DNA of 52,513 nucleotides, taken from positions 1 to 52,513 of IMG/VR virus record IMGVR_UViG_3300025345_000016; one strand, given 5' to 3'. Within the stretch, counting starts at the first letter, position 1. Each line of letters begins with the position of its first letter. Under the pieces are notes generated by a model. That model did not search any database. It worked only from the letters and a program-made list of their open reading frames with translations, and had not been told where the DNA came from. Below, piece after piece: positions 1-52,513 of this stretch. Both the position numbers and the translations under genes were made by a program. The stretch comes from a virus.

Positions 1-955
1 TAAAAATAGTATTTTTATTTTTTATACATTCTTTAATTAACATTATTTTATTCAATAAATCGGAAGTTTTATTAAATCTAATAAAAAGAATATTTTCTTC
101 ATTATTTTCGTTATTAATTGCAATATAAGAATCTTTTTCATATATTATTATAAATTTCTTTTTATTATAATGATGTATATTTGTAATTGATATTTTTTTA
201 GGAAAAATGAACATCTTTGATAAATCTGTTCTTTGTAATAAATTAATAAAATAATCAATCGTTTCGGGAAAATATTGTGGAATTAGTGAAAAATAAATAC
301 CATCAGTAAACATACCAATTTGAAAAATTATTTCATTTTGTATATTATTTATTTTCAATTCATAACTTAAACCAAAATTAAAATTTTCGTTATTAAATTT
401 AATAGTACCCATTTTTATATCAAAAATAAATTTAAGTAAATCAACATCCTTATTTTCCCATTTTTCATTCTGTATATATCTTAATAACGAATTTTTAACA
501 TTTTGTAATTTATTGGTAATTTTATTAAAATAAAAATTATTTTTTAGAATTTTAATTACAATATCTATTAAAGAAAATAATTCCATATCTTTATTTTCAA
601 TGGATAATAATCTTTTTCCTTTATAAATAACAAAAATCCCATTTGATTCTATATAAACATTATATCTTTCCCCTTTTCTATCAACAATTTCTAAATGAAT
701 ATAATCAGTATTATTAATATTGGGTATAATTTGAATTCCGTTTATAATTTTGGACAATACTTTTATTTTTCTTTTTAAGGGAATTGAAATGAATATTTTT
801 TCATTTTCAAGACTATAAAAGAATTCTTTTTTTCTTAAATAATAAATATATTTATATGATGAAGAGAAATTATAATTGAATATTTTAAATGGAATAAAAT
901 TTAAAGTTAAATTTAAAAATTTGATTTGAAATTTATCTTGAAGAAAAAATTGCAT
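1..955 (-). CDS. hypothetical protein, partial (C-terminus outside window), paralog of the next gene
   Basis: An open minus-strand frame begins at the ATG at 953-955 and runs off the left edge without a stop, giving about 318 residues. The function is not recognised. It is rich in Lys, Asn, Ile and Phe, with no membrane segment or motif. It aligns by eye with the neighbouring 313-residue protein: both have a NSLL...W-N-(K/N)-(D/E)-V-(D/E)-L block near the middle and an ILPNY/SLIPQYFPETIDYFIN-like block further on. The two are therefore a tandem duplication. It begins 25 bp after the neighbour's stop and has no ACATT box, so it is probably co-transcribed with it. Confidence 0.75.
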   Translation of the reverse strand, partial: MQFFLQDKFQIKFLNLTLNFIPFKIFNYNFSSSYKYIYYLRKKEFFYSLENEKIFISIPLKRKIKVLSKIINGIQIIPNINNTDYIHLEIVDRKGERYNVYIESNGIFVIYKGKRLLSIENKDMELFSLIDIVIKILKNNFYFNKITNKLQNVKNSLLRYIQNEKWENKDVDLLKFIFDIKMGTIKFNNENFNFGLSYELKINNIQNEIIFQIGMFTDGIYFSLIPQYFPETIDYFINLLQRTDLSKMFIFPKKISITNIHHYNKKKFIIIYEKDSYIAINNENNEENILFIRFNKTSDLLNKIMLIKECIKNKNTIF

Positions 956-979
956 TTTCTTCTTTTATAATATAATAAT

Positions 980-1921
980 TTAAAATTTTTCCATTTTAAT
1001 TTTATTTCTGAATTCATTTATATTTAACAATATTTCATCTATTAATTTTAATGCGTAGTTATAAACGGAAATTTTATGTTCATCAAGCAAATTTAAAATG
1101 ACATCTTTGTTTTTAATAAGAGATTGAGTAAAGTTAATGTTACTATAAAACTCTTTTTTAGATCTGCATTTAAAATTTAACACTAATTTGGATTCATCTT
1201 TATCTTTGAAAAATAGTGTAATTTGAGGATCATTATAACGACAATCATAATGTTCTAAAATAAAATTTTTGTTATTATAAAATAATTGTTTTTCAATTCT
1301 TATATTTTGATTTATGCAAATACAATTATTATAAAAATCTTCTATGTGGTTTATAATATATTCTGTAATTTCGGAAATATAATTTGGCAAAATCATGTAA
1401 TAGTCTTTATTAATTTTAAAGAAAAAAATGTTTTTAAATAAAAATTGCCCAAATTTGTTATCAATTTTTATTTCGGTCATTAGAAGACTATTATATAATT
1501 TATTGTCAATTTTAATATTTTCTCGACATTCTTCAACACAAAATGCAAATAATTCTACATTCTCATTATTCCAATCTTTGTTATTCAAAATATTTAACAA
1601 TGAATTTTTTATATCGTTTAAATATAAAATGATTTCGTTGGTAAATAATTTTCTTTCTATAAATTTATCTATAATATTTGGTAATTGTTTATATTTTTTC
1701 TTTTCAATAATATTTTGATCATTTTTTATTCTTTCAAGTATTTCTAATTTTTTCTCTGGATTTTGATTGAGTATAAAATAAGTAGTTAATGGAAAACTAT
1801 GTATAATATAAAGAATTTTTTGATTCGTGTCGATGATATATTCAATTTCTACACTAAAATCTTGATCTAATATTTTTAATTTTTCGTTTGAAAAGATTAT
1901 TCTAAACAATTTTAATTTCAT
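980..1921 (-). CDS. hypothetical protein (313 aa), paralog of the gene at the left edge
   Basis: Complete frame from the ATG at 1921 to TAA at 980. The function is unknown; it is a soluble-looking alpha/beta protein with no signal peptide and no catalytic motif that I recognise. It shares ordered blocks with the partial protein to its left (for example NSLLNILNNKDWNNENVEL against NSLLRYIQNEKWENKDVDL), which supports duplication. Upstream, an ACATT lies 19 nt before the start, further than the usual spacing, so its promoter is unclear. The 54-bp-plus palindrome at 1989-2044 sits between it and the next gene upstream and may end transcription from there. Confidence 0.8.
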   Translation of the reverse strand: MKLKLFRIIFSNEKLKILDQDFSVEIEYIIDTNQKILYIIHSFPLTTYFILNQNPEKKLEILERIKNDQNIIEKKKYKQLPNIIDKFIERKLFTNEIILYLNDIKNSLLNILNNKDWNNENVELFAFCVEECRENIKIDNKLYNSLLMTEIKIDNKFGQFLFKNIFFFKINKDYYMILPNYISEITEYIINHIEDFYNNCICINQNIRIEKQLFYNNKNFILEHYDCRYNDPQITLFFKDKDESKLVLNFKCRSKKEFYSNINFTQSLIKNKDVILNLLDEHKISVYNYALKLIDEILLNINEFRNKIKMEKF

Positions 1922-1988
1922 TTTCTTTTTTTAAATTTTTAATGTAAAATACTGAAATTTAAAAAAATGAATAAAATTTAAAAACAAC

Positions 1989-2044
1989 TCCCCCATCACT
2001 TCCCGTTATAATTTTATAAAATTATAACGGGAAGTGATGGGGGA
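1989..2044. repeat. perfect 56-bp palindrome, possible terminator or hairpin element
   Basis: Every base from 1989 to 2016 pairs with its mirror base from 2044 to 2017. The arms start TCCCCCATCACTTCCCG and the AT-rich centre is ATTTTATAAAAT. No mismatch occurs over 28 pairs, with the axis between 2016 and 2017. It is GC-rich at its foot, in contrast to the surrounding DNA. It may act as a transcription terminator in either direction, or as a cruciform or mobile palindromic element. Confidence 0.9.
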
Positions 2045-2081
2045 TAAAATATAAAAAAAATTAAAGATTTTTTTAAATCGG

Positions 2082-2100
2082 TCCCCCCGTAATGGGGGGA
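2082..2100 (-). terminator. C7/G7 hairpin followed by T-runs on the minus strand
   Basis: TCCCCCC at 2082-2088 pairs with GGGGGGA at 2094-2100 around a 5-nt loop. On the minus strand the stem is followed by TTT and then longer T tracts near 2050-2070, so it can serve as a rho-independent terminator for the gene ending at 2107. Confidence 0.6.
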
Positions 2101-2101
2101 T

Positions 2102-2134
2102 CGAGATCAGGAAGAAAGAATCTTCCTGATCTCG
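2102..2134 (-). repeat. 14-bp stem hairpin overlapping the 3-prime end of the 147-aa gene
   Basis: CGAGATCAGGAAGA (2102-2115) is exactly complementary to TCTTCCTGATCTCG (2121-2134), with a 5-nt loop. The TGA stop at 2107-2109 lies inside the left arm, so the last codons of the gene are built from the hairpin. Together with the two palindromes downstream it forms a three-hairpin array. Confidence 0.85.
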
Positions 2135-2550
2135 TCGAAAATTTCCTTGACTTTTTTTCTAACGCCGGTGGCGACTATCGCCACCTTGTATTCTGACGAA
2201 ATGTAATCTAGAACCGTTATAAATTTCAAATCAGGAGTAAATATCAGGTACTTATCATATATTTCACAAATGATGCTACCCTTCCTGAAAACCCGTAAAC
2301 TATTGGGAATCTCGAGTTTATATTTTTCTAGAATATTCCTTATTTCGTTTAGTTTTTCCTCGTCTTTAGTCAATTTTCCAAAATAATGTTTAAATATATC
2401 ATTTTTAGAGTTGCCATAGGAAAAACCAGAATTGCCATAGGAAAAACCAGAATTGCCATAGGAAAAACCAGAATTGCCAGCAAAATCAAAATTTTGCCCC
2501 CTTTCGCCTTCGGGGGGGAGGGCATCCCCCCAATTTTTTACTCTCTTCAT
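2107..2550 (-). CDS. hypothetical protein (147 aa) with three GNSGFSY repeats, atypical composition
   Basis: Frame from ATG at 2550 to TGA at 2107. The N-terminus (MKRVKNWGDALPPEGERGQ) is encoded by G- and C-tracts that look unlike the rest of the window. Next come three exact heptapeptides GNSGFSY (about residues 27-47), then a lysine-rich alpha/beta domain of about 100 residues. I do not recognise the fold. Several palindromes lie inside it: 2167-2185 (GGTGGCGA stem), 2480-2497 (GCAAAAT stem) and the hairpin at its stop codon. There is no clear ribosome site; a TATAAT (minus strand, 2560-2565) stands 9 nt before the start. Composition, repeats and palindromes suggest recent acquisition or insertion of a palindromic element into the reading frame. 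Translation of the N-terminal part is not certain. Confidence 0.55.
   Translation of the reverse strand: MKRVKNWGDALPPEGERGQNFDFAGNSGFSYGNSGFSYGNSGFSYGNSKNDIFKHYFGKLTKDEEKLNEIRNILEKYKLEIPNSLRVFRKGSIICEIYDKYLIFTPDLKFITVLDYISSEYKVAIVATGVRKKVKEIFDEIRKILSS
2411..2473. repeat. three exact 21-bp tandem repeats
   Basis: Three adjacent identical units at 2411-2431, 2432-2452 and 2453-2473, followed by a 6-bp partial fourth copy (TTGCCA). The unit length is a multiple of three, so copy-number change would add or remove one GNSGFSY heptad from the encoded protein without a frameshift. Confidence 0.95.
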
Positions 2551-2662
2551 GGCACTATTATTATAGAAACTATTGAGAATCTAAATATAAGACTCTACAT
2601 AAATTTTAAAAAATAAAAAATATATTTTTAAATATTAGATCCTTATTATAAGATACTAATTG

Positions 2663-2857
2663 TTACTTATGTCTATTCTCCATTAAGACCCTTAAATACA
2701 TTTTGAATCTTTCTTTGAGATCCTCATTATAAAAGAGATACTTATTGATTTCTTGAATGGTTTTTAGATTCTTAACTTCATATATACGGTCTTCCATATT
2801 AAGAATCTTTAATAAGGCAATTAGTTTTCTTTTATATGCAATATCACTCTTTCTCAT
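2663..2857 (-). CDS. small hypothetical protein (64 aa)
   Basis: A longer frame opens at 2950, but its first part is read inside the upstream gene. The ATG at 2857 (MRKSDIAYKRKL...) overlaps the upstream stop at 2844 by 14 bp, which fits the translational coupling common here, so I chose it. The product is helical and charged (KNLKTIQEINKYLFYNEDLKERFK), with no membrane segment. Function unknown. It is the last gene of the run that starts at the sheath gene and includes PrkA, VWA and portal. Confidence 0.6.
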   Translation of the reverse strand: MRKSDIAYKRKLIALLKILNMEDRIYEVKNLKTIQEINKYLFYNEDLKERFKMYLRVLMENRHK

Positions 2858-3557
2858 ATTCAGAAATGTCTTTATATAAGACCCAAACAACAAGATTGTT
2901 AAAAAATAGAACCTTGAACAATCCCTTATCAACAACCGAATATTTACCATCTTCGTTTATATCCAAATCAACACCAATATTACCAAGATCCTTAATATCT
3001 ATTATAGAAGATGTATAAGGAATTGCGAATATATCACCAGGATAAATAGGAATTACTATTAAAGGAATTAAAAGTTTAGTTTCATTAACAGGAAATCCTC
3101 TATATCCTGTTATTTGATTTCCAACGATGATTCCTAATATTTCTTTTTTAATATCAACTTCAAAGAAACGATTTTTATCAAAACGACAAATACCATTTTT
3201 ACAAATAATATTATAAAAACCATATTTGTCATTCTTTTTAAAAATCGGAGTGCATATATAATAATCTTTATCCTTATCAATTCTAAGAGAAACCAATCTT
3301 CCTATGTGAAACTGATTAGTATTAAAACGAACAACATCTCTAAAAAAATAAGAAGGTATAGAAAAACGATGATATATATTTTTATAGAAACCGTAATAAT
3401 TATTATACGCTGCATTAATAAATCCTTCAATAGACGGTTCTATAAAATTAGTTAGTTTTTTATGCAATAAATCTTCTTCTAAAACATTAGATATCTTATT
3501 TGATATTTGATTTTCAACTTGTTTTTTTATATCAGTAAATTTAAATATCATAGTCAT
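2844..3557 (-). CDS. hypothetical virion-associated protein downstream of portal (237 aa)
   Basis: ATG at 3557 overlaps the portal stop by 4 bp (ATGA), so the gene is translationally coupled to the portal. The first 50 residues look helical; the rest is rich in Ile, Tyr, Val and Gly in short beta-like segments. There are two Cys close together (IICKNGICRF). No family is recognised. Its position directly after the portal is where head-tail connector or head-assembly proteins often lie, but this is only positional inference. Confidence 0.7.
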   Translation of the reverse strand: MTMIFKFTDIKKQVENQISNKISNVLEEDLLHKKLTNFIEPSIEGFINAAYNNYYGFYKNIYHRFSIPSYFFRDVVRFNTNQFHIGRLVSLRIDKDKDYYICTPIFKKNDKYGFYNIICKNGICRFDKNRFFEVDIKKEILGIIVGNQITGYRGFPVNETKLLIPLIVIPIYPGDIFAIPYTSSIIDIKDLGNIGVDLDINEDGKYSVVDKGLFKVLFFNNLVVWVLYKDISEYEKE

Positions 3558-5389
3558 TTACTAATATCGTCTCTTCTAGATATGCTTTTTACGGGCATCT
3601 CTTTATTTTCTTTATCTTTCCCTTTTTTATCTTGTTTTAGTTGTTGCAATTTTTGTTCTATAACTTCAAGTAGTTTATGTGCCGTATCTTCTCCGTATTG
3701 TTGTGCAACACTTTCCAGTATCGTTACGATTTTCTTTTGATTTCCTTGTGTTTGTTCTATTATTTCATCCGCAATTTTATCATAATCAATATTTCCTTCT
3801 TCATCCGTATTTTCAGAAAATAAATCTTGTAAGTAATTAACATATTTCATTTCAAGAATTTTTCTTCTAAATTCGGAAAGAATATTATATTTTTCGTCTA
3901 ACTCTTGTTCGTAAGATATTTGTTGATAAATATCTTTAAGTTCCATGCCGTAATAAGTTTTTAATAGAAGTTCTTTTGGAAACTTATCTTGAAGTATTTG
4001 GAACAATAATTGAAATTCAGATAAAGAATCAATTCTTCTTGGTGGTATAAGAGATAATGTGAACTTTGGGAAATTATAAATTTTAGATAATATTTCGGAA
4101 AATCTTTGTAAGAATTCATTTAATTGAATGGTGATATTTAAAAGGGAATTTTCAAGTAATCTAATAGAAATAACATTAGATGCCCAAGTTCCTTCCATAA
4201 CAAGTTCTTTGGGTAAATCTGTTATTCCTATAAGATTAGTATATATCATTTCCATTAATTGCGTTAATATTGATATGTTTTGAACATTTCCTCCAATTTC
4301 CAATTTTTCATACGGTGTATCTGATATGAATAATTTTAACGGTTCCCTATCAATTTCTTTTAAAACTTTTCTTAAATTTTCAGATTTTTTAGATATATTA
4401 TGAACAGGAGTAACACCTAATTGTCCCTGCGGAGGAGAAAACAATAAACGATATGGTATGATTTCTTGTGAGTAATTTACTAATAAACGATATATTTCTA
4501 AAAGTATTAATGCACCTCTGTATCCCCTCGCAATTAACGGGAAAAATGGCAAATCAATTCCGGTGGGAAGATTATATTTTAAAGTAAATGTTGTTTTACT
4601 ATCTAAATAAAATTGAATTTCTTTTTTGTCTTCAATCAAAGACCATTTTAAGAGATTGTATTCAATTTTATTCAAAACATCAATACCAAAATTATTAATA
4701 ATTTCTTTAATTTTTTGTTTTATTAATTCACGATTTAATTTGATTAAAGAAGTTTTGGTAAAGGGTTCATATAAAATTTCTATATCTTTTACTGACCATA
4801 ATCTCAAATTAATATCTTTAAGTATTTTGTCTTTAACATTTGAGTAATAAACATAATCATCCGAATAAGTATCCAAATATATCATTTTATCATTTCTACA
4901 ATTTGGACACCTTATCTTTAAATATATCAATTTCTTCTCATTATCAACTTCAATCAAATCTTTTAGTAAAACATTAGGGGGAATTAAATCACTTTCAAAA
5001 ATAAAATTACATTTTAAACATTTTAATATTTTCTTTCCAAGAAATTCAATATTTAATATTCCAATACCATAAGTATAATAATCAACAAGTAAGTTAATCA
5101 AGGTATTTCTTAAATAATATTTTTTGTTTATTAGTTCATCAATTTTATTTTTTATATTTTCTGATAAATCCAGATTTTCTTTTACTTTTTCGTCATCAAT
5201 AATAATGTTAAAATCAACAATAGGATATCTTGAGGCACGATATATCGCCATAGATATTACAGGATCCGTTAAAACCAATTGTTCCGATATTTCAATTAAA
5301 AGATATAAAACTTTTGGATCGTTGAGATTTAATATATCACCAGGACCAAGAATTTCATATAACTTTTTAGAAAGATTTTGTGTATTCAT
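3554..5389 (-). CDS. portal protein (611 aa), with zinc-ribbon insertion
   Basis: A portal forms the dodecameric ring at the capsid vertex through which DNA passes. Features seen: an N-terminal helical part (LVLTDPVISMAIYRASRYPI), a region NLIGITDLPKELVMEGTW followed by a long helix (SLLNITIQLNEFLQRFSEIL) like the wing-stem part of phage portals, and a charged Gln/Lys-rich C-terminal tail typical of portals. Unusually, residues about 128-168 hold two CxxC pairs (CLKC and CPNC), which looks like a zinc ribbon inserted into the clip or wing region. The gene overlaps the VWA gene upstream by 4 bp and the 237-aa gene downstream by 4 bp. Length is normal for a myovirus portal. The identification rests on overall pattern and position, not on a diagnostic motif. 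Confidence 0.72.
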   Translation of the reverse strand: MNTQNLSKKLYEILGPGDILNLNDPKVLYLLIEISEQLVLTDPVISMAIYRASRYPIVDFNIIIDDEKVKENLDLSENIKNKIDELINKKYYLRNTLINLLVDYYTYGIGILNIEFLGKKILKCLKCNFIFESDLIPPNVLLKDLIEVDNEKKLIYLKIRCPNCRNDKMIYLDTYSDDYVYYSNVKDKILKDINLRLWSVKDIEILYEPFTKTSLIKLNRELIKQKIKEIINNFGIDVLNKIEYNLLKWSLIEDKKEIQFYLDSKTTFTLKYNLPTGIDLPFFPLIARGYRGALILLEIYRLLVNYSQEIIPYRLLFSPPQGQLGVTPVHNISKKSENLRKVLKEIDREPLKLFISDTPYEKLEIGGNVQNISILTQLMEMIYTNLIGITDLPKELVMEGTWASNVISIRLLENSLLNITIQLNEFLQRFSEILSKIYNFPKFTLSLIPPRRIDSLSEFQLLFQILQDKFPKELLLKTYYGMELKDIYQQISYEQELDEKYNILSEFRRKILEMKYVNYLQDLFSENTDEEGNIDYDKIADEIIEQTQGNQKKIVTILESVAQQYGEDTAHKLLEVIEQKLQQLKQDKKGKDKENKEMPVKSISRRDDISK

Positions 5390-6477
5390 ATCACATGCAC
5401 TCCATTTTGAGATATATATTTTGAAATTTCTAATATTAAATCGTAAACAGATAAATCGGTATTACAAACAATTAAAGAATATTTATCCTCCGGAACACTA
5501 TTTATTATTTCATTTATTTTTTCTTCTATTAATTTGTTTATGGAAGTATTACCTGTAAAATATAATATAACACAGTAGGATAAATAAGGATGTTTTAAAA
5601 TATTTTTATTGAAATAAAATATTTCACTATTTGAAACTTCAAAATCAGAACAATAGAAAAGATATTTCGTTAATTGCGGTTTTTTCTCGAGGTATCTTTT
5701 ATAAAAATCAACCCAAGGCGTAAATAATGTTCCACCGCCTTCTGTTTGTCTAAAATAATCCCTTATTTCTTTTCTTTGATTTATAAGTTCTCTAACATTC
5801 ATATTTTTAGTTAATTTGTGAATAGAAAAATCATATACTTGCGTTGAATGAAGAAGTAACTGAACATAAGAAACATCAAAATTTTTTACAAGATAATTCA
5901 TTAAAAGTATTAAAAGAGACTTACTTACAAATCTTTCTTGCGGAGAAACACTTCCGGATATGTCTATATTGTATGTTATTAATGGAACAAATGTATATTC
6001 AATTTGTGTTGAAAAAATATTGTAAATAATATCATCTTCATAGAATGGAGGTTCAAAAAGTTCATCTAAGATGTTTTCATTCAATTCTTTTCCCATCATA
6101 ATAAGTGTCTTAAGTCTATTATTTAATGTTGTTTCAATATCAATTTGTGATTCCCTTCCTTTTTTATCTTTACCATATTTTTTAGTATTAATATTTACAA
6201 ATTTCTTTTCTTTTATGGGAAGTTGAATATAATCACCAAATATTTCAATAAATTCATCAACATCCATTATTTTTAGATCTTCATCATCTTGTCCTTGTCC
6301 TCTACCATTTCCTTCACCCGGAATATAAATATCAATATAAGTATATGGTATATGTGGTAATAATTTATTCTCTGTTGACTTTACTTGTTTAATAACTCTT
6401 TCTATATTTAAATCGGGATAATTTTCTAATAATCTTCTTATGAATTTTAATCTTGATTTGCGTGCGTTTAATTTCAT
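5386..6477 (-). CDS. DUF444 / UPF0229 (YeaH/YhbH-type) VWA-domain protein (363 aa)
   Basis: Resembles bacterial YeaH/YhbH, which is encoded beside the PrkA kinase. The family's Gly-rich linker (GEGNGRGQGQDDED, residues 54-67) is followed by an acidic-aromatic segment (DEFIEIFGDYIQLP) matching the family's EdLeLP region. A von Willebrand A domain then has an intact metal-binding motif DISGS (172-176), a GGGT segment near 247-250 (MIDAS loop) and YCSDFE near the third metal loop. The start overlaps the PrkA stop by 4 bp and the stop overlaps the portal start by 4 bp, so PrkA, VWA and portal are coupled. By analogy with AAA+/VWA pairs it may be the substrate adaptor of the kinase/ATPase. Its role in a virion operon is unknown. 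Confidence 0.85.
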   Translation of the reverse strand: MKLNARKSRLKFIRRLLENYPDLNIERVIKQVKSTENKLLPHIPYTYIDIYIPGEGNGRGQGQDDEDLKIMDVDEFIEIFGDYIQLPIKEKKFVNINTKKYGKDKKGRESQIDIETTLNNRLKTLIMMGKELNENILDELFEPPFYEDDIIYNIFSTQIEYTFVPLITYNIDISGSVSPQERFVSKSLLILLMNYLVKNFDVSYVQLLLHSTQVYDFSIHKLTKNMNVRELINQRKEIRDYFRQTEGGGTLFTPWVDFYKRYLEKKPQLTKYLFYCSDFEVSNSEIFYFNKNILKHPYLSYCVILYFTGNTSINKLIEEKINEIINSVPEDKYSLIVCNTDLSVYDLILEISKYISQNGVHVI

Positions 6478-8333
6478 GAGAATTTAATAATATTATCATT
6501 CATGTATTTTAGAACGACTTTTGCCGTCTTTTCGGAAAATCCTATTTTTTTCATATTATCGATAATCATGCGAATAATATTTTTACTTTCGTCTGAAATT
6601 GGAATATCAAAATTAAGGGAAGGTGCAAATAATTTGATTTTCTCTTTAAACATATATTCTTTAAGTGCGTTATAAAATTCAGGAAGATGTTTTTTTAACG
6701 ATAGTGTTTGATTTTGTAAAAGAAGTGAAGAAGTTAAACTTAATAAACGGAAATAAACATTTTTTCTATGTTCATAATCAGAAACGATTTTTAGATGTTT
6801 ATCAATAGAAGATAAGAATGTTTCATCAATATCAATTTTCTTTCCGGTTACCGGATCTTTTAATTCCGTTTTATTGACATAAGCACCAAGATGATCGTAA
6901 TATTTTCTAAATAATAAATCAATTTCTTTATCGATTTCATCGTATCCTAATAATGCATCAATTACGGTTTTAGTTATTTCGTTTTCCAAAAATTTTTCAG
7001 TCATAGAATAACATTCATTATATTCAACATTTTTATTTTGATTAAACTTTATAAAATTATCATATATTTTCTTTAAAACATCAATACAAGAAACTTCATC
7101 AAAAGAAGATAATTCGGATAAAATATTCGCAATTGTTCTTGGTGAAATTCCACTCATACCAACTTTAAAATCCTCGTAATATTCTTTTTTAATACTTTCT
7201 ATATCTGCGGAATCAGAATTATTATTTATATTTTCATTTTCTTCATCAAATATTTGTATGATTTTTTCTAGGTCTTCTTTTTTGTAAGATTTGATTATTC
7301 TTGTTAAAATAGAAAAATATGCCGACACTTTATAAACTAGAGGATCCATATGGTTAATTTCTTTTACTAATTTTTTAATGATTTTTATTTCACTAGTATA
7401 AGATAAATTGTATGGTATTTTTATAACAAATAAACGATCTCTGAATGCTTCGGTATCACTTCTTTGAATAAAGTTTTGATATTCGGGAATATTAGTATGA
7501 GAAATTAAAAATGTATCAATATTATATGCACCAAAATTTTTTAAAACTATCATTTTATCTTGCGAGGCGGTTAAAAGTATGTTTAAATGTTCAGTTTTGG
7601 ATTTCATTATTTCTACAAATTCTACTATTCCTCTGTTTCCACTTTGTAATGCACCAGTATAATTCCATACTCTCGGATCACTATCATTTTTATAAATACT
7701 TAATTTTGCGATAGAAAAGTTTCCTATTAAAACAGAATCATCAGTAGAATTGGGATCTCCCGGTGCATAAGTGGAAATTCCTATATTGCCTAAACGGGAA
7801 AATTGAATAGGAACAAGTTCAATTTCTTCCCATGGATTTTCTCTTAAAGTTTTTTGGCATACAGGACATGGTAAATAAAACGATTCTAAATAATTTACGC
7901 CATATTTATATTTTAATTCTTCTTTAAGATTTCTTGGAAGTAAAAATAATGGATTACAACGATTAGGACAATCTTTTGGTGCATATATTTCATGATTTTT
8001 GGTATATTCTTCAAGTAAAACTTTTAAAATTGATACGATACTTGATTTTGAAGAACCTGGAGGTCCTATTAAAATTAATATCCTTTTAAAAGTATCTTGT
8101 CCATTTGCCGCAGAATATATAAATCTAACAATTCTATCTAAAAAATAATCCAATCCAAAAATCTCATTTTTAAATGCATTATAAATCTTTATTCCATTTT
8201 TCTCTTTATATCCTTTTTCAATTATAGAAAGATAAACCAAACCATGTGCATTATATTGATAAATAATGTTTCTGTTTTCTTTTTCTATTTCGGATATAAA
8301 GTTGTTATAAAAGTTTATAAGACGCATACCCAC
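6474..8333 (-). CDS. PrkA-type AAA+ serine protein kinase (619 aa)
   Basis: Length and order match bacterial PrkA/YeaG (about 640 residues). Visible are: GLDYFLDRIVRF before the ATPase; Walker A GPPGSSKS (90-97); Cys pairs at 122/126 and 156/159, suggesting a metal site; the PrkA-specific IGISTYAPGDPNSTDDSVLIG block; DPRVWNYTGALQSGNRG; FVEIMKS with LLTASQDK; and SHTNIPEYQNF...DRLFVIKIPY. These match the PrkA ATPase core closely. The remaining C-terminal part (about 340-619) is helical and corresponds to the PrkA kinase-like domain, though I cannot confirm kinase residues. It starts 5 bp after the 160-aa gene. In bacteria PrkA acts with YeaH and SpoVR in stress or sporulation; no SpoVR homolog is seen here. 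Confidence 0.88.
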   Translation of the reverse strand: MGMRLINFYNNFISEIEKENRNIIYQYNAHGLVYLSIIEKGYKEKNGIKIYNAFKNEIFGLDYFLDRIVRFIYSAANGQDTFKRILILIGPPGSSKSSIVSILKVLLEEYTKNHEIYAPKDCPNRCNPLFLLPRNLKEELKYKYGVNYLESFYLPCPVCQKTLRENPWEEIELVPIQFSRLGNIGISTYAPGDPNSTDDSVLIGNFSIAKLSIYKNDSDPRVWNYTGALQSGNRGIVEFVEIMKSKTEHLNILLTASQDKMIVLKNFGAYNIDTFLISHTNIPEYQNFIQRSDTEAFRDRLFVIKIPYNLSYTSEIKIIKKLVKEINHMDPLVYKVSAYFSILTRIIKSYKKEDLEKIIQIFDEENENINNNSDSADIESIKKEYYEDFKVGMSGISPRTIANILSELSSFDEVSCIDVLKKIYDNFIKFNQNKNVEYNECYSMTEKFLENEITKTVIDALLGYDEIDKEIDLLFRKYYDHLGAYVNKTELKDPVTGKKIDIDETFLSSIDKHLKIVSDYEHRKNVYFRLLSLTSSLLLQNQTLSLKKHLPEFYNALKEYMFKEKIKLFAPSLNFDIPISDESKNIIRMIIDNMKKIGFSEKTAKVVLKYMNDNIIKFS

Positions 8334-8337
8334 AATT

Positions 8338-8820
8338 TTAATCCCAAAAGATAATATAAATATCGGGAAATATTAATTGATGGTTTACAGATATATCAAG
8401 TATCATTTTTAATGAAAGAAAATTACTCAAATTTTCGTATAAAATCAAACCAGAAAAAGGAATATTTTGTTTATTTATGTCTAAATTATTGTTTATGAAA
8501 ATTTGTTTTAATACTACATCTTGATTTTGAGAAATTATGAAAATTTTTTGAATTTTTAGTAATGATGGATTAGTATATTCAATTTGAACTTCATTAAGAG
8601 TATTGGAATAAAAAAGGATATTATCGTTTATTTGGATAGGGGGATTAATAATTACATCTTTAAATTCAACTTTTTTAACAAGAAATGTTTCAAAATTAGT
8701 AAATATTTGAAGTGTTTTTAGTATAACATTTTTTGTTTTTAAATTTAAAAATGGATACTTATCTAAAAGTAATCTTTCACTTTGAAATATATCATTTATT
8801 AATTTAAATATGGAACGCAT
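8338..8820 (-). CDS. hypothetical tail-region protein (160 aa), paralog of the next gene
   Basis: The N-terminal 29 residues are nearly identical to those of the 173-aa neighbour (shared core DIFQSERLLLDKYP and LNLKTK), while the remainder has diverged. It overlaps that gene by 17 bp. The DNA is also similar over the shared block, showing tandem duplication. The product is beta-rich with many Ile/Asn. Position between sheath and PrkA suggests a tail-completion or neck function, but no family is recognised. Confidence 0.75.
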   Translation of the reverse strand: MRSIFKLINDIFQSERLLLDKYPFLNLKTKNVILKTLQIFTNFETFLVKKVEFKDVIINPPIQINDNILFYSNTLNEVQIEYTNPSLLKIQKIFIISQNQDVVLKQIFINNNLDINKQNIPFSGLILYENLSNFLSLKMILDISVNHQLIFPDIYIIFWD

Positions 8821-9325
8821 GGATATATATTTCCGGAAATTTCATTTGTAAATAATTGGGAGTGTTTTCTATAAGATTTTCGAAAATTATGGAAATGTTA
8901 TATATATTGTCTTGCGGAAATTTAAGATAAAGAAAATTTTTAAATATATCGTTATAAATATAATAGGAATGATTAACAACGATTTTTATTATCGTTGATG
9001 GATCAGAAATATCATTTTCAAAAATTCTTAAAAAAAGATATTTCGGATTTTGAGAAACAATGTTATTAATCAAAATAGTAAGATTAAGGGGATTTCCATT
9101 TGTTTGGAAAATCATTTTACTGTCGGAATCTAAAAAAGTATATAATGGTTGAATAATACAATCTTCAATTTTTATTTTTTGAAAAATACTATCCATATTG
9201 TTAATTATTTCATCAAGAAGTTTATCTAATTCTTTTTTTGTTTTGAGATTTAATACAGGATATTTATCTAATAATAATCTTTCACTTTGGAAAATATCTT
9301 TTATTAAAAGAAAAATATTTTTCAT
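8804..9325 (-). CDS. hypothetical tail-region protein (173 aa), paralog of the preceding gene
   Basis: Begins at ATG 9325, whose A is also the last base of the sheath gene's stop (TAATG). The N-terminus (LIKDIFQSERLLLDKYP) is repeated in the 160-aa neighbour. The rest is a beta-rich, Ile/Asn-rich sequence. A terminal-interaction helix plus a variable domain would fit two related adaptor proteins that bind the same partner, but this is inference. No known family recognised. Confidence 0.75.
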   Translation of the reverse strand: MKNIFLLIKDIFQSERLLLDKYPVLNLKTKKELDKLLDEIINNMDSIFQKIKIEDCIIQPLYTFLDSDSKMIFQTNGNPLNLTILINNIVSQNPKYLFLRIFENDISDPSTIIKIVVNHSYYIYNDIFKNFLYLKFPQDNIYNISIIFENLIENTPNYLQMKFPEIYIHAFHI

Positions 9326-11472
9326 TAGTGTGCCGTAATCATGTTATAAATTATTGTTGTTAACCATGGTCTTAATAATTCCACTTTATTTACAATAATA
9401 ACTCCCGCCTCTAATGAAACGGGAATATCGGGCGGTATATCAGATGGATCTCTAACAACGATTATTCTTAATATTTTAGAAGAGGGACCTAAAACGGGAC
9501 CAAATGATGTATTACTTTTTAAAATGTTTAAATTTAATTCAAGTTCGGTTCTTAAACGATTAATAATTTGAGAAGATAATGCATATTTTCTTGTGTATCT
9601 TAATGCAATTTTCTTTTGTCTCCAATTGAAATAATCAAGTGCCTTAATGGTATTTTGATATTTTCTATCAATTTGTGGTCCCTTATAAGATGTTCTTTGA
9701 TGCCAAGATTGAAATATTCCATCATATATTAAACATACATCAATTCCGCCATTAATTAATGCATCAAATAATACCGGACCAAATACTTCAATGGAATAAT
9801 CGGGTCTTTCTACAATATCTCTTAAATTAATAGGTTCCGCAGATGTTGGTTTAGAAATAACTGGTTCTCCAACACTTTGTCCCATTCTTGCACAAGATAA
9901 ATAAAACCCAGGTAATCTTTCCTTATCATATGTTATTAACCATGGATTGACAATATTAACCCTTTCATTATTGACATAATTTATCCAATAATTTTTAACA
10001 TTTTCCAATGATTGTGGGGTTATGGAATAGGCAATACTATTGGTTGAATATGAAGTTTGTATATTTGCACTATCAGTTAAAGTTATTGTTTTTAAATTAT
10101 CATAAGTTAATTGTTTTCCAATGACATATTTAATTTTTGATAGTGGAAATGTTATAATATTATTTACATCATCATTATTAACATCGTTTCTATCTAATAC
10201 AATAATAAAACTTTTACTATCATCAGTAAATACAATATAATCATAACCTGGATTATAAGATGGATCTGTGCCAGTATATTCTATTTTAACTACATCAGTA
10301 ATAGTTATATTTGATACTCCTATTGTTTGTAATCCGGTGTTTTCAGTAACTAAATATGAATATTCACTTCCCATATTATTATTTCCCACTTTCCAATCAT
10401 AATCATATAATGGTAAATCGGGTGCAATAAAACATCTTATAGGATTGGAATATAAAGGATCATTTTGTTGTATAATAAAATCAATTAAACCATTCAAAAC
10501 ATCATCATTCATGGTTAATACGGTAATCTCATAAGGTATTTCATTTTCAAATGTTAATTCAGTTATTTTGTTTAATGCATTAAAATAAGATTCTTCGTCT
10601 TGTGAAACTAATGGAATAACATAAAATGCCTTTTTTTGTGCCATGTTCTTTAAAAGTATATTACATCCGACAAATAATAAATTATCTAAATCATCAATAA
10701 CATCACCACCAAAATTGGTTTTTACTTTTATTGTATTATCAATTTTAATAACGAGAGGTTTTCCTTCATTATCTTTAAATGATTTAAATACACGATAAAT
10801 TCCATTTAAAGTTATATTTTCTATTGTAAATTGAGAACCATCAACATCAACGGGAAATAATTTATAAGTTTCATAAATATCAAGATTAGAAATGTTACTA
10901 CAATCACCAGATAAAATTTGACACTTAATTTTATTGGGAGGAATAATATCAATAATTTCTAATTCAATAGATGATGTTTTTAATATTAAATTTTTTTCTA
11001 ATATAACACCATATGAGGTAAGAGAGGAATTAGAAATAAATTCTACATTTGAACCAGAACAATTTATTTTTTTCAAGAAGATATTACCCAAAAATAAATT
11101 AAAATTGCCGCCAGAAATATTAAGTAATTTAAAACGATTATTATCCTCCTCCACAATATAATCAATATTTGGTCTTAATGTTATTTTTACGCCTTTATAA
11201 TATGTATATAATTCATATCTTGGTTTAACATATGTTCTTTTACTTTTAGGAGAAATATAAAAGTTATAGTTAACGGGAAATTCATTGGGATTAAAAATAA
11301 AATTTAAGTAAAAATTGGTTCCACTAGTATAAGTATTTTCTTCACTAAATTCTCTATCAACCAAAGGTAAAACGGGACCAATAATACATGCGGTAAATTC
11401 TACGGAAGGTAATTCTTGTATTTCATCTAGGAAAATATTATAAATTCTTACTGGTGAAAAAGGAATATTCAT
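9325..11472 (-). CDS. contractile tail sheath protein (715 aa), putative
   Basis: The start (SPVRIYNIFLDEIQELPSVE then FTACIIGP) resembles the opening strand region of sheath proteins, in which a short leader is followed by an alanine-rich strand ending in IGP. The centre is a long beta-rich insertion, and the C-terminus contains the LRPWLTTIIYNMI segment. The C-terminal third includes a YFNWRQKKIALRYTRKYA segment and an RLRTELELNLNILK helix, consistent with the conserved sheath core that forms the contractile lattice. It is long compared with T4 gp18 (659 residues) but in range for jumbo phages. The gene is first in the run leading to PrkA, VWA and portal and has an ACATT box 9 nt before its ATG. 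A different large virion protein is possible. Confidence 0.6.
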   Translation of the reverse strand: MNIPFSPVRIYNIFLDEIQELPSVEFTACIIGPVLPLVDREFSEENTYTSGTNFYLNFIFNPNEFPVNYNFYISPKSKRTYVKPRYELYTYYKGVKITLRPNIDYIVEEDNNRFKLLNISGGNFNLFLGNIFLKKINCSGSNVEFISNSSLTSYGVILEKNLILKTSSIELEIIDIIPPNKIKCQILSGDCSNISNLDIYETYKLFPVDVDGSQFTIENITLNGIYRVFKSFKDNEGKPLVIKIDNTIKVKTNFGGDVIDDLDNLLFVGCNILLKNMAQKKAFYVIPLVSQDEESYFNALNKITELTFENEIPYEITVLTMNDDVLNGLIDFIIQQNDPLYSNPIRCFIAPDLPLYDYDWKVGNNNMGSEYSYLVTENTGLQTIGVSNITITDVVKIEYTGTDPSYNPGYDYIVFTDDSKSFIIVLDRNDVNNDDVNNIITFPLSKIKYVIGKQLTYDNLKTITLTDSANIQTSYSTNSIAYSITPQSLENVKNYWINYVNNERVNIVNPWLITYDKERLPGFYLSCARMGQSVGEPVISKPTSAEPINLRDIVERPDYSIEVFGPVLFDALINGGIDVCLIYDGIFQSWHQRTSYKGPQIDRKYQNTIKALDYFNWRQKKIALRYTRKYALSSQIINRLRTELELNLNILKSNTSFGPVLGPSSKILRIIVVRDPSDIPPDIPVSLEAGVIIVNKVELLRPWLTTIIYNMITAH

Positions 11473-11481
11473 ACATTATAA

Positions 11482-11487
11482 AATGTC
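11482..11487 (-). promoter_or_regulatory. ACATT promoter box of the sheath unit
   Basis: GACATT on the minus strand, with 9 nt before the sheath ATG. The box lies in the downstream arm of an inverted repeat (AAAATGTC / GACATTTT, 11480-11503) just after the 107-aa gene, so the same DNA may also weakly terminate upstream transcription. Confidence 0.6.
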
Positions 11488-11502
11488 GCCATTAAGACAT
11501 TT

Positions 11503-11826
11503 TTATTTTTTTCTTTGTTTTTCAACTATTTTACTTCTTTTTAATTTTCCTTTTCTTTTGGCAAGTTCTTTTAATTTTCTTGCCTTTGGTTCATCTTTGG
11601 GATGCCAAATGGATGTAACAACGGTTCTTCCTCCTCTTTTTCCTTTTCTACTTACTACTGCAATGGTTAAAAGATGGCGATACCCATCTTTATCATATAC
11701 TTCTTTTCTGCGATATTTAGTTGCATCAGGAGGATCTTTTCTAATTTTTTGAATAATATAATTTGGTGTTTCTTCTACATATAAAAAATCATCAGGATGT
11801 ATTTTATTATTTTTCTTTTTTGTCAT
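11503..11826 (-). CDS. small basic protein (107 aa)
   Basis: Very rich in Lys and Arg, especially at both ends (MTKKKNNK..., KLKELAKRKGKLKRSK), with a central YRRKEVYDKDGYRHLLTIAVVSRKG segment that could form a small beta domain. Basic charge suggests nucleic-acid binding or DNA packaging association. It starts 9 nt after the tmRNA 3-prime end, so tmRNA and this gene are probably on one transcript. No family recognised. Confidence 0.75.
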   Translation of the reverse strand: MTKKKNNKIHPDDFLYVEETPNYIIQKIRKDPPDATKYRRKEVYDKDGYRHLLTIAVVSRKGKRGGRTVVTSIWHPKDEPKARKLKELAKRKGKLKRSKIVEKQRKK

Positions 11827-11834
11827 TTTTTAAA

Positions 11835-11996
11835 TGGAGGTGGCGGGAGTTGAACCCGCGTCCTCTGGAATCCGTTTTTAGAAAAAATCAAAAAAAATAA
11901 AAAAAGAAAAATCTATAGATCTACTCGTCCGTTATGCGTATACCGTTGCACTTCTCAAAATCAAAGATTCCAGAGTCGAAACCCACTTTCACCCCC
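11835..11996 (-). ncRNA. ssrA: tmRNA (ssrA), unusually short at about 162 nt
   Basis: The 5-prime end GGGGGTG pairs with CACCTCC before discriminator A, giving a 7-bp acceptor stem with the G3-U pair also present in E. coli tmRNA. The 5-prime part continues GTGGGTTTCGACT, the typical tmRNA D-region. The T arm is GCGGG-TTCAACT-CCCGC (11843-11859). A perfect 10-bp P2 helix joins CTCTGGAATC (11966-11975) with GATTCCAGAG (11863-11872). Only 93 nt lie between the P2 strands, so the four pseudoknots of standard tmRNA (about 350 nt) cannot all fit. A possible tag frame GCA ACG GTA TAC GCA TAA (11932-11949) would encode ATVYA; this reading is tentative. CCA is not encoded. A GACATT box lies 5 nt before the 5-prime end. 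Confidence 0.88.
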
Positions 11997-12001
11997 ATAA
12001 A

Positions 12002-12007
12002 AATGTC
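12002..12007 (-). promoter_or_regulatory. ACATT promoter box of the tmRNA
   Basis: GACATT on the minus strand, followed by five A/T bases and then G1 of the tmRNA acceptor stem. Since this gene makes an untranslated 5-prime end, the box here cannot be a translation signal. Confidence 0.65.
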
Positions 12008-13748
12008 ACACGAAGAAAGAAAATATTTTGTATTTATCTAATATATTTAAATTTAATAATTTCGGTGTTGGTCTTAATGGATCAATAACTCCAACATAAT
12101 AAGAATAATCACTCGGAATATTTCTTATTACTTCATTGAAATTATAAGGTGTTTCGTCGGGAATTAAATTGGTAATAACATCGGAATTGTAATTTGTAAC
12201 AAAAATAACAAAATTTTTAGGAAGGCAATATATTTCATGAAATGGATAATCATTGTCTACTCTAAAAGACAACTCTTTATCTAATGCATTTTTATCATAA
12301 ATAATATAAATTTCATCAAATCTTTCAAGTGTTTCTCTGAAAATTAAAATTCTATTTCCAATATTATTAAAATCAATTCTAAATGGAACTGGATATATTT
12401 TATTTTCAATTAAACCGAAAGAACCAATTATTTTTCCCCCAATATCACTAGAAGTTAATACAATATCCATAGATAATAAATTGTTATTTAATTTTTGTAT
12501 GTTAATATTTGGTTCGGTTCTAATTAAAATCATATTTGTATTTCTTACAACATTATTATAACGCATTATTTCATTTATATAAAACTTGATATTAATACCA
12601 CTTTCAATATCTTCTCTTTTTATACCACCAAAATTAAAAACAAAAATTTTTTTATTCGAAGGATTATAATCATTAATATATTTTAAATCAAGATTGGGAT
12701 TATTGATAAGAAGTATGAAATCTTGTAAAATTTCAGAACTTAAAACATCATCACTTGAATTTACTTTAATATTGAGTAATTGTGGCGTAAAAATAGAATG
12801 ATTTTTTAATAAGTAGGTATTAAGTTTAAAAAGATTGTGGCCATCAAAGGAAATTAAGTTTCCTTCTTCATCACTTACGGCAAACATTAAATCCACATCT
12901 AATGGATAATAGTATACATTTTTCCAATCATCTTCATTATAAATTATAATTCTATCCGGTTTCTTTTCTTCTTGTATTGTTTTGAATTCTCCTGAAGTAA
13001 TTTGATAATAATTTGAATTTAAATTTGGATTAGTATTAAAACCTAAAAATTTGTTTGGCATATATTCAAAATTCTCGTCATAAATCAAATACAATAATAG
13101 ATTATTTAAATATTGTTCTCTTTCTAGGGAATATTCTAATGCAAAATTGATACCATCTCTTTGTGTGTTATTATAATATCCAACAAATCTTATTCCTCCT
13201 ATAACATGCAATGAGGTAATGAAAGATGGAAGTTCGGGAATAATCCTTTGATAAAATGAACCAATATTCGGATCAATGACACCATGCCAATAAGTATAAA
13301 GTAAAAATACAGAAGAATATTTATCATAAGTAATGTATTTAAATATTTTAAAACACGGATCACCACTAAATATTAAACCATTATAAACAAATGTTTGATT
13401 TCCTATATAAATACAATTATAATTACTTGGTTCAGATGGGGATGCAGGACAATCCGTTATAACAACTTTCAAGGGTGTCCCTATTACAAGATTATCTAAA
13501 AAACTATGATATTGAATTTTAACAAAAGTTAAACCGAATTTGATTTCATAACTAACAATATTTAAATTTAAATTAACACTATTTTCTTGATAATTTGTCC
13601 ATTTAACATTTTCAACCAATATTGTGGGTCCATAATTGTTGTTTTGAGATACAAATGTTGATATAAATGGATAAGATAAATTAGATTCATGTTTTAAAGT
13701 GGATTTTACAATTGCATGGAAAGAAGGAATGATATTTTTAATTAACAT
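12006..13748 (-). CDS. hypothetical virion protein (580 aa)
   Basis: Starts one base after the tail-fibre stop (13750) and ends by the tmRNA promoter. Beta-rich, with many Asn, Tyr and Ile and short loops (for example SGDPCFKIFKYITYDKYSS, DGINFALEYSLEREQ), as in baseplate, fibre-associated or decoration proteins. No enzyme motif, signal peptide or membrane segment. Because it is directly downstream of and probably co-translated with the tail fibre, a tail or fibre-attachment role is plausible. Family not recognised. Confidence 0.7.
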   Translation of the reverse strand: MLIKNIIPSFHAIVKSTLKHESNLSYPFISTFVSQNNNYGPTILVENVKWTNYQENSVNLNLNIVSYEIKFGLTFVKIQYHSFLDNLVIGTPLKVVITDCPASPSEPSNYNCIYIGNQTFVYNGLIFSGDPCFKIFKYITYDKYSSVFLLYTYWHGVIDPNIGSFYQRIIPELPSFITSLHVIGGIRFVGYYNNTQRDGINFALEYSLEREQYLNNLLLYLIYDENFEYMPNKFLGFNTNPNLNSNYYQITSGEFKTIQEEKKPDRIIIYNEDDWKNVYYYPLDVDLMFAVSDEEGNLISFDGHNLFKLNTYLLKNHSIFTPQLLNIKVNSSDDVLSSEILQDFILLINNPNLDLKYINDYNPSNKKIFVFNFGGIKREDIESGINIKFYINEIMRYNNVVRNTNMILIRTEPNINIQKLNNNLLSMDIVLTSSDIGGKIIGSFGLIENKIYPVPFRIDFNNIGNRILIFRETLERFDEIYIIYDKNALDKELSFRVDNDYPFHEIYCLPKNFVIFVTNYNSDVITNLIPDETPYNFNEVIRNIPSDYSYYVGVIDPLRPTPKLLNLNILDKYKIFSFFV

Positions 13749-13749
13749 G

Positions 13750-15180
13750 TTACAAATATAGATAAACCAATTTCATTAAGAAATAAGATGGTGAACTTGT
13801 GGGATTTTCGATAATAAAGAAAGAGTCGATATTATTAAGTATAGTATTAAAAACTTTTTTACTTAAAACATACCATATTTCTCCATCACTAATAGCATCA
13901 TCTATATCTCCCGTATCTGTTCTGATATTTATCCTATTTTCAACGGTTATATTCAATAATATTGCCCCAACATGGGTATTTTCTATAATACTTCTATCAA
14001 TAGTAAAATATTGTGTTTGTCCCGGTCTTAGTATATACTTTTTTCTTATCGTATCATATTCATAACAACATTCGGGAATATTTTTTATTTGTTCTTTTAA
14101 TATTAATTCAAAATATTGTCCATTAGAAAATTCTTTATTAAAAGGCAAATCGTATAAAACATTAAAATATTTTGGAATGGTGTTATAATGAATTTTATAT
14201 TTTAATAATACAGTTTTTGGGTCTCCCTCAATAGAAATATAGTTATAAATAAATTCTATATTATCAATTAAAGTAAAATTACGCGTAGTATCATAAGTTA
14301 ATAAGGAAGAATAATCATATAAATCATTGGTTCTTAATGCAACTGTGGGAGATAAAATTTTAGTATGATATATACCTCTTCTACTTACAAAATTAAATGG
14401 TATAGAAACAATAACACCACTTACATTTTCAGAAAGAAAAACATTCTTAATACGATAATTGCCATTAAATTCATAATATAATCCATCAAGATACAAATTG
14501 TTTATTGCATTAAAATCCATAGAAGAAAAATTTACTTGAAAATATTCTAAACCTCCATAATAAATATAAAAATGTTCAATATAATTGCATTTTAAAGATA
14601 AATTAAGTGCATAATCAGGACTGGTAATATATAAAAAATTAATATTACCAACATCAATATTTAAAGATTTTATTACTGTATCTGGTATGTCTTGCCTATA
14701 ATAAATATAAAGATTTTCTAATGTTGATTTAATAATTATGTTATTAAAAGTGTTAATGTTAAATGCAGTTTCGGGACATAGTCCATCTTGAATGGGGAAA
14801 TTTTCATTAGTAAAATAAATTACTTTTTGTTTAGTGTTAACCCAAACACCATTTACGGAAGAATAAACATTAATTTTTAAAGGATCATATGGTGTTCCAC
14901 TGTTTATACCATTTTTTCTTAAATAATAAAAAGTATTGGTTTCTTTTACATATGCAATTTGATTATCATTTAAATCAATGGTATCTTGCAAATATAAACT
15001 TTGAACATTTTCGAAAAATAATATTTGATTTGCACTTATATTTAATTCAACAAATTCTAATCCATCTTCTGTTGATTTAACAGCAACAAATTTATTTCCT
15101 TGTCCTAAATAAGAATTAGGAGTATCATTTAATTCTAAAAAAGTTTCAGGACAATCACAACAAGGTTTAATAATTGACAT
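13750..15180 (-). CDS. tail fibre protein (476 aa)
   Basis: Residues about 14-44 contain the widespread phage-fibre motif: FLELNDTPNSYLGQGNKF followed by VAVKSTEDGLEFVEL. This corresponds to the F-L-x-L-x-D-T-P-x-S-Y-x-G-Q-x-G-K repeat that precedes receptor-binding regions in many tail fibres. The rest is beta-rich with repeated short strands, consistent with a fibre or beta-helix domain. Cys cluster at the N-terminus (PCCDCPE) is odd for a fibre. It is divergent to the terminase gene, sharing an inverted promoter pair between them. It has an ACATT box with 10-nt spacing and no Shine-Dalgarno. Confidence 0.72.
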   Translation of the reverse strand: MSIIKPCCDCPETFLELNDTPNSYLGQGNKFVAVKSTEDGLEFVELNISANQILFFENVQSLYLQDTIDLNDNQIAYVKETNTFYYLRKNGINSGTPYDPLKINVYSSVNGVWVNTKQKVIYFTNENFPIQDGLCPETAFNINTFNNIIIKSTLENLYIYYRQDIPDTVIKSLNIDVGNINFLYITSPDYALNLSLKCNYIEHFYIYYGGLEYFQVNFSSMDFNAINNLYLDGLYYEFNGNYRIKNVFLSENVSGVIVSIPFNFVSRRGIYHTKILSPTVALRTNDLYDYSSLLTYDTTRNFTLIDNIEFIYNYISIEGDPKTVLLKYKIHYNTIPKYFNVLYDLPFNKEFSNGQYFELILKEQIKNIPECCYEYDTIRKKYILRPGQTQYFTIDRSIIENTHVGAILLNITVENRINIRTDTGDIDDAISDGEIWYVLSKKVFNTILNNIDSFFIIENPTSSPSYFLMKLVYLYL

Positions 15181-15181
15181 T
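15176..15181 (+). promoter_or_regulatory. ACATT promoter box of terminase
   Basis: GACATT with 10 nt before the terminase ATG at 15192. It overlaps the start codon of the divergent fibre gene (CAT at 15178-15180) and is the mirror of the box at 15191-15196. Confidence 0.62.
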
Positions 15182-15190
15182 ACAAATTAA

Positions 15191-15196
15191 AATGTC
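15191..15196 (-). promoter_or_regulatory. ACATT promoter box of the tail-fibre unit
   Basis: GACATT on the minus strand with 10 nt before the fibre ATG. It contains the terminase start codon on the other strand. The flanking arms ATTGACAT (15174-15181) and ATGTCAAT (15192-15199) are exact inverted repeats. Confidence 0.62.
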
Positions 15197-16790
15197 AATA
15201 GATTTAACCAAATATGTCAATAAAATTATTCCTCCAGATGTATATGTTTTAAGAGAACCATTAAAACCATTGTTTAAAATAGAAAAGGGAGATACAAAAG
15301 TATTTATTGCATCAAGATCAGTTGGAAAATCTTATACGATGGGAACTATTGCACTATTACTTGCGAGATTGCAAAGTAATTTAAAAATAGGATATTTTTT
15401 GCCAACCGATCAACAAATTAAAATAACGGTCGAGGAAACATTCAATCGTATTATTAATAACTCTCCTCAATTACTTTTAATGTATTCAAATATTTCTTTA
15501 GGAAAACAAAGAGTCTATATGAAAAAATTTAAAAATAATTCAGTTATATATTTTAGGCATCAGATAGTTAAAACGGAGGATGAGAAGGGAATAAAAATAA
15601 GAGGTGCGCATCCAGATGTTATTATATTTGATGAGTGTCAAGATTTACATTATGATTTTGTTGATAAAATTCGTCCTACTATTATATCATCAAAATATGG
15701 AATAGAATTTTATGCTGGAACATTCAAAACCGAATATCATTTATCATATGATATGTGGTATGAAGGAACAAGACATGAATATATGGTTATATGTCCCAAT
15801 TGTAAAACAGAAAACTTTGCGACAAGAGAAAATATAGATTATGACAATATTTCATATGGCCCTTTTTGTATTAAGTGTAAAACCCAATTAACAAGAAAAA
15901 TTATCAAAGAAAATGGAAAATTAGTGCAAACTAATCCTAATGGAAAATATTTATCGTTAAGATTATCTTCTTTGTTTGCATACTGGATACCATGGAAAGT
16001 TATTGAAAAACAAAGATTAAATACTTATGAGGCATTCGTAAACGAAATTGTTGGAGAACCCATACAATTACAAGATAAAATTATTACGGAAAATGATATA
16101 AGAAAAAATTGCGAAAATTATGATTTTATTAATGTTTATGACCCAACACAACAATATATTTTATTTGGGGGAATAGATTGGGCAGGTGACATGACATATA
16201 CCGTTTTAACGATACTTGGTTATAAAGATGAAAAATTTTATGTTTTATTTGTTAAAAAATATACAGGAACAGAAGGAATAAAAAATACCGTTCATTTAAA
16301 TGTAGAAAAAGATTTAATGCGATTTAGACCGGTTAGGATATTTGGCGATTGGGGAATGGGATTAGGAAGAAATTCATATTTAGAAAGCAAGGGATTTCCT
16401 ATCTTTGAATTTGAATTTACAGGAGGAGATAATCCTCCTAAATATTCTGAATCAAGAGGTCGTTTTATCGGTTCTAAATATCGTTTAATGGAAATGTTTA
16501 TTAAAGACTTAAAAAGTGGAAAAATAAAATTTCCAAGATATGAAATTATTGCACCATTTATAAGAGAATATACAACATATACAAGAACAGAATATAAATC
16601 AAGAAAGGAACCATATTTAACATACGAAAAGGAAGATCCGGAGGCATTAGATGATTCATTTATGTCTTTAATACTTGCATATGGTGCCGCAATAACTTAC
16701 TTATCTAATACTTATACCGGTTCTTCTATTGAAGTATCTTCTTCGTTAGACAAAATATATGGAATTTATGATTGGGATATTATAGTTTAA
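15192..16790 (+). CDS. terminase large subunit (532 aa)
   Basis: Motor that pumps DNA into the procapsid and cuts it. The ATPase domain has a Walker A-like ASRSVGKS (40-47) and Walker B IIFDE (144-148). A zinc site follows with Cys at 201, 204, 226 and 229 (CPNC...CIKC), as in lambda gpA-like terminases. The RNase H-like nuclease domain begins with GGIDWAGD (326-333) and has GDWGMG and PEALDDSF carrying further acidic residues. A frame is open from 15174, but the ATG at 15192 (MSIDLTKYV) is chosen because it stands 10 nt after the ACATT box. It is one of the few plus-strand genes and converges with the chaperone genes (10-bp overlap at 16780-16790). No small terminase was identified. Confidence 0.9.
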   Translation: MSIDLTKYVNKIIPPDVYVLREPLKPLFKIEKGDTKVFIASRSVGKSYTMGTIALLLARLQSNLKIGYFLPTDQQIKITVEETFNRIINNSPQLLLMYSNISLGKQRVYMKKFKNNSVIYFRHQIVKTEDEKGIKIRGAHPDVIIFDECQDLHYDFVDKIRPTIISSKYGIEFYAGTFKTEYHLSYDMWYEGTRHEYMVICPNCKTENFATRENIDYDNISYGPFCIKCKTQLTRKIIKENGKLVQTNPNGKYLSLRLSSLFAYWIPWKVIEKQRLNTYEAFVNEIVGEPIQLQDKIITENDIRKNCENYDFINVYDPTQQYILFGGIDWAGDMTYTVLTILGYKDEKFYVLFVKKYTGTEGIKNTVHLNVEKDLMRFRPVRIFGDWGMGLGRNSYLESKGFPIFEFEFTGGDNPPKYSESRGRFIGSKYRLMEMFIKDLKSGKIKFPRYEIIAPFIREYTTYTRTEYKSRKEPYLTYEKEDPEALDDSFMSLILAYGAAITYLSNTYTGSSIEVSSSLDKIYGIYDWDIIV

Positions 16791-17073
16791 TTGTGATTTT
16801 CTTTGGAAATGATTCAACAATCTTTTTAATTCTTTCTTGTTTAATTGGATCTTCTTTTATAAATTCGGTATAAATATTAGACAATATTTCAACTATCATT
16901 TTGGCGGAAGGATTATCTAAATTTATTTCACTAGAAAGTTGCAATAAATTGGTTATCCCATTTGACAAAAACAACATTAATATTTTTTGTATTACGATTG
17001 CATAAAGATATTCTTCAAATATATCGGTTTTTTCCGGATCTTTAAATAAATAAAGTATTATCCTTGATAAATA
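16780..17073 (-). CDS. tail assembly chaperone, -1 frameshift extension (about 97 aa)
   Basis: The minus-strand frame ending at 16780 is open well upstream of its first ATG (16977), into the end of the 190-aa gene, but has no ATG, GTG or TTG in that part. It is reached from the upstream gene by a -1 shift on CCCAAAT (17073-17079). The extension then reads YLSRIILYLFKDPEKTD... and ends ...SFPKKITIKL. The fusion would be about 283 residues. This is the arrangement of lambda G/GT-type tail assembly chaperones, in which the extended product binds the tape measure protein. A separate 65-aa gene from 16977 cannot be excluded. Confidence 0.6.
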   Translation of the reverse strand, partial: YLSRIILYLFKDPEKTDIFEEYLYAIVIQKILMLFLSNGITNLLQLSSEINLDNPSAKMIVEILSNIYTEFIKEDPIKQERIKKIVESFPKKITIKL

Positions 17074-17630
17074 TTTGGGGTTTGCATGTAAAAATTTACG
17101 AGTTCCTTATAAAACACTCTTGTTGCATTTAATAAATCGGCAAATTCATTAATAATTATCGTCATTTCTTGATATATTTCAATTGGCAAATTTTTAAAGA
17201 AATTTTCATATTCATTAATTTTTTCTTCAAGGGTTGTATCTGGTTTTATTATAGGAGGTAAAATAATATTTTGAATATTATTTTTAAACTCATCCATTAT
17301 ATTTATACTCTCAATATATAATACTGGATAAACCAAAAATAATTTCTTAAAATCTTCTTCTTTTTGTGCATCAAGTTTTGATAAAATATAATTGACTTTT
17401 AGTATTTCATCTGTGGAACAAGATTTTAATGTGAGTAAATAGGGAGGAATTTTATATTCTCTCGTATATCTTTTTTTAATAACGATGTTATATGCAATTT
17501 CAGTTAGTAATTCTTTGGTATTAATTGAAAGTAAATCGAATTTTTTTTGATTGATTGCGTTTCTTATTTCTTTTTGTAAATCGGTAAGATCTTGTATATC
17601 AAAAAAATTGAAATTGGTTGTTTGATTCAT
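17058..17630 (-). CDS. tail assembly chaperone, G-like (190 aa)
   Basis: A helical, mostly acidic protein with an IPPYLLTLKSCSTDEILKVNYILSK block and an EIYQEMTIIINEFADLLNATRVF helix, which resembles tail assembly chaperones of other tailed phages in general pattern. The last four codons follow an in-phase C-CCA-AAT slippery site, and the -1 frame continues far downstream. An ACATT box with 11-nt spacing lies after the capsid terminator, so this is the first gene of its own unit. Chaperone genes usually sit just before the tape measure gene; here the terminase gene is beyond it on the other strand, which is unusual. Confidence 0.6.
   Translation of the reverse strand: MNQTTNFNFFDIQDLTDLQKEIRNAINQKKFDLLSINTKELLTEIAYNIVIKKRYTREYKIPPYLLTLKSCSTDEILKVNYILSKLDAQKEEDFKKLFLVYPVLYIESINIMDEFKNNIQNIILPPIIKPDTTLEEKINEYENFFKNLPIEIYQEMTIIINEFADLLNATRVFYKELVNFYMQTPNIYQG
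17073..17079 (-). other. -1 ribosomal frameshift site CCCAAAT
   Basis: On the minus strand the 190-aa gene reads ACC CCA AAT near its end. C-CCA-AAT fits the X-XXY-YYZ rule exactly in phase, so both tRNAs can slip one base to CCC AAA. The new frame is open for 97 codons to 16780. No strong downstream stem was found; only a weak CCGGAAAAAACCG element. Confidence 0.6.
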
Positions 17631-17641
17631 TCTAAAATTTT

Positions 17642-17646
17642 AATGT
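17642..17646 (-). promoter_or_regulatory. ACATT promoter box of the tail chaperone unit
   Basis: TACATT on the minus strand, 11 nt before ATG at 17630 and directly downstream of the capsid terminator. Confidence 0.5.
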
Positions 17647-17650
17647 ATAA

Positions 17651-17676
17651 AAAAATAAAGGGGGCGACCGCCCCCA
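17651..17676 (-). terminator. rho-independent terminator after the major capsid gene
   Basis: On the minus strand GGGGGC-GGTC-GCCCCC (17660-17675) is followed by TTTATTTTTTT. This is a textbook intrinsic terminator, 35 bp after the capsid stop, and should isolate the highly expressed capsid transcript from the chaperone unit. Confidence 0.85.
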
Positions 17677-17710
17677 GAAATGAAAAATAGAATAATGAAA
17701 TAATTATAAA

Positions 17711-18817
17711 TTATCTGGCAGGAAATGCTATATATGATCTTGAATTTCCAATTGCCAATGCAGTATAATAATATGTATATAATCTAATCATAGGTAATCT
17801 TTCAAATATGTCACTCTTTATGTCCGTAACCGGACCACTTACATAATTAATGCCAAAGAACTCATCACTAGGCAATAAATATCCTAGTGATGCATTATCA
17901 TCAATTTCATCACCTTCTGCGGTATTATAATCATTCTTTTTAACGGCACCTAATACATTAATATTAATTGGTCCTTGAACTTCTCCGGGAATTCCAGTGG
18001 TATAATCAATATATTTAGATGTTGTTTGAACATTAATTCCCGTCAACATTTGTCCTCCAATTACTCTTTCGGCACTTTGAATGAAAATATCAAATGTTAC
18101 AACACCCGCACCTCCAAAATCCCAAGTTGATAATCCATTCCAAAATCTCCAAGGCAATAAGAATAATCCAGGAGAAATTCTTAATTCAGAAATTTTATCT
18201 TTTACGGTTTTAATTAATTCTTTAATACCAACATGGTAATTGGTTCCATCTTCAAAAGATTGGGGAACAGTTGAATCTTCAATTATTACATTACCAGCAA
18301 TTGATTTAACTATTTGGAAATATCTTGCGTTAATAAATTGTGCCTTTTTAGGACCAACGGTATCAGCATCTCTATTTCTTATAATACTTGCAATACCATT
18401 GGCAAAGAAAATTTTATCTTTTTGATCACCAATTCTCTCTTTAATTGCAATTATAACTTCATCAAGGATATTATTTTCAAATAATCTTATTTCTTCTTCT
18501 TTTTTAGTGAAGAAGTATTCAATTTTAAAGAAATATGCGGGTGCAAAACCATTATTAGTTGTGTGTTCAATTGGTGCCTCACCGATTCCTAATGTATATG
18601 CGGGACCAAGATTAGCATTATATCTTACTAATACATATTTTTTCATTGGATTAGTTGGATCAGATGGCATGGTAGAAATATCAACGATTTGAGGAGGAAA
18701 TATTCTATCAACTATACAATCTTCTCTAATAATCGTTTCAATAACTTTATTTACTCTGGAGGAATCCCCACTTACTAACATTTGGGCAAATTTGGTATTT
18801 AAATATGTATTATTCAT
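17711..18817 (-). CDS. major capsid protein, HK97-fold (368 aa)
   Basis: Forms the icosahedral shell. Seen: an N-terminal arm with NTKFAQMLVSGDSS; an E-loop/spine-like stretch (NNILDEVIIAIKERIGDQKD, then KIFFANG); and a C-terminal P/A-domain region with NASLGYLLPSDEFFGINYVSG and a final YTYYYTALAIGNSRSYI. The sequence is balanced in Gly/Ala and less Lys/Asn-biased than neighbours, as usual for capsid genes. It has one of the best ribosome sites of the window (GGGAGGGAAGA, complement of 18822-18832) and a strong terminator. It starts 15 bp after the 211-aa gene, with which it is probably transcribed from the box at 19479. No prohead-protease site was identified. Confidence 0.78.
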   Translation of the reverse strand: MNNTYLNTKFAQMLVSGDSSRVNKVIETIIREDCIVDRIFPPQIVDISTMPSDPTNPMKKYVLVRYNANLGPAYTLGIGEAPIEHTTNNGFAPAYFFKIEYFFTKKEEEIRLFENNILDEVIIAIKERIGDQKDKIFFANGIASIIRNRDADTVGPKKAQFINARYFQIVKSIAGNVIIEDSTVPQSFEDGTNYHVGIKELIKTVKDKISELRISPGLFLLPWRFWNGLSTWDFGGAGVVTFDIFIQSAERVIGGQMLTGINVQTTSKYIDYTTGIPGEVQGPININVLGAVKKNDYNTAEGDEIDDNASLGYLLPSDEFFGINYVSGPVTDIKSDIFERLPMIRLYTYYYTALAIGNSRSYIAFPAR

Positions 18818-18822
18818 GGTTC

Positions 18823-18831
18823 TTCCCTCCC
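18823..18831 (-). promoter_or_regulatory. strong Shine-Dalgarno site of the capsid gene
   Basis: CGGGAGGGA on the minus strand ends 5 nt before the ATG at 18817. Most genes around it have no such purine tract, which fits a need for high capsid output. Confidence 0.75.
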
Positions 18832-18832
18832 G

Positions 18833-19468
18833 TTATACTATTTTATTAGAAACTACAATTATTCCATAAAATGGATTAGAACCAATTATTTCTAATTGTT
18901 TATCAGTATCTGCAATAGTATTAACTAATTTCAATTTTGCGTGTTGAGTTGAGGCATTAGGAGGAATCACTTTACAGTAAATGGAACTATTAGGATCTAT
19001 ACTATTATCAATATCAATTAATCCTTGACCAGTAAATTTTGAAGGAATTGTTAAACCATAAAAATATTCAGAATCGGTATTTAATAAAAGGATGGTATAT
19101 ACATCTTTTTTTTCTGTTAATACAAAATCTTTTGATGGATTTTTATAATAATCGCCATATAAAACTATTCCCTTTAATGTAGAAGTATTAGTATAAGGTT
19201 TTAGAATATATAAGTTATTTTCACCGATTTCAACATCATAAATATTACCCGGTATTAAATTTTCGGTTATTGAATCATCCTTAATTGCATATTTTACAAT
19301 AACATTTTGAAGACCGGCAAATGTATTTCCAGACCAAATACCAAATCTTATATTATCTCCTTTATCATTGGCAATCCAATTACCAAGAGGAACTACAATA
19401 TCTTGTAAAGGAAACTTTTCTAAAACTTTTACGATTTCAGGATCAAAATTTATAGGTGTTCCAACCAT
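18833..19468 (-). CDS. possible head decoration or accessory protein (211 aa)
   Basis: Located immediately before the capsid gene in the same unit. The sequence is beta-rich with Gly/Thr/Asn loops (GNWIANDKGDNIRFGIWSG, LTIPSKFTGQGLIDID, SIYCKVIPPNASTQHAKL) and lacks charged helices, which would fit a capsid decoration or stabilising protein. No homology is recognised; the assignment rests on position and composition. ACATT box with 10-nt spacing. Confidence 0.5.
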   Translation of the reverse strand: MVGTPINFDPEIVKVLEKFPLQDIVVPLGNWIANDKGDNIRFGIWSGNTFAGLQNVIVKYAIKDDSITENLIPGNIYDVEIGENNLYILKPYTNTSTLKGIVLYGDYYKNPSKDFVLTEKKDVYTILLLNTDSEYFYGLTIPSKFTGQGLIDIDNSIDPNSSIYCKVIPPNASTQHAKLKLVNTIADTDKQLEIIGSNPFYGIIVVSNKIV

Positions 19469-19478
19469 ATCATAATTT

Positions 19479-19484
19479 AATGTG
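19479..19484 (-). promoter_or_regulatory. ACATT promoter box of the 211-aa/capsid unit
   Basis: CACATT on the minus strand, 10 nt before ATG at 19468; ends in ATGATATG, as in several others. Confidence 0.6.
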
Positions 19485-19492
19485 ATTTTGGA

Positions 19493-20131
19493 TTAAAAGA
19501 TGAAAATGAGAGAATTTCTAAATTCATCGTATGCAATAATTTTACCTAAAATTAAACCATCAAACAAATCATTTGTTATCGTTAAAAATGCATATTTATG
19601 TTCCCCAATTCTTTCAATAATATTGTTTTCATTATCGGTTATAACATAATTTTTAATTGTAATAAAATAATCACTTTCCTTAAAATCAATAATTTCTCTA
19701 TCTAAAATTTTAATATATCCCTCATTTAATTTATCGGAAATATTTAAAGAATAAATATTGTTTCTTTTTAAATAAAGAAAAGTTCCGAAATTATCATCAA
19801 TTTTGTTAATTAAAATTGAAATTTTTTTTAAATCTTTAAGAGGATTAAATTTATTTTCCGGATATTCATATCCCATTTCGTATTGATTATTTATTTTTCT
19901 TACAACCATAGGAACACAATATTCAACGGTATCATTATTATAAGTTGTTATTTTATAATTTAGAAGAAATAAATTCCCTAAAATACTTTCCTTTATGTTT
20001 TCATTAAATTGAGAATAAAAATAATAACTATCGTTGAAAATTCCAGTAACTAAAACACCAATATAATATGGTTGAATTTTGAGATAATAAATGTTTAAAA
20101 ATACGGATGGACGATAATTAAGTATTTTCAT
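19493..20131 (-). CDS. hypothetical protein (212 aa)
   Basis: Overlaps the 3-prime end of the sigma-like gene by 14 bp. Tyr/Ile/Asn-rich alternating sequence (YYLKIQPYYIGVLVTGIFNDS, VEYCVPMVVRKINNQYEMG), probably beta-rich. No motif recognised. Lies between a sigma-like regulator and the capsid unit; could be structural. Confidence 0.68.
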   Translation of the reverse strand: MKILNYRPSVFLNIYYLKIQPYYIGVLVTGIFNDSYYFYSQFNENIKESILGNLFLLNYKITTYNNDTVEYCVPMVVRKINNQYEMGYEYPENKFNPLKDLKKISILINKIDDNFGTFLYLKRNNIYSLNISDKLNEGYIKILDREIIDFKESDYFITIKNYVITDNENNIIERIGEHKYAFLTITNDLFDGLILGKIIAYDEFRNSLIFIF

Positions 20132-20885
20132 AATTATTCATAATGCAATTTATCGAATTTTCATCAAGAAGTAATAAAAGTAAACATGAAATATAATCTT
20201 CTTCGGGAACATTGGGAACATTGTTATTTAAAAATTCAAGAACGGTATAAACACAAGGACAAGTTTCTTTTTCTTCTTCCATTTGATAAGTTATATTTTC
20301 GTTATCGTCAGAAATAATAACATCTTCCTCGTCCATAAACTCACTTTTATTAAGATAATTTTTTTCTTTGTTTATTTTTATATCACCAAATGAAACAACA
20401 TTTCCGGGTCCTTTATAATAAAGTAAAGAATATATATTTCCTTCAATAAATTTTTCGGCATATCTTAGAAATCTCGCATCCCATTCATTATCAACTTTAA
20501 AAGTATTAAGTGCCTTTATCATTCCTAAAATGGCAACACCTATAATATCAGATAAAGAAACTGATGTATCTATTCTTTTCATAAATCCCCTTTTTGCCTT
20601 TAAAATAATAAAATAAATATTTCCAAGAACTATCCTTTCAATGTATTCCTTCATTTTTTCTTTATCGCCAATACTTTTGTAATAGTTATATTTTTTAACA
20701 TATTCTAATTCTAATTTCTTTCTTTCTTCTGGTTTTAGTTCATGAAAAAGAACATATCCTTTTTCTTTAATATAATTTTCAAGATACAAAATATATTCCT
20801 TGTCTTCTTTTGAAATGGTAAGATCAGGTGAATCATATGTTAAACGAGAAATGATTTCGGATTTCCTAATGGGAAGTTTGTTCAT
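20118..20885 (-). CDS. sigma-70-family-like factor (255 aa)
   Basis: Residues about 86-152 resemble sigma region 2: RIVLGNIYFIILKAKRG, then SLSDIIGVAILGMIKALNTFK and DARFLRYAEKFIEGNIYSLL. These follow the order N-l-v...A, then s-D-I-x-G-x-x-G-l-i-k-A-x-x-x-F, then F-x-x-Y-A-x-x-x-I in sigma factors. The last 80 residues are acidic and Asn/Leu-rich, and no clear region 4 is seen. It could direct host RNA polymerase to phage late promoters, like T4 gp55. A variant box (TTCATT) precedes it with 12-nt spacing. Confidence 0.62.
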   Translation of the reverse strand: MNKLPIRKSEIISRLTYDSPDLTISKEDKEYILYLENYIKEKGYVLFHELKPEERKKLELEYVKKYNYYKSIGDKEKMKEYIERIVLGNIYFIILKAKRGFMKRIDTSVSLSDIIGVAILGMIKALNTFKVDNEWDARFLRYAEKFIEGNIYSLLYYKGPGNVVSFGDIKINKEKNYLNKSEFMDEEDVIISDDNENITYQMEEEKETCPCVYTVLEFLNNNVPNVPEEDYISCLLLLLLDENSINCIMNNYENT

Positions 20886-20888
20886 ATG

Positions 20889-21406
20889 TTAAATTTTAAT
20901 GAATGAATATATTTCATTTAAAATTTTTTTTATTCTATTGGTTAAATTATTATTTTTAATAGTTAATTTAAAATCCTGTGAATTCATGGTAAATGGAATA
21001 AGTATAAATGAATTATTGGTTCCATAATTTTCTTTTACGATTTTATATCCATTTTCTTTTAAAAAATTAATATAATTTTCTTGTGTATTATATGTTAAAA
21101 TCAGTAATTTATCTTCATCATTTAATTCCGTGTTAAATATTTTAGTAGGAAGTGTGTAGTGTGTTTCATGTTTTTTAAATTTCGGAAGTAATTGTTCAAT
21201 ATAGATTTTTTTGAAATATTGATAAGAAAATGGGATGATAATTTTTATGGGGAAATCATTGGATAAAAAAAATCTTCGGATAAATAAATATTTCTTATTT
21301 CGGTTAATATTTTATCAATTTCTTTATCGTATTGAAAGTATATTCCGCCTGCAGTTAAATAATTTTCTTTTTGAATATAAAGATAAATTTTAGATAACTT
21401 CTTCAA
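20889..21406 (-). pseudogene. frameshifted gene (about 172 aa if joined), unknown function
   Basis: Two minus-strand frames join at a run of eight T (complement of 21265-21272). The first starts at TTG 21406, overlapping the 101-aa stop, and reads KKLSKIYLYIQKENYL... to LSEDFFYPMISP then stop. The second has no usable start but continues naturally as LSNDFPIKIIIPFSYQYFKK... and ends at TAA 20889, just before the sigma-like ATG. A -1 shift on the T run restores one protein. This may be an indel in the phage or assembly, or programmed slippage on TTTTTTT. The product is not recognised. It explains the otherwise empty 500 bp here. Confidence 0.6.
20898..20903 (-). promoter_or_regulatory. variant promoter box of the sigma-like gene
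   Basis: TTCATT on the minus strand, 12 nt before ATG at 20885; differs from the consensus at the first two bases. Confidence 0.3.
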
Positions 21407-21695
21407 GGGCCTTTCTTATTCTATTTAAATCATTTTCAAAATTGTGTTGAATTTTTCTTGGATTGTTATTTCTTTCATCTGTTATTGATCTAAATGAAGA
21501 ATATTCTTGTATTAATGAGGAAACTTTTTTAAGTTCTTCGTTTTCTTTTTTTAGTTTATTCAATTCATTTTCTAATTTAATTGCAATTTCTTTCCAATAT
21601 TGTAACTCACTTTCTTTTTTATTATATTCATCTTTTAATTGATCTAAAAGGGCATATATTTGAGATTTAAATTCTTTAAATTCCTCGTATGTCAT
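21390..21695 (-). CDS. coiled-coil protein (101 aa)
   Basis: Nearly entirely helical with a heptad pattern of Leu/Ile (LLDQLKDEYNKKESELQYWK, IKLENELNKLKKENEELKKV). The C-terminus is polar. It could be a scaffold-like or regulatory dimerising protein. ACATT box with 10-nt spacing, and followed by the frameshifted gene. No family assigned. Confidence 0.75.
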   Translation of the reverse strand: MTYEEFKEFKSQIYALLDQLKDEYNKKESELQYWKEIAIKLENELNKLKKENEELKKVSSLIQEYSSFRSITDERNNNPRKIQHNFENDLNRIRKALEEVI

Positions 21696-21705
21696 ATCAT
21701 TAAAT

Positions 21706-21711
21706 AATGTG
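21706..21711 (-). promoter_or_regulatory. ACATT promoter box of the coiled-coil gene
   Basis: CACATT on the minus strand, 10 nt before ATG at 21695. Confidence 0.58.
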
Positions 21712-21719
21712 TTGTTATT

Positions 21720-23858
21720 TTAGAGTTTAGAAACATTTTCACGAATAAAGTGATGTCTATATTTAGGATCATTATAATATCTTTCTATTATAATATCTAT
21801 TCCTTCTGTCTTTATTTTATTCGGAGAAATATTTTTCCCCTGTTCTTTATAAATATTACTTAATATTTTTTTCATTTGATAAAGACTTAATTCACTTAAT
21901 CTTACCAGTTTTCCTTTATTTTTTTCTTCCTGTTTCATCGTCGTTTCTTGTTGTTTTCTTTGAAGTTCTTTTTGTTTCTTTCTTTCTTCTTCCTCTTTTT
22001 TCATTCTTATTTCTTGTAGTTTTTCCTCGTGTTCTGTATAATATCCTTCTCTTTCTAAGAAATGATGCAATTGTCTTGCATTATCTATATTTTTCACGGA
22101 AATCATTGGAAAATCATTAATCGCATTTTGAGGTAATATATTTTTCACCCTATTTCTTATTGTTCGATTTTGCAATATATCTTTTGCCATTGACATACCG
22201 TAATATACATTACTTGTATCATAAATAAAAACATGGGGATCGATATCATCAGTTATTTTTACTTTTTTATTTTCTATAAAATTGATTGCTTTATTGAGAT
22301 TATTAGGATCTTTAAAGTGTTCGAGAATTTTATTCATTTTATCAAAATGATATTGTTTTTCTTCATCAGAAAGATTCATTTCATTCATTTTCGCTTTTAA
22401 AGATTTAAAGGAATTTTTTAAACCTTCTGCATTATTTTCCATTAATTTCTTCATTAATTTTTCCGTATTGACTTCATAAATATTGGTTAAATATTGATGT
22501 GTCCCTTTCGTATCTTTAATGGCATTCGCAATTTTATTAAAATCTTTATTTTTTAAACCTTCAAAAAATCTCCTATCTCCACTTTCTTTTAATTCTGACA
22601 TAATATTATATAATCCTCCTTCTTTTATTTGAAAACCAACATGTTTTCCAATTCCGTCCCATATATCTTTACTAGGATCTTTCATATTTTTTAGAACATT
22701 ATTTAAATTCAATTCAAATTCTTTTTCTCCAATACCAAATTTATGTTTTAATAAATCACCACTATGAAATACACTTCCAACTAATTTATCTATAAATGAT
22801 GCCTCTTTTCCGAATAATTGTAAATGTTTATTATTATAATCTTCATTATGTTTCATATATTTATATCCGGCAAATCCTAATGCACCCATTATACCCAAAC
22901 CGGCAAGAAGTGCCAGAACGGTTCCAGCACCTGCAGTTTTAATATTATTTTCATAATCAAGAAAATTAGAAGTTTTGTTAAGTGTATAATAAATCAATAA
23001 TGGAGATAAATTAATATTGTTTTGTGGTAAATCATAAGGATTAATTAAGTGCGGTAAAATGTAAGATAAAGTATTTTCATCAATATATTCGGAATGTTTA
23101 TAGAGATAATTGGCAATATATTCTTCATCATTAACATAATTTAATTCTAATAAAATATCGGAAGAAGTTTTCTTATTTTTACAATGTTTTTCATATAACT
23201 TTCTTGCCTTTCTTTCAACATTTTCATATTTATGTTGTGCGGCCCTTGTTATTGCGGCCCTTATTAAACCGCAATGATATTTTCCTGTTGTTGGATCTTT
23301 AACGGGAAATTTTCTTTCCTTTGGCATTAAAAAGTAGTGTGCCGGCATTTTTTCTCTTTCGGATTTACTTTGAATTTTTTCTTTAATAGATTTTGGAATC
23401 AATTTTTTTTCGGATTTTTTTAAATTTTTAATAATATTTTTTATTTTTTCCACTCTTCTTTCGGAATATTTTGAATACATAATATCTTGTGCGGTTTCTT
23501 TGTAATTTTTATATTCAGATGTTTTATTTAATGTTTGTTGTTCTCTTAATTGTTGTAATATTTGGGGTGGAATTAATCTTTCAATATATTTACTTTCAAG
23601 GGGATATACTTCATCTTGAACTTGTAAGAATAGAAATTTACAATAAGAATAATCCGTTACGAATGGAATATATCCAAGATTAATATTTTCATCTTGAACA
23701 GGAAGATATAATACAACATATCCAAAAGATTTATTTTCATCTATAATTACTATTTCTATATCTTTTTCAACGGGTAAATTATAAAGTATTTTATTAAGAC
23801 TTGATGAGACGAGGGAATTAATATATTCAATAACTTTTTCTTGACTTTCGAAATTCAT
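21720..23858 (-). CDS. large virion-associated protein with membrane-like segment (712 aa)
   Basis: Residues about 171-235 contain MPAHYFLMPKERKFPVKD followed by LIRAAITRAAQHKYENVERKARKLY, which resembles a short phage-associated domain (DUF6582-like) as I remember it. A Gly/Ala/Leu-rich hydrophobic stretch follows at about 306-330 (AGAGTVLALLAGLGIMGALG), then a long helical, Lys/Glu-rich region with a Glu/Lys/Arg/Gln coiled coil near 620-660. The combination could suit an internal head protein or a short tape measure. Stop and start signals: overlaps the helicase stop by 4 bp, ACATT box with 9-nt spacing lies inside the helicase 3-prime end. Confidence 0.6.
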   Translation of the reverse strand: MNFESQEKVIEYINSLVSSSLNKILYNLPVEKDIEIVIIDENKSFGYVVLYLPVQDENINLGYIPFVTDYSYCKFLFLQVQDEVYPLESKYIERLIPPQILQQLREQQTLNKTSEYKNYKETAQDIMYSKYSERRVEKIKNIIKNLKKSEKKLIPKSIKEKIQSKSEREKMPAHYFLMPKERKFPVKDPTTGKYHCGLIRAAITRAAQHKYENVERKARKLYEKHCKNKKTSSDILLELNYVNDEEYIANYLYKHSEYIDENTLSYILPHLINPYDLPQNNINLSPLLIYYTLNKTSNFLDYENNIKTAGAGTVLALLAGLGIMGALGFAGYKYMKHNEDYNNKHLQLFGKEASFIDKLVGSVFHSGDLLKHKFGIGEKEFELNLNNVLKNMKDPSKDIWDGIGKHVGFQIKEGGLYNIMSELKESGDRRFFEGLKNKDFNKIANAIKDTKGTHQYLTNIYEVNTEKLMKKLMENNAEGLKNSFKSLKAKMNEMNLSDEEKQYHFDKMNKILEHFKDPNNLNKAINFIENKKVKITDDIDPHVFIYDTSNVYYGMSMAKDILQNRTIRNRVKNILPQNAINDFPMISVKNIDNARQLHHFLEREGYYTEHEEKLQEIRMKKEEEERKKQKELQRKQQETTMKQEEKNKGKLVRLSELSLYQMKKILSNIYKEQGKNISPNKIKTEGIDIIIERYYNDPKYRHHFIRENVSKL

Positions 23859-25450
23859 TCTAATAAAAATGTGATTAAAGTGAAATAAGTTTCGTAATAG
23901 GGAATGAAAATGGCAATTTTGGGATTAGAGGAAACTTCCATTAATAATTTTCTTATTGGTTGTTGATAAAGTTCTTTATATTTTGCGAGTCCCATTAAAG
24001 ACCAGTCAACACCATACATAAGTGTTTTTTTACGATTTTCTTCTTTTGAAGGAACGGCAAAATATCTTATGATTTTTACTTCTTTGGGAATAGAATTTAT
24101 TCTTATGATTCTTGCCTCGGTTTGTTTTTGTTTTTCAGGATTGGGATGCGGATCCATAATTAACATATGTGTTCCCGTATTTAAAGATATTCCTTCAATA
24201 CCGGCCGGGGATATCAACATAACTCTTATTTTTCCCGAATTAAAATCTTTAACGGATTGATCTCTTTCTTCTTTACTTGCATCACCGGAAAATAAAAATG
24301 CATTAATTCCCTTTTGTTCCAATCCTTTCAATAAAGGAAGCAATCCGGCGTTTATAAATGAACCATATACAACAACTCTATTATTTTCATTTTCGGCAAG
24401 TATATTTTCAATATCTTCAATCATTTTTTTAATTTTCGGAGAATATTTCCATTCATCTTCCAATTTAATATCGGGATTTACAAGAGAAACGGAATTGGTA
24501 ATTTGTCTTAATCTTGTAAAATTAACTTTAAATATTTTTTTTAATACTTCATTGGGAACGCCTTGTTGTCTTAATTTATGCAGTTCTTTAAATGATGCAT
24601 TAACATAATTAACGAAATATTCTTCTTGTTCGGGAGACATATATACTTCAATATTTTCTTCAATTTTTTTGGGCATTTTATGTTTAAATGCATCAATATC
24701 GATATAATCAAAATGATTTTTAATGATTTCACCCAATTCTTGAATTCTTTTAATATTGTATAATGGAGGTATGTTTTCGATTTTAATTTTCCCTTCGGCA
24801 AGTGATTTAGCAAATCGCGATCTATCTTGTTTTTTAAACATTCTTTTTTTAATAGGTTGTATAAATTCTTGTGCAAATTGTTTGTAATTATTTCCATATG
24901 GAAATTTATCTCCTAAAAGAACATGTAAATATACACCTAATTCTTCCGGACGATTGTTGATAATACTTCCTGTTGCAAGTACTAAATTTTTTATTTTTTT
25001 GGATATTTCGAATAATTTTTGTGTTAATTTAGATTTTGGATTTCTATAATAATGTGCCTCATCAATGATAATGGTATTATAAAGACCAGAATCAACCAAT
25101 TTATCACCATATTTTCTTAAAAAATCATTAGAAATGACATGTATATGATTATCATCATTAATGTTTTCTAAGTCCTTTTCGTTTAATAATTCTCTTACTT
25201 TTATTCCTTCTGACATGGTTTTAACGGTGTTGGTAAAATTTCCCATTAATGATTTTGGTGCAACAAAAATGATTTTTTTATCCGGTTCTTTCTCCAAAAG
25301 ATATTTAGAAAGTGCCAACATTGAAACAGTTTTTCCGGTTCCCATAGTATGTGCAATAACATATCTTAAATTTCCATTTTTTTCATATTGATTTTTTATT
25401 TTTTCTAGGAGATATTCTTGATGAGGATGAAGAACAACATTGATTTTCAT
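23855..25450 (-). CDS. SF2 helicase, SNF2-like (531 aa)
   Basis: DNA-dependent ATPase or helicase. Motif I is MGTGKT (36-41), motif Ia FVAPKSL, motif II DEAH (130-133), motif III LATGS. In the second RecA-like domain VVVYGSF, FNSGKIRVMLISPAGIEGIS (motif V) and QTEARIIRI (motif VI, about 445-453) are all present. The order and the DEAH/ARIIR forms fit SNF2/Rad54-type or UvsW-like enzymes. The frame is open to 25477, but the ATG at 25450 (MKINVVLHPHQ) is chosen since the motif-Q-like LHPHQ follows at the usual place and the extra residues come from a hairpin. The hairpin just upstream may limit read-through from the small gene before it. Confidence 0.88.
   Translation of the reverse strand: MKINVVLHPHQEYLLEKIKNQYEKNGNLRYVIAHTMGTGKTVSMLALSKYLLEKEPDKKIIFVAPKSLMGNFTNTVKTMSEGIKVRELLNEKDLENINDDNHIHVISNDFLRKYGDKLVDSGLYNTIIIDEAHYYRNPKSKLTQKLFEISKKIKNLVLATGSIINNRPEELGVYLHVLLGDKFPYGNNYKQFAQEFIQPIKKRMFKKQDRSRFAKSLAEGKIKIENIPPLYNIKRIQELGEIIKNHFDYIDIDAFKHKMPKKIEENIEVYMSPEQEEYFVNYVNASFKELHKLRQQGVPNEVLKKIFKVNFTRLRQITNSVSLVNPDIKLEDEWKYSPKIKKMIEDIENILAENENNRVVVYGSFINAGLLPLLKGLEQKGINAFLFSGDASKEERDQSVKDFNSGKIRVMLISPAGIEGISLNTGTHMLIMDPHPNPEKQKQTEARIIRINSIPKEVKIIRYFAVPSKEENRKKTLMYGVDWSLMGLAKYKELYQQPIRKLLMEVSSNPKIAIFIPYYETYFTLITFLLE
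23868..23873 (-). promoter_or_regulatory. ACATT promoter box of the 712-aa gene
   Basis: CACATT on the minus strand, 9 nt before ATG at 23858; lies inside the end of the helicase gene. Confidence 0.55.
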
Positions 25451-25457
25451 TTTAGTG

Positions 25458-25475
25458 GGTCCCCAAGAGGGGACC
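25458..25475 (-). terminator. hairpin between the 40-aa gene and the helicase
   Basis: GGTCCCC and GGGGACC form a perfect 7-bp stem around a 4-nt loop, 8 nt before the helicase ATG. No T-run follows on the minus strand, so it may be a processing or attenuation hairpin rather than a full terminator. A closely similar stem follows the giant helicase gene at 44963. Confidence 0.55.
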
Positions 25476-25486
25476 AAGAGGAAAAT

Positions 25487-25609
25487 TTACTTTCTACCCT
25501 TCTTTCTTCCCCTCTTTCTCTTTGCTTCTGCTTCTTTTCTACTAGATTTCTTCTTTTTCTTTCTTTTTTCTTCTTCACTTACTTTTGTAGATTTTCTTTT
25601 GAGTTCCAT
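25487..25609 (-). CDS. tiny very basic protein (40 aa)
   Basis: ATG at 25609 follows a full GGAGGTGAG Shine-Dalgarno with ideal spacing, which decides the start. The product (MELKRKSTKVSEEEKRKKKK... ending KRGRKKGRK) is over half Lys/Arg/Glu and should bind nucleic acid or be intrinsically disordered. Function unknown; too short for family assignment. One of the few genes here with a perfect ribosome site, suggesting high expression. Confidence 0.7.
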   Translation of the reverse strand: MELKRKSTKVSEEEKRKKKKKSSRKEAEAKRKRGRKKGRK

Positions 25610-25664
25610 ATTTCTCACCTCCGTTTATTATTATTTTCTAGTTTTCCCTCTAGTTAGTCCCTTT

Positions 25665-25823
25665 TTATTTAATGGGAGGGATTGTAATTGCAGTGTTATA
25701 ACCTCCACCTCTTCTTCTGGATCCAATCGGTATTTGTATTCCCAAAATAAATGATAGTATTCCTTTTATTTTATTACTATAACCAAAAATATAATAAATT
25801 CTTGATTTATATGTTCTTTGCAT
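25665..25823 (-). CDS. tiny hypothetical protein (52 aa)
   Basis: ATG at 25823 is preceded by a perfect ACATT box with 10-nt spacing, identical for 19 nt to the region in front of the gene at 42618. The product is basic in two parts (MQRTYKSRIYYIFGYSNK, then SRRRGGGYNTAITIPPIK) around a short hydrophobic stretch (GILSFILGIQIPIG). No family known. Ends 56 bp before the 40-aa gene. Confidence 0.6.
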   Translation of the reverse strand: MQRTYKSRIYYIFGYSNKIKGILSFILGIQIPIGSRRRGGGYNTAITIPPIK

Positions 25824-25833
25824 ATCATTTTAA

Positions 25834-25839
25834 AATGTC
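25834..25839 (-). promoter_or_regulatory. ACATT promoter box of the 52-aa gene
   Basis: GACATT on the minus strand, 10 nt before ATG at 25823, one base beyond the stop of the 245-aa gene. Confidence 0.58.
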
Positions 25840-25840
25840 A

Positions 25841-26578
25841 TTATTGTGCGTATTTTTGATATAAATATCTGTCGTCAAATTCGGGATAATCGGGATTAGG
25901 TATGGTTCTGACGAATCCTACAATACATTGAACTTGTGCTTGAACGGTTGCGGCCTCGGCCGTCAATTGTATATGTGGAGACCAAGTCATAGGATAACAT
26001 CTTTCAAGATAAAATTGTGCAATAGTCATACCGGCACCGCCAGGTATAACAAGTGAATTTCCAGGAGTATCTACAATATTTTGATATGCGATATATAAAC
26101 CAAATGGATGATAAAATAATGTAGAATACGGATTAAAAAATATTCCGGCAGAATTTGGAGATAAAACGGTGGTATCAGGCATATAATTAGGTGGAAATGC
26201 ATTGGGATCCAATTCATTTGTTAAACGATTATTATCTTGGTCATAAATTAAATAATATGAATAAAGTGATTTCAAGAGGGAACCTCTTACGGTAAATGTT
26301 CCCGAAAGAACACCTATCATTAAAGGCATTTGTGCAGGAAGAACATGAACCCATAAAGAACCTATTTCTCTAAATGGCATAACACGATTGGTTTGATTCA
26401 TGACTTGAACAAACGATAATAATCCTATTGGAATAATATCAACTTTTGTTGCATTAGGAGGAATAATCGCGGGACCACTTCCTACAAATGAAGAAGTTCC
26501 ATATACATATTCTATTGGTAAAGGCGATGATTGAACCGGTGATTGTCTCCAATCGTATGGATTTAATATATTAAACAT
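25841..26578 (-). CDS. virion structural protein, possibly tail tube (245 aa)
   Basis: Less charged and richer in Pro, Gly, Ala and Tyr than most neighbours, as for abundant structural proteins. The C-terminal FYLERCYPMTWSPHIQLTAE followed by AATVQAQVQCIVGFVR has the alternating pattern seen at the end of tail-tube proteins, which suggests but does not prove that role. It lies just after the lysozyme protein gene and a 45-codon gene. Its promoter box has a longer spacing (15 nt). Confidence 0.5.
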   Translation of the reverse strand: MFNILNPYDWRQSPVQSSPLPIEYVYGTSSFVGSGPAIIPPNATKVDIIPIGLLSFVQVMNQTNRVMPFREIGSLWVHVLPAQMPLMIGVLSGTFTVRGSLLKSLYSYYLIYDQDNNRLTNELDPNAFPPNYMPDTTVLSPNSAGIFFNPYSTLFYHPFGLYIAYQNIVDTPGNSLVIPGGAGMTIAQFYLERCYPMTWSPHIQLTAEAATVQAQVQCIVGFVRTIPNPDYPEFDDRYLYQKYAQ

Positions 26579-26593
26579 ATCTTTCTTTCATTT

Positions 26594-26599
26594 AATGTC
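26594..26599 (-). promoter_or_regulatory. ACATT promoter box of the 245-aa gene
   Basis: GACATT on the minus strand, 15 nt before ATG at 26578, overlapping the stop codon of the 45-aa gene. Confidence 0.45.
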
Positions 26600-26735
26600 A
26601 TTTTTTCTTTAAAGATTTTATTTCATCTATTATCTTTTTAAGTTCATTAAGATAACGAATTAATTCTTGTCTGGTTTGTTCATTTTTAATGGAAAATACA
26701 ATAAATTTTTTACGGTCTTCTCCTTTGGACATCAT
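26598..26735 (-). CDS. small helical charged protein (45 aa)
   Basis: Two in-frame ATG codons (26735, 26732) overlap the end of the 1150-aa gene by 26 bp. The product (MMSKGEDRKKFIVFSIKNEQ, then a charged helix ending IKSLKKK) is helical and basic. An AAAGGAG sequence lies within the first codons, not upstream. Dense packing, absence of other genes in the 130-bp gap and an uninterrupted frame support it. Function unknown. Confidence 0.55.
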   Translation of the reverse strand: MMSKGEDRKKFIVFSIKNEQTRQELIRYLNELKKIIDEIKSLKKK

Positions 26736-29700
26736 CAATGGTGAAAACATCATTCCTAAATGTGATATTTTTAAGTATTATACTTTTTTCTGATTGAGAA
26801 TTAAAATATGCGATTTCCAAATCATTAGAATTTTTCTGTAATGTTTTTATAAATCTTTCATCAACTTTAATAAAAGTATTTTCTGTAAAATGCGTTATTC
26901 CTATTTCAATACTTGGTGCATATATTTCTATCATTTTATCATAAAATAGTTTTCTTATTCCTATGTGGTTTTCGTATTTAATTCTTTCTTTCCAATCATC
27001 AATTGTTAAATCATTTGATTGTTCTATAATCTTTTTAATTGAATATAAATTACTTAAATCTATTTTCTTTAATTTCCAATCAAAGAAATATACATCTTTA
27101 TTGTCTGTTTTAATAATATCGGAAAATAATGGTTCAACAAATGGTATAATGGTTTTAAACGATTCTAATTGATAAGTATTTAAGAGATTATATGAATAAT
27201 ACATACTATTTATGGTATATTGCAAAGAAATTGATTTTAATATTCCGCCATATATTCCAAATCCAGGAATATTAAAATATAACGGAAATGATATATATGG
27301 TTGTTCTCTTAATGGAGTGGTAATAAATCCGATATCGGAATATGCAAAAGATCTCCAAAAATCATATAAATATTGTGAATAAACATATAACATTAATCCA
27401 TATAATCCTCTATCTTTAATGATTTCATTATTGGATGTCCAACCGGAAGATATACTTAATGTTATTAAATCTTCGGTTGCAGTAAAATTAATATATGGAA
27501 GACGATAATATTCTATTGCGGAAAATTTGGTTACAAAATCGGTTGGCAATGTTGTTATATTTTCTAATTCATCAAATGTTTTGACAACTTTAGATAATGG
27601 AAGAATAATAAATAATGGAGTTGACATGATATTTAAGAGAATGGCGGTTGTTGTCGGAACACTGGAAATATAATTGAAATTAACGGAAGATTGTGCAATA
27701 TCAACATTTAATAAGTTATTTTTTACGGGAAATAATTGTGGAATATAATTATTTACATTTAATGGAACAAGGGGGTAATCAAGAGACGGAATAATAGAAT
27801 ACATTATAATACGATTTTTATATACTTTGGGAGGAAAAACGGTTATACGATAATTAAGTAGTTGTAATAGATTGGAAACAAGTGTTCCAATACTGTATAT
27901 ATTTTCCTTAATATCAAAAATGGATAAATTACTTATAATACTTTTTGATAAAATATTATACATTGAAACTTTTTTAGGAAATAATATGGATTTTAATACG
28001 AAATTTCTTAATTTTGTGAAATAAACAAATGGAAATTCAACTAATTTAGTGTTTTCATTTATTTGCGATAATTGTGATATTTCCGAATCACTTACGAAAT
28101 ATGAAATTATACTTTCATATATTTCAAAACTTTGATAATTTAAATTACTTAAAAATATGTCTAATTTTTGTTTCAATTTATCTTTTAATTTTTGTAATTG
28201 TTGGTTATTATTTAAAACTTCATTTAATAGTGATTCTTGATCTTTACTGAGATAAACAACTCCAAAATTAGATTTTAAATCTAAACCCAATTCTTTAGAT
28301 ACATATAAAACTCTAGATAAATATCCTCTTAATTCGTTCTTTTCAAGTAAAATATTTTTATTTGTAAAACCGATATAAGACGCAATCGTTTTTAATAAAT
28401 CATTGTTATTACTTTTCATTTTTTCTTGGAATATTTCATTTCCTATTAATAAATCAAGGGCATATAATTCTTGTTTATCCATTGATTCTAGTCTATTAAT
28501 AAAATCTTGTTCCAAAAGTATATAATTTCTTATTTTTTGTTCTAAATCGGAATCAGTTTTAATATTCTTATTTTTTATGTTATTTTTCATGCACTCAATT
28601 CTATTTTCGAGATTACTTTCCTTAAAGGCGATTTTACCATTTTTATCCTGATAACATCCTATAATATCAAAATTATATTTTTTTAATTTATCTCGTTCTT
28701 GTTTTAGATTATTATACGACTCTTCCAAATCTAAATCGGGATATCTAATAGAAAGATTTTTTATATATTTCCCAATTTTATCAATATTTTGAAATATGAT
28801 AAATTGTGAAAATCCATATGCACCAGAATTATTTAATTTTCTTTGATTTAATCTAAGAGAAGTTTCTCCCGCCCAAATACCTAAAATAATTTTCGCATTA
28901 TCAGTTAATTGATTTTCATTATCTAATAATCCTGCATTTATTAAATCTTTATTTAAAAAGGAATTTCTATCTTGGATATAAGGAAGAATACCATACAATC
29001 TATTTACAAGTATTTTCTTTTCATAATCTTTTATTTCATTACTTAAATCCGTTTCGGTTATAAAAAGATTTCGCACAAAATTTTTAAATTTCACATCATC
29101 ATTAATGATACTTTTTATTTCACTAACAAAACTTTCAAATTCTTTATTATTGTTGTATAAATATTGTATTCCACTTTTGTTAATAACATAATATAAAGTA
29201 TTTTCAATATCTCCTCCGTAAATCGGTTTGAATAAAAGAGAATTTATTATATCATCGATAACGGTATCAATTTTTTCTATAATAACTTCTTTTTCTTTTG
29301 ATTTGTTTATAACATTATAATAATTAAAAAATTCTGAAATGTTTAATTTTTTGTTTATAAAAAATCTTGATGTTTTATCTCCGGTTTCAATAATTCTTAA
29401 ATTTGAAAGTGATATATAAAAAGTGTTTTCATCTATTTCTTCTGTTGTTAAAAAATCATCAATAGAAAATTGAGGACAAATATCTTTTAAAGTTAAATTT
29501 TTCCTTTCTTCTGTTTTTAAAATACTTGTATCAAAATTTTCATTATGTTGTAATTGTGAATCCCTTTTGATGTCAATAGTGTATGCACCTATATGAACTA
29601 ATAATTTTTTGAATACTTGTGATATATCTTTCGTATCTAAAGACTCTAAAAATATTTCTTGAATTACTTGTGCAAGATTTTTTTGAAATGTTGTTGTATA

Positions 29701-30162
29701 TAATCCTAAATTTAAATTTTTGTATAAATATGTTGTTGTTTGCATTAGTAAATAATTTAATATATCGACGGCCATTAATGTTATATTACTTGAACCGGGT
29801 TGATGTAATCCTATTTGAACATTAGAAACAACACCAATAAATTTTATAACTTCTTTATTATCTAATGGATGAACATTCTCTGAAATCATTTTTTCCGTCG
29901 CAATGACAATAGGCGAAAAGTAAAGTATTGACATGAATTCCGATAATTTTAAAGTTTCATCGGGCGATTTAAATAATGGTGGTTGTATTTGTGCAACCAA
30001 TTGAACACCATCAATATTTTTAAACATCATATCTCTAGTATAAGTAATAGTGAAATTGGCCGGAACAAATACATTTTCAATATAAAGATAACCATTTATA
30101 AATTGAAGTTTGGGAGGAGAATTATATTGACTTGGATCGGAAATTTGAATATATTCCATCAT
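26710..30162 (-). CDS. tail protein with lytic transglycosylase-like domain (1150 aa)
   Basis: Around residues 425-455 there is GIWAGETSLRLNQRKL followed by NNSGAYGFSQF, which matches the soluble lytic transglycosylase pattern of a catalytic Glu in E-(S/T) and the S-x-GA-x-G-x-x-Q loop. This domain would cut peptidoglycan during genome entry. The N-terminal part (1-250) is beta-rich and the C-terminal third contains beta-rich segments (YIPQLFPVKNNLLNVDIAQS, SLSISSGW), so it may be a hub or spike with an internal lysozyme, like T4 gp5. Coupled by ATGA to the 360-aa gene upstream. The assignment of catalytic function is motif-based. Confidence 0.68.
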   Translation of the reverse strand: MMEYIQISDPSQYNSPPKLQFINGYLYIENVFVPANFTITYTRDMMFKNIDGVQLVAQIQPPLFKSPDETLKLSEFMSILYFSPIVIATEKMISENVHPLDNKEVIKFIGVVSNVQIGLHQPGSSNITLMAVDILNYLLMQTTTYLYKNLNLGLYTTTFQKNLAQVIQEIFLESLDTKDISQVFKKLLVHIGAYTIDIKRDSQLQHNENFDTSILKTEERKNLTLKDICPQFSIDDFLTTEEIDENTFYISLSNLRIIETGDKTSRFFINKKLNISEFFNYYNVINKSKEKEVIIEKIDTVIDDIINSLLFKPIYGGDIENTLYYVINKSGIQYLYNNNKEFESFVSEIKSIINDDVKFKNFVRNLFITETDLSNEIKDYEKKILVNRLYGILPYIQDRNSFLNKDLINAGLLDNENQLTDNAKIILGIWAGETSLRLNQRKLNNSGAYGFSQFIIFQNIDKIGKYIKNLSIRYPDLDLEESYNNLKQERDKLKKYNFDIIGCYQDKNGKIAFKESNLENRIECMKNNIKNKNIKTDSDLEQKIRNYILLEQDFINRLESMDKQELYALDLLIGNEIFQEKMKSNNNDLLKTIASYIGFTNKNILLEKNELRGYLSRVLYVSKELGLDLKSNFGVVYLSKDQESLLNEVLNNNQQLQKLKDKLKQKLDIFLSNLNYQSFEIYESIISYFVSDSEISQLSQINENTKLVEFPFVYFTKLRNFVLKSILFPKKVSMYNILSKSIISNLSIFDIKENIYSIGTLVSNLLQLLNYRITVFPPKVYKNRIIMYSIIPSLDYPLVPLNVNNYIPQLFPVKNNLLNVDIAQSSVNFNYISSVPTTTAILLNIMSTPLFIILPLSKVVKTFDELENITTLPTDFVTKFSAIEYYRLPYINFTATEDLITLSISSGWTSNNEIIKDRGLYGLMLYVYSQYLYDFWRSFAYSDIGFITTPLREQPYISFPLYFNIPGFGIYGGILKSISLQYTINSMYYSYNLLNTYQLESFKTIIPFVEPLFSDIIKTDNKDVYFFDWKLKKIDLSNLYSIKKIIEQSNDLTIDDWKERIKYENHIGIRKLFYDKMIEIYAPSIEIGITHFTENTFIKVDERFIKTLQKNSNDLEIAYFNSQSEKSIILKNITFRNDVFTIDDVQRRRP

Positions 30163-31241
30163 GCGAATTTACTTTTGTTTTCTAATTCAAGGGGAGGTTC
30201 TAATCTTTTCTTTTCTTCTTCGGTTAACATATGAATATCAAATCCTTCGGAAACAATTTCTATAAATTTTTTCTTATTTACAATATTTTCATATAAATCT
30301 CTTTGAGAGTTTCTTGATATATATCTTATGGGATCATCAACGGGAATGATATTATTAATTTTAGATGGATCGAAAGGAGAATAAAGTATTCTTGTTAAAA
30401 ATCCGTCCATTCTGGCAATTAAACCGGAAGATTCTGCCTCATCTCCCGTTGCAAATGAAATAGGATAAATCGTTAAAATTAAATCTTCATATTCAAGAAA
30501 TAATGCACTATATTTTTGTATTAATTTTGTGCCTCTAAGACGATTGAAATATTGATATATCATCATTATTTTTCCGTTAACATTAATGGTATTTGGTAAC
30601 ATCATGGTAATAGATACTTGATATAAATTACTGCCCCAAAATTCAATATATGGTATGGTTGAGTTGGCAGAAATAAATACGCCAAATCTTTCTGGAAAAC
30701 CGTAAGATATACTCCTTATAAAAACTTTATCAATAGGACCAAAAATATAATTTTCTTTTAATTCAAGTAAATATTCTTTTAATTTATTAATATTTTTATC
30801 GTTTTTGTTTTTAATACTTTCAATTAATTTAGAAATTATTTCGGGAATTAATAAAGTATCAATAAGTTGTAAATTTTGATTTTTAGTATATGTTTGAATA
30901 ATATTATTAAAAGTTTGTTCTAGACCGGTTTGATTAACTAAATTCTTAACTTGATTAATAATATATGCAACTCTGGCAGGGAATAATGAAGTCCACATTC
31001 TACAATAACGATTGGCATAATGTTTTGGTATCATTACAAGTAAATCATAAGGATATTCTTGATATAAAGAAGAAGAATCGGGAAAAAATCTATTTAATTT
31101 TTGAACATTTTCACCAAAATTTATAATCAAATTGGCAAGTGAACGCCTCGATACCCTCTTATTAATTTCTTCTAAAAAATCATTAAAATTATTTACAAAA
31201 TTCCTTGTATTAGTATCTTCTTGGAAATCAAAATCGATCAT
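30159..31241 (-). CDS. hypothetical tail/baseplate protein (360 aa)
   Basis: Starts 3 bp after the 121-aa gene's stop and overlaps the lysozyme protein gene by 4 bp, so the three are probably one unit from the box at 31617. N-terminal 120 residues are helical (LEEINKRVSRRSLANLI, ARVAYIINQVKNLV); the middle is beta-rich (ISANSTIPYIEFWGSNLYQV). An ESSGLIARMDGFLTRILYSP segment lies near residue 275. No family recognised. Position suggests baseplate or hub-associated protein. Confidence 0.68.
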   Translation of the reverse strand: MIDFDFQEDTNTRNFVNNFNDFLEEINKRVSRRSLANLIINFGENVQKLNRFFPDSSSLYQEYPYDLLVMIPKHYANRYCRMWTSLFPARVAYIINQVKNLVNQTGLEQTFNNIIQTYTKNQNLQLIDTLLIPEIISKLIESIKNKNDKNINKLKEYLLELKENYIFGPIDKVFIRSISYGFPERFGVFISANSTIPYIEFWGSNLYQVSITMMLPNTINVNGKIMMIYQYFNRLRGTKLIQKYSALFLEYEDLILTIYPISFATGDEAESSGLIARMDGFLTRILYSPFDPSKINNIIPVDDPIRYISRNSQRDLYENIVNKKKFIEIVSEGFDIHMLTEEEKKRLEPPLELENKSKFA

Positions 31242-31243
31242 AT

Positions 31244-31609
31244 TTACAAGTAATTATATAAATCAACAAGTGTTTCTAATATATCTATAATATCAGATTC
31301 AGTAAATTCGGAAAGAGAAAGAAAATTTTTTATATCTTCTTTAATCCAATTAGGTATTCTATCTTCCGGAATTTCCTTTATCTTATTAAAAAAATCTTCA
31401 TTAATTCCATTTTCTTTCATAAATGTTATTAATTCTAAATAAAATGCAATTCCCCCAATTTTATTCATCATATAATCATGATATTGAAATATTTCCGGTT
31501 GTAAAAACTCAATTTTATCGGAAGTATATTCTTCTAAAACATTACCTGATACAAATTGTATAAAGTAATATAAACGGTTTCTTAATTGTTCAATTAAGTT
31601 TTTCCACAC
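31244..31609 (-). CDS. hypothetical protein (121 aa), GTG start
   Basis: Starts at GTG 31609, 7 nt after the ACATT box; no closer ATG exists upstream. Helical acidic protein (ITFMKENGINEDFFNKIKEI; TESDIIDILETLVDLYNYL at the C-terminus) with an aromatic N-terminus (WKNLIEQLRNRLYYFIQFV). Function unknown; first gene of the unit containing the 360-aa and lysozyme genes. Confidence 0.7.
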   Translation of the reverse strand: MWKNLIEQLRNRLYYFIQFVSGNVLEEYTSDKIEFLQPEIFQYHDYMMNKIGGIAFYLELITFMKENGINEDFFNKIKEIPEDRIPNWIKEDIKNFLSLSEFTESDIIDILETLVDLYNYL

Positions 31610-31616
31610 TTATGTT

Positions 31617-31622
31617 AATGTG
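31617..31622 (-). promoter_or_regulatory. ACATT promoter box of the lysozyme-containing unit
   Basis: CACATT on the minus strand, 7 nt before GTG at 31609. It lies back to back with the plus-strand box at 31627-31632. Confidence 0.58.
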
Positions 31623-31626
31623 ATAT

Positions 31627-31632
31627 GACATT
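31627..31632 (+). promoter_or_regulatory. ACATT promoter box of the 176/178-aa unit
   Basis: GACATT, 11 nt before ATG at 31644, divergent to the box at 31617-31622. Confidence 0.58.
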
Positions 31633-31643
31633 TGTAAAAGAGT

Positions 31644-32174
31644 ATGGTTGATATTGACTTACTTTTTGAACACAGAAATATACAAGATATGAAAGATATC
31701 TGTTCGGATTGTAAATTATCCGATATAATTGCATTTTTTATAGAAAATTACGAAGACCAATTGCACATGAAATATTTTTATTTTACTGAAAGATTTATAT
31801 ACGAGTTATTTGCGATTATTTTAATTATTATGTCTTATTTCGATCTAAATTTAGATTGGAGAGAGGATTTGGATAAAAACGAAAAAGAAAAAATAAGATT
31901 ATTAATAGAGGGTATAATTCATAAGTTAAATATTTTATTATCCGCAAGTGTTAATAAAACACTTAATGAAGACAATGCATTTAATATTATTATGAATTTG
32001 ATTTATGATTTAAGATTATTATCTAGTTATTTTGAATCTTTAAATCTTGAAAACGAAAAAATTGATGATTTTATATTGGAGGGGATATCTTCGTTTCCTT
32101 ATTTAGATTTGTGGGGAAAGAAAGAGGCGGAAAAATATATTAAACTTTTAAATATTGCATTAGAAAATAAATAG
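31644..32174 (+). CDS. hypothetical protein (176 aa)
   Basis: First of two plus-strand genes in an otherwise minus-strand area. Mostly helical and acidic, with Leu/Ile-rich segments (LFAIILIIMSYFDLNLDWRE, GIIHKLNILLSASVNKTLN) and a Cys pair (MKDICSDCKLS). No membrane protein signature strong enough to call. Ends TAG, directly followed by the ATG of the next gene. Function unknown. Confidence 0.72.
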   Translation: MVDIDLLFEHRNIQDMKDICSDCKLSDIIAFFIENYEDQLHMKYFYFTERFIYELFAIILIIMSYFDLNLDWREDLDKNEKEKIRLLIEGIIHKLNILLSASVNKTLNEDNAFNIIMNLIYDLRLLSSYFESLNLENEKIDDFILEGISSFPYLDLWGKKEAEKYIKLLNIALENK

Positions 32175-32711
32175 ATGAAATTTGTTCAAACAGGATATTT
32201 ATACCATAAAAATCGTAATATAGGATATTCCGGATATAATATATTTACGGAAATATTTATTCCCGAACAAGTTGGTTTAAAAATACCTATATATGCCGGA
32301 AGATTTTTTATTATTAATCCTTTTAGAGGAATGATAAATAATAAATTTTTCGGTTCAATGATAACGGTTAATGGTGATAAATTTAGTATAATGTTAGATG
32401 AATCGTATTTGTTAAATTGGAATGATATTAAACATTTGTGTTTATTATGTGTTGAAGGAATGGATTATAAGTATTTTTTAAGACCGGAAGATAGGAATTT
32501 TAATATTAAAGTTATGTTTTTGGAACCGGAAGAAATCTTTCTTGTCCCCAAACATGAAGAATATTTTTATGATTATCCTCAAAATTTATATGATAAAATA
32601 ACCATAAGAGACGGATATTATTCTTTGGCGAAAGAAAATGAAGAATATATTGGATATTATGTTGGTTATTCGGAAAATTATGATTGCATTGCAATCAAAT
32701 TAAGATCCTAA
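32175..32711 (+). CDS. hypothetical protein (178 aa)
   Basis: Starts right after the TAG of the preceding gene and overlaps the convergent 481-aa gene by 12 bp. Beta-rich, aromatic sequence with many Tyr (YLYHKNRNIGYSGYNIF, YYVGYSENYDCI). Resembles small virion proteins in composition only. Function unknown. Confidence 0.7.
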   Translation: MKFVQTGYLYHKNRNIGYSGYNIFTEIFIPEQVGLKIPIYAGRFFIINPFRGMINNKFFGSMITVNGDKFSIMLDESYLLNWNDIKHLCLLCVEGMDYKYFLRPEDRNFNIKVMFLEPEEIFLVPKHEEYFYDYPQNLYDKITIRDGYYSLAKENEEYIGYYVGYSENYDCIAIKLRS

Positions 32712-34145
32712 ACAATTTTGTTTTAATAAATCAATTTTTCTACTCTCACTTTTAATGTTATTTATTTTCTTTATAATGTTTAAAACAGAATCGATGTTAA
32801 TATTTAATTTAAATTTGAGAAATTGAAATAATTTATCTTGCATTTTTAAATATTTAATAAATGCATCGTTTATAATATCATCGCCCTTATTTATTATATC
32901 AAGATAGTATTTAGAAATCGGAATTAATTTTTCATCTAATGGTATTTGATAACATTTCAATATTTTATCTAAATTTAAAAATGAAACTAATGGATTTTCT
33001 TGTTGAAATATTTTTTGAATTTCACCGTTAATAATATTATTTACGATATTAAAATCCGATATGGATTTTATTAAATTGTCATAAAAATTAACATAATCTT
33101 TGATAAATGGAATATTGTTTAATATGAAAAATTCTGATAACATTGTGGTAATATAAGAACGAATAATTTTTAATGAATTGATTTCTTGTTGTATGGTATT
33201 ACATTTTAAAGATTTAATATTATTTTGCATATTACCAATATTCCATTTATAAAAATCTTCTTGTTTTTTGAATTCTTTGATTAATCTTGATAGTTTAGAG
33301 AAATTCGGTACTTTAAATAATTCTTTTGATTTTTTATTAAATTTTAAGTTTTTTAACAAGTTTTTTAATATTTCCAATTTTGAACACATAATGAAGATAT
33401 TATCATTCCATTCTAATAATGAGTTAATTAAATTGATTATAGTATTACTTACAATGTTATTAATTTTCATTTCTTTAACATTAAAATTTAAATTGATATT
33501 TCTTATGTTATTAATAAGTGTTACGATTTTTGAATATAAAATGGTTAATTTTGCCAAAATTTCTCCCAGTTGTAATAATAAAATTAAATTTGGTAAATCT
33601 TCTCCTTTAACCGATAAACACAAATCTTTATAAACATTTTCAATAGTATTTGATATCTGATTGATATAGGAAAGATTTTTGTTTAATACTAAACCATTTT
33701 GAATGCGATTTAAAATTTGTTTATTTTTTATTATTTTTGAATAATATTTGTCTATTTTCCCTTTTTTGGAAAGTTCTTTTTTTAAATTAATGCATAAATT
33801 GTATGTTTGTAAAAGTAATTGAATATATTCATCAATTAACTGATCTAACAAAATTAGATTAAAATAAATGGAAATAAGTTCATAAAGTAGTGGTTCTTTA
33901 GTTAATGTTTGTAAATAAGATAAAATTATATTTCCGTTATATTTTAAGATACTATCAAGAAGATAAATATTTTGCGAAATATAATTTATGATATTATTAT
34001 CAATTTCGTTTTCTAAAAATATATTTGAAAATATATCACTTACAAGATATTTTACAACATTATATATTTGTTGTTCGGAAAGATTTTTTACACTTTCGGT
34101 AAATTCTTTTATGGTTTCTATACATGAACAAGAATTAAAATTCAT
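32700..34145 (-). CDS. hypothetical helical protein (481 aa)
   Basis: Very rich in Ile, Leu, Asn and Lys, with long amphipathic helices throughout (YLQTLTKEPLLYELISIYF, LLNLILLDQ-like segments, LIKEFKKQEDFYKWNIGN). No membrane segment, no enzyme motif. N-terminal SCSCIETI has two Cys. Starts 8 bp after the 190-aa gene. It could be an internal tail or tape-measure-like component, but size and position give no firm support. Function unknown. Confidence 0.68.
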   Translation of the reverse strand: MNFNSCSCIETIKEFTESVKNLSEQQIYNVVKYLVSDIFSNIFLENEIDNNIINYISQNIYLLDSILKYNGNIILSYLQTLTKEPLLYELISIYFNLILLDQLIDEYIQLLLQTYNLCINLKKELSKKGKIDKYYSKIIKNKQILNRIQNGLVLNKNLSYINQISNTIENVYKDLCLSVKGEDLPNLILLLQLGEILAKLTILYSKIVTLINNIRNINLNFNVKEMKINNIVSNTIINLINSLLEWNDNIFIMCSKLEILKNLLKNLKFNKKSKELFKVPNFSKLSRLIKEFKKQEDFYKWNIGNMQNNIKSLKCNTIQQEINSLKIIRSYITTMLSEFFILNNIPFIKDYVNFYDNLIKSISDFNIVNNIINGEIQKIFQQENPLVSFLNLDKILKCYQIPLDEKLIPISKYYLDIINKGDDIINDAFIKYLKMQDKLFQFLKFKLNINIDSVLNIIKKINNIKSESRKIDLLKQNCLGS

Positions 34146-34153
34146 AAATTAAA

Positions 34154-34726
34154 TTATTCTAGAGGAGGACCACTATTATCAACTGTTGCAAGTATTAAAC
34201 CATATTTTTTGCCACCTATAACATAAAATAATGCATTTTTATATGTCATCATACTTAAAACATTAAACGGTTTAATTTCGATCTTTCCTTTTAACTCATA
34301 AATCATATTTCCTATTTCGGGAGGATTAGAATATGTTTTTTCATATTTTACTTCATCAAAATATTGTCTATTAACGGTTAAAACAACAAAATAATTATCA
34401 TTTCCAATGGTAAAAGTTATATCATTATCCAAAGATACTTGAACTAATACTTCCCTATTTACATCTTGTGGTAAGTCAATAAAAAATGATGGATGTATGG
34501 GGAATATTGCACTTCCTCTATAAACTTTTATTGTATTACTATTTATTTGTTCTACTTTTAATTCGTTTTCTAAAAAACAAGAACCGGTAGATGATATAAC
34601 TCCATAATTTTTTACAAGATTATCCCATATTTTTAATGCATGGTTTCCATAATTGATTGAAAATGATTGAAAAAGTTTCAAGAGGTTAATTTTAATTTTA
34701 TCATCGTCCGATTTATAAAAGAACAT
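34154..34726 (-). CDS. hypothetical virion or baseplate protein (190 aa)
   Basis: Good ribosome site AAGGAG 11 nt before ATG 34726, which lies within the end of the upstream 35-aa gene. Beta-rich (VEQINSNTIKVYRGSAIFP, VLVQVSLDNDITFTIGNDN), with the alternation seen in baseplate or fibre-adaptor proteins. No family recognised. Confidence 0.68.
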   Translation of the reverse strand: MFFYKSDDDKIKINLLKLFQSFSINYGNHALKIWDNLVKNYGVISSTGSCFLENELKVEQINSNTIKVYRGSAIFPIHPSFFIDLPQDVNREVLVQVSLDNDITFTIGNDNYFVVLTVNRQYFDEVKYEKTYSNPPEIGNMIYELKGKIEIKPFNVLSMMTYKNALFYVIGGKKYGLILATVDNSGPPLE

Positions 34727-34729
34727 ATT

Positions 34730-34837
34730 CTACCACTCCTTTTTATTAAAAAATTTATATTGTATGTAATAAAACATGAATAATATTAAGAGTGTAAAAA
34801 TGGAAATAATATCAATTATAAAGGGTTTTCTTATCAT
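34730..34837 (-). CDS. tiny membrane protein (35 aa)
   Basis: ATG at 34837 lies just inside the end of the 164-aa gene (stop TAG 34839), and the gene ends TAG at 34730, 3 bp before the next start. The product (MIRKPFIIDIISIFTLLILF, then MFYYIQYKFFNKKEW) has one strong membrane segment with a basic C-terminus. With the membrane-anchored 164-aa protein it could form a lysis pair (holin/spanin-like), which is speculative. Confidence 0.6.
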   Translation of the reverse strand: MIRKPFIIDIISIFTLLILFMFYYIQYKFFNKKEW

Positions 34838-34838
34838 A

Positions 34839-35333
34839 CTAAAATTTTAAAGTTATTCCTAAACCATAAATTATATTTTTATCAAAAGGATTATAACCGA
34901 TAGAAATAGAAGGATTTAAAAAACCATATGATTTAGTCAAAGTGAAATATAAAGTTCCGTTATTAAATAAGGATATATTAAAAAGAAAATTTTCTTTTTT
35001 ATGGGGAGAAAACTTAATTTTATAATATAATGAATTAACATCAAAATATGCGGCATCAAAAGAAAGAAATATATTTTTATCTTCGTATTTGTATTTTGTT
35101 AAATTTATCGGATAATAAAAAGTATCAATTTTTATTTCTTTTTGATTTATTGTATCAACTTTAACAACCGGAATATATACTTTCTTTTCGGTTTTAATCG
35201 TATCAACTTTATATTCAACAATTTTATTTTCAGTTATGTAATTTTTTGGTTTTTTAAGAAGAAAAGATATCAATAATAAAATTACTATCCAATAAAAAAT
35301 ATGATATTTTAACATTCTTTTTAAAAATGTCAT
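34839..35333 (-). CDS. membrane-anchored protein, possible inner-membrane spanin (164 aa)
   Basis: One N-terminal membrane segment (about residues 9-27, HIFYWIVILLLISFLL) preceded by basic residues, then a Lys/Thr/Val periplasmic stretch with repeated DTI motifs (VDTIKTEKK, VDTINQKEI, KIDTFYYP), then a beta-rich end (SIGYNPFDKNIIYGLGITLKF region) like an outer-membrane strand. I recall similar DTV/DTI-rich membrane proteins with such an ending from Bacteroidota phages, some proposed as spanins; this cannot be checked here. The gene is divergent to the 85-aa gene at 35350. Confidence 0.55.
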   Translation of the reverse strand: MTFLKRMLKYHIFYWIVILLLISFLLKKPKNYITENKIVEYKVDTIKTEKKVYIPVVKVDTINQKEIKIDTFYYPINLTKYKYEDKNIFLSFDAAYFDVNSLYYKIKFSPHKKENFLFNISLFNNGTLYFTLTKSYGFLNPSISIGYNPFDKNIIYGLGITLKF

Positions 35334-35338
35334 ATAAA

Positions 35339-35344
35339 CACATT
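35339..35344 (+). promoter_or_regulatory. ACATT box before the 85-aa gene
   Basis: CACATT, only 5 nt before the ATG at 35350 (or 11 nt before a second in-frame ATG at 35356, which would fit the normal spacing). Confidence 0.45.
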
Positions 35345-35349
35345 TTAAA

Positions 35350-35607
35350 ATGAAGATGATAACAAGAATTGACGAAAGAGTAAAAAGAAAAATAGAAAAA
35401 ACAATTAAAAAAAGAAAAACAAAAAGAAAGTTATCTCCTATAACTAATTACAAAAAATCGGCACCAAAATATAATGTAGAAATAGGAGATAAAAAATACT
35501 TAAAAATATTTAAATCCCTTAAAAATAAAAAAGTATTAAAAAATAATACTGGAAGAAATTATTATATTCGTCAATTAATAGATGCATTAAAACAAAAAGA
35601 AGGATAA
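35350..35607 (+). CDS. small very basic protein (85 aa or 83 aa)
   Basis: Lys/Arg-rich (RIDERVKRKIEKTIKKRKTK, SLKNKKVLKNNTGRNYYI). Two start codons: ATG 35350 and ATG 35356; the box spacing favours the second. The C-terminal YYIRQLIDALKQKEG is helical. Likely nucleic-acid binding, but no family seen. It is followed one base later by the 195-aa gene. Confidence 0.7.
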   Translation: MKMITRIDERVKRKIEKTIKKRKTKRKLSPITNYKKSAPKYNVEIGDKKYLKIFKSLKNKKVLKNNTGRNYYIRQLIDALKQKEG

Positions 35608-35608
35608 A

Positions 35609-36196
35609 ATGAAATTTGATTTTATACAAGATAGTATTAATTCTTTTTTAACTCTTCTTTTTAAATACATTAACTTAGATGTATCTTTATCAATAGTAAA
35701 CGACGATAAAAATAAAAATGGTTTATATAATATCGTAATTTCTCCTTTATGGAGCGCGAAAGAGGGGAAAATTGACTGGAATATTAGAGTAACAATTAAT
35801 CAAGTTGTTGTCAATCCTTTACCAAGTATGAGGGTATTATATGATGCACCACACCAAAAAGATATAGTTGATAAAACGGAAGGATTTAAGGAAATATATT
35901 ATTCGGTTCCCATAACAACAATAGTAATTTTTACTTTAATATTTGATACGGCAACATTTCCTTCTTTAATAACTTTATATGAAAAATTATCTGCGGTATT
36001 AATTTTACATAAACCGGATCTTATTGCATTAGGAAAATTGAAAGATTTAATTATTCAATTTGCACCAATATATACCAACAATATTCCTAATTTACAAGTT
36101 AATATACAAATGGTAAAAGATTATATTATTACACTTTCAACCGATTATAGATTATTAGGAACTATTGGAGAAGTTAGATATCAAAACGACATTTAA
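35609..36196 (+). CDS. hypothetical tail-completion-like protein (195 aa)
   Basis: Starts one base after the 85-aa stop. Helical N-terminus (SINSFLTLLFKYINLDVS) followed by beta-rich parts (NIRVTINQVVVNPLPSMRV, YYSVPITTIVIFTLIFDTA). The mix resembles head-tail joining or tail-completion proteins, but no motif proves it. Function unknown. Confidence 0.65.
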   Translation: MKFDFIQDSINSFLTLLFKYINLDVSLSIVNDDKNKNGLYNIVISPLWSAKEGKIDWNIRVTINQVVVNPLPSMRVLYDAPHQKDIVDKTEGFKEIYYSVPITTIVIFTLIFDTATFPSLITLYEKLSAVLILHKPDLIALGKLKDLIIQFAPIYTNNIPNLQVNIQMVKDYIITLSTDYRLLGTIGEVRYQNDI

Positions 36197-36201
36197 AGAA
36201 G

Positions 36202-37656
36202 ATGGAAAATAAAATATACGACGAAAAAAATATTAATAGAGAAAGACATGATAATCTAAGAAAATCAACCAATGAACACAAAAAACAAATAGTTGATTCT
36301 TGCGGAGATTGCAAAAAAATTAAAGAATTGTTAAAAATTTTGGAAGAAAAAGAAGAAGAAGAAAATATTATAACAAGTAAAAGTAGTGATGTTAAAATTT
36401 CCGCGATAAAAAAAGAAGAAAATTTAGAAGAAATATATGAAAATTTAATAAAAACTTTTTTTAAGAAAAAAAGTTTGGAGGCAATTAATAACAAATATAT
36501 TGTAATTAATCCGTTTAGTGAAGAAGATAAAAAATTTATAAGATTAATATCAAAATTTTCACATATTATTCCCACAAAAATTAAAATTCATAAAAATGAA
36601 GATCCCATAGATGTATTTGAACTAAAAATAATGTGGGATAGGGCAGAAGAAAAAATGAAAAAATTTAAGAAAACACCTAAAAAATATCGTTTTTTAATTA
36701 TACCTACGCATTTATCTTTGTTATTTTATGGTAATTTAACCAAAGAAAATATTAAAGAGGCAAAAAAATTAATTAATAAAACAGAGGAGAATATTATTAA
36801 AGAAAACTTGGATAAAGTAGCATCTAATGTTGGAGATATAGTTACTATGGCAACTTTTGCTTTTTCCCCTCTTTTAATTCCACTAATTGCCCGCGGGATA
36901 ACGCCGCATCCCAGTAAAATATCTTTATCTTGGTGGCAAAGATTTAAACAAAACATATATGATAAATATGAAAAAGTAAAATCAAAAATTGTAGAAAATA
37001 ATGAATTTGCTAGAAGATTTATAGAATCATCGTGGTGGCATAAATTTATGGACAAACATTTTAACGAAAGAAAAAAGGAATATAACAAACAACTATACAA
37101 AAATATTGCACTATTAATATCGGGTATTAATTTGGCAAAAACAATTTATGATTTATCTAGATACCAACCAATTGACATAAGGGGTGCAATTGAAACAGAG
37201 ACACAATTTTATAAACAAAGTAATTTAAAAGAAGTGGGACACATTTCAAAAGAAGTAATGGAGGGATTTCTTGAAAGTGTTCATCAAGGTTTATCTCAAA
37301 TAATACCTCAACATTATTTAAATTTATATAATTACTTTGATCATGTGATTGCACCACCACTTGAATTGTATAAATCAAGTAAAATAGAAGAAGAACTTAA
37401 AAAAATACCATTTCACAAAAAAATATTTTTAAGTTTTTGGGGAACAATATTACATGGAACACCAAATCTCAAAAAAATAGCAAATAAATTAACTAAACAG
37501 GATGTAGAAAAAACAAAACATCAATTAAAAGTATTGGCGTCGTTATTAACATTAATGTATGCAAACAATATTGAGTCATTTCAAAATATACCAAAATATT
37601 CATATAGTGGTTATATTAAAAATCTAGAACCTAAAATAGAACAAACGGTTTCTTAA
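36202..37656 (+). CDS. hypothetical protein with hydrophobic segment (484 aa)
   Basis: Charged N-terminal 120 residues with a coiled coil (KKIKELLKILEEKEEEEN) and a Cys pair (DSCGDCKK). At about 210-232 lies a hydrophobic stretch (GDIVTMATFAFSPLLIPLIA), then two similar WWx(R/K)F motifs (SLSWWQRFKQ and SSWWHKFMDK). The last part is helical. It could be a tail-internal or membrane-interacting protein ejected during entry, but this is only suggested by the hydrophobic segment. It overlaps the convergent sigma-like gene by 4 bp. Confidence 0.65.
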   Translation: MENKIYDEKNINRERHDNLRKSTNEHKKQIVDSCGDCKKIKELLKILEEKEEEENIITSKSSDVKISAIKKEENLEEIYENLIKTFFKKKSLEAINNKYIVINPFSEEDKKFIRLISKFSHIIPTKIKIHKNEDPIDVFELKIMWDRAEEKMKKFKKTPKKYRFLIIPTHLSLLFYGNLTKENIKEAKKLINKTEENIIKENLDKVASNVGDIVTMATFAFSPLLIPLIARGITPHPSKISLSWWQRFKQNIYDKYEKVKSKIVENNEFARRFIESSWWHKFMDKHFNERKKEYNKQLYKNIALLISGINLAKTIYDLSRYQPIDIRGAIETETQFYKQSNLKEVGHISKEVMEGFLESVHQGLSQIIPQHYLNLYNYFDHVIAPPLELYKSSKIEEELKKIPFHKKIFLSFWGTILHGTPNLKKIANKLTKQDVEKTKHQLKVLASLLTLMYANNIESFQNIPKYSYSGYIKNLEPKIEQTVS

Positions 37657-38318
37657 AAATTAATTAAACGATTAATTTCAATAATTTCTTTTAAGTGTTT
37701 TTCTAGTTCATTTTTATTAATATTCGTTTCTTGTGATAAAATATTAATATTGGTTGTTTTATGTTTGCGAATATTTTTGATTATTTCCAATTTTATCGGA
37801 TCTTCTTGAAAATATGCCTCTAATATATCAAGTATAGGAACAGAAGTCGATTCAAAAAGTAATTCCTTTGTATCAATTTCATCACTATCGGTGTTTTTCT
37901 TTTCCATGTTAATAATATCAGTTTTTAATATATCAATTATATTCTTTACTCTTTTTTTATTTAAACCGGTTTTTAAAGAAATATGATTGATATCATCTTC
38001 TGTAATTAAATCAATATCTTTTCCCATTTCATTAATTACATCTTGAACTTTTCTTAAATCCCTTAAAGTTGAACGGGGGATTTGAAATACATATCCTTCC
38101 TGTTCCATTATGGTTATGAATTGTTTTCCTTGATTATGTAAAAAAGTTTTCCAAGAAACATTTTTATTAGGATCATATTTTTTCATACTATCTTTTACAA
38201 TCTGTTTTAGAATAAATTTAATAGTATGTGGAGAAAAAAATTTAGTATAGTGTTTTCCGTATATTTTATATAAGTATTCTATACTTTTTTTCTCATCGAA
38301 AGGAAGATCTTTTTTCAT
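37653..38318 (-). CDS. sigma factor, phage late-type (221 aa)
   Basis: Residues about 47-130 follow sigma regions 2.3-3: KKYDPNKNVSWKTFLHNQGKQFI corresponds to the D-p-x-x-g-x-x-F-x-x-y-a-x-x-x-I motif, FQIPRSTLRDLRK to the -10-binding R-x-P segment, and LITEDDINHISLKTGLNKKRVKNI to region 3. The C-terminal ILSQETNINKNELEKHLKEI may be a helix-turn-helix like region 4. It is likely to redirect host RNA polymerase to phage promoters, perhaps the ACATT boxes. Overlaps the Cas4-like nuclease gene by 4 bp, so the two are co-expressed. Confidence 0.68.
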   Translation of the reverse strand: MKKDLPFDEKKSIEYLYKIYGKHYTKFFSPHTIKFILKQIVKDSMKKYDPNKNVSWKTFLHNQGKQFITIMEQEGYVFQIPRSTLRDLRKVQDVINEMGKDIDLITEDDINHISLKTGLNKKRVKNIIDILKTDIINMEKKNTDSDEIDTKELLFESTSVPILDILEAYFQEDPIKLEIIKNIRKHKTTNINILSQETNINKNELEKHLKEIIEINRLINF

Positions 38319-38887
38319 TTTAAAAATTTCTTAACCGGACAATCTTTAATGTCGCAATATATACAATGTAAGTCTATTCTAAATGACAAGTTATTACCAT
38401 TGATAATATTTTTTACGATATTTATATATTCCGGTTTTAATTCATCCCGGTATATTTCAATATCATCTTCTATGGGATTAATGGCAATTAGAGAAAATTT
38501 TTTCTGATTCAAAACATAAGTATAAAAATAGATTTGATATTTGTAGATTTCAATTAATTTTTTGGTTGGTATAAAAGTTGAATATTTTAGTTCTATTACT
38601 TCATCATTACAAAGAAAATCGCATTTTCCTATAACATCTTGATATAAAATTTTAAATTGTCTTTGACATCCTTTGTAATATTTATCATAAAAATAGTGTT
38701 CAACTATTTCACCAAATTTAATAGAAGAAGTATAATTACGGATTTCAATATTTTGACTTAATATTTTATTTTCGACCTCTTTTTTTATAATTTCTAAATC
38801 AACATTTTCAAAAATTTGTTTTATAATATCCTTGTATTTGTTATAATTAAACTTAATGGGACATATAATATTAGATGCATAACGCAT
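38315..38887 (-). CDS. Cas4/RecB-like PD-(D/E)XK nuclease (190 aa)
   Basis: Exonuclease fold with an iron-sulfur cluster. Seen: His64 in FGEIVEHYF, GKCD with Asp90, E-L-K at 99-101 (VIELKYS), and Gln118 in YKYQIYFYTY. Four Cys suit a 4Fe-4S site: Cys9 (IICPIKF) and CIYCDIKDC at 175, 178 and 183. This pattern matches phage Cas4-like exonucleases used in DNA metabolism or recombination. No cas genes or array are nearby, so a CRISPR role is not supported. It overlaps the sigma-like gene. Confidence 0.82.
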   Translation of the reverse strand: MRYASNIICPIKFNYNKYKDIIKQIFENVDLEIIKKEVENKILSQNIEIRNYTSSIKFGEIVEHYFYDKYYKGCQRQFKILYQDVIGKCDFLCNDEVIELKYSTFIPTKKLIEIYKYQIYFYTYVLNQKKFSLIAINPIEDDIEIYRDELKPEYINIVKNIINGNNLSFRIDLHCIYCDIKDCPVKKFLK

Positions 38888-38896
38888 AATAACATA

Positions 38897-41710
38897 TTAT
38901 TTTTTCTTTTTCTTTTGCGGTTTATTTTCTTCTTCCTCTTCTTGTTGTTGGAGTTGTGATTGTTGTATTAAATAATTTTCAATGATTTCATTGAAGTTTT
39001 TAGTAACTAAATCACTAAAATCAGTTAAGTATTTTAAAAGATTTTGTAATCTTTCATTAGATATACCACTATCCTGAAATTCATTAAATATCATTAAAGT
39101 TGCAAGGGATTTTCTTATTTCTTTTAGTATGAAATAAAGTTTAATAATACTTTCACCATTTTCTATAATACTTAAAACATTGGTTATTATTTCTGCAAAT
39201 TCGGGATCAATTTCTTGTATTTGTTCTATTTGTTGAGATAATACTGGTAATTCATGACTATCGAATATGGGTTCAACATCATCGGCATGTTTTTCATTTA
39301 AATCATATTTCAAAATAGGAAAATTATGATATTTGAATACAATTTTATATTCATTATTCCTTTCTAATATATCAAAATCGGTAAATGAAATTTTATATTC
39401 TCCCAGTTTTTCTAATTTTTTCATATTATTATCAATTTCAACACTTAAATGCGAATTTATGTTTTTATCGGTTTTAATGAATAATACTTTATCATCTTGA
39501 ACAACTTTTATAACATCATTAATGAATTCTATTCCGTTTCCAATAAGAGGTCCATAGTGTATATCTTTAATATAGTTTGGATTATATTTAACTATCAATC
39601 CTTGTTCAATATTTCCATATTTTCTATTCAACATAAAATTACTTAAAATTAAATCTTCTCCATATTTGTAAGAACCGGAATTATAATCATAATATAGTGG
39701 AATAACCTCAAAATGATCCGATTCTTCAAATTTAATAACAAAATCCTTGTTTTTATTTAATTCAATTTCTTTATTTATTTTACTGTTTAGTAAAAATTGA
39801 GATGGTTGAATGTTTTCGGAATATTTAAAAAATGAAAATGGATTATCTGTATTTTCTTTAAAATAAGTAAATGGAATATTGTTTAAAGTGTCAATTGGAT
39901 CAATAAAAGAAGATAATTTATTATCATAATAATCACTTATATTTTTCAAGTGGATGATATTTAAGTTATCAAAATCGGTATTAGAAGTAATGTTATCTTC
40001 AATTAATCTTATATAAGAAGAGAATTTTTTATTAATATAAAATTGTCCATTTTCTTTATCAATTTCTAATAAATCGGATATGGGTATATTGTCTTTATAA
40101 ATTCCATATCCTTTTATTGAAATCTCAATGTCAATATCATCTGATAATTTATTATTATTAATTTCTTTTTCTACTTGAATATTTTCTCCTTCTTTAATAT
40201 AACGGTAAGTATTATTGTTTATTCTAATGATTAATTCGGCATTTTTAAAATCATCAAGTATTTTAGGATATTTGTCAAAACCATAAACGGTTAATATGGA
40301 ATATGTTAATGGATCAAGATTAATTTCGTATAATTTATTGTCTTTATAATAAGTGTATTTGTTATTTGAAATGTATGGATTACTTTCTTTGATTTTTAAT
40401 ATTCCTTTTTCTCTTACTTCATTAAGTAATTCAGATACTTTTTTATCGTCATGGGCAATATTATATTTTCTTAATATTTGTTTTGCGTTTTCTATTACAC
40501 TCTCTTCAATATCGGTATCATCAATAACATATTTTTTATTTTGATTAACATCCACGAAAAAGAATTTATTATCATAATATCCCATAGATAATTTTGTATT
40601 TTGTTGATTTTTCTTAAATTCTTCTATTGGTTGATAATATATATCATATAGTTTATTTTTATCATAAATTAACATATGATTTTTATCTTTATAAATTGCA
40701 TATTTGATCGATTTTAAATCAGGAAGAAGTTTAAGATTACTTAAATTGATTTTAACTTTCGGAATGGTTATTTCATTTATTTCCTTAAAAGTATTTTTAT
40801 CAATGAAAACACCATATTTATCATTTTTAATTTCAATAAGACTATTTTCAAAATTTAAATTAGATGTTTTAATATAAATATTATGTGTTTTGATTTCTCT
40901 GGTTATTTTTACGGGTTGACCAATAGAAGATTGTAATGTTTGGGATAATTCTTTGGAATGTTTTCCCGGAAGTGATAATATTCTTTTGATATAATTAGGT
41001 AATTGATTAATATCGGAAATTTCGTATTGTTTTACTTTACTTAATTTACCATTTTTATATGTTTTATATTCAAGAATATATTTAGATGGATCTTGGGGAT
41101 GTAAATTTAATGTTAATTCAATTTCATGTCTTTTGGTTGTTTCCTTTGCATGTATTATACTTTTATTTCCTATATTTTCTTGAACAGTATCTTCATTGAT
41201 TTTAATAAGTGAATATTTCTTGAATTTATCATTTTTATAACTATATAATGGATTTAAATAGTTTTCTTTTAAATGGTATATAATATCTTCCGATACTTTA
41301 AATAAAAGTAAATTTTTATCAATTAAAAATGCATATTCATCATCGGATACTTTTACTAATTCCCATAAATTAGGTTTATTTTCCGGAAGATATACCGGTA
41401 AAAAGAAATATTTATCAAGATAATATTTATCTTCTGCAATTTTTATACTTCCTTTATTATCTATAAATTTTTCCGCATATTTTACTAAGTATCCATCTCT
41501 ATCGAAAAGTAATATTCCGTATTGAAAATTAAGTGTATTATTAATTAAAGAAGATGTTTTTTGATTTTCGATAATTAATCTTACATCTGTTATAGGAAAT
41601 TTTTCTATAACTTCGTTAGTAGTATTAATCTTTTTACAAAATCCTTCTTTATTTAAAAGTATTTTATCGAAAAGTGAAAAAGATAAGTCTGAATTGAGAT
41701 AAAGTTTCAT
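38897..41710 (-). CDS. large hypothetical protein (937 aa)
   Basis: ACATT box with 9-nt spacing. Highly repetitive in style: short beta segments with KYGVFIDKN, NKLYEI, KHMLIYDKN, YYDNKFFFVDVNQNK, NKYTYYKDNKLYEI, about every 40 residues across 330-500, suggesting a beta-propeller or repeat fold. The C-terminus has Gln-rich and Lys-rich tails (QQSQLQQQEEEEENKPQKKKKK). No enzyme motif. Too large for most known virion proteins outside jumbo phages; role unknown. Confidence 0.75.
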   Translation of the reverse strand: MKLYLNSDLSFSLFDKILLNKEGFCKKINTTNEVIEKFPITDVRLIIENQKTSSLINNTLNFQYGILLFDRDGYLVKYAEKFIDNKGSIKIAEDKYYLDKYFFLPVYLPENKPNLWELVKVSDDEYAFLIDKNLLLFKVSEDIIYHLKENYLNPLYSYKNDKFKKYSLIKINEDTVQENIGNKSIIHAKETTKRHEIELTLNLHPQDPSKYILEYKTYKNGKLSKVKQYEISDINQLPNYIKRILSLPGKHSKELSQTLQSSIGQPVKITREIKTHNIYIKTSNLNFENSLIEIKNDKYGVFIDKNTFKEINEITIPKVKINLSNLKLLPDLKSIKYAIYKDKNHMLIYDKNKLYDIYYQPIEEFKKNQQNTKLSMGYYDNKFFFVDVNQNKKYVIDDTDIEESVIENAKQILRKYNIAHDDKKVSELLNEVREKGILKIKESNPYISNNKYTYYKDNKLYEINLDPLTYSILTVYGFDKYPKILDDFKNAELIIRINNNTYRYIKEGENIQVEKEINNNKLSDDIDIEISIKGYGIYKDNIPISDLLEIDKENGQFYINKKFSSYIRLIEDNITSNTDFDNLNIIHLKNISDYYDNKLSSFIDPIDTLNNIPFTYFKENTDNPFSFFKYSENIQPSQFLLNSKINKEIELNKNKDFVIKFEESDHFEVIPLYYDYNSGSYKYGEDLILSNFMLNRKYGNIEQGLIVKYNPNYIKDIHYGPLIGNGIEFINDVIKVVQDDKVLFIKTDKNINSHLSVEIDNNMKKLEKLGEYKISFTDFDILERNNEYKIVFKYHNFPILKYDLNEKHADDVEPIFDSHELPVLSQQIEQIQEIDPEFAEIITNVLSIIENGESIIKLYFILKEIRKSLATLMIFNEFQDSGISNERLQNLLKYLTDFSDLVTKNFNEIIENYLIQQSQLQQQEEEEENKPQKKKKK

Positions 41711-41719
41711 ACAACATAA

Positions 41720-41725
41720 AATGTC
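41720..41725 (-). promoter_or_regulatory. ACATT promoter box of the 937-aa gene
   Basis: GACATT on the minus strand, 9 nt before ATG at 41710. Confidence 0.58.
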
Positions 41726-41814
41726 GTTATTTTATTCTTCCTTTCTTCTTTTTCTTTTTTAAAAAAAATTCCGCAAGTTCTTTTGAAATTGATTTTAAAA
41801 ATATTTAATTAACA

Positions 41815-42618
41815 TTATTTAATTTTTAATTTTTCTAGTATCTTTTGTATAGGTGATTTTTGTTCTTCTTCCGGATGCATTGTTTCAATAACTTTAGTCA
41901 TTCTTTTTTTATGTTTTTCTATTTCTTCTTTTTTCAATCTTTGTAATTCATGTTCCCTTTCTTCTATATAAGGTAATATATATTTCTCATAATTTTCTCT
42001 TGCTTTTTGTTTAATATTCTCATATCTTGTATTATTTATCCAATTTTCATAATGATTTTTTATTTTTGTTAATGTTTCGGGATCATCTATGGTTTTAAGG
42101 AAATGATCTTTGAATTCATTATATATTTTATTTTCTCTAGAACCGGGTTTTAAAAAAGGTTTTCGATACGATAGAACTTTATCTCCCATTATATTTTCGG
42201 GATGAAATATACTTAAAATAGTATTGTGATAAAGATTCTTATCTATATCTTCATATTCATTTAAACCCAATTTTTTATTAATTTTTTTCATAATTGTAAA
42301 ATAGTTAAGAAAATTTATATGATAACTATCTGGTTCGCCAGTTATATACTTAATTCGATGCTTATAGTTTTCTAAAAATACATCTTTAAGATTTTTTCTC
42401 ATTATTTGGAGTTTCTTTTTATCTTGTATTTTTTCAAGTTCATTAGAAACATGTTTATAAAAATTTATATCATTAAAATTTCTATAAAAAGGATAATCTT
42501 CATATTTTCCTTCTTTCCATGCATCCATAAACTCATCATGAAAAGGTTTAGATAATTCAAGATAATCTGAACTTTCTTTTTTGTTTAATAAAATATTTTT
42601 TAATTTTATTAAATTCAT
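41815..42618 (-). CDS. hypothetical protein (267 aa), paralog of the 237-aa gene next to it
   Basis: Helical, Lys/Glu-rich. Shares with the 237-aa protein the order: an LKNIL start, KLGLNEYEDIDKNLYHNT ... HPENI against RLGRDPYDGIDKKIFHKT ... HPRHF, and FLKTIDDPETLTKIKNHYENWIN against FSKSIDYIDDIDTLKELKNKYEEYIN. C-terminal coiled coil (EEREHELQRLKKEEIEKHKK). Own ACATT box (10 nt). Function unknown. Confidence 0.75.
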   Translation of the reverse strand: MNLIKLKNILLNKKESSDYLELSKPFHDEFMDAWKEGKYEDYPFYRNFNDINFYKHVSNELEKIQDKKKLQIMRKNLKDVFLENYKHRIKYITGEPDSYHINFLNYFTIMKKINKKLGLNEYEDIDKNLYHNTILSIFHPENIMGDKVLSYRKPFLKPGSRENKIYNEFKDHFLKTIDDPETLTKIKNHYENWINNTRYENIKQKARENYEKYILPYIEEREHELQRLKKEEIEKHKKRMTKVIETMHPEEEQKSPIQKILEKLKIK

Positions 42619-42624
42619 ATCATT

Positions 42625-43338
42625 TTAAAATGTCTTTTTTCTTTGTATTTCCTTTATTCTTAAATCAATTAAAGGTTCGATTTTCTCTTTATAAAATTTT
42701 TTAATATAAGGTACCCCTTCTTTCATATCTTCTCTGTGTTTTTCAAAATAGTTAATATATTCTTCATATTTATTTTTTAATTCTTTTAAAGTATCGATAT
42801 CATCTATATAATCTATTGATTTAGAGAAAGACTTAAGGCGTTTCTCTTTATAGGAGGAAATTTTACCTTCTTTAAATTTTGGTAAATAAATACTATCTAA
42901 ATCAATAAAATGTCGAGGATGATATAGTTCTAAAAAAGTTTTATGAAAAATTTTTTTATCAATTCCATCATAAGGGTCTCTTCCTAATCTTTCGTTAATT
43001 TTTTTTCTAAAAACCAAATATCCGTTTAAAAGACGGGCCTTATGCTCGGTGTCTCTAAGACTATTTAAAATAAAATCTCTTTTTAAATCTTCTTCTAATG
43101 AATTGGGATACCAATGTTCTTTCATTCTTTTTTCCAACATTTCTAATTCTTTATCCGATAAACTATCTATGACATTAGCAAAATGACTAGGATGATAAAT
43201 ATCTTTAGAAAATCCAGAAACAAATTCGTGTATTAAATCATACTGCTCTTCTCCCTTTCCTTTTATAAAATCTTTAAGAAATTTTAATTTTGCTTCTTTT
43301 ATATTTTCTAGTATATTTTTTAATTCTAAAAGTAACAT
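42625..43338 (-). CDS. hypothetical protein (237 aa), paralog of the 267-aa gene
   Basis: See the shared blocks under the 267-aa gene. Adds a second HPSHF-type motif near residue 55 (DIYHPSHFANVID), so the HP-x-(H/N)-(F/I) unit seems repeated within it. Its first 12 codons and the upstream 20 bp are almost copied in front of the 36-aa gene at 43890. Own ACATT box. Function unknown. Confidence 0.75.
   Translation of the reverse strand: MLLLELKNILENIKEAKLKFLKDFIKGKGEEQYDLIHEFVSGFSKDIYHPSHFANVIDSLSDKELEMLEKRMKEHWYPNSLEEDLKRDFILNSLRDTEHKARLLNGYLVFRKKINERLGRDPYDGIDKKIFHKTFLELYHPRHFIDLDSIYLPKFKEGKISSYKEKRLKSFSKSIDYIDDIDTLKELKNKYEEYINYFEKHREDMKEGVPYIKKFYKEKIEPLIDLRIKEIQRKKTF
42629..42634 (-). promoter_or_regulatory. 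ACATT promoter box of the 267-aa gene
   Basis: GACATT on the minus strand, 10 nt before ATG at 42618; the 19 bp including the ATG equal those before the 52-aa gene at 25823. Confidence 0.58.
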
Positions 43339-43345
43339 AACATTA

Positions 43346-43780
43346 TTAAATGTGCTTTGGTATTTCTAATTTCTGATCCGTATATGCAAGAAAAGGATTT
43401 AATGTAAAAGTATTATATACCGCAATATGATGTACATATGATTCTCCCTTTTCCAATGATTGCATAATACGATTCATTACTTTATTAACATCTATTATTT
43501 CTTTATATTTGTCTAAATGTTCAACGATATCATTTAAATTATTAAATTCTCCTTGTGATAATGTAAATATTTTTTGAACATGATGATTAGGAAATTTTTC
43601 ATCTGGCATGTATGTTTCACCTATAACGAATAAACGATATTTAACTTTATTTCCTTCTTGTATGGGAGTAAATACAACATGTATTTTATCTTTTTTATTA
43701 AATTCTTTTTTGTCAAGTATTTTACTAGGATCTCCTTCGTATATTCTATCAAAATTATTTTGTGAGTATTTGATTAACAT
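43346..43780 (-). CDS. hypothetical protein (144 aa)
   Basis: Start codon shares its A with the stop of the 36-aa gene (TAATG), so it is coupled to it. Mixed alpha/beta (KIHVVFTPIQEGNKVKYRLF, VIGETYMPDEKFPNHHVQKI). Two adjacent His pairs (PNHHV, SYVHHIA) might bind metal, but no known motif is seen. Function unknown. Confidence 0.72.
   Translation of the reverse strand: MLIKYSQNNFDRIYEGDPSKILDKKEFNKKDKIHVVFTPIQEGNKVKYRLFVIGETYMPDEKFPNHHVQKIFTLSQGEFNNLNDIVEHLDKYKEIIDVNKVMNRIMQSLEKGESYVHHIAVYNTFTLNPFLAYTDQKLEIPKHI
43349..43354 (-). promoter_or_regulatory. ACATT promoter box of the 237-aa gene
   Basis: CACATT on the minus strand, 10 nt before ATG at 43338; the same sequence recurs at 43901-43906. 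Confidence 0.58.
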
Positions 43781-43890
43781 TATTTTTGATATTTACTAAT
43801 TATCTTTTCTGTTGATAATCTATCATAATATTCGCTAAAAATTGCCGTTTTATAGTTCTCTAGTATATTTTTCAATTCCAAAAGTACCAC
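43780..43890 (-). CDS. short truncated paralog (36 aa), GTG start
   Basis: GTG at 43890 follows an ACATT box with 10-nt spacing. The first residues (MVLLELKNILENYK) match the start of the 237-aa protein (MLLLELKNILENIK), then the sequence diverges (TAIFSEYYDRLSTEKIISKYQK) and stops. It is best explained as a copied promoter and 5-prime gene end now fused to other DNA, serving as a leader for the coupled 144-aa gene. Confidence 0.55.
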   Translation of the reverse strand: MVLLELKNILENYKTAIFSEYYDRLSTEKIISKYQK

Positions 43891-43897
43891 AACATTA

Positions 43898-44467
43898 TTA
43901 AATGTGTTTTTTAGTTTCTTCTATAATAGAAGATAATATATCTTTTTCATTTATATTGTAAAGTTCTATTCTTAAATCAAGTATAATAGACAATTTATCA
44001 TTAGTTGATAAAAATTTAGTTTTTACATTATTTTCAAGAAGAAAATATTGAGAAAGTATATTACTATCAATTTTTAGAATTTTAGATAATTCGTTTAAAT
44101 CAATTATAATTTTTCCATTTTCTAATTTAGATTTTAATGTTATGGAACTGAATTGGTCTCTTTGTAATTTCAAGAGGGCATATTTCTTTCTTAAAAACAT
44201 ACTGACTTTACTTTTAATAACGCCATTTTTTCCGATAAATGTATCAAAATTATCAATAATTTCTTTAATATCACTACAAATTACATCTTTATAGGGAAGT
44301 TCATTTAAAAATTTTTGAATATATTTGTTTCCGGTTTTTTTATAATGTTTCTTAGTATAGAATTGAACAATACGATATATAATTTTATTAATATATTCAA
44401 GTATATTTTTATCTGATATTTTATTTTTAAAATCTTGATTACAAACTTCGCAGAAGAAATCTAACAT
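43898..44467 (-). CDS. hypothetical protein (189 aa) with N-terminal Cys pair
   Basis: N-terminal FFCEVCNQDF could be half of a zinc site, but no second CxxC pair is seen. The rest is helical and basic, with GVIKSKVSMFLRKKYALLKL and a possible helix-turn-helix near 125-150 (DLNELSKILKIDSNILSQY). A DNA-binding regulator is possible. Starts 12 bp after the stop of the 143-aa gene. Confidence 0.7.
   Translation of the reverse strand: MLDFFCEVCNQDFKNKISDKNILEYINKIIYRIVQFYTKKHYKKTGNKYIQKFLNELPYKDVICSDIKEIIDNFDTFIGKNGVIKSKVSMFLRKKYALLKLQRDQFSSITLKSKLENGKIIIDLNELSKILKIDSNILSQYFLLENNVKTKFLSTNDKLSIILDLRIELYNINEKDILSSIIEETKKHI
43901..43906 (-). promoter_or_regulatory. ACATT promoter box of the 36-aa/144-aa unit
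   Basis: CACATT on the minus strand, 10 nt before GTG at 43890, inside the end of the 189-aa gene. Confidence 0.55.
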
Positions 44468-44479
44468 ACAATGAAAATT

Positions 44480-44911
44480 TTAACGGATAAGATGAATATT
44501 ATTTAAAAGATACCATTTATGTTGATAAAGTTCTTGTTCGGCCTCTTGTTGTAATTGTTCTCCAATAGAAATATAAAGTTGCATTTTCATTTCAAAATCA
44601 TTGACTTCTATGGCATCACCTATACTTGCGGCATTTTGCATATAATATAATCCTTTCTTTTTTAATAAAATACCAACAGTTAATTTTAAAAATGACCATT
44701 TAATTGCGGGAAGTGGTATAACGGGAAGAAAATATGTTGTCTCGTATAATGATTCCCATCTTGTTGATGCCTCTCTTAATGCATCACATATTTCATCATT
44801 AGAAAATTCGGTTCCATCCGGATTATAATGCAAATATCTTTTAGAAGGAATATCTTGGAGATATTTTCTAACTTCATCAATATATTGATTAAATCTTCCA
44901 CAGTTATACAT
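44480..44911 (-). CDS. hypothetical head-tail connector-like protein (143 aa)
   Basis: An in-frame TTG lies 9 bp upstream, but the ATG at 44911 is chosen because it gives the normal 8-nt spacing from the ACATT box. N-terminal helices contain SNDEICDALREASTRWESLY; C-terminal helices EMKMQLYISIGEQLQQEAEQEL. The all-helical small form with a DALREAS-W-x-x-L pattern resembles head-tail adaptor proteins of other tailed phages, but the match is weak. Confidence 0.6.
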   Translation of the reverse strand: MYNCGRFNQYIDEVRKYLQDIPSKRYLHYNPDGTEFSNDEICDALREASTRWESLYETTYFLPVIPLPAIKWSFLKLTVGILLKKKGLYYMQNAASIGDAIEVNDFEMKMQLYISIGEQLQQEAEQELYQHKWYLLNNIHLIR

Positions 44912-44919
44912 TATTTTCA

Positions 44920-44925
44920 AATGTG
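44920..44925 (-). promoter_or_regulatory. ACATT promoter box of the 143-aa gene
   Basis: CACATT on the minus strand, 8 nt before ATG at 44911. Together with the terminator at 44963 it marks the border between the helicase unit and the downstream unit. Confidence 0.58.
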
Positions 44926-44962
44926 ATTTAAAAAAAATAAATGGTTTTTAAAAACATGATAA

Positions 44963-44980
44963 GGGACCCGAGAGGGTCCC
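44963..44980 (-). terminator. terminator after the giant helicase gene
   Basis: GGGACCC and GGGTCCC form a perfect 7-bp stem around a 4-nt loop, 6 bp after the stop of the 2141-codon gene. T-rich DNA follows within 30 bp on the minus strand. The stem resembles that at 25458-25475. Confidence 0.65.
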
Positions 44981-44986
44981 AGAAGA

Positions 44987-47900
44987 TTATACTTCAAACT
45001 CAATTTCATTTCTTTTACTCTTTACTAATTTTCTCAATTTTTCAATGTTTTTAAATAAGGATACAAAAAATTCATTTTGAGTATATTCTAATAAATTAGT
45101 ATTAGATATTTTATGATTTTTTATATAATCTATGGATTTTTCATATGAATTGAATATTTCCGAAAATATGTTTAAAAATTCATCAATATTTTCAATATCG
45201 TATCTATCTTTTACATAATCAATAATTTCATCTTTGTAATAGTTGAATAAGTATTTGTAAATTTCTAACCATTTGGGAACATATAATCTTGAATTAATTT
45301 CTCTGAAAAATACATCAATTATAGTTTGTATATTTTTAACTTCATTACTTTCCGTTAATGAATCAAATACTCTCAATATATTTAATGATGATAATGAAAG
45401 TATTATGTCTTGATAACCATCTTTGATATGAGTATCTACAAAATGTTTAATAACATCCAAGTGGTTTTGATCAATTCGTTTCAAATCCAATTCTTTTATC
45501 AATTTTAACAATACGGGATGATATTCATATTCATTATTATTTTGATTTCTTTCTAGTATGAAAAATGTATTTTCAAATAATTTTAATGATTCAGTAAATG
45601 TTTTAATATATTTAGAAAGTGATAATTGTAAATCATATATATTTGATTTAAATATTCTATTATTTTCATAAACACGAGATATTATAGATAAAATTTCATC
45701 AAGGAATGATTTATTTAATTGTTTAGTATCATATTCTTTTGTTAATATTGAATTTAGTTTTACAATATCAATATAAACATTATGTAATATTGAACCGATA
45801 TTAAGGAATATATCATATGAATCATTTAGGAATTTGTGCATTACAGATAATATATTATACCATGGTTGATATTTTTCATTATCTTTAATTTTTTCTAAAA
45901 TAAGTTTATAACTTTTTAAATAAAGTTCTTTATTATCTCTTACGATATCTAATACTTCTTTACGATAAGGAATAATAGATTCATCTATAATAGTTTTCTT
46001 TGAATAATCATGAACATTATTATAAAATGTTATTATATGTTCTTCGGAAATTTTTCTTTTGTTTAGGATTTTTTGTTTAGTTGAATAGATTTTATTAACA
46101 TATTTTATGGCAAATTGGAATAATTGATATAAAAATGTTGAACGATATTTGTATTCATCGGCGGCATTTTCAATATCAATATCAAAATGAATTAAAAATT
46201 TATTGTAATAATTGTTTAATAATCCTGTGATAACATAAGAATATTCATATGTGCATTGTATAATTTCTTTGAAATAATTAGATATAATATTAACTTTCGT
46301 TTTTTCTTCTTCTGATAATGGAATTTCTTTTAATATTTGATAACTTTCTTTTTCAAATTCCTCTATTTGAGAAATATCATAATTGGGTTCTTCAATTCTA
46401 ATAATATTTTTATCCTCATTTATTTCACTTATTGTATTAATATTTGTTGTATTATTTTCTTCGTTATTATTGTTGTTATTATCATTATTATTATTGTCAT
46501 TTTTATCTTCTTTTTGATTTTTCTTTAGTGATAAATCATTCAATATATGTTCTTTAAGTGAATTAATAACATAATTCATATTTTCAATTTCAAATTTGAT
46601 TTTTTCTATTATTCCTTTATTGATGAATTTGTTATTTTTAACTAAATTCAATATTTCTTTTACAGATTTTAGATAACGAATATAATGTTGTATATACAAG
46701 TGATCAAGTGGTTCATCAATATCGTTATAATTTATTTCAGAATGATAACTATTGATGTATAATTGAAAATCATGTAAATATTCGGGTAAATCATAATTTC
46801 TTATTTCTTTAATAAAGTTATTAAATTCATCCCAATTTTTATTTTTAATGGAATTATTCCATAAATCAATTATTTTTTGAGATGTTTTATAGAATTGATT
46901 AAACCAGGTTGATACATAAAATTTGGGTTTAAATTCTTCAATTCCTAATTCTTCAAATATGAATGTTTTTATGACGCCCCTTATGAACTTAATTTTATTT
47001 CCCTCTATAACATCATGTGTTTTTTGTATTTCCTTAAGGTCTCTTTCTGTCATGGTACCCTCCTTTGAAGTTTTCATATCGTATATTTTTATATTTTTAT
47101 TTTCTTCTTGTGTTTCTTCCTTTAATTTTTCAAACAAATTAATATTATATCCTATGTGGTTAAGAAAATGTTTAATTTTTTCATAAATATTAATAACATA
47201 TTCCGGAATTTGATTTATATCTAATACTTCAAGTGTAATTTTATCGGATAAATTGTAAAATGTAATTTCATCAGGATTTTTCATTTTATATGGATATCTC
47301 ACATTTATTAATATATTTATCGTATTCAATAATTCTTCATCGGTTAAGTTATTTATCATTTCTCTAAAATCTTTATCTTTTATATATTGATAATATAATG
47401 CAAAAAGAATATTATTGAGAGTAATTTTTTGTTTAATATTATTGGTTAATTTCAATATTCTATCATTTAACAACATATAACGATTATAAAATTCATTTCC
47501 TTCATTAAGAATTTGTTCTTTTAGGAGGTTATAATAATCGGTTATTTGCTCTTTATTAATTTGTATAAATTTTGTAAATTTTGAAATATTATTTAATTTA
47601 TCTTTAATATCGGATACGATTTTTTTAATTTTTTTAATATCATCATCATTTAAGAATCTGATATAAACTTTATCTTCGGAAGATTTTTCCTTATCGTAAA
47701 ATATTTCATTAATTTTCTTTATGTTTTCAATGATATTATTCATATTTACAATAATTTTAGATGGAAGTATAAACATTGGACCAAAATAAGTTATATGATC
47801 AAAATTGATTTTAATATTGTTTTTATTTAAGTAATCAACGGTTTTTCTGAAATGATTATAAATCTCGGATATATTTCCATTAAGTAAGGAGGGATAAATT

Positions 47901-50900
47901 CTTTTAATGTATAGATAATATAAATCTTTAAATTTCTTGTTTTTATACAATGTTTCAATTTCTTCACTAATATTATCAATATCTTTTATAAGTTCAATTA
48001 GGTTATGAGATTTTACTAAATTTTCATTATCAATTTTGTGATTATTAATATAGTCATTAATTTTATTAAAGACTTCAGAAATTGTTTGATTCCCGGGATC
48101 AATGATATTTAATATACCATATGTTAGATAAATTTTATCCAAGTGGCGATAACAAGTTGGACATAAATTATGTTTCTTATAGAAATATAAAGTTTCATTT
48201 CCACAAATCTTACATTGTATGGTTAATCCTGTATAATAACCATCTTCTAACTCTTTTGGATTACTTATTTTAATTTCATTTTGTGTATTAAATTCGGATA
48301 CAATAGTATCTTTAAATTTCTTACAATTTTCACATAATACATCACCGGTATTATTATAAGTTGTATTTGAACAATTAACACAAATATATGATTTATATCC
48401 TTTATTTTGACAATCATCACATAAACTTTCTACTATTACATCACCATCTTTTATTTCTCTTTCATAATTTTTACATACAGGACAATAATACACAACTTTA
48501 TCGGAATAATTTTCATAATTATTCGTATTAATTGTTTCTTGTTTCTTTAAATTAAGATATTCTTCGTATTTTTCCTTCAATATGTTAAGATAAAAATCAG
48601 GTTCTAACATGTTTTTATTATCAAGAGGCGCAAATCTGAAATAATTTCCTTTAAATAACATATTAATGGTTCCGATTTTGCCATCACGATTTTTAATTAA
48701 ATTAAATTCAACATCATTAACATCTACGGATACACGATTTCTATTCATTAAAATAACGATGTCGGCCTCTTGTTCAATATCACCGGATCCTTTTAAATCA
48801 GTTAATAATACATCATTTTTCTTTCTTTTTTCTATTTCACGATTTAATTGTGATAATACAAAAATTGGTATATTTAATTTCTTAGATAAAGTTGAAAATG
48901 ATTTAATGGATAATGTTATTCCTATGTAAGTGTTAGATACATTCTTTTTATCAACAATAACATTCATTCTTTGTAAGTAATCTACAAATATCAAATTAAC
49001 TTTATTTTCTTTAACCATTTGTTCTATAACATTTTCTATTTCACTTAATTCATAAGTATTATTTATAATAATCAGTCTTGATAAATAATAATCATTTATC
49101 ATTTTTAAAGTATTTTCAAATTCTTCGTCTTTTTTCATATATTTATCAATTAATGTTTTCTTATCTAATCCTAAAAGAATTTGAAGTATTCTTAATCCAA
49201 GATATTCCTTTTGTGTTTCGAGAGAAATAAATCCAATTTTAATATCAGGATGTAATGTTAATAATGATAAAACATAATTTAATGCAAATGATGTTTTTCC
49301 AATTGATGGTCTTGCACCTATAACGATCAAATTACCTGATTTAATTTCCATTAAATCATCTAAATCTCTAAAATGAGAACGATACATAAATAAATCACTT
49401 AATGATTTTTGTAATATTTCTTCGGTCGTTATTAAATATTTTTCTTCTCCAAATGATTCTTTCTTATTGAAATATTCTTCATATTTTTTAATTAAATCGT
49501 AATTTTGTAATCCTAAAATATGTTCTTTGAATATATCAACAAATTGATTGTAAATATAAAGTAAATAATCTTCGAGTGTGGCGTTTTCTAATGATTTCAA
49601 TACATTTTTGTAGGATTTTTCATAATATTCATAAAGATATTCGTGAAAGTTTTGATCAATACCAGTATCCATGATTGTTCCCAAAAATTCTTCATCATTA
49701 CTTAAATCAAGGATAAATGTATAAGGTGATTTTATTTCTTCGGTTGATTTATATATTTTTTCGAAAATATATTGAGAGGGAGAATTAAATAAAAATTTTA
49801 CAAATATTTCAAAATAATGTAAATATGGTTTAACTTCCTTACTTCTAAATATCAAAAGTGAAATAAATGATTTTTCTAAAATTTCTTTAATATCTTGTTT
49901 TATATCATAGGCATCTTCTATGGTATATAATTTATCTCTTACAATAAATACTGAATTAGGATATACGGTTTTGAACATATAATAAATTAATCTCCTTGTT
50001 TCTAAACTAACATTTTCTAAATCAACGATTATTTGATCGTTATTTAATTTAACTTTTAGATAAGAATTAACTGTTCTAACATTATCAAATTTGGTTTTAA
50101 TATTTTGATAATTGACACGATCAATTAACTTACTCATTTCTTTTAAATTGTGTCTTATTTCTTCAATTTCTTCAATAGTATATTCGTCATTAGGCGATAA
50201 ATTAAAATCAATATATAAATATGGTATCAGTGAAAATGCATATGGTATATATTCGGGAATTTGGATAGTATCTTTAACTACATCTTCATTTAAAATTTTT
50301 GAATATTCTTTTGGTTCTTTTTTAATAGGATTAAGTAATATTTCATCAACAAGAACAGATAAATAATTTAAATCCGTATAAACTCTAATAATTTCATCTT
50401 GTCTTTCTAATACTCTAAAAGTAAATGTATGATTAGAATTTAAAGACAATTTTACTTTATATTCATCAACATTGTAATCAATCATTTTTCTTATAAACGA
50501 GAAATCATTTTTAATCAAATTTTCGATTAATGGAATGTTAATAATAAGTTTTAAATTTTTTCCTTCACTTATCTCATTGATTTTAACATTGATATCATTA
50601 ATAGTAATAAATCCAATAAATACCAGTAATGGAATATTTAAAGAAGATATACAAACTTCAAATGGAGATACTTTAATTCCAGAATAAAGTGAATATAAAT
50701 AAGATATTTCTTTTAATAAATCAAATAATTCCGGTTTTCCTAATCTTTTTAGATATTCTCTAACTGTAACAACCGAATATGCACATATATTATGTAAAGG
50801 TATGGTTGTAATATTTCCGTTATTAATTTCAGTCCAATTACTTTTATCCAATGATTCTTTAATTGAAGAAAATACAATCGCAAATCTTTCTAAAATACTT

Positions 50901-51412
50901 GAATAAGAATAATAAGATGGAAATTCTGTAGAAACAATATCATGATATTTTTTAATTGCAAAAATTAATTTTTCAAATATTTCATTTTTAGAGAGAGAAC
51001 GATTTTCTTGTATTCTTTCTATTTCGATATCTCCCCAAGGATGAGGTAGTGATAATAATGATTTAATTTCAGGATACTGATTTAATACTTCTTGTATTTT
51101 ATTTTTACCGGAATTAATTTTTAATATTTCATCAATTTGTTTTTGGATTTCTTCTGATTTTGGAAATTCCGTTCTAACATATTTTAAAAATACTGGAGAT
51201 TCGAGTATTTCCTCAATCATTTCTTTATCTCCCAAGAAATCATCATTAGAATATTTAGAAGATATATATGATGCAATTCCGTTTGTATGTTTTTTGATAT
51301 AATTCACCATTTTTCTTCCTATGTTCTTTTCTAATTCTTCTCTTTCGATATTTTCAATGTCATTTACCCCATTCAAATGGGGATCTTTACGGTTGTTTTT
51401 CTCTAACTTCAT
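44987..51412 (-). CDS. giant DnaB-family replicative helicase protein (2141 aa)
   Basis: A DnaB/RecA-type helicase core lies at about 685-930: GARPSIGKTS (Walker A, about 700), FVDYLQRM (Walker B), SQLNREIEKRKK, DLKGSGDIEQEADIVILMNRN and a final GNYFRFAPLD, all diagnostic for DnaB. The core is flanked by about 680 upstream residues without recognisable primase or DnaB N-domain motifs. Next come about ten Cys in CPVC, CDDC, CVNC, CENC, CKIC and CPTC pairs (about 975-1090, three zinc ribbons), then about 1050 residues of helical sequence with an Asn-rich low-complexity tract near 1640. DnaB is normally about 450 residues. The ribosome site AAAGGAGG is perfect, and the start overlaps the end of the 100-aa gene by 26 bp. 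Confidence 0.88.
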   Translation of the reverse strand: MKLEKNNRKDPHLNGVNDIENIEREELEKNIGRKMVNYIKKHTNGIASYISSKYSNDDFLGDKEMIEEILESPVFLKYVRTEFPKSEEIQKQIDEILKINSGKNKIQEVLNQYPEIKSLLSLPHPWGDIEIERIQENRSLSKNEIFEKLIFAIKKYHDIVSTEFPSYYSYSSILERFAIVFSSIKESLDKSNWTEINNGNITTIPLHNICAYSVVTVREYLKRLGKPELFDLLKEISYLYSLYSGIKVSPFEVCISSLNIPLLVFIGFITINDINVKINEISEGKNLKLIINIPLIENLIKNDFSFIRKMIDYNVDEYKVKLSLNSNHTFTFRVLERQDEIIRVYTDLNYLSVLVDEILLNPIKKEPKEYSKILNEDVVKDTIQIPEYIPYAFSLIPYLYIDFNLSPNDEYTIEEIEEIRHNLKEMSKLIDRVNYQNIKTKFDNVRTVNSYLKVKLNNDQIIVDLENVSLETRRLIYYMFKTVYPNSVFIVRDKLYTIEDAYDIKQDIKEILEKSFISLLIFRSKEVKPYLHYFEIFVKFLFNSPSQYIFEKIYKSTEEIKSPYTFILDLSNDEEFLGTIMDTGIDQNFHEYLYEYYEKSYKNVLKSLENATLEDYLLYIYNQFVDIFKEHILGLQNYDLIKKYEEYFNKKESFGEEKYLITTEEILQKSLSDLFMYRSHFRDLDDLMEIKSGNLIVIGARPSIGKTSFALNYVLSLLTLHPDIKIGFISLETQKEYLGLRILQILLGLDKKTLIDKYMKKDEEFENTLKMINDYYLSRLIIINNTYELSEIENVIEQMVKENKVNLIFVDYLQRMNVIVDKKNVSNTYIGITLSIKSFSTLSKKLNIPIFVLSQLNREIEKRKKNDVLLTDLKGSGDIEQEADIVILMNRNRVSVDVNDVEFNLIKNRDGKIGTINMLFKGNYFRFAPLDNKNMLEPDFYLNILKEKYEEYLNLKKQETINTNNYENYSDKVVYYCPVCKNYEREIKDGDVIVESLCDDCQNKGYKSYICVNCSNTTYNNTGDVLCENCKKFKDTIVSEFNTQNEIKISNPKELEDGYYTGLTIQCKICGNETLYFYKKHNLCPTCYRHLDKIYLTYGILNIIDPGNQTISEVFNKINDYINNHKIDNENLVKSHNLIELIKDIDNISEEIETLYKNKKFKDLYYLYIKRIYPSLLNGNISEIYNHFRKTVDYLNKNNIKINFDHITYFGPMFILPSKIIVNMNNIIENIKKINEIFYDKEKSSEDKVYIRFLNDDDIKKIKKIVSDIKDKLNNISKFTKFIQINKEQITDYYNLLKEQILNEGNEFYNRYMLLNDRILKLTNNIKQKITLNNILFALYYQYIKDKDFREMINNLTDEELLNTINILINVRYPYKMKNPDEITFYNLSDKITLEVLDINQIPEYVINIYEKIKHFLNHIGYNINLFEKLKEETQEENKNIKIYDMKTSKEGTMTERDLKEIQKTHDVIEGNKIKFIRGVIKTFIFEELGIEEFKPKFYVSTWFNQFYKTSQKIIDLWNNSIKNKNWDEFNNFIKEIRNYDLPEYLHDFQLYINSYHSEINYNDIDEPLDHLYIQHYIRYLKSVKEILNLVKNNKFINKGIIEKIKFEIENMNYVINSLKEHILNDLSLKKNQKEDKNDNNNNDNNNNNNEENNTTNINTISEINEDKNIIRIEEPNYDISQIEEFEKESYQILKEIPLSEEEKTKVNIISNYFKEIIQCTYEYSYVITGLLNNYYNKFLIHFDIDIENAADEYKYRSTFLYQLFQFAIKYVNKIYSTKQKILNKRKISEEHIITFYNNVHDYSKKTIIDESIIPYRKEVLDIVRDNKELYLKSYKLILEKIKDNEKYQPWYNILSVMHKFLNDSYDIFLNIGSILHNVYIDIVKLNSILTKEYDTKQLNKSFLDEILSIISRVYENNRIFKSNIYDLQLSLSKYIKTFTESLKLFENTFFILERNQNNNEYEYHPVLLKLIKELDLKRIDQNHLDVIKHFVDTHIKDGYQDIILSLSSLNILRVFDSLTESNEVKNIQTIIDVFFREINSRLYVPKWLEIYKYLFNYYKDEIIDYVKDRYDIENIDEFLNIFSEIFNSYEKSIDYIKNHKISNTNLLEYTQNEFFVSLFKNIEKLRKLVKSKRNEIEFEV

Positions 51413-51689
51413 AGTTTTTTCCTCCTTTTACTTCGCCATATATTTTATTTTTCAAAATTTCATTTAAATATGAATCTAAAATATCTTTTAAAAATGATAT
51501 TTCTTGTAAATTTAAAGATATGGATAATTTGTGTTTATTGGAATCCGTTATGGTTATAAATACGGATTCGTTTCCTGGTTGTATTTCTATATTTTTCCAT
51601 TCATCATTTCTTTTATGGAAAAATGATATTCCTTTTCTTTCTTTTTGTCCTCCTTTAGGAGGTATATTGCGATTTCTTTTTTCTTTCAT
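51387..51689 (-). CDS. small hypothetical protein upstream of the giant helicase (100 aa)
   Basis: Strong ribosome site GGAGAGGG (51694-51701) before ATG 51689. Basic N-terminus (MKEKRNRNIPPKGGQKERKG), then a beta-rich region with ESVFITITDSNKHKLSISLN and a helix EISFLKDILDSYLNEIL. The strand-strand-helix end resembles small single-strand-binding or PC4-like domains in shape only. First gene of the sigma-70-driven unit, co-expressed with the helicase, so a replication accessory role is plausible. Confidence 0.72.
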   Translation of the reverse strand: MKEKRNRNIPPKGGQKERKGISFFHKRNDEWKNIEIQPGNESVFITITDSNKHKLSISLNLQEISFLKDILDSYLNEILKNKIYGEVKGGKNYEVREKQP

Positions 51690-51710
51690 ATTTCCCTCTC
51701 CTTTATTTTT

Positions 51711-51732
51711 TACCGGGGATTTTCCCGCGGTA
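51711..51732 (-). promoter_or_regulatory. hairpin at the 5-prime end of the helicase transcript
   Basis: TACCGCGGG and TCCCCGGTA (minus strand) pair around AAAA with one C-C mismatch. The predicted transcription start is at about 51731, so the message would begin with this stem-loop, which may stabilise it or serve as an operator. Confidence 0.5.
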
Positions 51733-51737
51733 TGATA

Positions 51738-51766
51738 ATTTTAAAGCATAAATTTTGAAATGTCAA
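51738..51766 (-). promoter_or_regulatory. consensus sigma-70 promoter for the helicase unit
   Basis: On the minus strand, TTGACA (51761-51766) is followed after exactly 17 bp by TAAAAT (51738-51743). This is a near-ideal housekeeping promoter about 50 bp before the 100-aa gene, unlike the ACATT boxes elsewhere, so this unit is likely early and read by host RNA polymerase. Confidence 0.75.
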
Positions 51767-51774
51767 GTTTACGG

Positions 51775-52230
51775 ATAAATACTATATTTTCATAATTTTA
51801 ATTTCCGGAATTGTTATTAAAAATAAATATTTTAAAATATCGTTTTTAAAAAAAAGAATAATTTAAAAAATAATATTATTTTTTTTTAAAAAACCGTAAA
51901 TATAAATATTAAATATATTTTTAAAAAATTTAAATATCCGGATTTAAAATATATTTTATTATAACCACATATTTTAGATAAATATTTTTAGATTATATAT
52001 ATCATGATTCCGGAATATAAAAATATATTTTAATATATTACGGAATATTAATATAATCTTTTATATATTTTATCGGGAGTATAATATAAAATAATATAAT
52101 ATTCCGGAATTAAATAAATATATAAATATATATTTTTCTTTTCTTTCTTTTTTCTTTTTGTATTACTTTTTCTTTTTTCTTTCTTTTCATTTAAAGATTT
52201 AAAAAAAAATAGAAATTTTTCAATTTTAAT
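51775..52230. other. AT-rich non-coding region with TTCCGGAA palindromes, possible control region or origin
   Basis: About 450 bp without a plausible gene, consisting of A/T runs and TATA-like tracts. Four palindromic sites interrupt it: TTCCGGAA at 51803-51810, ATCCGGAT at 51936-51943, ATTCCGGAAT at 52007-52016 and 52101-52110, plus a half site near 52041. CCGG in such DNA is striking. A C/T tract lies at 52138-52188. The region precedes the helicase unit, which fits a replication origin or regulatory site, without proof. Confidence 0.45.
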
Positions 52231-52253
52231 CCGGTACCCATTAAAGGTACCGG
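52231..52253 (-). terminator. 8-bp stem hairpin, probable terminator
   Basis: CCGGTACC and GGTACCGG pair perfectly around a 7-nt loop, 17 bp after the stop of the partial gene at the right edge. Downstream on the minus strand an AT-rich stretch leads to a run of nine T near 52201. Confidence 0.65.
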
Positions 52254-52269
52254 AAAAATAATAAAATTT

Positions 52270-52513
52270 CTATATGATTAAATCATTATAATTTTTTAAT
52301 AATTCGATAAATTTTTCATAATTACTTTTTGAAATAGCAATAATTTTATGATTACCATGAATGAATTTTAGATCAATTAATTTTATTAATTTTGTGATGT
52401 TAAATTTTTTATTACAAATATTTATTAAATGGACCGAATATTCCTCGGAATTTCTGTTCGAATTTTTGAAATAAATTACTATAATGTTATCATTTAAATC
52501 TAAATTAAAATAT
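52270..52513 (-). CDS. hypothetical protein, C-terminal part only
   Basis: A minus-strand frame enters from the right edge and ends TAG at 52270, giving about 80 residues (IVIYFKNSNRNSEEYSVHLI, then KLIKLIDLKFIHGNHKIIA, SKSNYEKFIELLKNY). It seems a small alpha/beta protein. The start lies outside the window and no function can be given. Confidence 0.6.
   Translation of the reverse strand, partial: YFNLDLNDNIIVIYFKNSNRNSEEYSVHLINICNKKFNITKLIKLIDLKFIHGNHKIIAISKSNYEKFIELLKNYNDLII

Follow-up and report, generated by a model that had tools for sequence, protein, structure and literature searches.

A (G/C)ACATT box at a fixed distance from a purine near gene starts, a probable promoter of an uncultured, very divergent phage

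What is the role of a short word that recurs just in front of start codons, and, if it is a promoter, which polymerase reads it? We address this question for the (G/C)ACATT box (SACATT) in IMGVR_UViG_3300025345_000016, an uncultured virus; the whole analysed stretch, called the window below, spans 52.5 kb at 24% GC and comes from a record that may be incomplete. The window is that of a tailed phage. By family matches it encodes a terminase large subunit (15192-16790, plus strand), a SNF2-type helicase, adjacent genes for a PrkA-like kinase and a DUF444 protein (5386-8333, minus strand), and a 2141-aa protein (44987-51412, minus strand) with a DnaB-type helicase domain at residues ~600-970 and no family match outside that domain, while the majority of its proteins are without family. 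In named phages, homologues of PrkA are found mainly in Thermus phages (27-30% identity) and those of the terminase mainly in Bacillus phages (~25% identity); the lineage is uncultured and very divergent. PrkA and DUF444 homologues also lie near one another in Thermus phage phiYS40 and in several uncultured phages.

Counting both strands, the window contains 36 copies of the box, of which 19 lie 10-20 nt upstream of the start of a gene, or of the tmRNA, on the same strand. The box precedes about two fifths of gene starts, and many boxes fall within the 3' end of the gene before them. ACATT alone is not rare (236 copies versus 223 expected), and it is its placement that stands out: ACATT lies within 24 nt upstream of 20 of 48 genes versus 68 of 1764 other ATGs (p = 3e-15; 3.5e-12 after Bonferroni correction), and CACATT in the same interval before 9 of 48 genes versus 2 of 1764 other ATGs. 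Because some starts had been picked by eye, we repeated the test with automatic ATG-only ORF calls, which gave p = 4e-11, and without any gene calls, where 20 of the 36 SACATT copies precede an open frame (an ATG or GTG 0-8 nt past the eighth base after the box, opening a frame of 45 codons or more) versus 43 of 1391 for the 29 letter permutations of the box. Inside genes the box is found 14 times on the sense strand versus 16.5 expected, a depletion that is not significant, and less often on the antisense strand (5 versus 11.1).

The boxes before the starts at 42618, 43338 and 43890 are not independent, because the genes there are recent paralogues, and we therefore redid the key tests with two of them left out. 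These three paralogous genes (41815-43890, minus strand) have duplicated upstream boxes, and one has shrunk to 36 codons. With two of the three copies omitted, a de novo ZOOPS search of the upstream regions returned S-ACATT-W with a log-likelihood of 48, above all 20 intragenic control sets (at most 39.6), so that the enrichment proposed in the initial annotation is borne out by motif discovery. Moreover, when 53 sequences were compared, namely the window, phiYS40 and loci no shorter than 14 kb, the window had the strongest start-proximal word other than Shine-Dalgarno. We found no conserved hexamer, -35 or extended element in the 30 nt upstream of the boxes, and a literature search for the motif returned nothing relevant.

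What lies at a fixed distance from the box? The eighth base after it (base 8) is a purine at all 19 gene-proximal sites, G at 16 and A at the other three, whereas at the 17 SACATT copies elsewhere base 8 is G in two and a purine in ten (Fisher p = 8.6e-5 for G, two paralogous sites removed). When G of a start codon and the G of the tmRNA are excluded, G is still found at 10 of 13 sites versus a background of 12.8% (binomial p = 2.3e-7). When the start codon serves as the anchor, no position has G at more than 7 of 17 sites. Box and purine thus keep a fixed distance, whereas the start codon lies at a variable distance from either. T predominates at base 7, and Y(-1)R(+1) is the usual preference at transcription initiation; judged by these letters, T at base 7 and G at base 8 look like a T(-1)/G(+1) initiator. 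The -10 elements of bacteria have A(-11) and T(-7), and SACATT, set in the NANNNT register, retains both.

With base 8 taken as +1, the predicted leaders are 0-4 nt long, with one exception of 8 nt. On the minus strand, giving the predicted +1 and leader in brackets, GACATT at 11482-11487 precedes gene 9325-11472 (G 11474, 2 nt), GACATT at 15191-15196 gene 13750-15180 (G 15183, 3 nt), CACATT at 19479-19484 gene 18833-19468 (G 19471, 3 nt), CACATT at 21706-21711 gene 21390-21695 (G 21698, 3 nt), CACATT at 23868-23873 gene 21720-23858 (G 23860, 2 nt) and GACATT at 25834-25839 gene 25665-25823 (G 25826, 3 nt). GACATT at 26594-26599, before gene 25841-26578, has the long leader (A 26586, 8 nt). 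CACATT at 31617-31622 would leave gene 31244-31609 leaderless, the predicted +1 being the G of its GTG start at 31609. Further along this strand, GACATT at 41720-41725 precedes gene 38897-41710 (G 41712, 2 nt), GACATT at 42629-42634 gene 41815-42618 (G 42621, 3 nt), CACATT at 43349-43354 its paralogue 42625-43338 (G 43341, 3 nt), CACATT at 43901-43906 the paralogue 43780-43890, which has a GTG start (G 43893, 3 nt), and CACATT at 44920-44925 gene 44480-44911, which starts with ATG (A 44912, 1 nt). On the plus strand, GACATT at 15176-15181 precedes the terminase ATG at 15192 (A 15189, 3 nt), GACATT at 31627-31632 gene 31644-32174 (G 31640, 4 nt) and GACATT at 36188-36193 gene 36202-37656 (G 36201, 1 nt). 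In two cases the base-8 register shifts the start to the next in-frame ATG: CACATT at 35339-35344 on the plus strand, with +1 predicted at G 35352, moves the start of gene 35350-35607 to 35356 (leader 4 nt), and CACATT at 26759-26764 on the minus strand, with +1 predicted at G 26751, moves that of an uncertain 51-aa ORF (26598-26753) to 26750 (leader 1 nt).

The boxes of the initial annotation are real, since ACATT is present on the given strand at all 15 of its coordinates (its text spoke of fourteen and listed fifteen), and to these we add 26594-26599, 26759-26764, 35339-35344, 36188-36193 and a box before the tmRNA (12002-12007). One member is doubtful: TACATT at 17642-17647 (minus strand, before gene 17058-17630) lacks the G or C in front and has T at base 8. 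The proposed spacing of 7-11 nt between the last T and the start codon holds for most sites, although the full range is 5-15 nt. Starts had been said to cluster 5-7 nt after this T, but the conserved purine is at base 8 instead.

The tmRNA is short, 165 nt (11832-11996, minus strand; RF00023, 66.3 bits), and its GACATT at 12002-12007 reads GACATT-TTTAT-GGGGGTGA; the Rfam match has its 5' end at the first G of the last block, 11996. This end is base 6 after the box, not base 8, an exception that nevertheless fits ordinary variation in discriminator length. ARAGORN misses this tmRNA, and the Rfam alignment passes over the greater part of the model's middle; no CCA end is encoded after the discriminator. 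It is possible, as far as its letters tell, that this is a minimal tmRNA.

Is the box, then, a signal for transcription or for translation? An element bound by the ribosome or by the leader would account for boxes lying near start codons and being absent from genes with Shine-Dalgarno sites. However, the start codon may lie anywhere from 5 to 15 nt after the box whereas the purine keeps a fixed distance, and the box also precedes the non-coding tmRNA; for these reasons the box is a promoter rather than a ribosome-binding signal in our reading, and we consider a translation signal highly improbable. Several sites read ACATTTTATAATGT or ACATTTAATAATGT, which brings to mind a dyad operator for a repressor or activator, the box being paired with an AATG-like partner (ACATT-N4-AATGT). 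Such dyads are a minority, though, and their second half is conserved only at the base-8 G, so an operator hardly seems a credible account. From the letters alone, the box is very probably a promoter.

Which enzyme would read it? The window encodes two sigma-like proteins. The first candidate, of 255 aa (20118-20885, minus strand), matches sigma-70 region 2 by sequence: it matches the NCBIfam models SigE (1.5e-5), SigK (4.5e-5) and sigma70-ECF (4.7e-4), seven sigma models besides SigE lie below 0.005, all under the curated whole-protein cut-offs, and there are matches to phrog_351 (7e-5) and to PDB entry 8b3z, titled SigE N-terminal domain (~1e-3). It has no recognisable region 4; Pfam sigma models gave no match in the whole record, this protein included, and an AF2 model built without an alignment was too poor to be usable. 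Upstream of this gene, 504 nt (20886-21389) hold no called gene and no SACATT, and parts of them resemble a decayed coding frame. The second candidate, of 221 aa (37653-38318, minus strand), has no sequence match, and its predicted fold is sigma-like. In the single-sequence model (pLDDT 72.5), regions 2, 3 and 4 follow in order, and sigma factors make up nearly all VIA rows and the leading Foldseek rows, at middling scores (best Z 7.6, below 8, with 3.0 A over 76 residues of region 2; Foldseek E at least 0.014). No DFDxD or DYDxD catalytic motif of cellular-type RNA polymerase occurs in the six frames of the window, whose record may be incomplete, and no RNA polymerase family was found among its scanned proteins.

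Since the phage encodes two sigma-like proteins, the box is likely to be read by the host's RNA polymerase with a phage sigma, and with no polymerase motif in the window this is also the simplest reading. We propose that SACATT-W-N6-R(+1), R being nearly always G, acts as a single-element promoter of the -10 type with no -35. RNA polymerase, probably the host core with a phage-encoded sigma, would melt the DNA at the box and start RNA at the purine 8 nt downstream; most mRNAs would then begin 0-4 nt (8 at most) before the start codon and would be translated without a Shine-Dalgarno site. We regard this mechanism as a whole as likely. The initial annotation's view of a phage-specific promoter with near-leaderless mRNAs thus remains the best reading, resting on the fixed spacing from box to purine, the box of the tmRNA, the lack of boxes at Shine-Dalgarno genes and the two sigma-like proteins; its phage-specific part we infer, and the same arguments support it. 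More tentatively, the main gene programme of the phage may be built to be near-leaderless: ~18 single-element promoters would be fused to start codons and recognised by a sigma of the phage that consists largely of region 2, with one signal setting both transcription and translation start and most mRNAs needing no Shine-Dalgarno site.

Could a host sigma factor instead read the box as its -10 element, the phage simply using host promoters placed at its gene starts? The NANNNT register would suit any member of the sigma-70 family. In Deinococcus-Thermus, moreover, a -10 element adjoining the ORF, with leaderless or near-leaderless mRNA, is common (PMC12340547), and this arrangement is closer to the box pattern than that of phage AR9, although there it is a host-type element of a bacterial phylum. 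However, few positions of SACATT agree with TATAAT, the window's single good host-type promoter reads TTGACA-17-TAAAAT, and the genes with Shine-Dalgarno sites have no box, all of which makes a host -10 element quite improbable. The one Thermus phage that we counted, phiYS40, has upstream regions dominated by GGAGG.

An RNA polymerase, or another sigma, could lie outside the window because the record may be incomplete, and this leaves room for a promoter read by a non-virion RNA polymerase of the AR9/phiKZ kind, with the sigma-like proteins as specificity subunits. AR9 late promoters read AACA-6N-T(A/G), where +1 is the final base, and those of phiKZ TATG, with G as +1 (PMC5312081); the box sites likewise show ACA ... 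T-R(+1), that is, a short element, a T-purine initiator, G or A as +1 and many promoters per genome. The fold of AR9 gp226, furthermore, is sigma-like although its sequence shows no similarity (PMC9209446). But in AR9 and phiKZ the reader is a phage multisubunit RNA polymerase, whereas in the window no RNA polymerase catalytic motif was found in six frames and no such family among the scanned proteins, and spacing and letters differ: the box has S for the first A, a conserved TT after ACA, and an ACA-to-T spacing of 8 nt rather than 6, its purine lying 8 nt past the box. The 255-aa sigma, moreover, matches cellular sigma factors by sequence, and we consider an AR9/phiKZ-type enzyme unlikely. 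The near-leaderless arrangement is a real difference from AR9, because AR9 leaders are 26-491 nt long (PMC5312081).

How does our preferred reading, host polymerase with a phage sigma, compare with known phage sigma promoters? Leaders in T4 are not tied to the start codon. T4 late promoters, TATAAATA, are read by the sigma gp55 (PMC1524935), and phiEco32 middle and late promoters, tAATGTATAtA, by gp36 (PMC4281155, PMC8948821). As in those systems, the box sites have an element ~6-8 nt before the inferred +1, no -35 and a phage sigma-like protein. T4 is alike in its single short element at ~-13 to -6, without a -35, and in its small phage sigma on host RNA polymerase; unlike the box, it additionally requires the gp45 clamp and gp33, and S-ACATT-W departs from the TATAAATA consensus. 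In phiEco32 the sigma is a phage ECF-type and the single element lies 6-8 nt upstream of +1, but the element is another one, and there are three middle and three late promoters per genome, whereas the window would have ~18 over its 52 kb, every one of them at a start codon. The box would work like the gp55 and phiEco32 sigma promoters with a new sequence, and by sequence it is a member of none of the systems compared.

Genes with Shine-Dalgarno sites lack the box, as the initial annotation had it (0 of 8; p = 0.015), while its statement that genes internal to overlapping runs lack the box is a trend only (2 of 13 overlapping genes have it versus 19 of 37 others; p = 0.047). The right-end genes (44987-51689) have AGGAG-type sites, and upstream of them lies a contrasting sigma-70-type promoter, TTGACA-17-TAAAAT (51738-51766, minus strand), which is intergenic, agrees at 11 of 12 positions and is among the best-scoring promoter-like sites of the scan; because the sigma-70 scan of the window overall did no better than shuffles, it is suggestive only. 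These right-end genes, with a host-like promoter and AGGAG, would be expressed first in our scheme, as would suit early genes transcribed by the host polymerase. The putative capsid gene (17711-18817), named from context as it has no family match, has a Shine-Dalgarno site and no box; expected to be late, it does not fit a simple rule that late genes carry the box. Directly after this gene, a strong G+C hairpin, GGGGGCGGTCGCCCCC, and the T run behind it (17659-17675, minus strand) make a probable terminator.

Relatives were sought in IMG/VR with the terminase, PrkA, the 2141-aa helicase, the portal and the capsid, and in genome contigs with the terminase; these searches yielded one almost identical fragment, distant homologues that lack the box, or no hit, and thus no informative relative. 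Only one close relative turned up, a 16-kb fragment, identical at 99.8% over 14.8 kb and not divergent enough for footprinting, and L056, a distant relative that shares the terminase and a putative portal, uses Shine-Dalgarno sites. More generally, we propose for this phage lineage, uncultured and very divergent, a promoter code that also predicts the start base, and with it goes the predicted re-annotation of two start codons, from 35350 to 35356 and from 26753 to 26750. It would offer a clean test case for how phage mRNAs with leaders of 0-4 nt compete for ribosomes, and likewise for a small phage sigma reading a -10-only promoter.

Two further features of the window lie toward its left end. 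The match between L010 and the protein at the left end (2-955) is only 83%, although the adjoining region has 99.8% identity, and G+C-rich inverted repeats are found around 2107-2550.
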